Shown here in pieces: positions 1-64,000 of a DNA stretch of 64,000 nucleotides. The notes beneath the pieces were generated by a model, which searched no databases, had not been told where the DNA came from, and was given only the letters and a program-made list of their open reading frames with translations. The position numbers and the translations under genes were made by a program. Within the stretch, counting starts at the first letter, position 1. Every line of letters begins with the position of its first letter. The stretch spans positions 15,445,574 to 15,509,573 of the forward strand of contig OZ025248.1 in the NCBI GenBank assembly GCA_964019135.1, written 5' to 3'. Source of the stretch: Arenicola marina (Eukaryota; Annelida; Polychaeta; Arenicolidae).

Positions 1-470
1 TGATCTTTAACACCCTTCTTAACGATGATTCACTGCCATCTAGTAGTAGGAAAGTGTCATCCGCATATTGACCTATCAAATATTCAACCTCATTTATAAC
101 AATACCTATAACCAATCTGTCCTTCTTGAGGTGCATGGCAAGTGGCTCTATGGCTAATATAAAAACATATGGCGATAATGGATCACCCTGTCGACACCCT
201 CTACCAATAGTAAATTCTTCTGTGAGATTACCGTTATTCACAACACTGCTCTTAGGTTCTCTATAAACAATATTAAACCATTTTATAAATGACGGGCCGA
301 ATCCATATGCTTTAAATACACTGTTTATATATTTCCAGCTTACAGTGTCAAACGCTTTCTCGAAATCTATTAAAAGTAGCATACCGGCCTTCTTTCTATC
401 CTGCATATAATGCATTATGTCATATACCAGCCTTGTACTTTCGCCAATGAATCTTCCCTTTAGAAAACTT
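1..470 (-). mobile_element. 5'-truncated non-LTR retrotransposon (LINE) reverse-transcriptase fragment
   Basis: The minus strand is open over nearly the whole stretch and encodes the middle of a LINE reverse transcriptase. In order it shows FLKGRFIGESTRLVYDI, then LLIDFEKAFDTVSW, then GCRQGDPLSPYVFILAIEPL, and the catalytic QYADDTFLLL, with the expected spacing. These match the L1/Tx1/CR1-type polymerase family; I cannot fix the clade. The coding match stops abruptly near 470, just before the FLKG motif. This is the 5' side of the element, as expected for 5' truncation during target-primed reverse transcription. The 3' part continues beyond base 1. No stop was seen in the part read, so the copy may be fairly young. 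It lies 67 bp or so downstream of the stop codon of the SRCR mosaic gene, in the same orientation. Confidence 0.9.
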
Positions 471-536
471 GATACATATCACAATCTACAACTACAATTT
501 TCCCATTATGATTCCAAAATGATTCCATTTCCAGTT

Positions 537-802
537 TTAATGATCCGACCACCGCGCGAGGAGCCACGTGGTCCAGTCGGAACTGACGTAGGGGGCGCTG
601 TAGTCGAAGTGGATCAGTTGACAGGTGGTGGGCGGGGCGTCGGCGGCCATGTTGGTCAGGTATTGAACGGCACGACACTGTTGGTACGCTTGGCAATGCA
701 GGACACAGCGGGACACTGACCAAGTCAGTATTTCCTGCAGCACGGTGCCTTGTATTTGGTAACCAGGCATTCTAGTGAAACCAACAAGCGGGTAGCCCGT
801 CT
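537..802 (-). CDS. Exon 26: PAN/apple domain 5 and stop codon
   Basis: Starts after CTTTCCAG and reads GYPLVGFTRMPGYQIQG, SRCVLHCQAYQQCRAVQYL and TTCQLIHFDYSAPYV. It ends WLLARWSDH followed by TAA at 539-537. No AATAAA lies between the stop and the LINE junction near 470, so the mature 3' end may lie inside or beyond the LINE. Confidence 0.85.
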
Positions 803-3800
803 CTGGAAAGGACAGCACACCGCAAAGTCACGTAGGCGGCGTATGTACTTGATGTGAATAGTCCGAATTCCGTCAGGAATGAATATATTATATGGGTGAA
901 CTGTTACAGTAGTAACTGTACATTTAGGAATATAACTCAACCTTGGACTGGACCCCTTTTGGAATGAATGCACTCCATCATTGAGAAAAACCAGGTAATA
1001 ACAGAAGCGAAACATTCTCGGACAATGGGGTTAATGGCAAGAATAATGATCTGGCTCATGGCTGCTTGGCTCAGCCGTAGGGCGGGGTTACCTACCAGCC
1101 TCACACATGCCGGCCGCGCCTGTTGAACTGCAGAAGCACTCGTAGCCGACGGATGAGTAGGAACATCGTTGAGACGAATGGCAAGGGTCAAAGAAGCATG
1201 GAGCCTCTGGAAATTAAACCGTATCATATATATATCATAGGGAATATATTTATTCAATAACCTGCTGCCGGAAACGTCAATGTTATTATTTTATTATTAC
1301 AATATTCAAAGCAAAGAACCTACCATTTATTTATTCTTTCACCAACTATATATAGCAATATATAGATATTGCACCTACTATGCTATTAAGTCAATGGTAA
1401 CATGTCATATTACATTATTTTTGGAATATCATTGGTGTATTGTTTAACCTATAGCTGAAATTGAAGTTTTGTTACTGACACTGTGTCTAAGACTTCTGTC
1501 AGTATAATGCTATGTTCGGTTAGTACATGTATTTATGATCGTATTACACAGTTCAGTGTATTAGATCTATCATGATATTGAAGTCACTAATAAGTGGTAC
1601 GATCACTGTATGAGATGACGTCATATGATGGGCGGCAGTAGCACGTACCTGGGTCGTCGGGATGGTCGACCCACAGACGGACAAAGTGGCGTTCCTCCCC
1701 GTATAGCTGAGTGACCCCTGTGACCTGGCTGGAGATGACCACCTGAGTGAGGTCCTGCAGGGTCAGGTCGCCACAGGACAGGGTCAACAGAAAGTCCAGG
1801 CCATCCGTCTGGTAAAACATGGATCACAGACATATCCACATACATGTGTCGGTCAGTAGCACTTGTGCTAATGTTTATTGTAAACTTTTATATACCGAGG
1901 TTAAATAAAGTTTATGTTATCGTATCTTATACCAAAGATATTAGTACACCAAGATAGATCATACGGCGAGCGCCCATTGTAAAATGTTTAATGCGGCGAG
2001 TAGTGGCGCCGCTATGCGGCCAGCCAACTGCGTTGACGATAGCGCTGTCTGCGTGATAAGCGGCGCCCTGTGAGCTACATATAGGATACAGCGCTATTAA
2101 TCCCGTTGATTTAAAGCCTGGTGTTGTCTTTTCATGCTTTCAGGTATATTTCGCATAAAATATATATAATATTGTAGTTGTTATGCGGCAATAAATAGCT
2201 ATTATAGTATCATCAAGGTGTCATTTGCCGAGTACGTCATTCACTGGCAGTCAACTGTTTGGCTCTCCTGACTTGCTGATAACTTTGCTGGTTGAAAAGT
2301 AAGATGCACCCTTGACTGGTTATCGATTATAAAACACAACTACTTCATCATTTTTAGCATAGGCGGCCTCCGGTCTTTGCTTTATTGGCACATCTTGTCA
2401 TACAATAGATGTCGATGGTTACACAAGACCCTGAAGATATGTCTTTCGTGAAGAAGAGAGTAGCATCTCAGACAATAAGTGCAATGAAAGTGACTTACCT
2501 AGTTAAGTCCTCCTGATATAAATACTAATATTTATGCGCATGTTGTTAAGCATGTTTTGGCCAGATTGTGGCACTCTCCTATTAAAGAGTGTAGCTTTCT
2601 TATGAACTATATCATCAACATTATCCATGTCAAATATTTTATTTAGGTAAAGAAAAAATAAGACATTAAAAATAGTTGCGTTTTATTATCATGAAATGAT
2701 TTTAATTATATGCCTAATTAATTATTTAACCCTGTCTTTCCATGGATGTGATTCTGCATATTCTAAGCCTAAATATTAATGCTAAACAACATGTTTACCC
2801 AAGTGAAGTTTTTTAATAGAAATACAAACATCAACAAGATTATTCATTTCTACAGAACGATATGAGCAGCTTCCAGAATGTAAACTACTACGGCTGATGC
2901 AGATACTGGACTTGTTCAACAAGTCGTTCTTCCTTGCATCGACCACCCACGCATCTGTGGCATCTGAAAGCGGTAACAATAAAAAAACACTCTTTATAAA
3001 TACAAATGTTTATAAACAAAAAAGAAATTTAAATTGACAAATGTCCAGTAGAAACGCAGACAAAGGCTGTTCGTCTGGGTAGCTAGTTTCATCAAAAGTA
3101 GCCAGACAGCCAGTAGATCTATGATCATATTATATGGTCTTAGTTGACCTAATTTTGATTCAAACCCCATGACATCGACCGGGACACCTGATTGCACATT
3201 CTTGTTGTCATCTGGTTGAGTAATGATTGGCAAGAAAAGATTTTTGACTGATTTTACTCGCATCAGTCGCCGGCTTTGCCATGGGCGATAATAGATAATT
3301 ATCAGCAGTTGTAGTGGGATAATCGATACGCGATATCCACGAATGATAAATCAACGCAAGAAGCAGGTCTTACCTTTCTTTTTCTTTGGGGAAGCTGAAG
3401 AACGGCATTCCGTGACATTTATTTCGGGAATTCGCGCAATTTATGGCAGCACAAACTTGACGTGGATGCCTGTTGACTGTGGCGCTGAGCAACACTACGC
3501 GCTCACCGCTTGGCGGCGCCACCGGCGGACGATTCCAAGGAAATAGCCGTATGACCTATCTTGGTGCACTAAAAATTTTGCTTATATATGTATGTTAATC
3601 GCGCTGTTGGATTAACCTCACCACTCGGAGTCGATTGGTTAGTTGGATGCTTCAATAAAAAAAAAGCTGCGAATGAGTGATGAAGGGACAGCAATAGTTA
3701 TGATATCAGCAAATATGTGGCGGGTGGCGCGATTTGATATAGTGGTCCTTTCTCCTACAGCGTCATTTGTTATTGGCCACCTCGCACGTCTTGTCATCAC

Positions 3801-6800
3801 TCTTTCGCCTAGGACCAATGTGCCACCTGTCACTATCTATCACCAATTGTTTTGCCAATGCCTAACATAAACCACATTGGTAACGTTAGTGTTGAACAAT
3901 TTGATGAACAAACGCATTCCTCGATCGGGGGTTAGTCCTTACCACGTAGTGAGGCATACACATATCAGCGGCGGACGCGAGGGACAGGCCCGAGATCTCT
4001 TTGATGGGCGCCTGCCGCGAGACTGTGTCCGTCAGGGCGTGGGCCGCCCGGGCCACCCACGTCACCGACCTGCTTCCGGCCTCACTGACGTGTTCTATAG
4101 TGTACTACAACAACAAGGAACGCGGCATTAGAGTACCGTTACTTGGCGCATGATCTGACTTATTCAAGTAGATGTTGGTATCTAGTCATAAGGGCCTTCT
4201 CGGCTTGTCCCCTATAATGAATTACTAATAATTACCATAATCCAAGGATACATTCGAAAGCAATGGCGTAGGTCTACCCTATCTTAGATTTCTTATTCAA
4301 ATCACTCATGCCAACCTGGACATATTAACAGTACTCTAAATCCACAACCTGGCGGACGTTGATTTATAATCATAACGAACAGGTTTTATCACGATCATTG
4401 CATCCTCTCCCATTTGGATATACGTTTTGACCCGCCAGCTCTGATGAGACTGGATGCCTTCTGTATGCTGTAGGCCTGTAGCCACACACCTCATAGTGGT
4501 CCCCGGGCATGGCCTGTCGCATGACGTCAGCAGTGGCCAGGATGGAGTAGTCGATGGTGAGCCCAGCAGCCACCGCGTTACGGGAAGTCAAGGATGTCGT
4601 CGTCCACCGGCTGTGGGCAGACATCACATGATGCGCCATATGGCACGTCACATGTAAAGTCACGTGATAAGTCACATGACACGTCACATGACATGACATG
4701 TGACGTAACAGATCGCATATGGCGCGTCACACAACATTGCGACAATGTTTTTTTTTTAACTTTTATTTATCGAGATTATCAATATTGAAATACACATGTG
4801 AATTACCACCTCGTCCGACAGTCTTAACGGACGATACTGATTTGATTTGAATTAGAGCGTTTGCTTTGTTTTGCCTATTATTCAAAATATTCTTAATAGA
4901 CGTAATCAAACGGTAGGTAACTAATTGCATTTGTGAGGGAATTCGTTGAGCTTATATTTTATATACTTTACCCAGAGACGCTGTTGGCAACAAGGATACG
5001 GGGACTTCCATCGCCTGACACCTGACAGTGCACGTGAATGACATCCCCGCTGTCGGTTGTAATGGGGTACAGTCCATTCACTAGGGGGCGCCCCATTGCC
5101 AGTAAGCCATATCTGACGTGACGACAGGAGCGCCACCCTGTTTGTTGGTAAGGTGGGGGCGGAGAGAGTAAGGAGTTAGACGGCACCAATACGAATCCTG
5201 TGCAGGTAAGCTGTAATTGAGATTCGTTTGGGTATATGGTTGTGTAAGTATGACATACTTATATATATATATATAATATTCACAAAACAACAATAATAAT
5301 CTTAATTTTTCTATAACGAGGCTATAACCTACATATTGGGTGCACCATATATGATTGCATCGGTTATGTAATCATCTTACCAAATGAACCGCACGACCAC
5401 GTATAGTGATTACTGTCGTCAGAATCCATCAGTTGTCCTTTCACCTTGAAGAGGACGCACGTGCTGTTTTGGATCACGTCGGCCGACACACACTGCTTCG
5501 TGTTTTCACACATCTCCAGACATTCCGTCCTTGACAGAGTCATGAGAGGATCGCTCCATATGGCATCTGTTAGGGAGTCAACCTTGGTCGAGGCGGCCTC
5601 AGTCCATTGGAAGGAGCATTCTACAGACAGCGGAAACAATTAAGTGGGGTTTGATTAACTCGCACAGAACCGAAACAAGCAAGATAATCTTCAGTATGCT
5701 GGTGAAATGAAGAAACGAAATATGCGATTATTAACGTATTATTACATTATTAGTAATTCATTATAATTGATAGATTCATGGCTCAGTTATAGCTGCTCAT
5801 CTGGCGATGCCCCATGTACGAGACATATGGTTTGATATCTATAACGTTCATTTTTATCATATCTATAACCATGCCAGAAGGGTCAAACTGCTCAACGACG
5901 TTGTTGTACTCAAACAGGTCACTTCCACCACGCCAGGGTACGTTGTAATTAGCAATATGACTTTTTATTAATTGAACGCTGTATAGTTGTATCCAAGTAA
6001 AAAATCATTACATGAATGACTTGTATCTGCAAACATCATTTTCCCTGAAACGTATTTGAAATATTTATCAGTGCTGTTTCATCAGCTACAATGCTATGCC
6101 ATATGTTATACATGATAAACTGTGGGTACATAAATATAATGTGGCCTGAATGGCCCATTCATTTACATACTCAAACATTTAGCGCTCGACGTAGCAAATA
6201 TTTATTTCTCTTGAAGGTCAAGCCGAGAAGAAGGATCTTGTGAGCATACTCACGCAAACAAACTCTGCGGTATAGAACTCCGTTGAAAGTCTGATGCAGA
6301 ATGTCCCCCTGTTGGTCCTCGGGAAGTTTGAAGTAACACGTGCCGTTGTCGAAGTACATCTCCACACACATGTCCAGCTCACACTGCGTGCGACACGGAC
6401 TAAGGCTCGTGTCCTTCAGGGTCTTGAAGGGCCAACCGGTCACCATCGATAGCGTGTCATCCACGGCCACCCAGCTCTGAAAACCTGGATTGAAATGTTC
6501 TCATATATGAAGTCAAGTCAAATATCATTTATCCAAACCAAATGTACAAAAAAAATAAAAAAGTCCTGCATACATCAAGTAAAAAAAAAGAGACTCCAAC
6601 TATAACCCTAGCTGGGTTGCTGGCGTTGGAGCCTCCCAGATATTAAATAGGAGAAAGTCGCTGCGGCATATAACCTTGAAAACAATAATCCAACACGGAC
6701 CCACGACCACAACAATGTTATGCGATTAAAACAAATGCAGGAGGGCTACAGAATATAATGTCATAGTTATTAAATGCACAATAAGCTCAAAACAATTGCA

Positions 6801-9800
6801 AGCGGCAGGTATAACAGTGTGGAATATTACAGTCATAAGAATATGTATCAACAATATTTTTTAAATATATTTTGCATATCCTTCTAAACTATGTGTATGA
6901 ACCTTTTGAATAATTCAATAGTGGCGATTTCAACCAGCCTTTATCTGACACATCTCGTAACAAAGTCATGCTGGGCTTTTACGGTGTAAACATATTTTCG
7001 GTAGCGAGTAAAATGAGTATGCACTTCGTCATTTCGGACCATGGACAGCTTATTAAAAAAAGTCGTTTCAATAGCGCTCCAAGCGACCTTTATGAATCAT
7101 GTACGGCGGTGATCGAGCTTTGGTAACATCGATAATCAAAAGTACACCGTAGTGGTAGCATACTATGGATAGGTGCTACTTAAAAAACGCGAGCGTATAT
7201 TTATTAATTCAGATATTCCGAGGGGATACATCGAGATTAATATTTAAAATTAATCTCGCTTCGGCTTGCCATGAAGAATATCTTTGGCGGGATGACGTAT
7301 GCCATGCACGTGCTTGTCATATCATTCGGTTGCTTAGGAACTCCCATTGTGACATCATGTTTATAGCATTTTGACGTCACAACTACTCACTATGAGAGCA
7401 GCCGATGGGCGGTCACCAAGAGCGCTCTGCTTGGCAACAGACATTGTCATTTAGCCTGTCGCTTATAAATTAACTTTAATTTGAAGTATACATGCAGTGT
7501 TAACATTGAATCATTTATTCGTTAATTTTGTGGGGCAGCTGAGACATGCCATAATAGGCTCCGACCTCTCTTTGCTTGAATACATTTATGTAAAGCTGAT
7601 ATTTATTCCCGAATCCGAAAACGTTTCATGGGGGCTGTCACGCGAAATGAAAGTCTTAAGCCTATGCTTGAAATGGACTTTGAATACGCATGCATGTTAC
7701 TTTAAGAGCTCGCTTGCGCTCGCTAATATGGATAGGTGCTACCTAAAAAATGCGAGCGTATATTTATTAATTCAGATATTCCGAAGGGATACATCTAGAT
7801 TAATATTCATCTCACTTCGGCTTGCCATAAAGAATAGCTTTGGCGGGGTGACGTATACCATGCACATGCTTGTGGCATATCACAGTTGGTTGCTTAGGAA
7901 CTCCAATTGTGACGTCATGTTTATAACATTTTGACGTCACCACTACTCACTATGCAGCCGATGGGCGGTCACCAAGAGCGCTCTGCATGGCAACAGACAT
8001 TTAGCCCGTCGCTTATACTAAATAAACTTTAATTTGAAGTACAGGCTTACATCCAATGTTAACATTAATTTTGTTAATTTTTAATTTTGTGGGGCGGCTG
8101 ATTTAATGTACAGCTGATATTTACTCCGAATCCGAAAACGTCTTATGGGGGTTGTTACGCGAAATGAAAGTTCTAAGCCTATGCTTGAAATGGACATTGA
8201 ATATGCATGCATGTTACCTTAAGAGCTCGCTTGCGCTCGCTATAAAGATAAAATTATCCTCTAAAATTGTCTTACTTTCTGGGCATTCGTGCTGGTTTTT
8301 CGGGATGCTGCACGCGTATGGGGCGAGTTGTTGGGCACTGTCTAGGCACGTCGTTGGAGTCGTACAGAAGTGAACACATGGACCTTCTGAAATAAGGAGA
8401 GAAAGCTAGCAATAATAATAATAATAATAATAATATATGTATTGCCATATAAAAGATGTCGCTTAATACATCGTATATAATATAAAATATGAAACATATC
8501 TTACATATGCATACTAATGTGACCTCATTATCTATGCCAGAAGGCACTATACCAAGTTTGTTTTTGTTATTTTTTAAATTGGTTAAACTTCACTACTATT
8601 TAGGATACTCCATGGCTTGTCATGCTTCTGCGTCGCTCTACATTTAGGATGACTAGAGTGTAACCAGACATTACCTATGGCCGGGGCTCTGACTGCGATC
8701 CGGATGCTGTCTGGGGCCTGTGCCAGGATATTGGACCCGGGTCCACTCGCCGACGACACGAGAAAGCTGGAGGTGTCGTTCGATATAGCAACACCTTGGT
8801 CTACGCCGTCATCCTGGAGAAATGGGCATAACAAGTCCTATTGCGTAACTGAAGTCACAATTCTGAATGCTGTACCAAAAGTAATGAGCACAAAGCCCGG
8901 CACAACATATAATGTATATGTAGTGACGAGCGTGAATGGTGAATACTATAATAAAGACTGCGCGCCGTGTCTACGGGTCGAACACTGTGATGACGACATA
9001 CCACGTATCGCGGAGGTCGCAGGAGGTGAGCGGGATACAATAGAGGTACGCCTGTCAAGAGGAGGTCGTTAAACACAACGCCTTCTCCCAGTGGGCTGCC
9101 GGGACTGGTCCATCGCATGCTGGCCTGGACGACACCTGCCCTGATGACCTGAACCATGCCCTGGTAAACAGCACGAAAAGTAACAGGCTAGTCAACATTA
9201 TATAACGGTTGGCTGGTTGGTGTAGGTAGGACGCCATGACATAGTCAGGTCATAGCATGACAATGAGAAGGGTTCAGACAGAGAGGAGCCATGTCTCCGG
9301 GAGTATCTTAACACTCTTTGCGAGTGGCATCTTTATCTTGAATCGATTCGAACCACGCACCAGCCGCTAGGGCTTGCCTAGTAGACGATATCTGAAAATA
9401 GTCAAACGCGCTACCTACTGCACCACAGGGTGACCTAATATGGCGAAGTGAGCATTGAATGCTATTACGACAACACGATGACACATTAACACATGTTAAG
9501 ATATCAATGCTTGGCCTAGTGTCCTTACGCTGCAGTCTGGGGTATATTGTGATACTGCACTGTAATCCCCATGCACAGAGACATGGACAATACAGACAGC
9601 ATTGGAATGAATTGTTAACCTGAGCCAGTGTGCCATACCTCCATTACTCCTGTTCCATTTCCAATGATATTAGTTTCGACCAGATCAAATATACTGTAGT
9701 CTCCATTCAAAGATGGCGAATCTTTGTTCTTCTCCCCGAAGCCGTCTTCCCAATGTCTACAAATACAAATGACATTGCGTCATGTGCGTGCACCGCCTGG

Positions 9801-12800
9801 TAATCTCTTTATACAGTTGACAGCACACAGTAAATTAATCCCACGGTGGAGGGATTCTAGGGGTTGGTCAACGTCTTTGTATTGTTCGTTCACATATGAA
9901 CCAACTAATATCACTATACGTAATATATCTATAGGTACAGACTGGCGGTCTCCTCTTCAAAACAAGATTTCTGGCATAGTAAAATGCATAACAGAATGTC
10001 TCCAATAACTGATAAAAATCGAAATCCTAAATAAAAATAACAATATATGCAAGAGATTTGCAAATATGTCACCTGTTGATGACATTCATAGCAATTATCC
10101 ATCCACCACCGTGTGACGTCATATCACAGAAGACAATGTGAGCCTCGTTCTGAAAGTCGACCAGGTAGAGACCATCCAGAGGCGTGACACCGATGGACAG
10201 GAAGTGACGCAGCCATTCGGAGCAGGACGGAAGCGCTGAGGGCCAGGGAGAATGGCAAATGATGTTTCATTTTTACCATGCTGATATTAAATGTAATGCT
10301 TTAGTAGGGAGGGGGCACTTATTCGATAAAGGAGAGAATGTTCTTGCCAATGGTCAAAATGTGTGTCAACGTCTCAGTACGTCATCACATAACACACTTT
10401 CGTTTGTGGTCTTTCTGTGCCGGCGACGGCTAATGCGCGAAGTCCAATAACTCAATGTATCAGAAATCCAAGCCGCATTGTTAGAGGTGAGCTATACTTT
10501 GAGTTTTGAGTCCGTGTCATGAAACCTCACTGAATGTGTTGTGACTGTCATGAAAACCCATCCATGTGTCATTGTCAGTGAAACCCATTCATGTGTCATT
10601 GTCATTGAACCCCATCCATGTGCCATTGTCATTGAAACCCATCCGTGTGGCATTGTCATTGAAACCCATCCATGTGTCATTGTCATTGAAACCCATCCGT
10701 GTGCCATTGTCATTGAAACCCATCCATGTGTCATTGTCATTGAAACCCATCCATGAGTCATTGTCATTGAACCCCTTCTATGTGTCATTGTTATTGAAAC
10801 CCATCTTTGTGTCATTGTCATTGAAACCCATCCATGTGCCATTGTCATTGAAACCCATCCATGTGCCATTTTCATGGAAACCAACCCAGTTAACACTATC
10901 ATGAACACGCATACTATTCTCATTATTATAATGGAAACCCATAAAATTCCCATTATCGTTGAAGAAATGTAATTAATTAAATTTAATTTACCTCCGCACG
11001 TGCGCCAGAAGTGATACGTTCCCGGGGCGCTTCTTTTATCTCCGGTGTAGTTGCCATGGTAGAGGACGCACCCGGATGTGAGGTCATAATCGAAGGCGTG
11101 GCAGGCGCTCCTGTTCTGACACGACAGTTGGCAGTCGCGGGCGGTGGGCGTGAGTCCCTGCCACAGGATGGAGTCCCCGTTGTCTGGCCCCATCGTGTCT
11201 GACTCATAGTGCCATGTCTTCTTGCAGTCTGCCACGTAAAGGGTATAACACCTAATATAACATAGCCGTTTGCACAATTTAAGACGTTATTACATCCAAA
11301 TGTCAACATGCGAAACGTCCGCTTAATCTTACAATCACAGACGAGAATCGAAGATTGTTCCTCAAAAGCGACCATCGGGAGCACCACATTTTTCTGAGAA
11401 AATAGTTGCAGCCAGCCATGAGCCAACGAAAAAATGCTCAGAGAAGACCTACAGATTGTTGGCTTATATGCTCCACCGGATAAGCTATAGCCATGCCCCA
11501 TAGAAACCGAACTGGTTGGGTTGACCTGCCCGTCAGTTTGTTGTTATAGCTGTGATTAAATGGCGTGATCGATTCGCCTTTTCCAAACTCTCCCTTTTCT
11601 GAAAGAGCAGCTGCCATGCGATCGTCTCGCATATTCTCTTTCATGAAGACCTCTGCTGCTCTTCCGCCCACGTAGGTGGAAGAGAGAAGAGGTAGAGGCT
11701 ATTCCAGGATGGCGGAAGTTTAAATATGCCATCTTTGCTCTTTGTGATCAAACAGGTTTAAGGAAGGAAATACATGAATAAAACAATTACTCAAATTATG
11801 TGACACATTTAAGACCTTATTTTGCGCTGGTCTAACCATGCCCATCTCGGATACACGGACAATAGTAACACCACTTATACGTGAAGCTGAACCAACTAAT
11901 ATCACTATATAAATGGCGTGGGTAAACTCTGGGGTCGGGAGAGGAGGAAGCCTCCAAATACTGTTTTGATCTCATCATTTAGACATGGGTCCCACAATCA
12001 ATAAGTCACGTGAACATTATGTAAAGGAGTAGAACAAAGACACACCTCATCATCACTCACGTTGTACTTACATATACATTGCGGCGCGTACTTCGTGAGC
12101 ATCTCGACATGGCTCAGTTCCTGTCCAATGAAGCCTACCATCTTCATGTAGCAGCGCAGCGTGGTCGCGTTGTAGTAAATAAACTGGCAGAGGTGGTCTC
12201 CATCGCACAGGTTGCTGCAGTCGTACAGGCTGATCGGCTGTCCTATGCTGAACTGCCGCCCGCTCAGAGAGGCCAGCTCCGTACTCTCCGCGATCCATTG
12301 CTTGTGCCCGGCATTGGACTCACACTCTGTCGGGGATAGTAAGTGCCATGCATGATGTCCGCAAGGACAACACATACGTTCGGTATAATTGGTCGTGGTC
12401 TGGCCCTCCAGCGTGAAACGTGCATTTCCGCCGTAGCCTAGCTCGTGGCAGCAATATTCATGGGCTGTCATATGTTTTTTTCTAAAAATGTTTATTTAGC
12501 GGTAAGTAGATTTGCGTAGAGATAATAATGGTTGTTATGGACACCGGCTTAGGGCTGGTATCCATAACAATGTGGTACGTTAAGCACGGAAATTGTCATA
12601 ACCTCTCTCTCTCGTGACGGTAGATCACAATTAACATAATATGGTTTACTATTACAGGTTCTATGTTATTTATTATACTATAGTAGGGACTCCCAGTACA
12701 GAAAAGAAGACCAGAAGACCTAATTATAAACGTAGTATAGTATAGTATAGTATAATTATATATATGAAAACGTGTGCACGATAAGCGGGCAAAAGGTTTT

Positions 12801-13135
12801 CTTACCTGACCTGTACGTGACCATGAATCCCAGACCACTGACGCCATTGTTGTTGGAGCGCCAGACCACGAGGGCCTCGTTCCTGGTGGATCTCACTGTA
12901 GGTGGCGCTGCCTGTCCGCAGGCCTGCAGCAGTAACGGACGACTCTCCACCAGTCCGTCATGGATCTTCAGGTAATCCGCGTCACATCCGGGGGTGTCCT
13001 CGATCTAGAATAAGTCCTGGATCTAATCTCATATCATATCATAACTCATGATCATGATAAATATATCCAAGGAACCTATTTACCTTATAGCGGGCAATGA
13101 CATTTACATAAAGAAACAATCAGAACGATTCTATA

Positions 13136-13171
<36 letters not shown>

Positions 13172-16100
13172 TCGTTAAACGCTCTGGCATGTGAGACCAA
13201 ACCAATTGGACTTTGCAAAAGTGAAATTCGAGGTTCCTTTAGACAAAAGAAGACGTGAAAATCATGACTGTATAAGTCTGTCATTTCCGTTCATTGACAT
13301 GCATGGTAAAGCTGACAATGTTCCATGGTCGACGATTTCGTTATTTAAATTGTTATACAAGTTACTGGTAATGACTAGCGGTTCACGCATTGATCCATAA
13401 TCACCTTTCGTCAGATGATAATATTTGATCCCGGCATCAAATGTCTAATTAGATAATGTCTCGTTTAAAATAGTTCCGTCTTTTTCTATACCAATTAAGT
13501 ACCAAGTATGGCTCTGGTTTATTCATGACGGAGGAATTTATCATAGGCATTGCCAGCAATACCCTTTTGCCAACGACAATGTGTTTCACTAATATATTAT
13601 GAGGTGGTCCTTCAGGACACTTACGTCAAAGAAGGCGCTGTCGAACCAGAAGACCACTCGGAATCCCGGACTCAGCTGGATGCGCCAGAAGCAGTCAGCC
13701 CCGTCCGGGTAGTTGGTCAGTGGGTAGGACTCCAGAGTGATAGTTCCATACGGGGCGGTGAGCGTCTCGGCGGTGGAACACGCAACTGGTAACCCGAAGT
13801 GAACACATAATACCCATACTGCATATACACAAAGACGTATGTTGGACTTGAATTGTGTACTGTACTCGACGCCAGAGCCATAGAAGTACGCAACTGTGAA
13901 GGACAGTGTTCGTGATTGGCTGACAGGAGGTCAGATGGCAGTACACGCCCATTCATCATAAACACACTTATAGCAACAACTACTTAACTTATAAGTAGAT
14001 TAATACTAATTTCACCGCAAGTTGGTTATTACATTATTTAATTTTGTTTAACATATCTCTAGTCTTCATGTTCACATTGCATATGCACTTTTCCATATAC
14101 ATTTCTGCTCAGAGCTTCTATTAACGAAGCTTCTTCCCCGTGTCGGTGATACTACTAGATAGAAAGCGGGCCACTCACGGGCATTGTCGAGGTCTGGAGC
14201 ACAGACGAGGCCCCTGTCTTGGGAGCCGCAGTTCGTGCTCCCGATGCCGATGTAGGGGTCACACTGGTATGGCTCCTCAGTGGGGCAGCTGGTGGCACTA
14301 GACGACACGGAGCGGAACCACCTCCGGCTAGCGACGGCCGAGTAGTGAACCGTTTCTCTTCTAAACGTCATGTCTGACAAGAATCATAAATGATCTGATT
14401 GTGTAGAGAAATGCGATTATTCAAATCTATCTATAAGCATCATATTATTATGAAACATGCTCCAGATAGACATTAGGAAAGAAAGAAAAAACACGGATAG
14501 AATTTTTTTTGACACAAATAGGGTCGTGAGAGAATAATCTAACATAGCAATTTTTGAACCGGTACAGTCTATTTATTATATATTCGATTAATAAGCATGA
14601 GCGACCTTGTTCACAAACTGTCATCATAGCTGGTACACGGAAGAGTAAATACACAACAAAAATGAGCATGTTACGGTTGTTTCGCCGATAGTAAGGGCCT
14701 GCAGGAATACCCGCTTAATGCTGCATTAAAACCATAAACCAATAAATCACCTTGCGCTTTACTGCCTTCGCACCGTTGTGGATTGCGGATACTATGATCA
14801 GTTACAGACTCTGCCTTTTTAGTCTCTCGACCCGGGCTCTCGAGCTGTAACTCGCGTCCATGTCACCACACAAGTTAGGTTTCCATGTCAGACACACGCT
14901 GGACACACTTCAGTTCTATCAGATTTAACTTAAAGGCCCGGTAACAGCTCACTTATTGAGGGAAGAGCAGAGGGTGGAGCTCGTAAGGGCGATAAACAAG
15001 TATTCAATAGCGGCGAGCGATATAACGCGGAATACGGTTTGAAGCGAGGAAATAAGTTAAATGCAACAACTAAGTAACTCATTATGTAAAAGACAATTGC
15101 CTCAGTTAAGACTCACGGCGTGGAGGTGTGTGTGAGTGTGTGTGTGTGTGGAGGGGGGGGGGGGGGTGTAATGGCAACCAACAGAAATATACATCATGCA
15201 GCATGCGCACCCATGTGGTCACAGATCAGTGCCCGGAAGCCCCGGGAGAGGTCGCTGCAGGCTGTCCCCCACACGCCGTTGAACGACATCTCCAGCCTTC
15301 CGAATGCATATCCTGGCAGCAGTTTGTATTCCACGGTCGGATCCACTGTAACAAAGGATAGCGATTCACAGCGACCGTTTCCTTCTATTGACCATTACAT
15401 CAGGGCCAGACGCACGATTTCGATAAGAAGGTGGTGTGGGGGGGGGGGATTGGCGTGGGATGGATGCTCAGAAAACCGGGGCTGCCCGGAAGGTGACGGT
15501 GGGGGTGTGGGGGCAGGGCTGAGCGGGGGGAGGGGGTCCAGGAGTCGATGCCAAGGAGGTGGGGGTACTGTCACCAACATGGGTGGGATCCAAGCGTAAA
15601 ATTAAATGCAATTTGCACAATACACTTTGGGGACTTACCGCTCAAGAACATTCATGTAATACAACGAATATTGCTATCCCGGCATAAATGTGATTTACCA
15701 TTGATGTCAAGCATTATTTTCCGACATTGAGCTTGAAATACAGGCACAATTAAAATGTAATCATTGGTAAATTATATTATTTCACATCAGTATTTAATTA
15801 CCTTACAATTTGTACACTTATAAACTTATGTGTGCACAGTTTTTTTTCCAAATTGAAAACAATACAATGCAACCAAACGCTCCATGAAATCCGAATATGC
15901 AGATATATGTTAATGACGAAACATGGGAGAATTAATGTACTTACAAAAAGTGTCGTAGCAGATGACACCAGCACTGTAGTAGTCAGTCTCACAGTTATTC
16001 GTGTCACCAAACTGACTGTGATCACAGTCCATGATCTCGCTCTCGTTACCCTGACACGTGACATCCATCAGCCAAATGGGAGTATTGACATAGCTCGTCT

Positions 16101-19100
16101 GAGTGGCGAGACCTCCCGTGTAACCCATGGACCTAGATCAGTTAATGCTACATATATTTATTTAATTAATGAATTAATGCTATATATTTATATTAGTAAT
16201 TAATTAGTTAATGAGATATTTATATTCATTAATTAGTTAATGCTATGTTTATGTTATTAATTAGTTAATGCTATATTTGTGTTAATTAATTAGTTATTGC
16301 TATATACATATTAATATTTCGTGTGGTATGATACATTTTATCTCTAAATATATATATATATATTTTTTCTAACAATATATTTGTCAAATGACCAGGTTTT
16401 CACAAATAAGCAGGCATTCACTATCTACTGCCTAAACTCCATAGTCACATCACTTGTTTCTCACATAACAAACCGGTTATTACCCAACTAACTTATTAAC
16501 ATAACATAACTGAGGTTGACATAAAGGTAGGTAGGCACTTGCATAGTGACCACAGGGGCGGATCTAGGGGGTGGGGGGGGGGTTTACGGGGGTTGCAAGC
16601 CCCCCCCCCTTGGGAACCTGAACATCCACTGTTAAAGTCGGCTTCTCCGAGCACCCCCCCCCCCCACCCGGGTCGCAGGTTTTTCAGAGAGCAACCTTCT
16701 CCCCCCCCCCCACCTTGTCAAATTCCTACATCCGCCCCTGTGACCATACTGACGATACGGAGATAGACGGCGACTTCTTGCCTGCAGAAGACTTTGGCTT
16801 CAGTATCACTCCAGTTATCGGGGCAGATTTGGCCCCAGATGCGGATAATTTGAATCCCTGCCCGTCCATGGAAGGCTAAATTCATTCCCGTATTTTCGAT
16901 GCGGTAATCTAAAAAGAATAACACTCTCCTGTATCGCATTGTAGTTCTTCTATAATAAACAAGGCCCAACTTAAAGACATGGCACTTGTTATAATAATCC
17001 ACTGTGATATAACGTTCTAGTCTGACCTGTATTCCTTGGGTTGTAAATGATTATATGGCGATAAATTATGCAAAGTGTAATTAAAGGCCACATGAGAACG
17101 AAACTAGTAGAGAGTAAGAGTATGTATAAACAATTGTTGTCCGTAACAACCACTTGTAAACAATGCTCGACAGGCCAGTAAACACGATATTTGAGGATTC
17201 TACAACTCATGAATATTCACATATGACGTCATGTACTGGATGAAATAAATACAACAAAATGGCTACAAGACGGTGGTCGGGAGATGCTACCGAGCGATTC
17301 CAGCGACACAGAGGCAAATTGTCGGGAACGAGGTAAAAGGGAGCATAGATCTGCATCTGACCCTAGTTATTGATCTAGTTGCACACTTTGGAACTCCCAT
17401 CCAGTAGAAAACTTCCTTTCTGGGGCCAAGGGTCCAAATACGAGAAGGCTTATAATATTTTTTTCAAAATATAATATCAAATGCGTAAAGCAGAAAAATA
17501 AACGGTATGGTTTCCCCGTATGCTTGAAAGCAGATCTTTCCAGGTTTAGCAAGAAGTATCAACGCTCTCATGGGCCCTTTAAGGCAAATACGTTCCAAAA
17601 TTGCACACATTAGGACACAGCATCAAGACATTATCATTTGAAACATGACGACGTAGTTTAAAAACTTAAGATCATATTGACGAGATATCCAGATAAAGCA
17701 TCACATTAAAATTGCAGCAGCAAAACCTGAAATGAATTGAGGAAGTAAGTATGACGTACTGATAGGGCTGTGGAGATCAGACTCCATGTAGCAAGCCACT
17801 GCTACGTCTTCCGATGCCTTGCCGGCAACAGTTCCAACATCGAATGTGCACTCTCGGAGCGAACTCTCGTTGCCAGTACACATCACGTTACTGAGCCACG
17901 TGATCATGTAACGTTCACCTCGGAAGGCATTTTGAAAGCCGAATCCCCCGTCAAAGCCTGCATCGCGGCAGGTGCTGCTCGCGTCCTCATTGGTCCATTG
18001 ATCAGTGACGTCATTGACCCGCCCCCATACTTCATGGAGGTGTACCTCAACAAGGCCATAGTTGAGGACGGTGTGACCATTCACTATGAAGCGCACATCC
18101 CATCCTGTTGAGAAAAAAAAATATGTGCATTGCAGAGAGTTCGTTCGTGAAAATATTTTCAGCTGTTAAGGGAAAACTTTGTTTTGGGTCATAATGCTTT
18201 TTTATGCATATGCTACATTTATGCACGCTAGATCTGAAAATGACAACTGATTAAGTAATACGTATAATAGATAAATAACTTGAAGAGTGATGTATGATGG
18301 AGTAAAATGTTTAGGGGTTTGGCCAAGATGTAGTAAATGTGTTGTTGTGGCACTGTCGATACCAAAGAGGCGACGATGTAACTCCAACTCCATCACAACG
18401 TCAAGCGTCAGGCGTCAGGCGTCAGGCGTCAGGCGTCAGGCGTCAGGCGTCAGGAGTCAGGCGTCAGGCGTCAGGCGTCAGGCGTCAGGCGTCAGGCGTC
18501 AGGCTCAAGAGAGGCTCAATTCGGGCGTCAGGATCAATTCAGGCGTCAGGCGTAAGACTCAGGCGTCAGGCGTCAGGCGTCAGGCGTCAGGCATCAGGCG
18601 TCAGGCGTCAAGAGTCAGGCTCAAGTCAGGCGTCAGGCGTAAGGCTCAAGTCAGGCGTCAGGCGTCAGGCGTAAGGCTCAAGTCAGGCGTCAGGCGTCAG
18701 ACGTCAGTCAGGAGTCAGGCATCAGAGTCAGGCGTCAGAGTCAGGCGTCAGGCGTCAGGCGTCAGGCGTCAGGCGTCAGGCGTCAGGCGTCAGGCGTCAG
18801 GTGTCAGGCGTCTTGCCCATCACTGACACGTCTCGATATAATCGATAACGTGTCCGCCCAACTCAAAGGAAAACCAGGTGACAACAGTCCGGAAACACGC
18901 ATGGTATGAAAACTTGCGCAAAAATCAGAAACAGACAGAACAGACGGTAAAAACAGACGAATACCCAGTTACACCCCGTCTCTCATGACAGCCGTCGCGA
19001 AATATTATAAGGTGTCACTTTGATGATCCAACGTTAATGAAAAAAATTGCTCGCGCTAACATGAAAATACTTCGCTTCCGTGTATTTAGTATAAGGTTTA

Positions 19101-22100
19101 TCTGCCTGTCTCTTTGTTTAAGTCAAAACACAGTGTAAACCTGGACCCCAATAGCGTTGTCTAAAGTTATATCCAAACAAAGGTTGTAGCATACATTCCA
19201 CACAGAACGCGTTTTCTGCATTTAAATGTTATAGGCGCAATAGCGACAAATCGAGTTCAGGAAGATATCCAATACGAATTTTGCACTGGAATACAGCAAC
19301 AATATGTGCATTTGTCCATTTGGAAAAACATTTGGGTTATTTATATAATGTATAATGCACGAATGGAATTGTTCCATCTTCCACCATTTTACGTGAAGAA
19401 ATGGCGCCAGAATACTGTTTTAAAGGGTTGGATGGGAAGTCCTTTCTACCCTAACCGCTAGGGGTCGGACCTACACGTGACGATAGAGGGAAGGAAGTCC
19501 CTTCCACCTTAACCACTAGGGGTTGCTCTAAATAGTGGCAACTCGACTCTGAGCCATTCCAGATGGGTGCGGTACCTACCGACGGATGCCATCGAATCGT
19601 AGCAGACGACAATCGGCTGATGAAGGTCAGGGTCACACTGCGGCTGCAGACTGGCCCATCCCGCGAATGGACAGTCGGCAAGGACCGCCTCGGATCCATT
19701 GCATTGCAGTTGTTTCATCCACACCGTATCGATATCGCTGTCCAACCCCAGGACGCTGGCGCCAAACTTGTAGGCCTCATCATAGCCAGATTCTCGGCAC
19801 GTGACCAACGCGTCATTCCGCGAGAAGTTCTCGTCGCACACCAGACCTTCCGTCCCGCTATATACGATGGTCACCCGACCGTAGGAGCTTGCGTGACTGA
19901 GATGCAATTCGGTGCCTGTAATGATGATTAGACGCAATTAAAAGAACAAACAATTGAAGTCCAATAAACAAAATCCACTTCAACGGTGCCAGGCTTTTCC
20001 ATAACATTACTTTAGCACACCCAGATGTATAATTAATATCAAGGCAGTATGCGACAACGACAAGGCAATTAATTCAACAAACGACACCCACGCCGAAACT
20101 ACCACAAGGTGACAGACGAATTTTGCAAATTGTACCCGCCATTTTGGTAACGGGTACGTCCGCCCTTAGCAGTGACGTCATACCTGCAGTGACGTCATAC
20201 CTGCAGTGTGTGGGCCGTAGCACGCGACTCCCGCGATGGTCGTGGTGTTGCACGTGGAGTCCACGGTCACGGTGTGGTTGCACTCCTCGAGCGTGGCTTC
20301 TCCGCCGTCACAACCGACGTCAGTGAGAAGGCGACTTCTGGCTTGTCCGACCTTAAATGCCCTGAGTACGATGCAAACGTGTTGCTTATTATAGCCTTAC
20401 AGGTCGCCGCACCGCATAAGTGAAAAATGGGTTCATTGGCGGTTTTGCTTGCATACAGGAACCAAGAACTAGAATAAACTGCGATTCGCGCACCAACTTC
20501 AAACATTCTAGTCGAATTGCTCGGATTTTGCGCAGGCGTCTTCGAACGATTAAGGCTATATCCCCTTAGGGAAACATTCGATCCACGTGCCGTTAGGTTC
20601 TCTCCGGGTGGCCAGAGTACTCAAGGCGAGCGCTCTAACCAACTGAGCTACCGGGCCGGCCTGGGACACTCTATGGAAATTTCATGGAAACTCTATTAAA
20701 ACTATATAACAACTATATGGAAACTCCATGGAAATGATATGGAAACTCTATGGTAAATTATATGGAAACACTAGGGAAATTATGTGGAGACTCTATGGAA
20801 ATAATATGGAAACTCCATGGAAATGTTTAGAATTTCCTTCGGGATCAGTAGTCCCCACCCCATCCTGTTTCCCCTCTTACCCCGGTAGTGGAGTCCCAGT
20901 GGGAAAGCCCAGCTGACGGCAGACGACATTTGTTTCTTGTTGGCCCCAGTTGGCGCCACACACATTGGTCCAGGCCTCATCAAGCCGGGCGAAAACAGCG
21001 CCGTGACTCCGCTTGGAAAGTTGTGCTGCCCACAGAAGAAGCAAAATAGCACCCATTATCAGTGCTTTATATCACAATTTATCTTATATAGAACAACAGT
21101 GGTATAGGGCTGTATAGTTTCATAACATTTTTATAGAAAGAACCTCCGTGAGTTAACAAACTCGATATCAGGGTTTTCCCTGCATCAGATATGTTACTAT
21201 GCCGTATTCTCAATATGAAAAACTGAAAACGTTAATACATATTCTACTATAGACGTGAGGCCATTGTAGTGTTGTTTTTAGCGTTGCTTAGATATGCAAT
21301 AAATATTAAATGGTGCCTACCCCACAGTCCAGTTTCGTTATAACAAGCCACTTGCAGTTTGTTGCTACAACTGTCGTTAGGGGCGGAGACAGGAGGGACG
21401 GTGTAGTCACAGAGGAGCAGCGACGTCTCGTTGCCTGCACATGACGTCACGATCACGTGGTCACGTGTCCCAGGTGAGACATGGTTCATCAGCTCGAAGT
21501 GAGGCTTCGTGCGATACCCGGCGTCATAAGCCATCTGGCGGCAAACCACGTCGACGTAGGGAGTGAGATCGGTCTTGGAGTAAGCGGTGGATGCGCAGAC
21601 CACCCCCCACTCGTCATCAATGTTGAGCTCGACCACGCCGCCGTGGGGCCCGGGAATCAGCCTGACGCTTCCATCTGGGAGAGGCATTAAAGTATGATTA
21701 TGGAGTCATGGTGCAAGGTTGGAACCAACGTCATCATCTTGTGTCAGGCGGAAGTCCCGTAGGAACATCATGTAAGGTGGGACACAAGGACGACGATGAT
21801 AAATTCAAGATAACAGCAAAAACATCAGGGAACCCCCGTGAAGTGACGGCCAGTGCAGTTATAATAAAGACAATCTGAGTAGAGACAGACAATGCATTGT
21901 CAATCAATGAAGTGACAGGCAATGAATTAACAATCAGTGTATTGACAGGCAATGAATTGACAATCAGTGTAGTGACAGGTAATGAATTGACAATCAGTTT
22001 AGTGACAGGCAATGCATTGGCAGTATATTGACAGGCTATGCATTGACATTCAGTGTAGTGACAGGCAACGAATTGACAATCCGTGTAGTGACAGGCAATG

Positions 22101-22752
22101 CATTGACAATGAATTGCCAATCAATGGAGCGACAGACAATGCCTGGATGTAAATGTAGGAATCTTGCGAGAAATAAATAAAACATTTACACATAGCCCAT
22201 TTTTAGCGATATATAAAACAGGGGAAGACCTCTAATAATCTGGTTATGTTTGCAAATATAACAATTAACTAAATGACATTCCAGTGAATATCTGTCGACT
22301 AAGAAATATTTAATATATATGAAAATCCATCCAGTACCTGTGTCTCAATCTTATTTAATATAATATCTGGCATTTGGTTTATATATCTAGCAACGCGATA
22401 TCTCAAACATTGTTCGGCAAACTTATGCTTTACACTTGTAACTAACAGATCATTACTAAAGAATCATGACTCACCTTGCCCCAATTAGTAATAAGAAGGT
22501 AACATCATATCACGTTCAAATCGAGAACGTTATATTTAACCCAGTCTCATGAAATCTGTCGCAATGGTCCCACTTGGCGAGGATGCAGGACTGTATGTTG
22601 TATTGCCTATTGAGATGCGAACCTTCAATTGAGAATGCGTAGCATAATCGACATTGATGTTTCCTGAACTCAAAATTAAGACACTTGCAATACTCACTTT
22701 CTACAGCTGCCACTGTTGCCAACAGGTTGTAGAGTATCCATGACACAACCAT
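537..22752 (-). CDS. Secreted SRCR-CUB-PAN-fibrinogen-like mosaic protein, 26 exons, complete
   Basis: Exons (minus strand, high to low): 22752-22698, 21674-21321, 21025-20881, 20334-20201, 19915-19580, 18104-17760, 16908-16782, 16132-15945, 15345-15211, 14373-14179, 13785-13625, 13004-12806, 12326-12072, 11228-10992, 10235-10073, 9756-9639, 9160-9002, 8813-8675, 8386-8276, 6484-6254, 5620-5381, 5137-4972, 4610-4490, 4104-3943, 1808-1649, 802-537. All junctions preserve frame and the total is 4,902 nt, an exact multiple of three, giving about 1,633 residues. Order: signal peptide, SRCR x6, CUB, PAN x2, fibrinogen-like, Cys-rich linker, PAN x2, fibrinogen-like, PAN. Introns between domains are all phase 1, the mark of exon shuffling. 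No transmembrane segment was seen. SRCR, CUB and fibrinogen-related domains commonly bind glycans or microbial surfaces, so a secreted recognition or adhesion role is an inference. I do not recognise a named orthologue. Least certain are the acceptor of exon 4 and whether a small exon was missed in the long introns near 2-4 kb and 6.5-8.2 kb. Confidence 0.82.
1649..5137 (-). CDS. Exons 22-25: fibrinogen-like block 2
   Basis: Exons 5137-4972, 4610-4490, 4104-3943 and 1808-1649 repeat the exon lengths (166, 121, 162, 160 nt against 163, 118, 159, 139) and the exact phase series (2, 0, 0, 1) of block 1. Matching pieces include SCRHVRYG with GLYPITTDSG, and DYSILATAD against DYSIFDLVE. The second cysteine-containing signature has decayed to VHCQVSGDGSPRI. 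Introns are longer, the last one over 2 kb. Exon 25 has a perfect donor, CCAG|GTACGT. Confidence 0.72.
5381..5620 (-). CDS. Exon 21: PAN/apple domain 4
   Basis: Phase 1-1 exon with CSFQWTEAASTKVDS, ECLEMCENTKQCVSADVI, CVLFKVKG and YTWSCGSF. This is a textbook PAN pattern. The donor is TTTG|GTAAGA. Confidence 0.92.
6254..6484 (-). CDS. Exon 20: PAN/apple domain 3
   Basis: Reads SFQSWVAVDDTLSMV, PCRTQCELDMCVEMYFDNGT, CYFKLPED and LYRRVC. The acceptor AATCCAG|GT is chosen over one 8 bp further in because only it keeps frame from exon 19 and restores the SFQ start shared with PAN 4. Confidence 0.82.
7165..8245. repeat. Intronic tandem segmental duplication, period 563 bp
   Basis: Bases 7165-7727 and 7728-8245 are two diverged copies of the same segment. 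Both begin ATGGATAGGTGCTAC, share GGGCGGTCACCAAGAGCGC and end in AGCTCGCTTGCGCTCGCT. The second copy is shorter through small deletions. The segment lies between exons 19 and 20. Its termini do not show clear transposon ends, so a local duplication is the simplest reading. Confidence 0.8.
8276..8386 (-). CDS. Exon 19: Cys-rich linker
   Basis: A 111-nt phase 1-1 exon encoding five cysteines in about 36 residues (CVHFCTTPTTC, YACSIP, HECPE). Clean acceptor TTTCAG and donor AAA|GTAAGA support it. The second fibrinogen-like block has no visible counterpart. Confidence 0.65.
8675..10235 (-). CDS. Exons 15-18: fibrinogen-like block 1
   Basis: Exon 15 (10235-10073) opens with SCSEWLRHFLSIG, DGLYLVDF, and the fibrinogen-domain signature FCDMTSHGGGW. 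Exon 16 (9756-9639) has HWEDGFGEKN and DYSIFDLVE. Exons 17 (9160-9002) and 18 (8813-8675) are beta-rich and not recognisable alone. Intron phases are 2, 0, 0, then 1 at the end. The N-terminal subdomain is clearly fibrinogen-related. The rest has drifted from canonical fibrinogen C-terminal domains, somewhat as in intelectins, so ligand binding cannot be predicted. Confidence 0.75.
9268..9435 (-). mobile_element. tRNA-derived SINE, family 1
   Basis: On the minus strand an A-box-like TAGGTAGCGCGTTTGAC is followed by a B box GTGGTTCGAATC, then a body ending GACATGGCTCCTCTCTGTC. A second copy of the same family is at 51597-51778. It lies in the intron between exons 16 and 17. Confidence 0.75.
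10545..10885. repeat. Intronic 27-bp minisatellite
   Basis: About 12 copies of a 27-bp unit containing CATTGTCATTGAAACCCATC, in the intron between exons 14 and 15. Because 27 is a multiple of three, long frames stay open on both strands; these are not taken as genes. Confidence 0.92.
10992..11228 (-). CDS. Exon 14: PAN/apple domain 2
   Basis: Phase 1-1 exon with CKKTWHYESDTMGP, CQLSCQNRSACHAFDYD, GCVLYHGN and YHFWRTCG. This is a typical PAN cysteine pattern ending in the W..C strand. The acceptor is GTGGCAG and the donor CGGAG|GTAAAT. Confidence 0.9.
12072..12326 (-). CDS. Exon 13: PAN/apple domain 1
   Basis: Phase 1-1 exon beginning ECESNAGHKQW and carrying SLYDCSNLCDGDHLCQFIYY followed by LRCYMKM. 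The CxxxC...C spacing on the helix and the following Cys fit PAN/apple modules. The donor is TATAT|GTAAGT. Confidence 0.85.
12806..13785 (-). CDS. Exons 11-12: CUB domain (split)
   Basis: Exon 11 (13785-13625) gives LTAPYGTITLESYPLTNYP, DCFWRIQLSPGF and FDSAFFD. Exon 12 (13004-12806) gives IEDTPGCDADYLKIHDG, LLLQACGQ and GVSGLGFMVTYRS. Four cysteines sit in the standard CUB positions. The internal intron is phase 0 and the outer introns are phase 1. The acidic DYLKIHDG segment matches calcium-binding CUB domains. Confidence 0.92.
14179..15345 (-). CDS. Exons 9-10: SRCR domain 6 (split)
   Basis: Exon 9 (15345-15211) gives YAFGRLEMSFNGVWGTAC and ALICDHM. Exon 10 (14373-14179) gives MTFRRETVHYSAVAS, SCPTEEPYQC and DRGLVCAPD. 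The junction completes an Asp codon. Six cysteines are present although the middle is divergent. Exon 9 has a modest donor, ATGG|GTGCGC. Confidence 0.82.
15945..16908 (-). CDS. Exons 7-8: SRCR domain 5, joined by a GC-AG intron
   Basis: Exon 7 (16908-16782) gives DYRIENTGMNLAFHG, WGQICPDNWSDTEAKVFC. Exon 8 (16132-15945) gives SMGYTGGLATQ, DVTCQGNESEIMDC and AGVICYD. Joining at CAG|GCAAGA with the next acceptor gives the canonical VFCRSMGY. No GT donor nearby fits, so this is a GC-AG intron. Six cysteines are present. Confidence 0.85.
16140..16310. repeat. AT-rich degenerate repeat
   Basis: Several imperfect copies of a roughly 25-bp unit with ATTAGTTAATGCTATATTTA, in the intron 5' of exon 8. 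Confidence 0.7.
16553..16740. mobile_element. Short non-autonomous TIR element, hAT-like
   Basis: The ends are exact inverted repeats (CAGGGGCGGAT / ATCCGCCCCTG). They are flanked by a direct copy of TGACCA, a probable target-site duplication. The 188-bp interior is G- and C-homopolymer rich with no coding capacity. It resembles hAT-type MITEs common in marine invertebrates, though an 8-bp duplication would be more typical. It ends 42 bp from the GC donor of exon 7. Confidence 0.7.
17760..18104 (-). CDS. Exon 6: SRCR domain 4, lacking one disulfide pair
   Basis: Phase 1-1 exon with GLVEVHLHEVWGRVND, SSTCRDAGFDGGFGFQ, NVMCTGNESSLREC and VAVACYME. Only four of the usual six cysteines remain. 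The first (after WG) and the fifth (before the last) are missing; these two are bonded to each other in group A SRCR domains. The acceptor is TTCTCAACAG and the donor TCA|GTACGT. Confidence 0.87.
18394..18812. repeat. Heptamer array (GTCAGGC)n
   Basis: Around 420 bp of mostly perfect 7-bp units GTCAGGC with a few interruptions (GGCTCAAGTCA). It lies in the intron between exons 5 and 6. Open frames through it are a consequence of the 7-bp period. Confidence 0.95.
19580..19915 (-). CDS. Exon 5: SRCR domain 3
   Basis: Single phase 1-1 exon. It reads GRVTIVYSGTEGLVC, ALVTCRESGYDEA, VWMKQLQCNGSEAVLADC and PIVVCYDS, with all six cysteines. The donor is GTCG|GTAGGT. A roughly 70-bp imperfect duplication (19435-19535) lies just past it in the intron. 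Confidence 0.88.
20201..21025 (-). CDS. Exons 3-4: SRCR domain 2 (split)
   Basis: Exon 3 (21025-20881) gives GAVFARLDEAWTNVC and NVVCRQLGFPTGTPLPG. Exon 4 (20334-20201) gives RLLTDVGCDGGEATLEEC and IAGVACYG. The junction completes a Gly codon, and six cysteines are present. The exon 4 acceptor (CAGAAG|T) has a weak pyrimidine tract but is the only one found that keeps the SRCR frame. The exon 4 donor lies in a 17-bp exact tandem duplication, giving two identical donors. Confidence 0.8.
20545..20668 (-). mobile_element. tRNA-like SINE head or tRNA pseudogene
   Basis: The minus strand has a near-perfect tRNA A-box region, GTAGCTCAGTTGGTTAGAGC, and a decayed B box (GTGGATCGAAT) at the correct distance. 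The acceptor stem does not pair, so this is not a working tRNA gene. It lies between exons 3 and 4. Confidence 0.65.
20669..20828. repeat. ATGGAAACTC tandem repeat
   Basis: Degenerate units of about 20 bp (ATATGGAAACTCTATGGAAA) lie next to the tRNA-like sequence and end some 50 bp short of the exon 3 donor. Confidence 0.8.
21321..21674 (-). CDS. Exon 2: SRCR domain 1
   Basis: A whole SRCR domain in one phase 1-1 exon: SVRLIPGPHGGVVELNID, then EWGVVC, DVVCRQMAYDAGY, CAGNETSLLLCDY and VACYNE. Six cysteines are in the group A pattern. Acceptor CCCAG at the 5' side, donor TGGG|GTAGGC. Confidence 0.9.
21890..22140. repeat. 30-bp minisatellite in intron 1
   Basis: Eight or so copies of a 30-bp unit with TGACAATCAGTGTAGTGACA, between exon 1 and exon 2. 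Confidence 0.9.
22698..22752 (-). CDS. Exon 1: signal peptide
   Basis: Encodes MVVSWILYNLLATVAAVE, a short hydrophobic leader, followed by a donor AAA|GTGAGT. It ends in phase 1, which fits the phase-1 start of SRCR domain 1. An in-frame ATG lies a little upstream (MCHSFTRDAMVV...). I prefer the inner start because the hydrophobic core then begins at once. Confidence 0.75.
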
Positions 22753-22854
22753 TGCATCACGTGTAAAGCTATGGCACATATACACACGATGTAACATGGT
22801 GGGAGTGAAAACCAAAGGACGAAGATCGTTTGGCAGACGTTTGTATCGAAGCCC

Positions 22855-22965
22855 TACAGAGCACATCTCTCAAAGCTCTAACAGAGCCTTATCGAAGCTC
22901 TACCAGAGCATTATCGAAGCCCTACAGAGCATGTCTCTCAAAGCTCCAACAGAGTATGTATCGCC
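22855..22965. repeat. Short degenerate tandem repeat in the predicted 5' leader
   Basis: Around five copies of a roughly 20-bp unit containing GAAGCCCTACAGAGCA or GCTCTAACAGAGC occur here. Each copy carries a short inverted pair (GCTCT...AGAGC), so the transcript of the minus strand could form small hairpins ahead of the start codon. Confidence 0.6.
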
Positions 22966-22998
22966 GCCCAATGAGATGGAAGTTTCAAAGACCCCGGC

Positions 22999-23006
22999 TA
23001 TTTATA
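22999..23006 (-). promoter_or_regulatory. TATA box of the SRCR mosaic gene
   Basis: The minus strand reads GTATAAATAGCC here, a perfect TATAAATA core. It lies about 250 bp upstream of the start codon at 22752, so transcription would begin near 22970. The predicted 5' leader then crosses a short GAGCTCT-type tandem repeat (about 22855-22960). The position and strand fit the gene model, but no initiator was assigned with confidence. Confidence 0.5.
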
Positions 23007-23109
23007 CGTGTAACTGTCACACGTTAAGTGTGTTATGGATTGACTATTCCATTGTGCTTACTGACGGCGCCCGATGCATCATGGGATATGTTTTCATTGA
23101 TATCTTAAT

Positions 23110-23740
23110 GCAGTCGCCATTAATATTGAAGCCTTTGTTGTAGCGATTCCCGTGCATATCATGTTCGACAGCCGAGCGACACTGACAAGGGGAGGCAGAC
23201 AAGGTAACCACGAAGGCTGTGCGATGGGTATTATGTTGAATTCACCTGGGACGATACGTGCCCTAATTGGCCCTTTCTCAGTTGTCCAAAAGGGGTGCCA
23301 TACGTTTTTTCCTGTTAAACCTGAACAACAATGTCAGGCACAATGTCAATAAATATATCCATATTTCCAGTTGTCCTAACCCCACGTAGGGCATGCTGAC
23401 ATATCGACGGACTTAAGTAACAATAACTTTCGCGTTGTGGGGCATGGTGTCATATCGCCGCTACAGAGACTTTTTTGAGCCATTTGCTGTTTCTATTTTT
23501 ATTCCCAGATGACTAAAAAAATGATTACAACAAATGTATGAAAAATAAAAGTGTGAAATAAGGAAAATAAAAATAAAAAATGGGAACGGGATACTTGTAG
23601 ATGTCAATAAGGTATATTACATGGGTGATGCAGATGTATCTGAAAAAACGACATCGACACAGAGTTTTGAAAAAAACAATAATGGAAACAGGACCCCCAC
23701 CACGCCCCCCCACCCCCACCCCTTACCAAACCTTTATTCG
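23110..23740. other. Unassigned sequence between the promoter and the satellite
   Basis: Upstream of the TATA box no exon-like frame, transposon end or RNA gene could be supported. It closes with an A-rich stretch and a run of CCCCCCACCCCCACCCC immediately before the satellite. Confidence 0.5.
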
Positions 23741-23749
23741 TCGGGCTCA

Positions 23750-26700
23750 CTGTGGCTCTCATTGGACACCGCTCACCTGTCTCTCATTGGACACCGCTCA
23801 CCTGTCTCTCATTGGACACCGCTCACCTGTCTCTCACTGGACACCGCTCACCTGTCTCTCATTGGACACCGCTCACCTGTCTCTCACTGGACACCGCTCA
23901 CCTGTCTCTCATTGGACACCGCTCACCTGTCTCTCATTGGACACCGCTCACCTGTCTCTCATTGGACACCGCTCACCTGTCTCTCATTGGACACCGCTCA
24001 CCTGTCTCTCATTGGACACCGCTCACCTGTCTCTCATTGGACACCGCTCACCTGTCTCTCACTGGACACCGCTCACCTGTCTCTCATTGGACACCGCTCA
24101 CCTGTCTCTCATTGGACACCGCTCACCTTTCTCTCATTGAACTTCGCTCACCTGCCTCTCATTAGACACCGCTCACCTGTCCCTCATTGGACACCGCTTA
24201 CCTGTCTCTCATTGAACCCTGCTCACCTGTCTCTCATTGAACTTCGCTCACCTGTCTCTCATTGAACTTCGCTCACCTGTCTCTCATTGGACACCGCTCA
24301 CCTGTCTCTCATTGGACACCGCTCACCTGTGTCTCATTGAACCCTGCTCACCTGTCTCTCATTGAACTTCGCTCACCTGTCTCTCATTGAACTTCGCTCA
24401 CCTGTATCTCATTGGACACCGCTCACCTGTGTCTCATTGAACTCCGCTCACCTGTCTCTCATTAAACACCGCTCACCTGTCTCTCATTGAACACCGCTCA
24501 CCTGTCTCTCATGGGACACCGCTCACCTCTCTCTCATAGAACACCGCTCACCTCTCTCTCATTGAACAACGCTCACCTGTCTCTCATTCAACTTCGCTCA
24601 CCTGTCTCTCATTGAACACCGCTCACCTGTCTCTCATTGGACACCGCTCACCTGTCTCTCATTGGACACCGCTTACCTGTCTCTCATTGGACACCGCTCA
24701 CCTGTCTCTCATTAGACACCGCTTACTTGTCTCTCATTGAACCCTGCTCACCTGTCTCTCATTGAACTTCGCTCACCTGTCTCTCATTGGACACCGCTCA
24801 CCTGTCTCTCATTGGACACCGCTCACCTGTCTCTCATTGAACCCTGCTCACCTGTCTCTCATTGGACACCGCTCACCTGTCTCTCATTGGAATGGAATGT
24901 TGATGTTTTAGGCCACTTTGTCTCTCATTGAACACCGCCCACCTGTCTCTCATTGGACACCGCTCACCTCTCTCTCATAGAACACCGCTCACCTTTCTCT
25001 CATTGAACACCGCTCACCTGTCTCTCATTGAACTTCGCTCACCTGTCTCTCATTGAACACCGCTCACATGTCTCTCATTGAACTTCGCTCACCTGTCTCT
25101 CATTGAACACCGCTCACCTGTCTCTCATTGAACTTCGCTCACCTGTCTCTCATTGAACACCGCTCACCTGTCTCTTATTGAACACCGCCCACCTGTCTCT
25201 CATTGGACACCGCTCATCTGTCTCTCATTGAACTTCGCTCACCTGTCTCTCATTGAACTCTGCTCACCTGTCTCTCATTGGACACCGCTCACCTGTCTCT
25301 CATTGGACACCGCTCACCTGTCTCTCATTGCACTTCGCTCACCTGTCTCTCATTGAACACCGCTCACCTCTCTCTCATAGAACACCGCTCACCTGTCTCT
25401 CATTGAACACCGCTCACCTATCTCTCATTGAACTTCGCTCACCTGTCTCTCATTGAACACCCCTCACCTGTCTCTCATTGGACACCGCTCACCTGTCTCT
25501 CATTGGACACCGCTCACCTGTCTCTCATTGAGCACCGCTCACCTGTCTCTCATTTAACTTCGCTCACCTGTCTCTCATAAAACACCGCTCACCTGTCTCT
25601 CATTGAACATCGCTCACCTGTCTCTCATTGAACACCGCTCAACTGTCTCTCATTGGACACCGCTCACCACTTTCTCATAGAACACCGCTCACCTGTCTCT
25701 CATTGAACACCGCTCACCTGTCTCTCATTGGACACCGCTCACCTGTCTCTCATTGAACACCGCTCACCTGTCTCTCATTGGACACCGCTCACCTGTCTCT
25801 CATTGGACACCGCTCACCTGTCTCTCATTGAACACCGCTCACCTGTCTCTCATTGAACACCCCTCACCTGTCTCTCATTGGACACCGCTTACCTGTCTCT
25901 CATAGAACACCGCTCACCTGTCTCTCATTGAACACCGCTCACCTGTCTCTCATTGAACTTCGCTCACCTGTCTCTCATTGAACATCCCTCACCTGTCTCT
26001 CATTGGACACCGCTCACCTGTCTCTCATTGAACACCGCTCACCAGTCTCTCATTGAACTTCGCTCAGCTGTCTCTCATTGAACACCGCTCACCTGTCTCT
26101 CATTGGACACCGCTCACCTGTCTCTCATTGGACACCGCTCACCTGTCTCTCAGTGAACACAGCTCACCTCTCTCTCGTAGAACACCGCTCACCTGTCTCT
26201 CATTGAACACCGCTCACCTGTCTCTCATTGAACTTTGCTCACCTGTCTCTCATTGAACACCCCTCACCTGTCTCTCATTGGACACCGCTAACCTGTCTCT
26301 CATTGGACACCGCTCACCTGTCTCTCATTGGACAACGCGCACCTGTCTCTCATTGAACACCGCTCACCTGTCTCTCATTGAACACCGCTCACCTGTCTCT
26401 CATTGGACACCGCGCACCTGTCTCTCATTGAACACCGCTCACCTGTCTCTCATTGGACATCGCTCACCTGTCTCTCATTCGACACCGCTCACCTGTCTCT
26501 CATTGAACACCGCGCACCTGTCTCTCATTGAACACCGCTCACCTGTCTCTCATTGAACACCGCTCACCTGTCTCTCATTGGACACCGCGCACCTGTCTCT
26601 CATTGAACACCGCTCACCTGTCTCTCATTGAACACCGCTCACCTGTCTCTCATTGGACACTGTTCACCTGTCTCTCATTGGACACCGCTTACCTGTCTAT

Positions 26701-29700
26701 CATAGAACACCGCTCACCTGTCTCTCATTGGACACGCCTTACCTGTCTCTCATTGAACACCGCTCACCTGTCTCTCATTGATCACCGCTCACCTGTCTCT
26801 CATTGAACACGGCTCACTTGTCTCTCATTGGACACCGCAAACCTCTCTCTCATAGAACACCGCTCACCTGTCTCTCATTGAACACCGCTCACCTGTCTCT
26901 CATTGAACTTCGCTCACGTTTCTGTCATTGAACACCGCTCACCTGTCTCTCATTGGACACCGCTCACCTGTCTCTCATTGAACCCTGCTCACCTGTCTCT
27001 CATTGAGCACCGCTCACCTGTCTCTCATTTAACTTTGCTCAGCTGTCTCTCATTGGACACCGCTCACCTGTCTCTCATTGGACACCGCTCACCTGTCTCT
27101 CATTGGACACCGCTCACCTGTCTCTCATTGAACACCGCTCACCTGTCTCTCATTGGACACCGCTTACCTGTCTCTCATTGAACACCGCTCACCAGTCTCT
27201 CATTGAACTTCGCTCACCTGTCACTCATTGAACACCGCTCACCTGTCTCTCATTCGACACCGCTCACCTGTCTCTCATTGAACACCGCTCACCTGTCTCT
27301 CATTCGACACCGCTCACCTGTCTCTCATTGAACACCGCTCACCTGTCTCTCATTGGACACCGCTCACCTGTCTCTCATTGAACACCGCTCACCTGTCTCT
27401 CATTGGACACCGCTTACCTGTCTCTCATTGAACACCGCTCACCAGTCTCTCATTGAACTTCGCTCACCTGTCACTCATTGAACACCGCTCACCTGTCTCT
27501 CATTCGACACCGCTCACCTGTCTCTCATTGAACACCGCTCACCTGTCTCTCATTCGACACCGCTCACCTGTCTCTCATTGAACACCGCTCACCTGTCTCT
27601 CATTGGACACCGCTCACCTGTCTCTCATTGGACACCGCTTACCTGTCTCTCATAGAACACCGCTCACCTGTCTCTCATTGGACACCGCTCACCTGTCTCT
27701 CATTGGACACCGCTTACCTGTCTATCATTGAACACCGCTCACCTGTCTCTCACTGGACACCGCTTACCTGTCTCTCATTGAACATCGCTCACCTGTCTCT
27801 CATTGAACTTCGCTCACCTGTCTCTCATTGAACTTCGCTCACCTGTCTCTCATGGAACACCGCTCACCTGTCTCTCATTGAACACCGCTCACCTGTCTCT
27901 CATTGAACACGGCTCACTTGTCTCTCATTGGACACCGCTAACCTCTCTCTCATAGAACACCGCTCACCTGTCTCTCATTGAACACCGCTCACCTGTCTAT
28001 CATTGAACTTCGCTCACCTTTCTCTCATTGAACACCGCTCACCTGTCTCTCATTGGACACCGCTCACCTGTCTCTCATTGGACACCGCTCACCTGTCTCT
28101 CATTGAACACCGCTCACCTGTCTCTCATTGGACACCGCTTACCTGTCTCTCCTTGAACACCGCTCACCAGTCTCTCATTGAACTTCGCTCACCTGTCACT
28201 CATTGAACACCGCTCACCTGTCTCTCATTGGACACCGCTCACCTGTCTCTCAATGGACAGCGCTCACCTGTCTCTCGTTGGACACCGCTCACCTGTCTTT
28301 CATTGAACTTCGCTCACCTCTCTCTCATTGAACACCGCTCACCTGTCTCTCATTGGACCCCGCTCACCTCTCTCTTATAGAACACCACACACCTGTCTCG
28401 CATTGAACACCGCTCACCTGTCTCTCAATGAACTTCGATCACATGTCTCTCATAAAACACCGCTCACCTGTCTCTCATTGAACACCGCTCACCTGTCTCT
28501 CATTGAACACCGCTCAACTGTCTCTCATTGGACACCGCTCACCACTTTCTCATAGAACACCGCTCACCTGTCTCTCATTGAACACCGCTCACCTGTCTCT
28601 CATTGGACACCGCGCACCTGTCTCTCACTGGACACCGCTTACCTGTCTCTCATTGAACATCGCTCACCTGTCTCTCATTGAACTTCGCTCACCTGTCTCT
28701 CATTGAACTTCGCTCACCTGTCTCTCATGGAACACCGCTCACCTGTCTCTCATTGAACACCGCTCACCTGTCTCTCATTGAACACGGCTCACTTGTCTCT
28801 CATTGGACACCGCTAACCTCTCTCTCATAGAACACCGCTCACCTGTCTCTCATTGAACACCGCTCACCTGTCTCTCATTGAACTTCGCTCACCTTTCTCT
28901 CATTGAACACCGCTCACCTGTCTCTCATTGGACACCGCTCACCTGTCTCTCATTGGACACCGCTCACCTGTCTCTCATTGAACACCGCTCACCTGTCTCT
29001 CATTGGACACCGCTTACCTGTCTCTCATTGAACACCGCTCACCAGTCTCTTATTGAACTTCGCTCACCTGTCACTCATTGAACACCGCTCACCTGTCTCT
29101 CATTGGACACCGCTTACCTGTCTCTCATTGAACATCGCTCACCTGTCTCTCATTGGACACCGCTCACCTGTCTCTCAATGGACAGCGCTCACCTGTCTCT
29201 CGTTGGACACCGCTCACCTGTCTTTCATTGAACTTCGCTCACCTCTCTCTCATTGAACACCGCTCACCTGTCTCTCATTGGACCCCGCTCACCTCTCTCT
29301 TATAGAACACCACACACCTGTCTCGCATTGAACACCGCTCACCTGTCTCTCAATGAACTTCGATCACATGTCTCTCATAAAACACCGCTCACCTGTCTCT
29401 CATTGAACACCGCTCACCTGTCTCTCATTGAACACCGCTCAACTGTCTCTCATTGGACACCGCTCACCACTTTCTCATAGAACACCGCTCACCTGTCTCT
29501 CATTGAACACCGCTCACCTGTCTCTCATTGAACACCCCTCACCTGTCTCTCATTGGACATCCCTCACCTGTCTCTCATTGGACACCGCTCACCTGTCTCT
29601 CATTGAACACCGCTCACCAGTCTCTCATTGAACTTCGCTCACCTGTCTCTCATTGAACACCGCTCACCTGTCTCTCATTGGACACCGCTCACCTGTCTCT

Positions 29701-32700
29701 CATTGGACACCGCTCACCTGTCTCTCATTGAACACAGCTCACCTCTCTCTCGTAGAACACCGCTCACCTGTCTCTCATTGAACACCGCTCACCTGTCTCT
29801 CATTGAACTTCGCTCACCTGTCTCTCATTGAACACCCCTCACCTGTCTCTCATTGGACACCGCTAACCTGTCTCTCACTGGACACCGCTCACCTTTCTCT
29901 CATTGGACACCGCGCACCTGTCTCTCATTGAACACCGCTCACCTGTCTCTCATTGAACACCGCTCACCTGTCTCTCATTGAACACCGCTCAATTGTCTCT
30001 CATTGGACACCGCTCACCTCTTTCTCATAGAACACCGCTCACCTGTCTCTCATTGAACACCGCTGACCTGTCTCTCATTGGACACCGCGCACCTGTCTCT
30101 CATTGAACACCGCTCACCTGTCTCTCATTGGACACCGCTCACCTGTCTCTCATTCGACACCGCTCACCTGTCTCTCATTGAACACCGCTCACCTGTCTCT
30201 CATTGGACACCGCTCACCTGTCTCTCATTGGACACCGCTTACCTGTCTCTCATAGAACACCGCTCACCTGTCTCTCATTGGACACCGCTCACCTGTCTCT
30301 CATTCGACACCGCTCACCTGTCTCTCATTGAACACCGCTCACCTGTCTCTCATTGGACACCGCTCACCTGTCTCTCATTGGACACCGCTTACCTGTCTCT
30401 CATAGAACACCGCTCACCTGTCTCTCATTGGACACGGCTTACCTGTCTCTCATTGAACACCGCTCACCTGTCTCTCATTGATCACCGCTCACCTGTCTCT
30501 CATTGAACACGGCTCACTTGTCTCTCATTGGACACCGCAAACCTCTCTCTCATAGAACACCGCTCACCTGTCTCTCATTGAACACCGCTCACCTGTCTCT
30601 CATTGAACTTCGCTCACCTTTCTCGCATTGAACACCGCTCACCTGTCTCTCATTGGACACCGCTCACCTGTCTCTCATTGGATACCGCTCACCTGTCTCT
30701 CATTGAACACCGCTCACCTGTCTCTCATTGGACACCGCTCACCTGTCTCTCATTGAACACCGCTCACCTGTCTCTCATTGAACTTCGCTCACCTGTCACT
30801 CATTGAACACCGCTCACCTGTCTCTCATTGGACACCGCTTACCTGTCTCTCATTGAACATCACTCACCTGTCTCTCATTGGACACCGCTCACCTGTCTCT
30901 CATTGGACAGCGCTCACCTGTCTCTCGTTGGACACCGCTCACCTGTCTCTCATTGAACTTCCCTCACCTCTCTCATTGAACACCGCTCACCTGTCTCTCA
31001 TTGGACACCGCTCACCTGTCTCTCATTGGACACCGCTTACCTGTCTCTCATAGAACACCGCTCACCTGTCTCTCATTGAACACCGCTCACCTGTCACTCA
31101 TTGAACACCACTCACCTGTCTCACATTGAACACCGCTCACCTGTCTCTCATTGAACTACGATCACCTGTCTCTCATAAAACACCGCTCACCTGTCTCTCA
31201 TTGAACACCGCTCACCTGTCTCTCATTGAACACCGCTCACCTGTCTCTCATTGAACTTCGCTCACCTGTCACTCATTGAACACCGCTCACCTGTCTCTCA
31301 TTGGACACCGCTTACCTGTCTCTCATTGAACATCGCTCACCTGTCTCTCATTGGACACCGCTCACCTGTCTCTCATTGGACAGCGCTCACCTGTCTCTCG
31401 TTGGACACCGCTCACCTGTCTCTCATTGAACTTCGCTCACCTCTCTCTCATTGAACACCGCTCACCTGTCTCTCATTGGACCACGCTCACCTCTCTCTCA
31501 TAGAACACCGCGCACCTGTCTCACATTGAACACCGCTCACCTGTCTCTCATTGAACTTCGATCACCTGTCTCTCATAAAACACCGCTCACCTGTCTCTCA
31601 TTGAACACCGCTCACCTGTCTCTCATTGAACACCGCTCAATTTTCTCTCATTGGACACCGCTCACCTCTTTCTCATAGAACACCGCTCACCTGTCTCTCA
31701 TTGAACACCGCTCACCTGTCTCTCATTGGACACCGCTTACCTGTCTCTCATTGAACATCGCTCACCTGTCTCTCATTGAACACCGCTCACCTGTCTCTCA
31801 TTGGACACCGCTCACCTGTCTCTCATTGGACACCGTTTACCTGTCTCTCATAGAACACCGCTCACCTGTCTCTTATTGAACACCGCTCACCTGTCTCTCA
31901 TTGAACACAGCTCACCTGTCTCTCATTGAACACCCCTCACCTGTCTCTCATTGGACACCGCTCACCTGTCTCTCATTGGACACCGCTCACCTGTCTCTCA
32001 TTGAACACCGCTCACCTGTCTCTCATTGGACACCGCCCACCTGTCTCTCATTGAACACCGCTCACCTGTCTCTCATTGGACACCGCTTACCTGTCTCTCA
32101 TTGAACACCGCTCACCTGTCGCTCATTGAACTTCGCTCACCTGTCACTCATTGAACACCGCTCACCTGTCTCTCATTGGACACCGCTTACCTGTCTCTCA
32201 TTGAACATCGCTCACCTGTCTCTCATTGGACACCGCTCACCTGTCTCTCATTGGACAGCGCTCACCTGTCTCTCGTTGGACACCGCTCACCTGTCGCTCA
32301 TTGAACTTCGCTCACCTGTCTCTCATTGGACACCGCTCACCTGTCTCTCATTGGACCCCGCTCACCTCTCTCTCATAGAACACCGCACACCTGTCTCACA
32401 TTGAACACCGCTCACCTGTCTCTCATTGAACTTCGATCACCCGTCTCTCATAAAACACCGCTCACCTGTCTCTCATTGAACACCGCTCACCTGTCTCTCA
32501 TTGAACACCGCTCAATTGTCTCTCATTGGACACCGCTCACCTCTTTCTCATAGAACACCGCTCACCTGTCTCTCATTGAACACCGCTCACCTGTCTCTCA
32601 TTGGACACCGCGCACCTGTCTCTCATTGAACACCGCTCACCTGTCTCTCATTGGACACCGCTCACCTGTCTCTCATTGGACACCGCTCACCTGTCTCTCG

Positions 32701-33790
32701 TTGAGCACCGCTCACCTGTCTCTCATTGGACACCGCTCACCTGTCTCTAATTGAACTTCGCTCACCTCTCTCTCATTGGACACCGCTCACCTGTCTCTCA
32801 TTGAACACCGCTCACCTGTCTCTCATTAAACACCGCTCACCTGTCTCTCATTGGACACCGCTCACCTGTCCCTCATTGAACACCGCTCACCTGTCTCTCA
32901 TTGAACACCGCTCACCTGTCTCTCATTGAACACCGCTCACCTGTCTCTCATTGAACTTCGCTCACCTGTCACTCATTGAACACCGCTCACCTGTCTCTCA
33001 TTGGACACCGCTTACCTGTCTCTCATTGAACATCGCTCACCTGTCTCTCATTGGACACCGCTTACCTGTCTCTCATTGGACAGCGCTCACCTGTCTCTCG
33101 TTGGACACCGCTCACCTGTCTCTCATTGAACTTCGCTCACCTCTCTCTCATTGAACACCGCTCACCTGTCTCTCATTGGACCCCGCTCACCTCTCTCTCA
33201 TAGAACACCGCGCACCTGTTTCACATTGAACACCGCTCACCTGTCTCTCATTGAACTTCGATCACCTGTCTCTCATAAAACACCGCTCACCTGTCTCTCA
33301 TTGAACACCGCTCACCTGTCTCTCATTGAACACCGCTCAATTTTCTCTCATTGGACACCGCTCACCTCTTTCTCATAGAACACCGCTCACTTGTCTCTCA
33401 TTGAACACCGCTCACCTGTCTCTCATTGGACACCGCGCACCTGTCTCTCATTGCACACCGCTCACCTGTCTCTCATTGGACACCGCTCACCTGTCTCTCA
33501 TTGGACACCGCTCACCTGTCTCTCATTGAACACCGCTCACCTGTCTCTCATTGGACACCGCTCACCTGTCTCTCATTGGACACCGCGCACCTGTCTCTCA
33601 TTGAACACCGCTCACCTGTCTCTCATTGAACACCGCTCACCTGTCTCTCATTGAACTTCGCTCACCTGTCTCTCATTGAACACCGCTCACCTGTCTCTCA
33701 TTGGACACCGCTCACCTGTCTCTCATTGAACTTCGCTCACCTGTCTCTCATTGAACACCGCTCACCTGTCTCTCATTGAACACCGCTCAC
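23750..33790. repeat. 25-bp satellite array, about 400 copies
   Basis: An unbroken array of a 25-bp unit built on ACACCGCTCACCTGTCTCTC plus ATTGG or ATTGA. Variants GAACACC, GGACACC and GAACTTC alternate. The left end (about 23750-24130) is nearly homogeneous and the rest is mixed. Blocks repeat at 175, 250, 825, 875 and 925 bp, all multiples of 25. One unit near 30970 is two bases short. Open frames of 60-200 codons appear in all phases but carry only the repeat. Confidence 0.97.
24888..24922. repeat. SINE-tail fragment inside the satellite
   Basis: The satellite is interrupted by AATGTTGATGTTTTAGGCCA and a few flanking bases. This matches the tail of the SINE at 35478-35672 (AATGTTGGTGTTTTAGGCCA). 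The 25-bp pattern resumes directly after it. Confidence 0.7.
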
Positions 33791-33794
33791 AGGG

Positions 33795-34965
33795 GGCGAT
33801 GTTTTCACGAAACTAAGAAGCAAGGACTTCCAAAATGTCTACTTCATCCACGCCTTCCCACCGCTACCCTCCCCCCTGGGGTTTCACGATGACGAACCGT
33901 TGTTTCCACAATGTGCCTCATGTATTCGTCGGGCAGCGCAACTGACACAATAGTAACCATAATAATAAATAATAAACCACGCGACGCTATCGCGTCTCGT
34001 GCTTTATTTTGGCGAATGCGCTCCAGCTCGTTCTTTAACTAGTACCTAAAACTCGAGCCTATAAATGATTATTTCAGACCTCATCAACACAGATATTTGT
34101 AGAGCGTCGGCTGTCTCGGGTGTATCACCCCTGGCGTCCACCCATACAGGTAATAAATAATGTAGCGTGTCCTCATGGGTCGGTGCGCGAGTGGCAGCTG
34201 AAACACATCACGTTGCGGACGATCGCTGACTGCGGTAACCGGGTTACCAGGGTCTAACATAGTTTTACACTCCCAGCCGGCGACTCACTCGGCTAGGGGC
34301 GGCGTTACATCTCTTGTCCGCTACTTCCTTTTTTGAAAGTATGAATGGGGAAATACCACTGGGGTAAAACGGAAGGAGGCCACCAGTACATACATATCAA
34401 TACAGCATTGTTGTCACGCCACAGACTGGTGTCAAAAAATGAAACCAAACGCACTAGCGGAGTTAGATATTGCTTAAAGTTCACCTCTGGTTGTGTTGGT
34501 GTCTATGACGTCCCAGTTAGCATGCTAACGTTAAGTTAACGTTAGATTTGCATGGATGGTATATGGTTGCCGGTTAACTGACGTTCCCGCTCCGTTAACT
34601 CAATGTTTGCTAGAAACGGTTGCATGAAGACGAAATATCAACGTTAAGTTAACGTTAGATTGTGGTTTGCATGGTTGATATATGGTTTCCAGCTAGTTTA
34701 TTACGTTAAATTAACGTTTATTGTTGGTTTACAAGTAAACGTGTCCATGTTAAACTGAAAATTAACGTTAAAAACCCTTTTACAAAAAAAACCTAAGGTT
34801 GCAGCCGAAACGTGGTCGTAATTTTAAACACAACGAATAATAAAGGGCAAATAAAGTAAGATTCATTTCAATAAAAAAAAATCGAAAAAAGGTTTGGGGG
34901 TTATAAGCCACATAAAATTCACTTTGCCTTCATATTTATTGAAACCCTTTCATACAGGTCTAATA
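33795..34965. other. Unique and low-complexity sequence after the satellite
   Basis: No coding exon was supported. Between 34520 and 34775 the palindromic core TTAACGTTA recurs at least five times in degenerate units, which may be an old minisatellite. Confidence 0.5.
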
Positions 34966-34967
34966 TA

Positions 34968-35100
34968 AAGCCGGCTTCGGTAGCGCAGTATTTAGCGATC
35001 ATGCGTGCCTTGTAATCTCGCGACCGGAGTTCAAGCCCCGACCTGGCTGGCGGGGCAGAACGTTCGGAGTCCTATATGGCAAGCCAAAGTGGAATTTAAT
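34968..35100 (+). mobile_element. tRNA-derived SINE, family 2
   Basis: Plus-strand A box GGTAGCGCAGTATTTAGCG and B box GGAGTTCAAGCCCC are about 35 bp apart. A short unrelated tail follows, leading straight into the CATATG array. Structure, not homology, supports the call. Confidence 0.6.
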
Positions 35101-35104
35101 AGAG

Positions 35105-35345
35105 TATTTGCACATATGTCCAAATGAATTACACATATGTGTAATTCAATTGCACATATGTCCAAATGAATTCAACATATCTTCAATTCAATTAAAGATA
35201 TCTTTAAAGACCCCTATTTAGACATATGCCCAAATGATTTAGACATATGTCCAAATGAATTGCACATATGTCCAATTCATTTGTACATATGTCCAATGCA
35301 TTTGCACATATGTCCAAATCATTTAGACATATGTACAATTCCAAA
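35105..35345. repeat. 21-bp palindrome-rich array, left copy
   Basis: Degenerate units with CACATATGTCCAAATGAATT. It is related to the array at 36355-36680 and lies on the other side of the GGAGGT block. It is followed at 35345-35415 by AATTAATGATATCATTAATT, a long perfect palindrome, and further partial copies. Confidence 0.85.
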
Positions 35346-35414
35346 TTAATGTTATCATTAATTCGAATTAATGATATCATTAATTCAAATGAATTAATGT
35401 TATCATTAATTCGA

Positions 35415-36350
35415 ATTCGAAGTGGAGGAGTTGGAGGAGATGGAGGTGGTGGAGGTGGAGATGGGGGTGGAGGTGAGAAATTAAATGAAATGTTGGTGTT
35501 TTAGGCCACTTTTGTGCACATACAGGCTAAATTGGGCCAAGGAACCTCCCGGGACGGTGAAGGATGAAGGAATGAAACATGCCCCAGATTAGGTGCCCGA
35601 GCCCGGATTCGAACCCAGGACCTATTGATCTGCGGTCTAGTGCGCTAACCACTACACCAGGGAGGCCCCCGGGTGGGGGTGAGTGTGGAGGTGTAGGAGG
35701 TGGCTTTGCAGGTGAAGGTGGCTGTGGAGGTGGAGGTGGAGGTGGAGGTGGAGGTGGAGGTGAAGGTGGAGGTGGAGGTGGAGATGGAGGTGGAGATGGA
35801 GGTGGGGGTGGGGGTCGGATTTGGGATGGGGGTAAATGTGGAGGTGGAGGTGGGGGTGGGGATGGAAGTGGGTGGGGGTGGATGTGGAGGAGGCGGAGGT
35901 TACTTTGCAGGTGGAGGTGGAGGTGGAGATGTAGGTGGATTTGGAGGTGGAGGTAGAGTTGGAGGTGGAGGTGGAGGTGGAGGTGGAGGTGGAGGAGGCG
36001 GAGGTTACTTTGCAGGTGGAGGTGGAGGTGGAGATGTAGGTGGATTTGGATTTGGATTTGGAGGTGGAGGTGGAGCCGGAGGTGGAGGTGGAGGTGGAGG
36101 TGGGATAGAAGTGGGGTGGGGCTGGATGTGGAGGAGGCAGAGGCGGCTTCGCAGGTGGAGGTGGAGGTGGGGGTGGATGTGGAGGTGGAGGTGGAGGTGA
36201 AGGTGGAGGTGGAGGTGGAGGAGGAGGAGGTGGCGGTGGCGGTGGAGGTGGAGGTGGAGGTGAAGGTGGAGGTGGCGGTGGCGGTAGAGGTAGAGATGGA
36301 GGTGGGGGGGGGGAGGGGTGGGAGTGGAGGTGGAGGTGAAGGAGGAGGGG
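35415..36350. repeat. GGAGGT/GGTGGA purine-rich array with a SINE inside
   Basis: Nearly 800 bp in total of GGTGGAGGTGGAGG-type hexamers, split by a SINE at 35478-35672. The G-rich strand could form quadruplex or triplex structures. Long frames (poly-Gly on plus, His-Leu or poly-Pro on minus) are low-complexity artefacts. Confidence 0.95.
35478..35672 (-). mobile_element. tRNA-derived SINE, family 3, near complete
   Basis: On the minus strand: GGTGTAGTGGTTAGCGCACT (A box), then CTGGGTTCGAATCCGGGC (B box), then a body with CCCAATTTAGCCTG and the tail AAGTGGCCTAAAACACCAAC. Both Pol III boxes are intact. A related tail without a head is at 51836-51940 and another fragment is in the satellite. 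Confidence 0.85.
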
Positions 36351-36354
36351 AAAG

Positions 36355-36680
36355 TGTGAATTCAACATATGTGCAATTGAATTCAACATATGTGCAATTG
36401 AATTCAACATATGTGCAATTGAATTAAAGATATGTGCAATTGAATTAAAGATATGTGCAAATCATTTGGAGATATGTGCAATTGAATTCAACATATGTGC
36501 AATTGAATTCAACACATGTGAAATTGAATTCAACATATGTGCAATTGAATTCAACATATGTGAAATTGAATTCAACATATGTGCAATTGAATTCAACATA
36601 TGTGCAAATGATTTCGACATATGTACAATTGAATTAAACATATGTACAATTGAAGTAAACATATGTGCAAAATGCAAAGG
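36355..36680. repeat. 21-bp palindrome-rich array, right copy
   Basis: Around 15 copies of a 21-bp unit containing ACATATGTGCAATTGAATTC. Each full unit holds three six-base palindromes in a row: CATATG, CAATTG and GAATTC. Confidence 0.93.
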
Positions 36681-36689
36681 TTAATTAGA

Positions 36690-39600
36690 TTAAACTAAAA
36701 AGTACCAGGAGAGTGGTCTTGAGAGGGGAAAGCCCTGTCTGAACACCGGGTCCCATGATAATAATCATTACAATTTAAATATGGAAGTTACTGTGACTGT
36801 GGCTTTACCTAATTTAGTTCATAATCGCGATCTAAAATCGCTAAAAGGGGAGTTGTTAAGCAACCTGTACAGCAAACGCGCTAGGCTACTACTTCGGTAG
36901 ACGTTTTCTGGAATCATTGACATCCGGTCAAACAGTGCGAGGTAACTGCTCCAGTGTCAGAATGGTAAATAATATACTGTCCCGCTGAATAAACAATCGT
37001 TGTCATAGTGACATCGCGTAAAACCAAACCAAAGAAAAAAAAAGAGACCTGTAAGGTAGTTCTATGAGGCGACATCAATCTGTGGTACCCCTTTATTTGC
37101 ATGGTCCAATAATAAAAATAGCGGGCTGCTACAGCTTGATGCTGGGCCAATAAAATAACTACCACACCCGCTAGCTCACGCTATTGTTATATTGTGTCTC
37201 GCAACCAGACATGGGGTAACCATAATCAATATTCGTAATCGATTACATTTTCCGAGTAATCGTAATCGCTATCGATTACATCGGTTTTAAAAGCAATTAT
37301 TTAATCGTAATCGTAATTGATTACATTGCTAATGTAATCGTAATCGTAATTGATTACATTGCTAATGTAATCGTAATAATGATTATTTTGCTATGTTCAC
37401 GCAGGCTGTTTTAGTCTCCACACAGAGCGTCACACTTTCTGTCGCCAGTAAAAAAAACAAAAATCGTAAAAAAAACTGGCCCGTAAAGTTTTTCTGTAGA
37501 GATGCACCCCTTCCACCAACCACCCCTACCATTCCGGTCCTTTGTGCCCCACCCGAGACAAATTTAGACAAATTAAGCCGGCTGGGTACCCGAATGTGGA
37601 CCACCTACTAATCCCATAATTATCTTGTTTGCACTGGATAAGTAGGGATGGTCCAGTGCCACCTGTATTTTTGGGAGTGGGGTGGGGTGGGGGCTGTGAT
37701 GGGATGAGATTGCATGCTTGTTATTGTTCTCTGCATAAGGAATGATTGATTGAAAGAAGTGTTGTTATAAAACGAACTCGACTGAATTCAGTAGTGGGGT
37801 GCGCCAACGTATGGCATGGATATCCCCGTGTCATACAGCATTATGTGTTTATTTTTTACAGGTCATTTAACATAGAGACCATAAGTTCAGTTACCCATCA
37901 CACCTCCTTCTAAGGATGATACAAATCAATGCATCATTACGGATTTGTAAAGTGACTACCGTGGGCTGCAACCTTCAGTTAATGCCTTCAACAAATTGTT
38001 CCATCGAGAATTGAACGCACAATCTTATATGATGAGAAATCCGCCGCTCTCCAAACCAAGCTGCACAGTCTTCATATGTGTGGCGCCGCTCATCCAATGT
38101 TTAGGTAGCCACTGGCTACTTAAACGTCTAGTCCATGGTTCTAAGTAATCGTAAAGGTAATTGCCTGCTCGCAACACACTTATTATTCTCACATGGCATG
38201 TACTTCAATGATATTAACTTTGTGTCGGTTTACACTGCGGGAAACGGTAGCATTTTGCATTTTAATGTGACCAGTTCTTATCGTTTTTTTTTTCGTTTTT
38301 TTTGTTTGCGGGGGGGGGGGGGGGGGGGCACCAGAGTGTGCAAAGTTCGTTAAAGTCCAGTTCCTTTACAACATTTTAACAGGCAAAATATGGCCAACAA
38401 GTAGAAAAGTACAGTCACTGCTTCCTAGCAATCTCGATTGAACAAAAACGGGTATGGTACGATGCAGGCTGACAGTTTCTGTGAGGGGTTCTCTCAAACA
38501 GAAAGCGATTTTTAAAACAGAATAACACATATTCGTGAAATCTCTACTCAAAAAAGACGCAGTTAGGTCAAAATCATGTCCCTGTCCAAAAAAAATACAA
38601 TACAAGCGATTTCTTTGAAACGAAGAAACGTCGAATCCAATAAGAGTAAGCAACTGATGGCAGTTTAATAGACACCAAACACAAGGAGCGGGCATTCTGG
38701 CCTCCAATTGTATTTGACACCGTAAAGAACAGGATACATTGTTACTGGTTGTCGAATGAAACAAATTGCAGTCTGACAATAAACATCTCCTCCATTGGCG
38801 CACGCTATAGCAACTACGCTCTAAATAAGATAAAATATTCCTGAAAACAAAAATGTGTATCATGATAAGAAGTTGCGCTAAACTGCTGCAGTTTAATTAT
38901 TTACTATAACTTACAAATACCGAGAACTGGCGAGTCTATGCAGAAAGTAAACGAGCGTCACTATTTTTCAAATAATTGAATGCGGATAGAGATTGTGGGG
39001 CCCGGTATGTATGATTTGACGCTGCTGTGGAGTGCGGGGTCATTATGACGACTGCTGAAGGGCGGTATCGCTGGGACGAAGCGTCTAACATGCACAACTG
39101 ACGAGAAAGACATTGACATTAGCAAGATAAATAGGGCCGCCCAACAAACATTCATCAGTAGCACCACAGAAATGTGTAAAATCATTAAATGGTTATATCT
39201 TAAGAGAACAAGATAAACACATACAGGTATAGAGCTACCTTTCATAGCCATATAGTCTCACCCCCACCCCCCACCAACCTTCTCTAAAAAATGTCATTCG
39301 CCAATACTTCCGACATAAACTTGAGTATTAAAATCCCATTCGCCCATACCCTCAACATAAGATTGCCTATTAAAATGCCATTCACCAAAACTCCCGACAT
39401 AAAATTGCGTATTACTAGGACCAGTGGAGACGTTGGCCTGGGACTTGAAAATATAGATACGAGACTCAGCAGTATAAAGCGACACACAAAGATACCACGA
39501 ATAACTACGGTGGTGATGTGTATAAGACAGGGAAGCGTGTGGTTACCATGGTGACATCAAGCCCGCTTCTGTTGACAATACTTCAGATAATTATGGCCAA

Positions 39601-41590
39601 TCTATCCACCGGATTCACACTTGGTGATTCACGGACACGAGGTATTCTGTGGTTGGCTTGCATAATGTTCGTCCAGCTACAGGACTGAGACTAACCCCAG
39701 AACACCAAGCTCACACCGTAACCACTCAGGATTGTTCTCACCGTCTAAACACAGGAAACCAGCGAACGAGAACCTACAGTCAATGTCTATTTACATATTG
39801 CACTGTCAAAATATCATTTCAACTTGCTAAGGCTGAGATTTAATACCACACAGATCCAGGCACAAGCTTTTCCTCGGTTTGCAAGGTAACATCTAACTGA
39901 CCATGAAGAGCGATAGATGCAAGAACACCTGTACTAAATGCCGAAAAACAAACCCCTAATTAACTCGCGAACGGTCACTTTCGCTTACATCGAGAGACCC
40001 AAAGATCCACCTGACTAGATAAAATACCCCTCAATAAAGTTATAAGCCCTTTGCATAAGAAGATAACACATTCTCCGCCTTCGCTGGGGTGATGTCGGTC
40101 CGAGCTAAGGCGGAAGGCACTGGAGTAGTTAAGTACTTCACCAGCTGGCGAGTTCCACTGAATAAACACATTGCCACTGATTTGTGAGTTCCTGCAGCGA
40201 TATATAACTTAACATACTGCATTCCATTGAACATACACGGCTCCAATCTGGCCACGTGTTTCTTTCTGGAATGATTGCAATAGTCTGATCAGTCCCTATA
40301 GCATATTGAGTATCCACAAACAGACGCCTCTCGCATTCTGCCATACTGCATTTACATCACGTTAATATAAATACTAAATGTGTCCAACGACATTTATTTA
40401 AGTTGCCTCTCCTCATAACAATTACTTCACTTGTTTCGAAGCCTGTTTCTTATCAGCTTCAAGCCGATTTCTTACTCCAAAGACCGATTTCATCCGTATA
40501 TACCACATCACTTTTCGATAATGATTAGGATTTCATTTCGTCGTGTATACTCTATACCCATAGGTATAAATATATACTACGTCACCTAAGTAAGATAAAA
40601 TATGAATTATGATTTCATTTCACTGCATTATGTCAAGGGGTGAAAGAGGTGGGTGCTTTAAAAACAAAACTAGTCCGTGAGATTAGTGCCGGTAGAGTAC
40701 CAACCACGTCTGTGATATCGACACCTGGAGAGTACTCACAACACGTGATGACGTCATCCCATTGTCTAAAGTATATGACGTCATTCCTGACGTCATGTCA
40801 CACATAAATATTGATACGTGAAACTGACATCTTTTAATGAACTCACCCAGGATGCCATCATTTACCATGGCAACCAAGTGAGTACGTCCCATGACGTATC
40901 CTGACAAAGGTAAGCTCTGTCTTCAGGGGCTCACGGACTGGGAATCCATATATATAAACCATGCTGCAACGCCCCATATGTGTACACACCCACCCACATC
41001 ACCCTGGCAGTGAAAACAACATTTGCAAAGAGCAACATTTGCAGGAACCACATTTCGTTCCGCAGTTTACGTAGCCAGATAAAAGTACGAATTGTAGAAG
41101 CAGAAGACACAGTGTTAGGTGAAGGTGTGTCTGGCCATTCACGCCGATATAAATACAATGAACATCGCACCAGAAACATGTGTATTATATGATCGCAGTA
41201 ACACAATAACTCTATAGACTCTAAGACTCGACCCAGAAAAGCAAGGGTACGTCAGCATATGTACGCGACCCAGAATCAAAGTGCAACGCCACGTGGATTC
41301 TCAGTCCGTGAGATAGTGTTCATCAGAGCCGCCAATAACGCCAGCCATCCAACTCCATTTTCAACACAACACGCTGTATAATAACCACGATACGAAATAC
41401 GGTAACAACGACACGGCCTTTAAAATGGAACATATTTCAACAGCAGTATCGCAGAGATTTTTGTGAACTCTTAGCCAGTTAGAAGCGTTCCTCGGCAGGG
41501 GGCTTCCATTCAAGTTGTGTCAGTTCTGGTGGCACTGGTAGCGAGACGGTTGTTGGCGGTAGCGGAACAGTGACATTCCCGGGAATCACA
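36690..41590. other. Non-coding stretch without a supported gene
   Basis: Nothing with exon structure could be confirmed. It holds an ATCGTAATCGATTACAT repeat (37225-37385), a T-run followed by a G-run of about 20 (38287-38328), and a 42-bp unit repeated three times (39288-39415, ATTAAAATGCCATTCACC). Confidence 0.5.
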
Positions 41591-41598
41591 GCTCAAAC

Positions 41599-41637
41599 AT
41601 GTCTGTATTCAGCTCACTGCAAGTCACGCACGACAAG
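41599..41637 (+). CDS. Possible first coding exon of an unknown plus-strand gene
   Basis: ATG followed by 12 codons (MSVFSSLQVTHDK) and an excellent donor, AAG|GTAAGC. The preceding 180 bp is more GC-rich than its surroundings and the CRE array follows within 120 bp. No downstream exon was found, so this is only a candidate. Confidence 0.2.
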
Positions 41638-41684
41638 GTAAGCAAACAGCTCCAGGGTTGACAGTGACGCCATCCTCTATGTCG

Positions 41685-41950
41685 TGTTGTCATTAATGTC
41701 GTGACGTCCTCATCCTCATTACGTCATGAATGTAGTGACCTCCTCATACTCATGACGTCATTACTGTCGTGACGTCCTCATCCTCATGACGTCATGAATG
41801 TAGTGACCTCCTCATCCTCATGACGTCATTACTGTCGTGACGTCCTCATTCTCATGACGTCATTACTATCATGACGTCCTCATCCTCATGACGTCATTTA
41901 TGTAGTGACGTCCTCATCCTCATGACGTCATTAATGTAGTGACGTCACAA
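41685..41950. repeat. 34-bp array of CRE octamers
   Basis: Perfect TGACGTCA octamers begin at 41753, 41787, 41821, 41855, 41889 and 41923, exactly 34 bp apart, with another at 41940. Between them lies GTGACGTCCTCATCCTCA. TGACGTCA is the CREB/ATF binding site. Whether it acts as an enhancer is unknown. Confidence 0.93.
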
Positions 41951-42590
41951 TCATCGTAACGTTGTTTCCCCTGGCGACCCACGCGGACGGCGGGAAGGGC
42001 TAAGCGTCTCAGTGCGAAACGCGGCACGCGCTGGGAGAAAAAGAAACACAGGCTGTATAGGCAAATCACGTGACGTACACCTGGAGTGTGGCTCTTCTTA
42101 AAAATTTTGCGCCAGGCTAGGTCACACCACACACCAGGGATTTATCATCAGACTTACGGAGGAAAGCGTTAAAGCGTGATCCAGACAGAGGCATGTCATA
42201 CAGACAGACGTTCATTAATAGTTAGCTTGCCATTTTATAATTACTGTTATTCTACCTTGGCGGCTAGGGGTAATCGTACCTGTTGGCTGGTGTGCTAGGT
42301 GTCGAACTGCTATGTCCATAACCCTGCCTTTGTTTCTTTCTGCCAGTACAATGGAAATGAAAACCCAATGAGATCAGGCGAAAAAATATCCAATAATATC
42401 ATAATAGTAAATCCACCATATGAAGACCACCAATATGTTGGTTCAAGTTCACTTGGGTGCGAAACATTATTAGGTTATATCAGGTACTTAGGAATCATTA
42501 AATCCACTACTGGCCATATATATATATATATCCCTTAAACAAACTTTAGGTTAGCACATGATATAAGGCGTCTTAGCTTTACCTCTACGT
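41950..42590. other. Unassigned sequence between the CRE array and the ERC-flanking array
   Basis: No exon, element or RNA gene could be supported in this stretch. A short (TA)n run lies near 42520. Confidence 0.4.
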
Positions 42591-42597
42591 CACACCG

Positions 42598-43004
42598 GGA
42601 CGGGTCACGGTGGACGGGTCACGGTGGACGTGTCACGGAGGACGTGTCACGGTGGACGTGTCACGGTGAACGTGTCACGGTGGACGGGTCACGGTGGCCG
42701 TGTCACGGTGAACGTGTCACGGTGAACGTGTCACGGTGGACGTGTCACGGTGGACGTGTCACGGTGAACGGGTCACGGTGGACGTGTCTCGGTGGACGTG
42801 TCACGGTGGTCGGATCACGGTGGACGTGTCACGGTGGACGTGTCACGGTGGACGGGTCACGGTGGACGTGTCACGGTGAACGTGTCACGGTGAACGTGTC
42901 ACGGTGGCCGTGTCACGGTGGACGTGTCACGGTGGACGTGTCACGGTGAACGTGTCACGGTGGACGTGTCACGGTGGACGTGTCACGGTGAACGTGTCAC
43001 GGTG
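42598..43004. repeat. 14-bp minisatellite beside an ERC exon
   Basis: About 29 copies of a 14-bp unit, CACGGTGGACGTGT, with A/G variants. It ends 19 bp from the donor of the ERC exon at 43184-43023. Confidence 0.95.
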
Positions 43005-43022
43005 ACAGCCGCCACCACTCAC

Positions 43023-43184
43023 CGTGGATTGTGCGTTGGGGGCGTTCCCTACCTTGGCTGGCCTCTGGCGCCGGTCGAGGCTGCCCGTGGAGAGCTCGCG
43101 GGCCGGGCTAGACTCGCTCGAGTCGGAACTCACGTCTCCTGGTTTGTTCTGCTGCCGCTGGAGGAGCTTCATGCGCTTCTGAGT
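43023..43184 (-). CDS. ERC: ERC exon: QKRMKLL and Ser-rich region
   Basis: 54 codons beginning TQKRMKLLQRQQNKPG, then SSDSSESSPARELSTGS and LDRRQRPAKVGNAPN. The start matches TQNRMKL of vertebrate ERC; the rest is lineage-specific. The donor ACG|GTGAGT is strong. An internal AAG|GTAGGG could shorten the exon by 33 nt and keep frame. Confidence 0.85.
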
Positions 43185-46100
43185 CTGTGGGGGTGGCCGT
43201 GCGTGGGGGTGGCCGTGCGGGCGGTGGGAGGGGGGTGGCCGTGTGGGTGAGGGGGTGGTGAGGGGGTGGCGGTGCGGGTAGGGGGGGGCGTGCGGGTGGG
43301 AGTGGAGGGCGGGTGTGGCGGTGCGGGTGGGGTGGGGGGGAGGGGGATGGGGTGGCGGAGGCGTTTGGGGTAGATGGGTAGTTGGGTGGGGGTAGGGGTA
43401 GGTAGACAAGTGTAGCGCATTAGGAGGTTGACTATATGCCAATTTAAACTGAAGATCTAAAAAACGCTAATGAAAGTACACATAGCTCATTCGTTGCTAT
43501 ACACTGCACCTTACAAACACACACTGTTCCGCTTCAAATTCCTTTTAATAAATAATTCCTTTAAATTTGATGAATGCTCATACGGAGCAAACACTTGACA
43601 TAATTCTATAGGATCGCTCAGTTGTACCAAAAAACGTAAACCGCCGATTGGCAGCTCACTTTCAGCGCGGACACACGACTGACCGACTGTGCTATGGCGC
43701 CAGATTCATTGACATGAACATGTCCCCCGTTGACAGAGTGACAGCCACCAGGACTTACGAGGTCTTTGAGCTGTTGCTGGAGTTTGATCTTCTCCTTGGT
43801 CAGTCGCTCCACAGCCTCAATGTTCTCAGTCTTCTGGTTGGGGGCCATCTCAAGGAGCGCGATGTGGGCGTCCTTCTCACTGATGGCGGCCGACACCGCC
43901 TCCTGTCTGTGACGGGGGGGGGGGGGGCACAACATCAGTGTTAGAAACACATATTACTCCTAAGAGTCTTGAACCAGTAATGCAAGTTTGTAGATAGTTC
44001 CATCTTATTTTCCTTTTTACTGCAGTTATTGTGCTTTTATTATTGTGCTTAGTGAAATAAACGATTTATTAAGTAACAAAATCCCGGGAAATTTCAAGAT
44101 AGAAAACATCATGTGTAGAGGGCAATACGTTATCCGTGTTAGCCAAATGTCATTTTGATTTATATTCCTAAATTTAATTGGTTGAAAGGAGTTTCTTTAT
44201 GCTGCAGCGGCAAGCTTGGTACCCAGGTCTGGTTCATGCCAAGAAGATAGACCAAGGAGATAAACATGAATTCTTTTTTACGCCTTCTTTACCATAGGAC
44301 CAATAAATATGTGTGAATATAACATCAGCGGAATGGCTTTTTCCACACAAGACGTAAGATGCGACGCCATGATTGGCTGCCGCGGGACAACGACTACGGC
44401 CTGGAACCNNNNNNNNNNNNNNNNNNNNNNNNNNNNNNNNNNNNNNNNNNNNNNNNNNNNNNNNNNNNNNNNNNNNNNNNNNNNNNNNNNNNNNNNNNNN
44501 NNNNNNNNNNNNNNNNNNNNNNNNNNNNNNNNNNNNNNNNNNNNNNNNNNNNNNNNNNNNNNNNNNNNNNNNNNNNNNNNNNNNNNNNNNNNNNNNNNNN
44601 NNNNNNNNGGGGCTACTTCCCAGGGCAGGGGTAAGATGTTAGGTCTGGGGCTACTTCCCAGGGCAGGGGTAAGATGTTAGGAGACCAGGCGAATTACGGC
44701 ATTGGGATATCCACAAGTTTATTATTGACACACGTCATAAACAATTCATAGACGTGGTGGACGATTCAGGTATCTGAGACAAACAAGACACACGATAGGC
44801 GACACACGACAGGCGACACGCGACACACGAAGTGAGTACGATACGCTACCCGCCACAGAATTCTTATCGCAGCAAATCGTTGCTGCCGCTATCACTCAAC
44901 GAGGAAGTTTTGCCCGTGTTGATCTTGTTCCGGGGGTCGCATCCTTCCTCACATACACGGACAAAACCCCTCCACCTCTGCCCCCGCCTACACCCACCCT
45001 CCACCTGTGTCCCTGCCTACACCAACCCTCCACCTCTGCCCCTGCCCCTCCCGACACCCACCCTCTGCCTCCTCCCACACACCCTGGTTCATCAGAATAG
45101 TGCATTCTTAATGCGCACAAATTGGTCCCAGTGACCACGTGGCCGCCACGCGCCACGCCAAACTCAATTGGCCCACACCCTTGGGCGCCCCCTCCCCCAC
45201 ACCCCGCCCTGCTGGCCGCACACACCTCAATAACTCACTTAATGACTCCAAGGAAACCCCATCATGTGTTGTGTAATCACCGGCACGTTCGCACATATGC
45301 CCCAGTAATAATCAGCGGGAGGGAGGTACAGGCACGATGGTACAGAAGGGTGGGGGTGGAGTGGCGCGCGGGAAGGTGGTACAGGCACGATGGTACAGAA
45401 GGGTGGGGGTGGAGTGGCGCGCGGGAAGGTGGTACAGGAGGGTGGAGCTGGGGAGGGATCGGGGTGGGGTGGATTGGGACGGGCAGGGATACTAGATAAT
45501 TAAGCATAATTTCCGGTTGACACTATTCTGCCCCACGTGACCGAGTTACGTGGGCGGCCACAAACCCGGAAGTGGGGTCACCTCGGATGTGGAGACAGAA
45601 CGGGGACAGAAAGCGACCACCTGTACGTGAGTGACTGGAGCACACTGCCCGGGGAAGCACCACAGAGCTGCAGCACCATGCCGGCCCCAAGGCCAGTACT
45701 CCACACCGGCCAAAGCCTCATTAGCTCGTAGGCTTGTAGCTAGGCTCCTTGCCATTGTACCGAGCTGACCTTCAGGAGCTGTTTATAGCTGAAGATGCCG
45801 CATCGCCTCGCAGCAACGTCACCCAGTGAGCGGACGAGCGGGAGGCAGCACGAGTTGACGGTAGCACGAGTTGACGGCAGCACGACTTGACGGCAGCACG
45901 ACTTGACGGCAGCACGACTTGACGGCAGCACGACTTGACGGCAGCACGACTTGACGGCAGCCCGACTTGACGGCAGCACGACTTGACGGTAGCACGACTT
46001 GACGGTAGCACGAATTGACGGCATCATGAGTTGACGGCAGCACGACTTGACGGTACCACGACTTGATGGTAGCGTGAGTTGGCGGCAGGACGGCTTGACG

Positions 46101-49100
46101 GCAGCACGACTTGACGGCAGCACGACTTGACGGCTGCCCGACTTGACGGCAGCACGACTTGACGGCAGCCCGACTTGACGGCAGCACGACTTGACGGTAG
46201 CACGACTTGACGGCTGCCCGACTTGACGGCAGCACGACTTGACGGCAGCACGACTTGACGGCAGCACGACTTGACGGTAGCACGACTTGACGGCAGCACG
46301 ACTTGACGGCAGCCCGACTTGACGGCTGCCCGACTTGACGGCAGCACGACTTGACGGCAGCCCGACTTGACGGCAGCACGACTTGACGGTAGCACGACTT
46401 GACGGCAGCACGACTTGACGGCAGCCCGACTTGACGGCAGCACGACTTGACGGTAGCGTGAGTTGGCGGTAGCACGACCTGACGGTAGCACGACTTGGCG
46501 GCACCACGACTTGACGGCAGCACGACTTGATGGTGGCGTGAGTTGACGGCAGCACGATTTGACGGTAGCATGAGTTGACGGCAGCACGAGTTAATGGTGA
46601 GACTGTGACATGGCGACGCTACTATTTGACGGCAGGAGGGTCGAATGACTTGACGACAGGAGGACATGGCGACAATGCGACTTGGCGAGAGGATGACATG
46701 ACGACAGGAGGACATCACGACAATACGACTTGACGAGAGGACGACTTGACGAGAAGACGACTTGACGAGAGGACGACTTGACGAGAAGACGACTTGACGA
46801 GAGGACGACTTGACGAGAGGACGACTTAACGAGAAGACGATTTGACGAGAAGACGACTTGACAAGAGGACGACTTGACGAGGACGACTTGACAAGAAGAC
46901 GACTTGACGAGAGGACGACTTGACGAGAAGACGACTTGACGAGAGGACGACTTGACGAGAGGACGACTTAACGAGAAGACGACTTGACGAGAGGACGACT
47001 TGACGAGAGGACGACTTGACGAGAAGACGACTTGACGAGAGGACGACTTGACGAGAAGACGACTTGACGAGAGGACGACTTGACGAGAGGACGACTTGAC
47101 GAGAAGACGATTTGACGAGAAGACGACTTGACGAGAGGACGACTTGACGAGGACGACTTGACAAGAAGACGAGAAGAAGACTTGACGAGAGGACGATTTG
47201 ACGAGAGGACGACTTAATGAGAAAACGACTTGACAACAAAACGACTTGGCGAGAGGACGACTTGACGAGAGGACGACTTGACGAGAGGACGACTTGAAGA
47301 TAGGCCCCTTTGCTGTGAGTTGGACTGACCACAGTGAGATAATCAATAGGCTGGTCATTAGCAGCAGTCCGTGACAGGTGTGTCCGAGACACGACCCTGC
47401 CTGGCTGGGCGCGGGGTGGGGTGGGGGGACCACTTCCGACAGCCCTTGACGGCCTTCACACTGCCCTTTCCCTGCCTTCGTCCTTAGGCATTCAGAACCT
47501 TCGTCCACAACTCTGTTCTAGCCCCCTGCTAGCCTCTTACAACCCTCAACCGGCCTCCCCCCCCCCCCGGCCCTTTACCATCGTCCATCTATACTCCGCT
47601 CAAAGACAACCCACGCCCCCAAACACACGTCACACACATTCACAACCCCCCCCCACCCCGGCCACAACACCCACACCCCTAGCAACCCAAGGTTGATGCC
47701 GACCGCTTTGTGGGCGCTGCGGTCCCAATCAACTAACATTTGATAGGGGGACCCTTTACACTGTATTAAACACGTCTCCGTCACGGAAAACGTGCGTGTA
47801 AGACAGACTAAGTCGTATAAACGCCGTTATAGCGGCGCATACATAAGAGGAACTCGGAACAAGCAAGCGGCCTTGTCTGACAGAATATCGTGTAAATAGC
47901 GTCTGGCACGCCAGCCTAATCCCGTGAACCATTGTGCCGCCACTCGGCAGCGACAAGTCATGACTGAAGCCAAACACTGTCACAACAGGGGCCCCCAGCG
48001 CCAGACTATGCACTGGCAGATTACCGTGTCCGTATGAAGCCCAGGGGCCCAGGGGCAACATGCCGCTTGGCGGGGGCGAGCGGGGATGGAACGGGTATTA
48101 GGGAGCACATGGCGGTCCGTCACGCCACTCACCCGCGCCCTCCGTCACACCACCCCCGATCCTCACCTGCACAGTTCCCGTGTTAATATGTGGCCACATC
48201 AATCAGATGTCTCCATGGCAACGCGTCACTGCCCTGAGGGTGAGCTCATCCTTTGGTTCTCCGTCTCGAGAACTCTCAAACCTCTCGACATCAGACACCC
48301 CAGCCTGGGTATCTTGTTACCTCACCCATAGATACAAGTATATCACCCCGAGATACAGGAACTGTTTCTAGTTGCCTGGAGCGGGGTGGCAGCCACCGCT
48401 GGACAGTGGGGGGGGGGGGGTGTCCCAGACAACGCCTCAGCTTAGTGAGACACCTCACTCACAGATGGCGCTACAGGTCCAGACGGCCCCCTCTATTCCC
48501 AGAGGTCCGGCCGGCCTCAAGCTATTGCCTCGTTCCACTGGGATAGCCATGCTGACGAAGATGACCCCAGAGGTTCAACGAGTAACTCTGCTACACGAAA
48601 CCTAGTCGCACACTTACCGTTAGACGGCAACCTCACCACATATGGCACCCATCCCCAGATGGCACCCATCCCCAGATGGCACCCATCCTCAGATGGCACC
48701 CATCCCCAGATGGCACCCATCCCCAGATACCACCCATCCCCAGATGGCACTCACCCCAAGATGGTACCAACTCCCAGATGGCACCCATCCTCAGATGGCA
48801 CCCATCCTCAGATGGCACCCATCCCCAGACGGTACATCCCTAGCCGGCACGTATTCCCACATGCCACCCACTCCCAGATGGTACCCACTCCCAGATGGTA
48901 CCCACTCCCAGATGGTACCCACTCCCAGATGGTACCCATCCCCCGTTGGCCCCGACAACAGATGGCACCATCATGTACGGTATCCCCACATCCCCGCACC
49001 CCCTTCCGGCATTCATACCCAGGTACTACCCTCCCGCAACCCGCAAGCCCCCTCCCCCCCGGAAAACCAGCATCATCCCACCAAATGCGACATGGTGCAC

Positions 49101-51528
49101 CCCCCCCCCCTCAAAAAGAAAAACACAAAAAAAAAACATCCCCCAAAGTCCCACACGCCACTCCCGCGCCCCAGGTGGCCACCCACTCACGACACGTACC
49201 TCCTGCAGCGTGGCGATCTGCGTGTCTCGCGTCTCGAGCAGCGCCTCGAGCTGGCCGACCCGGCGCTGGCCGTCCGCCAGGCGCCCCCGCAGCCGCTCCA
49301 GCTCGGCGTGGTCCTCCTCCAGGTGGGTCACCGCCAACCCTTTGCTCTTCAGCATCTCCAGCAGCTTCTTGATGCTCTCCTCGCGCGCCGACAGCGTCTG
49401 CTTCTGCGTGTCGATGCGCAGCTCCATCTCCTCCACCGTCTTCCGCAGCAGACGGATCTCCTTGCTCTGGGGGGTCAGGGGGTCACTGATTAAGTAGGAC
49501 GCACGGATCTCCTTGCTCTGGGGGGTGAGGGGGTCAGTGCTTAAGTAGGACGCTTGGGGGGTCAGGGGGTCACTGATTAAGGAGGACGCTTTGGGGGTCA
49601 GGGGGTCACTGGTTAAGTAGGACGCACGGATCTCCTTGCTCTGAGGGGTGAGGGGGTCAGTGCTTAAGTAGGACGCTTGGGGGGTCAGGGGGTCACTGCT
49701 TAAATAGGACGCTTGGGGGGTCAGGGGGTCACTGGTTAAGTAGGACGCGCGGATCTCTTTGCTCTGGGGGGTGAGGGGGTCACTGCTTAAGTAGGACGCT
49801 TGGGGGGTCAGGGGGTCACTGGTTAAGTAGGACACGCGGATCTCCTTGCTCTGGGGGGTGAGTGGGTCACTGATTAAGTAGGACGCTTGGGGGGTCAGGG
49901 GGTCACTGGTTAAGTAGGACGCGCGGATCTTCTTGCTCGGGGGGTGAGGGGGTAACTGATTAAGTAGGACGCCTAGGGGGTCAGGGGTTCACTGATTAAG
50001 TAGAACGCGCAGATAGGACGCGCGGATCTGCGCGTCCTACTTAATAGGAGGTGCGTTAATAGTAGGACGCACGGATCTCCTTGCTCTGGGGGGTCAGGGG
50101 TTTACTGATTAAGTAGGATGCCTGGGGGGTGAGGGGGTCACTGGTTAAGTAGAACGCCTGGGGGGTCAGGGGGTCACTGATTAAGTAGGACGCGCGGATC
50201 TCCTTGCTCTGGGGGGTCAGGGGTTCACTGATTAAGTAGGACGCACGGATCTCCTTGCTCTGGAGGGTGAGGGGGTCACTGACTAAGTAGGACGCTTGGG
50301 GGGTCAGGGGTTCACTGATTAAGTAGGACGCACGGATCTCCTTGCTCTGAGGGGTCTGGGGTTCACTGATTAAGTAGGAGGCCTGGGGGGTCAGGGGGTC
50401 ACTGATTAAGTAGGACGCGCGGATCTCCTTGCTCTGGGGGGTCAGAAGTTCACTGATTAAGTAGGACGCCTGGGGGGTCAGGGGGTCACTGATTAAGTAG
50501 GACGCGCGGATCTCTTGCTCTGGGGGGTCAGGGTGTCACTGATTAAGTAGGACGCACGGCTCTCCTTGCTCTGGGGGGTGAGGGGGTCACTGCTTAAGTA
50601 GGACGCTTGGGGGGGTCAGGGGGTCACTGGTTAAGTAGGACGCGCGGATCTCCTTGTTCTGGGGGTCAGGGGGTCACTGATTAAGTAGGACGCCTGGGGG
50701 GTGAGGGGGTCATAGGTTAAGTAGGACGCGCGGATGTCCTTGTTCTGGGGGTCAGGGGGTCACTGATTAAGTAGGACGCCTGGGGGGTCAGGGGTTCACT
50801 GATTAACACTGGTTGAGTAGGACGCGCGTATCTCCTTGTTCTGGGGGTCAGGGGGTCACTGATTAAGTACGACGCCTGGGGTGTGAGGGTTCGCTGATTA
50901 AGTAGGACGCGCGGATCTCCTTGTTCTGGGGGTCAGGGGGTCACTGATTAAGTAGGACGCCTGGGGTGTGAGGGGTTCACTGATTAAGTAGGACGCGCGG
51001 ATCTCCTTGCTCTGGGGGGTCAGGGGTTTTACAGTTATTAAAAATCAAGTGAAAAGATATCCATACTAACAACATAAAATCACATTTACAAATCATCCCT
51101 GTACACTGCATAAATACTTGTTGAGGCGGGCAGGGTGGTTGGTAAGTTCAAACCTCAGTAAGTTTAATCATCTGGCCAGACCTTGACAAAAGAAGTTAAC
51201 GAGGAACGACAGTAAAAGTATAAGGTATATCATAGGAAACGGGACACTATATGACTTCCCCATGAAAACAGAGTCTACTCATTATGGCCCTTTCCCCCTG
51301 GGTTATCCCTCTGTTATGGTAAACCTATCGTCTTCATGTGGCATGATATGGCCAGGTTACCTGTTTGTCCCGGTCCCGGCGCAGGGTTTCCGTGTCGCCA
51401 GGGGCGGTGGGGGTGCCTCCCCGGGGGGCGGGGCTGGACGGGGAGGGGCTGGGGGCGTGGTTGGGGCTGTGGCCATTCCGCCCATGCTGCAGTTCACCCT
51501 GCAGTTGGTGTATTGTCTCGTTTTGCCG
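43023..51528 (-). CDS. ERC: ELKS/ERC (CAST) family active-zone scaffold, partial
   Basis: Four minus-strand exons, all phase 0, match ELKS/ERC in order. Exons 1-2 here (51528-51361, 49466-49200) join to give DKQSKEIRLLRKTVEEMEL. Exons 43902-43759 and 43184-43023 join to give LQQQLKDLTQKRMKLLQ, as in the C-terminal third of vertebrate ERC1/2. ERC proteins are long coiled-coil scaffolds that bind RIM, liprin-alpha and Rab6 at presynaptic active zones and the cell cortex. The N-terminal exons, the central coiled coils (about 500 residues expected between the second and third exons) and the C-terminal end are not visible. The gap at 44409-44608 may hide the central part. A direct splice from 49200 to 43902 would also be in frame. 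Confidence 0.88.
43188..43400. repeat. G-rich array abutting an ERC acceptor
   Basis: Degenerate units GTGGGGGTGGCCGTGCG and relatives. On the transcribed strand these give CCACCCCCAC tracts and form the pyrimidine tract of the acceptor at 43185-43186. Confidence 0.85.
43759..43902 (-). CDS. ERC: ERC exon: AAISEKDAHIALLE coiled coil
   Basis: 48 codons, EAVSAAISEKDAHIALLEM, then NQKTENIEAVERLTKEK, IKLQQQLKDL. It is equivalent to EALLAAISEKDANIALLEL of vertebrate ERC. The acceptor tract is almost a pure C homopolymer (43914-43927 as G on plus). The donor is CTC|GTAAGT. Confidence 0.95.
43930..44405. other. Intronic sequence before the assembly gap
   Basis: AT-rich sequence with no exon-like frame on the ERC strand and no repeat that could be named. 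Confidence 0.4.
44409..44608. other. Assembly gap of exactly 200 N
   Basis: A round-number gap usually means an unknown length. The sequence right after it is a 38-bp unit (GGGGCTACTTCCCAGGGCAG) present twice, so a tandem array probably caused the gap. Confidence 0.98.
44940..45085. repeat. C-rich minisatellite
   Basis: Degenerate repeats with CACCCTCCACCTCTGCCCCT, about 30 bp each, in the ERC intron. Confidence 0.75.
45310..45450. repeat. 57-bp tandem duplication
   Basis: Two full copies and one partial copy of a unit with GGTACAGGCACGATGGTACA and GTGGAGTGGCGCGCGGGAAG. Confidence 0.85.
45840..46615. repeat. 16-bp array A
   Basis: About 48 copies of GGCAGCACGACTTGAC with variants CCCGAC and GGTAGC. 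Because 16 is not a multiple of three, all frames on the minus strand stay open for up to 300 codons; none is taken as a gene. Confidence 0.96.
46616..47305. repeat. 16-bp array B, related to array A
   Basis: About 43 copies of GAGAGGACGACTTGAC, alternating with GAGAAGACGACTTGAC. It shares the core ACGACTTGACG and period with array A and adjoins it. Confidence 0.96.
48640..48965. repeat. 17-bp minisatellite
   Basis: About 19 copies of CAGATGGCACCCATCCC with GGTACCCACTC variants toward the right end. Confidence 0.94.
49200..49466 (-). CDS. ERC: ERC exon: LRKTVEEME coiled coil
   Basis: 89 codons, phase 0-0: SKEIRLLRKTVEEMELRID, QKQTLSAREESIKKLLEML, KSKGLAVTHLEEDHAEL, ending DTQIATLQE. It is nearly identical to the family through KSKGL, then more divergent. 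The donor is GAG|GTACGT. Its acceptor (CCCCCCAG) and first codons are also the core of the tandem array that begins directly upstream. Confidence 0.95.
49480..51030. repeat. Array that includes copies of an ERC 3' splice site
   Basis: Mixed 51-bp and 36-bp units share GGGGTCACTGATTAAGTAGG. The longer unit also carries CGGATCTCCTTGCTCTGG, the reverse of the acceptor and first codons (CCAG|AGCAAGGAGATCCG) of the ERC exon at 49466. About 17 such longer units are present, several with small changes such as TTGTTCTGG. Confidence 0.95.
51361..51528 (-). CDS. ERC: ERC exon: start of coiled coil and Ser/Pro-rich insert
   Basis: 56 codons, RQNETIHQLQGELQHGRNG, then a Ser/Pro/Gly-rich stretch, then GDTETLRRDRDKQ. 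Acceptor TATTTTCCAG, donor CAG|GTAACC. It corresponds to the vertebrate segment ending just before KELFLLRKT. The insert is longer and less ordered than in vertebrates. Confidence 0.85.
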
Positions 51529-51596
51529 CTGGAAAATAGATATAAATAAGTCCTTGAGCACAAATCGAGTTCTCGACAATAGAGAATGCTGTGTAG

Positions 51597-51778
51597 GTGA
51601 TGGTATGGGTCAAAGCAGAGAGGAGACATGTCTGCGGGAGACATGCCATTGCATGGAATCGTTATCATGCACCAATAAAAACACTGGGATTCGAACCACG
51701 CACCGGCCGCTTGGGCTAGCGTAGCAGAGCCCACTCCGACTCTAGCCGAACGCGCTACCTACACGGCCACGTGGTGAC
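51597..51778 (-). mobile_element. tRNA-derived SINE, family 1, second copy
   Basis: A box GTAGGTAGCGCGTTCGGC, B box GTGCGTGGTTCGAATCCC and tail GACATGTCTCCTCTCTGC match the copy at 9268-9435. It lies in the ERC intron. Confidence 0.78.
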
Positions 51779-51835
51779 ATTCTATCCAGAAAGGGGGCAT
51801 GCCATTTTCTTCAGTCTTCTTTCAGTTCAGTTCGT

Positions 51836-51940
51836 GGTGCCACATTCATCAGCAATGAAAATGTGTATTCTGTGGAATTGTAGGCCACTTTGGCACACAC
51901 CAAGGCTAAATAAACTGGGCCTGTTTTAATAAGGCAATTA
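51836..51940 (-). mobile_element. SINE 3' part without head
   Basis: The minus strand reads CCCAGTTTATTTAGCCTTGG and CCAAAGTGGCCTACAATTCC. It aligns with the body and tail of the family 3 SINE at 35478-35672. No Pol III boxes remain. Confidence 0.65.
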
Positions 51941-52439
51941 TTATCGGACAGCAAACAAAAAGACCCCTGTGCTACAAACTTCACCCATTTGCACACCAAA
52001 TGGTACATCAATACCGTAATATTATTATGTGTGACACACATATAAATTGTGACTCCCGTCTGATAGCCGTCGGCAAGTAATGGGACTTGTGTGTTTTGCC
52101 GAGTGATCCGTCTGGCTGGAGTGATCCCCCTTGGGGTACCATGGCGGGGGGGGATCACCATACGGCCGGAGTGATACCCCCCCCCGTAACTGATGGCTCT
52201 CCTTTATTCCACTTGTATGGCGCCAAAATATATGGACCACATTTAATACGCTTAAAACGTTTCTGACTCTTCCTGCGTGATCTAATAGACTGCGCTTTAC
52301 ATTTAGTCCTCAGCCATCGCCCCCCCCCCACCATTCCCCGACCCCGCCTCATTTCTACTCCTTGCCTTATCTTCCCTACCTATACCCCCCCCCCCAACCT
52401 CCCATGGCCTCCCCTTACCCTCCCGTACTCTCTTCCCAG

Positions 52440-52640
52440 TCCCACCGCACTGGCCCCGTCTCACCCTCTCGGGCCCACCCTCCCGGGCTCACCCTCCCGG
52501 CCTCACCCTCCCGGGCCCACCCTGCCGGCCTCACCCTCCCGGCCTCACCCTCCCGATCTCACCCTCCCGGCCTCACCCTCCCGGGGCCCACCCTGCCCGC
52601 CTCACCCATTCCGACTGGCCCTCCCCATCCCGTTGTATCC
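52440..52640. repeat. 14-bp C-rich array
   Basis: About 14 copies of CACCCTCCCGGCCT and variants with GGGCCC. Confidence 0.88.
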
Positions 52641-52809
52641 TCCCCGCGTCTGGCTTTATCAGCATCGAACTAGTAATAGCTTAGCCTTCGACATCATCGC
52701 TTTCTTTATGGCCGACTGTCACGCGGTCGCCGTGGCTGGGGTGTGTGAGAGGCCCGGATGTTACACGCCGCTAGATACGGGTTCCGACTACAACATCGCG
52801 AAAATACCT

Positions 52810-53180
52810 TGACAGACCCCAATCCACGCTAACAGACCTTCACAGACCAAGGCAGACGTCGACAGACCCTGGCATACGTGACAGACCCTGGCATACCGTG
52901 ACAGACCCTGGCATACCGTGACAGACCTCGACAAACCTCGACAGACCCAAGACAGACGGTGACAAACCATGACAGATGCAGGCAGACCAAGACAGACCAT
53001 GCCAGACCCAGACAGACCCTACTAGACCTCGACAGACCCTGACAGATCACAGCAGATGCTGGCAGACACTGACATACCCCCATTTGACTTTGATAAACAC
53101 TTACAAACCCCCGTAGACCCTGCCAAAACCCCACAGGTCCCGACAAACCCCCACAGACCCCGACAGGCCCCGATAGCCTC
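52810..53180. repeat. GACAGACC degenerate array
   Basis: Many imperfect copies of GACAGACCCTGGCATACC, weakening to the right into CCCCGACAGGCCCCGA. Confidence 0.85.
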
Positions 53181-53199
53181 CAACAGACCCTACCATACC

Positions 53200-56100
53200 C
53201 TGCCATGCTCCCTGTATGCCGACGGCAGGCACGGGTGGCCCCGGGCAGGCCATGCCGGGCCCATGGCGCCCATTGACAACGGATGGAACGGGGAATTGCC
53301 CGCACAATGGCGGAGTGGGGACCATATCTATACCTGCCACGGAGCGGCTTCGTTGGCCTCCCTTGGAAGCATTCCATCAAATGGCCAGAATCCACCGCCT
53401 GCCTCTGGGCTACGGAGTGTCTAAATCCCTCAATGATAGGCCATACAGGGGCTACTAGAGGGGCCCATACACTGCCTTGCCTTACCCCACAGACTAGAGG
53501 CATCGTCAAAGGAAGTCCCCCGCGCTGACCCCCCCCCCGCGCCCTCGCTCCACCCCCAAGCCCCCATTCTTCAAGTCCCGTCAAAGAAAGACCCCTGTCT
53601 TCACAAGCTGTCATTGGTACTCAAACCCCGTTCAAACAAAGCTCTAGGCACGCCGCTACACCCCTGCCTCCTCATCCTTACCTAGTCTCCCGCTACCCCT
53701 CCCCCCCTCTCCTTACCTACTCTCCCACTACTTACACCCCCCCCCCCGCCCCCACCGCCCCGCCACTCCCGAGAATTCTTGTGGAGCACAGTTGCGACGA
53801 GTGTTACCATCTCGCATGTACGGCGGAAGTTAAGTCTTGTTACATCTGGCGACGGAATGTCCGCTCTCAGTGACTACTGACACGGCGATCCCAGCGCCAG
53901 TAACATATGATAACAGTTAATAATAGTGAGTGTTCCGCCTTACGATGCTCACAGTATGAAGTCGCGCCTGAGGAGAACCACACGCACAGTAACTTTAGAA
54001 TCTTTATCGGTATTAATCAGTGGTGGAAGGCTGGGCTGGAGATGTCAATGGGAAGAATAACTGCCCCCCCCCCCTTTCCCCAGCCTTGTCCTGCCCTGTA
54101 ACCTGGATTAGCCTGGACCGTCATGTAGACGGACAGATATTCATAGGGATAAAAAAGATGATTAGTTTATAAAGTGGGCGCCATGTAGACGGGAAGACAA
54201 TGGCAGGAACATAAGCCTGGAAGAGATTTTTTATAAATAACAAGGACCATCGATAAATCCGTCCACTCCATCGTTCATAAAAGGAACATCAAATGAAGGA
54301 TTCTCTTTTATAAATACATGTTTATGGAGACCTACAGCACAGCGCTGACACAACATTAACATAACGTTGGGACAACGTTGACATAACGTTCGTTCTTACA
54401 ACGATGCCAAAACGCAGGCAGGATTCTGACACAACGCTGAGACAACGATGACACAGCGATCCCAAGAGAGAATTAATCAATTTCCATCGACATAAATCTG
54501 ACAGATTGAAACTCGTGAAGATGACTTTTGTGATGGATCCCACAAGGAAACTGTAAATACATCACAAAAATAAAACGCTTCCGCGTATTTCCAGCGAAGA
54601 CCTCGCCGCGAAATGGAGATAGCTATCCACGAGTCGGCCCTTCAATGAGTCCCCGGCATCTGGCTCGGCTTGCCTCCACCCCCACCAGCCCCATAGTGGC
54701 GGACAAAACATAACAGCTGTCCATTTAGTCCCTACTTAGCATGTCTCATATTTCCCCATAAGGCTAAGTTTTCCAGCAGACTTTGGTGAGTGTCAAGAGC
54801 GTCACTTGTCACCGAGACAAGGGCTCCCCACACCAGGTCCTTCAAAGCGGAAAGGCTCGCCGCAATGGAATTAAGTTATCGCTCGCGATGTAATAAGGCT
54901 AGACATGGGGTAGGTGAGGGGGTAAGGGTGGGCGGCGCAGGGAGAGGGGCCGGGGGGCGGGGGGGGGGGGGGGGGTGGGGTGGGGGAGGGGAGAGGGAGG
55001 AGAAATAAAACCCGTGTATGGTACCATCGCCCAAAACTACCTTCAAATCCAATTTGATTTCCTGTGTTGAATGGTGCCGCCCCTAGGGGGAACCTTAAGT
55101 TAAAGGCGCCCTCTGCCGGGGTCCCGAGAGACCTGTGGAGAATGAGAATGAGATTCCTTCCGGTTTGTCTGCCCCTCTTCCGGTCCTGCAGCCATCACCT
55201 GCCACCCCCGCCCCCCCCCCCCCCCCCCCCCATACACATACCCTCTATGGCGATACGACACGCCGCACTGGTCGGAATGACAGACGCGAGGCGCGAATCA
55301 TAGAGGTCAAAGGTCAACTCGATGCCGCAATACTAATTTCACGCTAGGCACGAGGACGGCGGTAATATTCCAGCACACGTTGCTTCGCGTAGTTGGCTTC
55401 ACGGGAAACATGGCATGGCTTCTTGGCTTCATGGCAAACCGAGGGAAGAAAAAAGACGGTCGAGTACAGTAATAAAACAAAACGAAGGAAGGAAATTACT
55501 CTCTGGAAATTAGGATTTATCGTCGCGGGATTTAGTTTGGCGGCCCCGGTCGTGCTATCCGCCCCCCCACCCCCCGCCCCGGCGGCCGCCCCAGGAGGGG
55601 TGCAACTCTTACCCCTCGCGATTTAAAGGCCAGGAGAGAGACCAATGACGGCGTGTGGGTGCATGGGTCCTATAGCAGCCAGACACACCCGTCACAACAC
55701 AAACCCACATCAGACATACGTACGAGCGATGATGATTGCAGAGTGACCTAAACGACGGTTATATGTCGCAAAACGCGTGTCCACAAAACTGGCCACTGTG
55801 CACTACATGAGACATCTCTGAGGGTTGAATGCCAACGCGGGGCAGAAAGTAGGCCACCGTTATCTCTGGCTAATGTCGTCGCGTCATCACAGGGATGTTT
55901 GACGAGAACGCTGTGTTGTATATTAGGCACACCACGAACGTCACTCGCAAATGAATGGGTTGGTCGCCAAGGTTTTGACAACTCACAAATATGTGAATGC
56001 ACATAAGTCCAAAATGTGACCGTGAGCTAGCTGCGTGCCGAAACACGTGGCCAACCCCCCAGCAAAAAATACGTGTCAGCCAAAGCTGGAAACATTATCA

Positions 56101-56210
56101 CCGCACAAAAACGTGCGTTCCAAGCGGGCCAGAAAACTAGTCAATTACAACAACAGATCAAGTAGATGGCAGTATCGGTGTTCGGCGGTGGGAGGGCGGG
56201 GGGAGCACTG
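53200..56210. other. ERC intron, low-complexity and unassigned
   Basis: C- and G-homopolymer tracts (53525, 53735, 54958, 55208), a short AACGTTG repeat at 54350-54430 and otherwise unique sequence. No ERC N-terminal exon could be supported on the minus strand. Confidence 0.5.
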
Positions 56211-56215
56211 TAATT

Positions 56216-58115
56216 CAGCGGACAGACTTTTCAGCTGTATAAAGGGCAGACCCTATACACTGGCCTATCACCCTGTCTGTAGCCCCATCAGATGACAAAC
56301 CCTTCTGCTTTGCAGGGGGCAAACCCTACACACTGGCCCATCACCCTGTCTGTAGCCCCATCAGCTGACAAACCCTTCAGTTTTGCAGGGGGCAGGCCCT
56401 ATATACTGGCCCATCACCCTGTCTGTAGCCCCATCAGCTGACAAACCCTTCAGCTTTGCAGGGGGCAGACTCTATACAATGGCCCATCACCCCGTCTCTA
56501 GCCCCATCAGCTGACAAACCCTTCAGCTTTGCAGGGGGCAGACCCCATACACTGTCCCATCACCCCGTCTCTACCCCTATCAGCTGACAAACCCTTCAGC
56601 TTTGCAGGGGGCAGACCCTATACACTGGCCTATCACCCTGTCTGTAGCCCCATCAGCTGACAAACCCTTCCGTTTTGCAGGGGGCAGACCCTATACACTG
56701 GCCCATCACCCTGTCTGTAGCCCCATCAGCTGACAAACCCTTCAGCCTTGCAGGGGGCAGACCCTATACACTGGCCCATCACCCTGTCTGTAGCCCCACC
56801 AGCTGACAAACCCTTCAGCTTTGCAGGGGGCAGACCCTATACACTGGCCCATCACCGTGTCTGTAGCCCCATCAGCTGATAAACCCTTCAGCTTTGCAGG
56901 GGGCAGACCCTATACACTGGCCCATCACCCTGTCTGTAGCCCCACCAGCTGACAAACCCTTCAGCTTTGCAGGGGGCAGACCCTATACACTGGCCCATCA
57001 CCGTGTCTGTAGCCCCATCAGCTGATAAACCCTTCAGCTTTGCAGGGGACAGACCCTATACACTGGCCCATCACCCTGTCTGTAGCCCCACCAGCTGACA
57101 AACCCTTCAGCTTTGCAGGGAGCAGACCCTATACACTGACCCATCACCCTGTCTGTAGCCCCATCAGCTGACAAACCCTTCAGCTTTGCAGGGGGCAGAC
57201 CCTATACACTGGCCCATCAACCTGTCTGTAGCCCCATCAGCAGACAGACCGTCCAGCTTTGTAGGGGGCAGACCCTATACACTGGCCCATCACCCTGCCT
57301 GTAGCCCCATCAGCAGACAGGCCGTTCAGCTTTGTAGGGGGCAGACCCTATACACTGGCCCATCTCCCTGTCTGTAGCCCAATCAGCTGACAAACACTTC
57401 CGCTTTGCAGGGGACAGACCCTATACACTGGCCCATCACCCGTCTCTAGCCCCATCAGCTGACAAACCCTTCAGCTTTGCAGGGGGCAGACCCTATACAC
57501 TGGCCCATCACCGTGTCTGTAGCCCCATCAGCTGATAAACCCTTCAGCTTTGCAGGGGACAGACCCTATACACTGGCCCATCACCCTGTCTGTAGCCCCA
57601 CCAGCTGACAAACCCTTCAGCTTTGCAGGGGGCAGACCCTATACACTGACCCATCACCCTGTCTGTAGCCCCATCAGCTGACAAACCCTTCAGCTTTGTA
57701 GGGGGCAGACCCTATACACTGGCCCATCAACCTGTCTGTAGCCCCATCAGCAGACAGACCGTTCAGCTTTGTAGGGGGCAGACCCTATACACTGGCCCAT
57801 CACCCTGCCTGTAGCCCCATCAGCAGACAGACCGTTCAGCTTTGTAGGGGGCAGACCCTATACACTGGCCCATCTCCCTGTCTGTAGCCCAATCAGCTGA
57901 CAAACCCTTCCGCTTTGCAGGGGACAGACCCTATACACTGGCCCATCACCCGTCTCTAGCCCCATCAGCTGACAAACCCTTCAGCTTTGCAGGGGGCAGA
58001 CCCTATACACTGGCCCATCACCCGCCTCTAGCCCCATCAGCTGACAAACCTTTCAGCTTTGCAGGGGCAGATCCTATACACTGGCCCATCACCCTGTCTG
58101 TAGCCCCATCAGCCC
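56216..58115. repeat. 73-bp minisatellite, about 26 copies
   Basis: Units contain GACAAACCCTTCAGCTTTGC, GGGGGCAGACCCTATACACT and CATCACCCTGTCTGTAGCCC. A block of about seven units recurs some 510 bp later, as shown by the paired GTGTCTGTAGCC and GATAAACCC variants at 57000 and 57509. Confidence 0.96.
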
Positions 58116-58434
58116 TAATAGCCCTGTCAGTTGACAGACCACGTGTTTGCCTGGATGATAACGTAGACGTTGCTTCACTAGTACCCGTATGTACAACCCG
58201 TATGTCCCCGGACTCCTCGACAAACCGCAACAGAGACGCGACGAGACTTTTATAATGTTGTCCATATGAATCCGACAACGCGGCAACATTTTGCACTGGT
58301 GGTGTGGCTGTCAAGTTTTGCCTATAAACGTTAAAACGAAGCCCGTTTGTTGCAAGTCATCCCACAACTGTTCCCGTCGATCTAGACCAAAATATATCAA
58401 GACATATCTTGGTGATATGGTGGAGCTGGCCCGG

Positions 58435-59247
58435 TGTGTATAACCCTGGTCTGTGTAACCAGGCTAGGCATGGTTTGTATAACCAGGCTAGGCATTTTTT
58501 GTGTAACCAGGCTAGGCATGGTTTGTATAACCAGGCTAGGCATGATGTGTATAACCAGGCTGGGCGCGGTATGTATAACCAGGTTAGGCATGGTTTGTAT
58601 AACCAGGCAAGGCATGATGTGTATAACCAGGCTGGGCACGGTCTGTATAACCAGGCTAGGCATGGTCTGTGTAACCAGGCTAGGCATGGTCTGTATAACC
58701 AGGCTAGGCATAATGTATAACCGGAGTAGGCATGGTCTGTGTAACCAGGCTAGGCATGGTCTGTGTAACCAGGCTAGGCATGGTCTGTGTAACCAAGCTA
58801 GGTGTGGTGTGTATAACCAGGCTAGGCACGGTCTGTGTAACCAGGCTAGGCATGGTCTGTATAACCAGGCTAGGCATGGTCTGTGTAACCAGGCTAGGCA
58901 TGGTCTGTGTAACCAGGCTAGGCATGGTCTGTGTAACCAAGCTAGGTGTGGTGTGTATAACCAAGCTAGGCACGGTTTGGTAACCAAGCTAGGTGTGGTG
59001 TGCATAACCAGACTAGGCATGGTCTGTGTAACCAGGCTAGGCATGGTCTGTGTAACCAGGCTAGGCATGGTCTGTGTAACCAGGCTAGGCATGGTCTGTG
59101 TAACCAAGCTAGGTGTGGTGTGTATAACCAAGCTAGGCACGGTTTGGTAACCAAGCTAGGTGTGGTGTGCATAACCAGGCTAGGCATGGTCTGTGTAACC
59201 AGGCTAGGCATGGTCTGTATAACCAGGCTAGGCATGGTCTGCGTAAC
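58435..59247. repeat. 24-bp minisatellite
   Basis: About 34 copies of a 24-bp unit, AACCAGGCTAGGCATGGTCT plus GTGT or GTAT. A few shorter units (near 58715 and 58980) shift the phase. Confidence 0.96.
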
Positions 59248-59261
59248 GAATATAAATCACA

Positions 59262-59850
59262 GACGGGTTGGCTTATATACATCTAGGCAAGGTATGCATT
59301 TAGACAGGGGCTGGCTTATATACATCTAGGCAAGGTATACTTATAGACATCTATGCAATGTCTGCATATAGACATGGGCTGGCTTATAGACATCTAGGCA
59401 AGGTCTGCATATAGACAGGGGCTGGCTTATATACATCTAGGCAAGGTCTGCAAATAGACAGGGGCTGGCTTATGGACATCTAGGCAAGGACTGTATAATA
59501 TTAGACATGGGCTGGCTTATAGACATCTAGGCAAGGTCTGCATATAGACAGGGGCTGGCTTATAGACATCTAGGCAAGGACTGCATATAGACATGGACTG
59601 GCTCATAGACATCTAGGCAAGGTCTGCATATAGACATGGACTGGCTCATAGACATCTAGGCAAGGTCTGCACATAGACAGGGGCTGGCTTATAGACATCT
59701 AGGTAAGGGCTGCATCATATTAGACAGGGGTTGGCTTATAGAGATCTAGGCAAGGACTGCATCATATTAGACAGGGGTTGGCTTATCGACATCTAGGCAA
59801 GGTCTGCATATAGACAGGGGCTGGCTTATAGACATCTAGGCAAGGTAACC
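59262..59850. repeat. 43-bp minisatellite
   Basis: About 13 copies of a 43-bp unit with ACATCTAGGCAAGGTCTGCA and AGACAGGGGCTGGCTTATAG. It shares CTAGGCA(N)GGTCTG with the adjacent 24-bp array. Confidence 0.95.
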
Positions 59851-60147
59851 AGCAAGGCGGCAGGCTACGTGCACCATGCATAGCAGAAATATGCTCAGGT
59901 GTTCCATTATCTAGCCCATTCCAATGGCGCCATCTGGTGAAGGAATGGAACAAGGAAGCCGGACACATGGTGATTGAATAAAGGTACGAACGGGAGTGTG
60001 TGTGCGTGATAGGGAGGGAGGGGGGGGGAGTATAATGCATACAATAGGGACCACAGCCACTTGGAGAAGCACATTCCCGATGGTACTGCGTCCAGTAATA
60101 TCTCGGGCATTGTGGCGTTTAGCTTACACGCCACTATGCCAAGCCGT

Positions 60148-61022
60148 ATACTGCTGCAGGAGACTACCACAGGGGACTACCGGAGGGGACTACCACAGGG
60201 GACTACGGCAGGGGACGACCGCAGGGGACTACCGCAGGGGACGACCGCAGGGGACGACCGCAGGGGACTACCGCAGGGGACGACCGCAGGGGACTACCGC
60301 AGGGGACTACCGCAGGGGACTACCGCAGGGGACTACCGCAGGGGCCTACCGCAGGGGACTACCGCAGGGGACTACCGCAGGGGACTACCGCAGGGGACGA
60401 CCGCAGGGGACTACCGCAGGGAACTACCACAGGGGACGACCGCAGGGGACTACCGCAGGGGACTACCGCAGGGGAGTACTGCAGGGGACTACCGCAGGGG
60501 ACTACCGCAGGGGACTACCATTGGGGACTACCGCAGGGGACGACCGCAGGGGACTACCGCAGAGGCCTACCGCAGGGGACTACCGCAGGGGACTACCGCA
60601 GGGGACGACCGCAGGGGACTACCGCAGGGGACTACCATTGGGGACTACCGCAGGGGACGACCGCAGGGGACTACCACAGAAGACGACTGCAGGGGACTAC
60701 CGCAGGGGACTACCACAGAAGACGACTGCAGGGGACTACCGCAGGGGACTACCACAGGGGACTACCATTGGGGACTACCCCAGGGGACTACCGCCGGGGA
60801 CTACCACAGGGGACTACCGCCGGGGACTACCGCAGGGGACTACTGCAGGGGCTTACCGCTGGGGACTACCACAGGGAGGGGACTACCATAGAGGACTACC
60901 ATTAGGGACTACCACAGGGGACTACCATAGGGGACTACAATAGGGGACTACCATAGGGGACTACCATAGGGGACTACCATAGGGGCCTACCGCAGGGAGG
61001 GGCCTACCATAGGGGCCTACCG
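60148..61022. repeat. 13-bp minisatellite
   Basis: About 66 copies of GGGGACTACCGCA, drifting to GGGGACTACCATA at the right end. Confidence 0.96.
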
Positions 61023-61053
61023 ACAGACAGACTGAACACACACAATGGACATA

Positions 61054-61395
61054 CTAGTTGAACCGACACGATGGACGACAGACTGGTTGCACAGACACTA
61101 TGGACAGACTGGTTGCACAGACACTATGGACAGACTGGTTGCACAGACACGATGGACAGAATGGTTGCACAGCCACGATGGACAGACTGGTTGCACAGAC
61201 ACTATGGACAGACTGGTTGCACAGACACGATGGACAGAATGGTTGCACAGCCACGATGGACAGACTGGTTGCACAGACACTATGGACAGACTGGTTGCAC
61301 AGACACGATGGACAGAATGGTTGCACAGCCACGATGGACAAACTGGTTGAAAAGACACGATGGACAGACTGGTTGAACAGACACGATGGACACTG
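61054..61395. repeat. 26-bp array with 78-bp higher-order unit
   Basis: About 13 copies of a 26-bp unit with GGACAGACTGGTTGCACAGA. ACTATGG, ACGATGG and GCCACGATGG variants cycle in threes. Confidence 0.94.
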
Positions 61396-61599
61396 ACTGC
61401 GGTAGACACATGACCAACACGGGGAAGGACACGGGGTTGACCTAATGACACCAATCTCACAGGACCTACCAAAGCCTTGTCCAACAGTCCCTTGAACTAG
61501 GGCTAGACACGAGGTACATACAGCATATAGAGACGAGGTACACACAGCATATAGACACGCTTAATAGCCACCCCGACAGAAGCAAAGATCAAACCTTAC

Positions 61600-62060
61600 A
61601 AAACGTCACCAACCGCTGCCCCCAAAATTTCAATTGCTTCGGGTAAAAAACAGTCTCTAATTCCTAGTGGACCTGTCAGTATAAACTGTCCTTCTGGTAC
61701 CAACCACCCATCATAGAACATGAACAGTCGCCGGCGCCGTGGACAGGGTACCCCGTAGTACGCATAAGCTGGTACCCCTTCACACCAACTCTCGACATTC
61801 TCACCATAGAGGGCGCCTCGCCGTCAATGACGTCCCATAGGCTCGCCAGCACTTAAACCCACCCACTACCGGGTCAAAGCTTTCTGGATCTACGCTGCTC
61901 CAGAAATGCCATCCAAAGGTCACCTTGATATCTACAAACGCCGGACCTTGATCAAACCTCCGCAGGCGAGAGAAGCCCCCCGGGGTCTGTTCATGAAACA
62001 AGGCCACCGCCAGAAGTGGCTCAATCCGCCCTCGATCAGGCCGGGTCCAGCACTTGGGGA
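61600..62060 (-). pseudogene. Unidentified protein-like remnant
   Basis: Two neighbouring minus-strand blocks look coding in composition. One (about 61800-62040) reads FSRLRRFDQGPAFVDIKVTF and GWHFWSSVDPESFDPVVGGF. The other (about 61605-61800) includes LFMFYDGWLVPEGQFILTG and ends at a stop. I do not recognise the family and cannot tell a decayed host gene from an old mobile element. Confidence 0.35.
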
Positions 62061-62274
62061 ACTATAACGGACAGGTGCCGAGGCAGCGATAGCGTTTTTC
62101 AATCTATATTCCTATTTCCGCCTACATCATCTGCCAGCAAGGCGAAGGAAATCGTTAAGGGTATAAAACCACCAGCCCTCTTTCGTGAATAAAAAGAGTT
62201 TTTACTATACACGGGTAACATTGGGTTACACATACGTACGTTGTGAGGGAGCACACGATCGATCAATCCTGCAC

Positions 62275-64000
62275 TATGGTATTGGGCCAAGGGATGCTTT
62301 ACCATGGTACATACCATCAGCATGTCTGTCAGAGTATCGGGCCAAGGGATGCTCTACCATGGTACATACCATCAGCATGTCTGTCAGAGTATCGGGCCAA
62401 GGGATGCTCTACCATGGTACATACCATCAGCATGTCTGTCAGAGTATTGGGCCAAGGGATGCTCTACCATGGTACATACCATCAGCATGTCTGTCAGAGT
62501 ATTGGGCCAAGGGATACTCTACCATGGTACATACCATCAGTATGAGTGTCAGAGTATTGGGCCAAGGAATGCTCTACCATGGTACATACCATCAGCATGT
62601 CTGTCAGAGTATCGGGCCAAGGGATGCTCTACCATGGTACATACCATCAGCATGTCTGTCAGAGTATTGGGCCAAGGGATGCTCTACCATGGTACATACC
62701 ATCAGCATGTCTGTCAGAGTATTGGGCCAAGGGATGCTCTACCATGGTACATACCATCAGCATGTCTGTCAGAGTATTGGGCCAAGGGATGCTCTACCAT
62801 GGTACATACCATCAGCATGTCTGTCAGAGTATTGGGCCAAGGTATGCTCTACCATGGTACATACCATCAGCATGTCTGTCAGAGTATTGGGCCAAGGGAT
62901 GCTCTACCATGGTACATACCATCAGCATGTCTGTCAGAGTATTGGGCCAAGGGATGCTCTACCATGGTACATACCATCAGCATGTCTGTCAGAGTATTGG
63001 GCCAAGGGATGCTCTACCATGGTACATACCATCAGCATGTCTGTCAGAGTATTGGGCCAAGGGATGCTCTACCATGGTACATACCATCAGCATGTCTGTC
63101 AGATTATTGGGCCAAGGTATGCTCTACCATGGTACATACCATCAGCATGTCTGTCAGAGTATTGGGCCAAGGTATGCTCTACCATGGTACATACCATCAG
63201 CATGTCTGTCAGAGTATTGGGCCAAGGGATGTTCTACTATGGTACATACCATCAGCATGTCTGTCAGAGTATTGGGCCAAGGGATGCTCTACCATGGTAC
63301 ATACCATCAGCATGTCTGTCAGAGTATTGGGCCAAGGGATGCTCTACCATGGTACATACCATCAGCATGTCTGTCAGAGCCTCGGGCCAAGGGATGCTCT
63401 ACCATGGTACATACCATCAGCATGTCTGTCAGAGTATTGGGCCAAGGACTGTTCTACCATGGTACATACCATCAGCATGTCTGTCAGAGTATTGGGCCAA
63501 GGGATGCTCTACCATGGTACATACCATCAGCATGTCTGTCAGAGTATTGGGCCAAGGGATGCTCTACCATGGTACATACCATCAGCATGTCTGTCAGAGT
63601 ATTGGGCCAAGGGATGCTCTACCATGGTACATACCATCAGCATGTCTGTCAGAGTATTGGGCCAAGGGATGCTCTACCATGGTACATACCATCAGCATGT
63701 CTGTCAGAGCATTGGGCCAAGGGATGCTCTACCATGGTACATACCATCAGCATGTCTGTCAGAGTATTGGGCCAAGGGATACTCTACCATGGTACATACC
63801 ATCAGTATGAGTGTCAGAGTATTGGGCCAAGGAATGCTCTACCATGGTACATACCATCAGCATGTCTGTCAGAGTATTGGGTCAAGGGATGCTCTACCAT
63901 GGTACATACCATCAGCATGTCTGTCAGAGTATTGGGCCAAGGGATGCTCTACCATGGTACATACCATCAGCATGTCTGTCAGAGTATTGGGCCAAGGGAT
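62275..64000. repeat. 55-bp minisatellite running off the window
   Basis: About 31 copies of a 55-bp unit with CCAAGGGATGCTCTACCATG and GTACATACCATCAGCATGTC. Very low divergence points to recent expansion. A distinctive variant pair recurs after exactly 23 units. A 541-codon frame is open through it only because the unit lacks stops in all phases. Confidence 0.97.

Follow-up and report, generated by a model that had tools for sequence, protein, structure and literature searches.

A large predicted SRCR/CUB/PAN mosaic gene with an internal duplication on an Arenicola marina contig

The minus strand of this Arenicola marina locus can be read as a long series of receptor-like modules, raising the question whether these belong to one gene, what its modules are, and what the encoded protein might do. 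The order of the mitochondrial genes is likewise that of an annelid. The sequence-only reading of the window (the whole stretch of 64,000 nucleotides analysed) had proposed a single secreted SRCR/CUB/PAN mosaic gene of 26 exons and 4,902 nt. Locus (22752 to 537) and closed frame agree with our reconstruction; exon count and length do not, being 27 coding exons and 5,037 nt (1,678 aa). The frame is open across all 27 exons and terminates with TAA. Splice borders comprise 25 GT-AG introns and one GC-AG intron, and all introns separating modules (16 of 16) are in phase 1. Support for a single secreted mosaic gene comes from its frame, its splice sites, its phase and two more copies, A and B, on the same contig. 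As read from the DNA, the locus is a genuine large multi-module gene with the predicted order signal peptide (probable), six SRCR, CUB, two successive PAN-PAN-FBGL-EGF-like units and a last PAN. In the following list, exons 2 to 27 are all based on frame and splice sites and on copies A and B; further evidence is given in brackets.

22698..22752, minus: exon 1, ATG and probable signal peptide, MVVSWILYNLLATVAAVE (frame, GT donor; conserved in copies A and B)
21321..21674, minus: exon 2, SRCR1, six Cys (Pfam)
20881..21025, minus: exon 3, SRCR2 first half (Pfam)
20201..20361, minus: exon 4, SRCR2 second half (Pfam; 17-bp tandem repeat at donor)
19580..19915, minus: exon 5, SRCR3, six Cys (Pfam)
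17760..18104, minus: exon 6, SRCR4, four Cys only (Pfam)
16782..16908, minus: exon 7, SRCR5 first half, followed by a GC donor
15945..16132, minus: exon 8, SRCR5 second half (Pfam)
15211..15345, minus: exon 9, SRCR6 first half, 135 nt (sub-cut-off Pfam SRCR)
14179..14373, minus: exon 10, SRCR6 second half (sub-cut-off Pfam SRCR)
13625..13785, minus: exon 11, CUB first half (Pfam)
12806..13004, minus: exon 12, CUB second half (Pfam)
12072..12326, minus: exon 13, PAN1, start of unit 1 (PAN_1 19.9 bits alone, cut-off 21.4)
10992..11228, minus: exon 14, PAN2 (PAN_1 29.0 bits)
10073..10235, minus: exon 15, FBGL-1, N-terminal fibrinogen/intelectin-like part (sequence matches)
9639..9756, minus: exon 16, FBGL-1, part without family match
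9005..9160, minus: exon 17, FBGL-1, part without family match
8675..8813, minus: exon 18, FBGL-1, part without family match
8276..8386, minus: exon 19, degenerate EGF-like module, 5 Cys, end of unit 1 (Cys count)
6254..6484, minus: exon 20, PAN3, start of unit 2 (BLASTP to unit 1, predicted fold)
5381..5620, minus: exon 21, PAN4 (PAN_3 20.0 bits, cut-off 21.1)
4972..5137, minus: exon 22, FBGL-2, N-terminal fibrinogen-like part (BLASTP to unit 1)
4490..4610, minus: exon 23, FBGL-2, part without family match (BLASTP to unit 1)
3943..4104, minus: exon 24, FBGL-2, part without family match (BLASTP to unit 1)
1649..1808, minus: exon 25, FBGL-2, part without family match (BLASTP to unit 1)
1096..1206, minus: exon 26, EGF-like module, six Cys, end of unit 2 (Cys count; Pfam EGF 19.0 bits, cut-off 21.5)
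537..802, minus: exon 27, PAN5 and stop codon (PAN_1 27.4 bits)
8276..12326, minus: duplicated unit 1, PAN1-PAN2-FBGL1-EGFL1, 7 exons (BLASTP to unit 2, exon structure)
1096..6484, minus: duplicated unit 2, PAN3-PAN4-FBGL2-EGFL2, 7 exons (BLASTP to unit 1, exon structure)

The length of 4,902 nt falls short of 5,037 nt by 135 nt, which is exactly the length of the exon 15345-15211. By this length, exon 9 is probably the exon absent from the 26-exon model; it completes SRCR6 and occurs in both other copies. The earlier model lacked one exon and recognised neither the EGF-like modules nor the internal duplication. A further stretch, 2963-2799, has splice-like borders and is open in another frame (Pfam match of 16.2 bits in that frame, sub-threshold), but was rejected as an exon since it brings in three in-frame stops once spliced in. 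No Rfam match was found inside the 64-kb window at gathering thresholds.

The N-terminal half carries the strongest family matches. Pfam SRCR matched the whole predicted protein over six stretches with 253 bits, above the cut-off, and five of the six SRCR domains contain six cysteines, SRCR4 having four. Six cysteines are described for group A SRCR domains (PMC13228809). By Pfam cut-off and cysteine number the array belongs to group A of the SRCR superfamily; SRCR6 alone, with both halves, reached 22.3 bits, below the cut-off of 26.1. The CUB domain, with four cysteines, was matched from position 1 to 110 of 110 (70.3 bits, above cut-off). Best matches of the protein among PDB sequences were CD163 and PIT54, and cubilin for the CUB. 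The N-terminal half is probably DMBT1-like. Searched for CUB, the worm's own genome yielded six strong matches, all within the three gene copies, with other CUBs from E 7e-8 upwards; a PAN_1 search, in which 150 of 231 candidates were scored, gave at least 92 with E<=0.01. From these counts, PAN and CUB modules are common in this genome.

Over the whole predicted protein PAN_1 reached 53.6 bits in four stretches, above the cut-off. Scored singly, PAN2 and PAN5 pass Pfam, and PAN1 and PAN4 lie just under the cut-off. PAN3 alone gave no Pfam PAN match; in a Foldseek search with its predicted fold the top 19 of 121 matches all contain PAN (fragments of HGF, and PAN of Eimeria, with E of 0.04-0.19), and no match among the 121 reached E<=0.001. 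Elsewhere, at a distant PAN match (C9, E=0.04), two open-frame pieces within 6 kb are PAN by Pfam, and this 6-kb region contains no significant FBGL match.

Of the order claimed before, six SRCR, CUB and the PAN modules are retained; the fibrinogen label is half right and the "Cys linker" is probably EGF-like. Likewise, in the Pfam search SRCR, CUB and PAN_1 exceeded their cut-offs and Fibrinogen_C stayed below. FBGL-1 scored 19.6 bits over 27 aa against Fibrinogen_C (cut-off 22) and FBGL-2 gave no Fibrinogen_C match, while two exon pieces of a true fibrinogen domain from the same genome, used as control, gave 57.7 and 144 bits. FBGL resembles fibrinogen/intelectin domains over the first ~50 residues only, for which the label is appropriate; there FBGL-1 shows a C-x31-C pair and a DGLY...FCDMTSxGGGW motif. 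The remaining ~140 aa had no match in Pfam or PDB sequences, and exons 16-18 of FBGL-1 nothing better than E=1 among PDB sequences. Comparing the exon-15 model with known folds gave little information: the best E was 0.47, and the fibrinogen-like domain of ANGPTL2 came only at rank 35 with E 2.5. The predicted protein lacks the whole Fibrinogen_C domain above the Pfam cut-off by which a FREP is defined. We tentatively suggest that FBGL may be a distinct domain, composed of a fibrinogen/intelectin-type N-terminal subdomain and a ~140-residue part matching no family, which became part of a repeated, fixed PAN-PAN-FBGL-EGF cassette and in this worm lineage was combined with a DMBT1-like SRCR-CUB arm, giving a two-armed soluble recognition molecule.

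The supposed linker is probably a five-cysteine EGF-like module (exon 19), and a second one with six cysteines (exon 26), not listed before, precedes the last PAN. Both were compared with the EGF pattern of six cysteines with C-x-C between the fourth and fifth, and with the Pfam cut-off: exon 26 has all six (spacing 4,5,8,1,8) and 19.0 bits against a cut-off of 21.5, exon 19 has five of six and no Pfam match. Only by position, length (111 nt) and phase would these two exons form a pair. Unit 1 and unit 2 share exon number (7) and entry phases, and BLASTP aligns them collinearly over PAN-PAN-FBGL with 62.8 bits (3e-15), ending at the first EGF-like cysteine. This collinear match and the exon structure show that PAN-PAN-FBGL was duplicated internally. 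In a comparison of the units by hhalign, with three near-identical rows per alignment and the PAN5 rows left out, probabilities were 55% for PAN1-PAN3, 21% for PAN2-PAN4, 11% for F1-F2 and 0.4% for E1-E2.

Copies A and B retain all 27 exons without indels and with all splice dinucleotides, including the GC donor after exon 7; exon 1 of copy A shows no difference, that of copy B 98% identity. Copy A lies ~72 kb away on the same contig (dS 0.01) and may stem either from true tandem duplication or from a haplotype left uncollapsed in the assembly. Compared with copy B, substitutions amount to 2.66% in exons and 5.45% in aligned intron (Fisher p=2e-17), and dN/dS is 0.44 (0.49 against copy A, with few changes). 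The introns show 107 gap openings against copy B (14,869 of 17,179 intronic bases alignable), so that about 36 would be expected in exons at the same rate. The single exonic gap was dismissed as alignment ambiguity at the 17-bp tandem repeat of the SRCR2 donor and is absent from the exon-level alignment. A frame closed beyond chance, as claimed before, is thus borne out by intact exons beside gap-rich introns, and the coding sequence is under moderate purifying selection without evident diversification. A dN/dS contrast between the two halves (0.63 vs 0.34) was discarded as not significant (Fisher p=0.08, rounded counts). Three copies were found rather than a large diversified set, whereas other SRCR matches of the genome are clustered; this counts against the function favoured below.

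We hold it somewhat more likely than not that one functional gene here encodes a secreted, disulfide-rich, glycosylated mosaic protein acting as a multivalent soluble binder. Inspection by eye and hydropathy make it probable that exon 1 encodes a signal peptide. The highest hydropathy mean over 10 residues in this exon is 1.82, which a first threshold did not flag, and in-frame ATGs at 22779 and 22797 would extend it. A transmembrane helix is not evident, since no 19-residue Kyte-Doolittle window of the protein exceeds 1.6. Together with 18 N-glycosylation sequons this would fit export, glycosylation and multivalent soluble binding. Against this, tandem-SRCR proteins often resemble each other because they share mobile modules and not because they share a function (PMC3927612). 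From module identity, our best guess for the most likely function is a soluble recognition or adhesion protein. Like DMBT1-type proteins, its SRCR-CUB arm might bind polyanions and the glycans of microbes or mucosa, and its PAN/FBGL/EGF units might bind proteins or sugars and thereby link molecules; the protein could then agglutinate, opsonise or cross-link targets in coelomic fluid or mucus.

Rather than serve immunity, the same modules could also glue glycans and proteins in a secretion with a structural or adhesive role, such as mucus, tube or cement. We consider this rather doubtful, as PAN combined with fibrinogen-like modules occurs more usually in recognition proteins, but it fits the moderate selection without evident diversification. 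Further, limpet adhesive candidates include an eight-SRCR protein, listed with 1764 (taken as length), with which the top-expressed sea-anemone pedal-disc sequence has tandem SRCR repeats in common (PMC7333891).

It is unlikely that two neighbouring genes, a DMBT1-like SRCR6-CUB gene and a gene for the two PAN-PAN-FBGL-EGF units with the last PAN, were wrongly joined. The module content of the halves is unrelated, co-duplication in three copies would be compatible with two genes, and the CUB-PAN1 intron contains two AATAAA motifs; yet this intron has just 479 nt, compatible phases and standard donor and acceptor kept in all three copies. Moreover, a PAN protein without signal peptide is implausible, and a scan recovering exon 1 as control detected no hydrophobic start exon in this intron at either setting (other introns: 2 candidates at the stricter, 16 at the looser setting, none between CUB and the first FBGL). 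Upstream of PAN1 only one open extension contains an ATG, and in copy B it is interrupted by a stop; lengthening the PAN1 exon, or placing a second start at 12471, was rejected for this reason. In favour of two genes, automated SRCR gene models can be falsely split or merged (PMC13228809).

Equally improbable is a membrane-anchored receptor, with a transmembrane helix in an alternative 3' exon or a C-terminal PAN that is not the true end: the 536 bases 3' of the stop lack AATAAA, and an ATTAAA overlaps the stop codon, but in each of the three copies exon 27 holds a stop that closes the frame, and the protein has no hydrophobic segment at the threshold used. The stop of copy B lies four codons earlier than in the studied copy, so the extreme C-terminus looks unconstrained.

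The single soluble mosaic protein favoured here shares parts with several known systems. Tandem SRCR proteins of the CD163/M130 and PIT54 type match about aa 142-601, but we know of no CUB, PAN or FBGL in them, and SRCR domains of CD163 are group B, whereas five of six are six-cysteine, group A, here. PAN is common to PAN/apple proteins (HGF N-domain, plasma kallikrein); here there are five, the PAN3 model being nearest to HGF N-domains and the Eimeria PAN module, and unlike HGF and plasma kallikrein the predicted protein gave no Pfam match to kringle or protease at E<=1. With fibrinogen-related proteins, intelectins and tenascins only the ~50 N-terminal residues of FBGL-1 are shared.

DMBT1 and DMBT1-like SRCR-CUB proteins, as described in cnidarians, are large extracellular proteins with tandem SRCR and one CUB, as here, and human DMBT ends in a C-terminal zona pellucida domain (PMC5119243). 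Here, in contrast, PAN, FBGL and EGF-like modules form the C-terminal half and no zona pellucida match was found by Pfam at E<=1, which places the predicted protein outside the DMBT1 family defined by SRCR array, CUB and C-terminal zona pellucida domain. No paper showing this module order was found in titles and abstract starts, nor any for SRCR, apple domain, fibrinogen and CUB combined, and the order is not described in the parts available of five SRCR papers (PMC5117596, PMC5119243, PMC7333891, PMC3927612, PMC13228809). The closest annelid parallel is the SRCR/FREP repertoire of Olavius algarvensis, with multi-SRCR proteins of mixed partner domains, as here (examples are C-type lectin, trypsin, EGF, LDL receptor and Ig); the word CUB is absent from the main text (PMC5117596), and a CUB is present here. 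Together the five SRCR papers show that SRCR proteins with diverse partners are common in invertebrates, making the unseen order less surprising than first thought. What stands out is a large mosaic gene in three copies on one contig, in which a block was duplicated internally and has kept each of its exons, together with an FBGL recognised in one half, whose C-terminal part has no match in Pfam or PDB sequences. This candidate soluble recognition protein may be of use for annotating annelid SRCR genes. It is a sound variant of the known SRCR-mosaic theme and not a startling one, its ingredients and SRCR domain shuffling being already well known.

The frame reconstructed on the minus strand between positions 22752 and 537 of the window, with both halves of that strand read and exon borders drawn from modules, reading frame and splice sites, comprises 27 exons (5,037 nt, 1,678 aa) with a single stop, at its end. 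The sequence-only reading had described a 26-exon gene of 4,902 nt at this place; gene, strand and closed frame hold, whereas count and length had to be corrected. The exon at 15345-15211, the first half of SRCR6, has 135 nt, which equals the shortfall of 4,902 nt against 5,037 nt, and from this match we infer that it is the exon left out. All between-module introns (16/16) enter in phase 1, a pattern typical of extracellular modules that have been shuffled. GT-AG borders were found for 25 of the 26 introns, and GC-AG for the remaining one:

16780-16781, minus strand: GC donor following exon 7, kept in all three copies of the gene.

Following a probable signal peptide, the architecture is SRCR6-CUB plus a duplicated cassette and one extra PAN module. 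The module order seems odd because the cassette PAN-PAN-FBGL-EGF-like (FBGL, 'fibrinogen-like') has been duplicated. In a one-against-one comparison, PAN1-PAN2-FBGL1-EGFL1 and PAN3-PAN4-FBGL2-EGFL2 are collinear (86/377 identities, 62.8 bits, 3e-15), the alignment starting with the first PAN and stopping where the EGF-like module has its first cysteine. Both units consist of seven exons with identical entry phases (1,1,1,2,0,0,1). The EGF-like exons 19 and 26 do not align with each other and are paired by position, length (111 nt each) and phase. Exon 26 exhibits the six-cysteine EGF spacing (Pfam EGF 19.0 bits, cut-off 21.5). Exon 19, previously labelled a 'Cys linker', does bear cysteines (five) but is better termed an EGF-like module.

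The SRCR, CUB and PAN modules named before all exceed their Pfam cut-offs on the whole protein, where SRCR scores 253 bits over six stretches, CUB 70 bits and PAN_1 54 bits over four stretches. Six cysteines are present in five SRCR domains (group A) and four in SRCR4. Scored singly, PAN2 and PAN5 were above the cut-off, PAN1 and PAN4 slightly under it, SRCR6 under it, and PAN3 gave no Pfam PAN match. An AlphaFold model of PAN3 (pLDDT 76), for which the window's five PAN exons served as the alignment, was compared with the PDB; the first 19 of 121 matches were PAN-containing, mainly the HGF N-domain, with probabilities of 0.93-0.99 but E values no better than 0.04-0.19.

The earlier designation 'fibrinogen-like' applies to about the first 50 residues of the FBGL modules and not to the remainder. 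For Fibrinogen_C (Pfam), FBGL-1 reached 19.6 bits (cut-off 22) and FBGL-2 gave no match; two pieces of a true fibrinogen gene of the same genome, on contig C14, scored 57.7 and 144 bits. Exons 15 and 22 both match the same stretch of that gene (7e-5 and 1e-6, respectively, in an 8-kb search), and a profile built from FBGL-1 and FBGL-2 of the window gene and of copy B matches intelectin-1 and tenascin with E values of 0.0004-0.001, inside residues 18-54. The remaining ~140 residues of FBGL-1 found no PDB-sequence match with E better than 1, and a fold search with exon 15 by itself was uninformative. FBGL-1 contains two cysteines, FBGL-2 four. Since the likeness covers only ~50 residues, scores stay below the cut-off and ~140 residues are unmatched, we do not class the protein as fibrinogen-related.

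The contig carries the gene twice more (the window is C1:15445574-15509573 of an 867-Mb genome), as copy A ~72 kb off at lower coordinates and copy B ~6.2 Mb off. In each, 27/27 exons were found with zero indels and with splice dinucleotides kept, including the GC donor. Copy B carries an in-frame stop four codons ahead of that of the window gene; otherwise its exons showed neither stops nor indels. Between the window gene and copy B, 134 of 5,037 exonic sites differ (2.66%), compared with 5.45% of aligned intronic sites (14,869 of 17,179 bases aligned). Gap openings numbered 107 in aligned introns and one in exons against 36 expected, the single exonic gap being an alignment ambiguity rather than a real indel. 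The dN/dS of the window gene was 0.49 against copy A (29 changes) and 0.44 against copy B (133 changes). Searching the genome with the protein's second half returned the three copies only, plus four weak matches (E >= 0.04). The gene is well supported, its architecture unusual but explicable.

Judged from its modules, the protein would most likely be a secreted multivalent binder with an immune or mucosal role. The main alternative would be a secreted adhesive, in line with a tandem-SRCR protein listed among limpet adhesive candidates (PMC7333891). It is improbable that two adjacent genes were joined at the CUB-PAN1 border, as the intron there spans no more than 479 nt, keeps the phase and recurs in all three copies, and a scan for hydrophobic start exons, which recovered exon 1 as working control, found none in it at the stricter or looser setting. 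Other introns yielded two (stricter) and 16 (looser) candidates, one at 14669 within SRCR6, which look like chance. Upstream of PAN1 a single extension stays open in the window gene; it is interrupted in copy B and was rejected.

Just past the stop of the gene, a reverse transcriptase fragment (2-415, minus strand; Pfam RVT_1, 68.5 bits) is cut by the window edge; it also lies beside copy A and is apparently absent there beside copy B. Between exons 24 and 25, the intron contains a THAP-domain start (3373-3453, minus strand; Pfam THAP, 17.7 bits, cut-off 23.9) that runs up to a donor-like site and may be a stray exon or what is left of a transposon. About 1 kb upstream of exon 1, a 25-bp unit begins to repeat in tandem over 10 kb (23756-33790); copy A has a shorter stretch of this repeat (~3.3 kb). 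Thirteen more separate arrays (score >= 300, units 6-267 bp) occupy 35.7-64 kb, with a run of unknown bases at ~44.3-44.6 kb. An exon of an ELKS/CAST-type active-zone protein (~49.2-49.5 kb, minus strand; Pfam Cast, 77.9 bits) adjoins a large minisatellite likewise readable as open frame.

Elsewhere in the genome, SRCR matches cluster on contigs C5, C6, C9, C11 and C18 (at least 152 matches, with 150 of 592 candidates scored), evenly spaced and with identical scores at C5:26.37-26.39 Mb, which looks like a lineage expansion. One CUB and two PAN matches inside 6 kb (C19:548709-554585, minus strand) are perhaps another PAN-CUB mosaic gene. Contig C762 (15,942 bp) represents the mitochondrial genome, with 12 protein genes on one strand, their names assigned by recognising the translations; atp8 and the rRNA genes were not found. 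Its order has nad6/cob after cox3, atp6 flanked by cob and nad5, nad5 ahead of nad4L/nad4, and nad3 flanked by nad1 and nad2. The same four departures from the bilaterian ground pattern are given for annelids, pogonophorans and myzostomids (PMC2639372), which places the window in an annelid, broadly defined.

The module order is likely novel: among the papers listed by literature searches for this combination, none showed it in title or abstract start. SRCR+CUB proteins are described in cnidarians (PMC5119243), and an annelid is reported to join SRCR to several other partner domains (PMC5117596). For holothurian SRCR proteins, partner domains are reported as too diverse to classify by (preprint PMC13228809). 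Likeness among tandem-SRCR proteins can, as stated in PMC3927612, reflect shared mobile modules only, and the tandem-SRCR likeness of the window protein to CD163 can stem from these.
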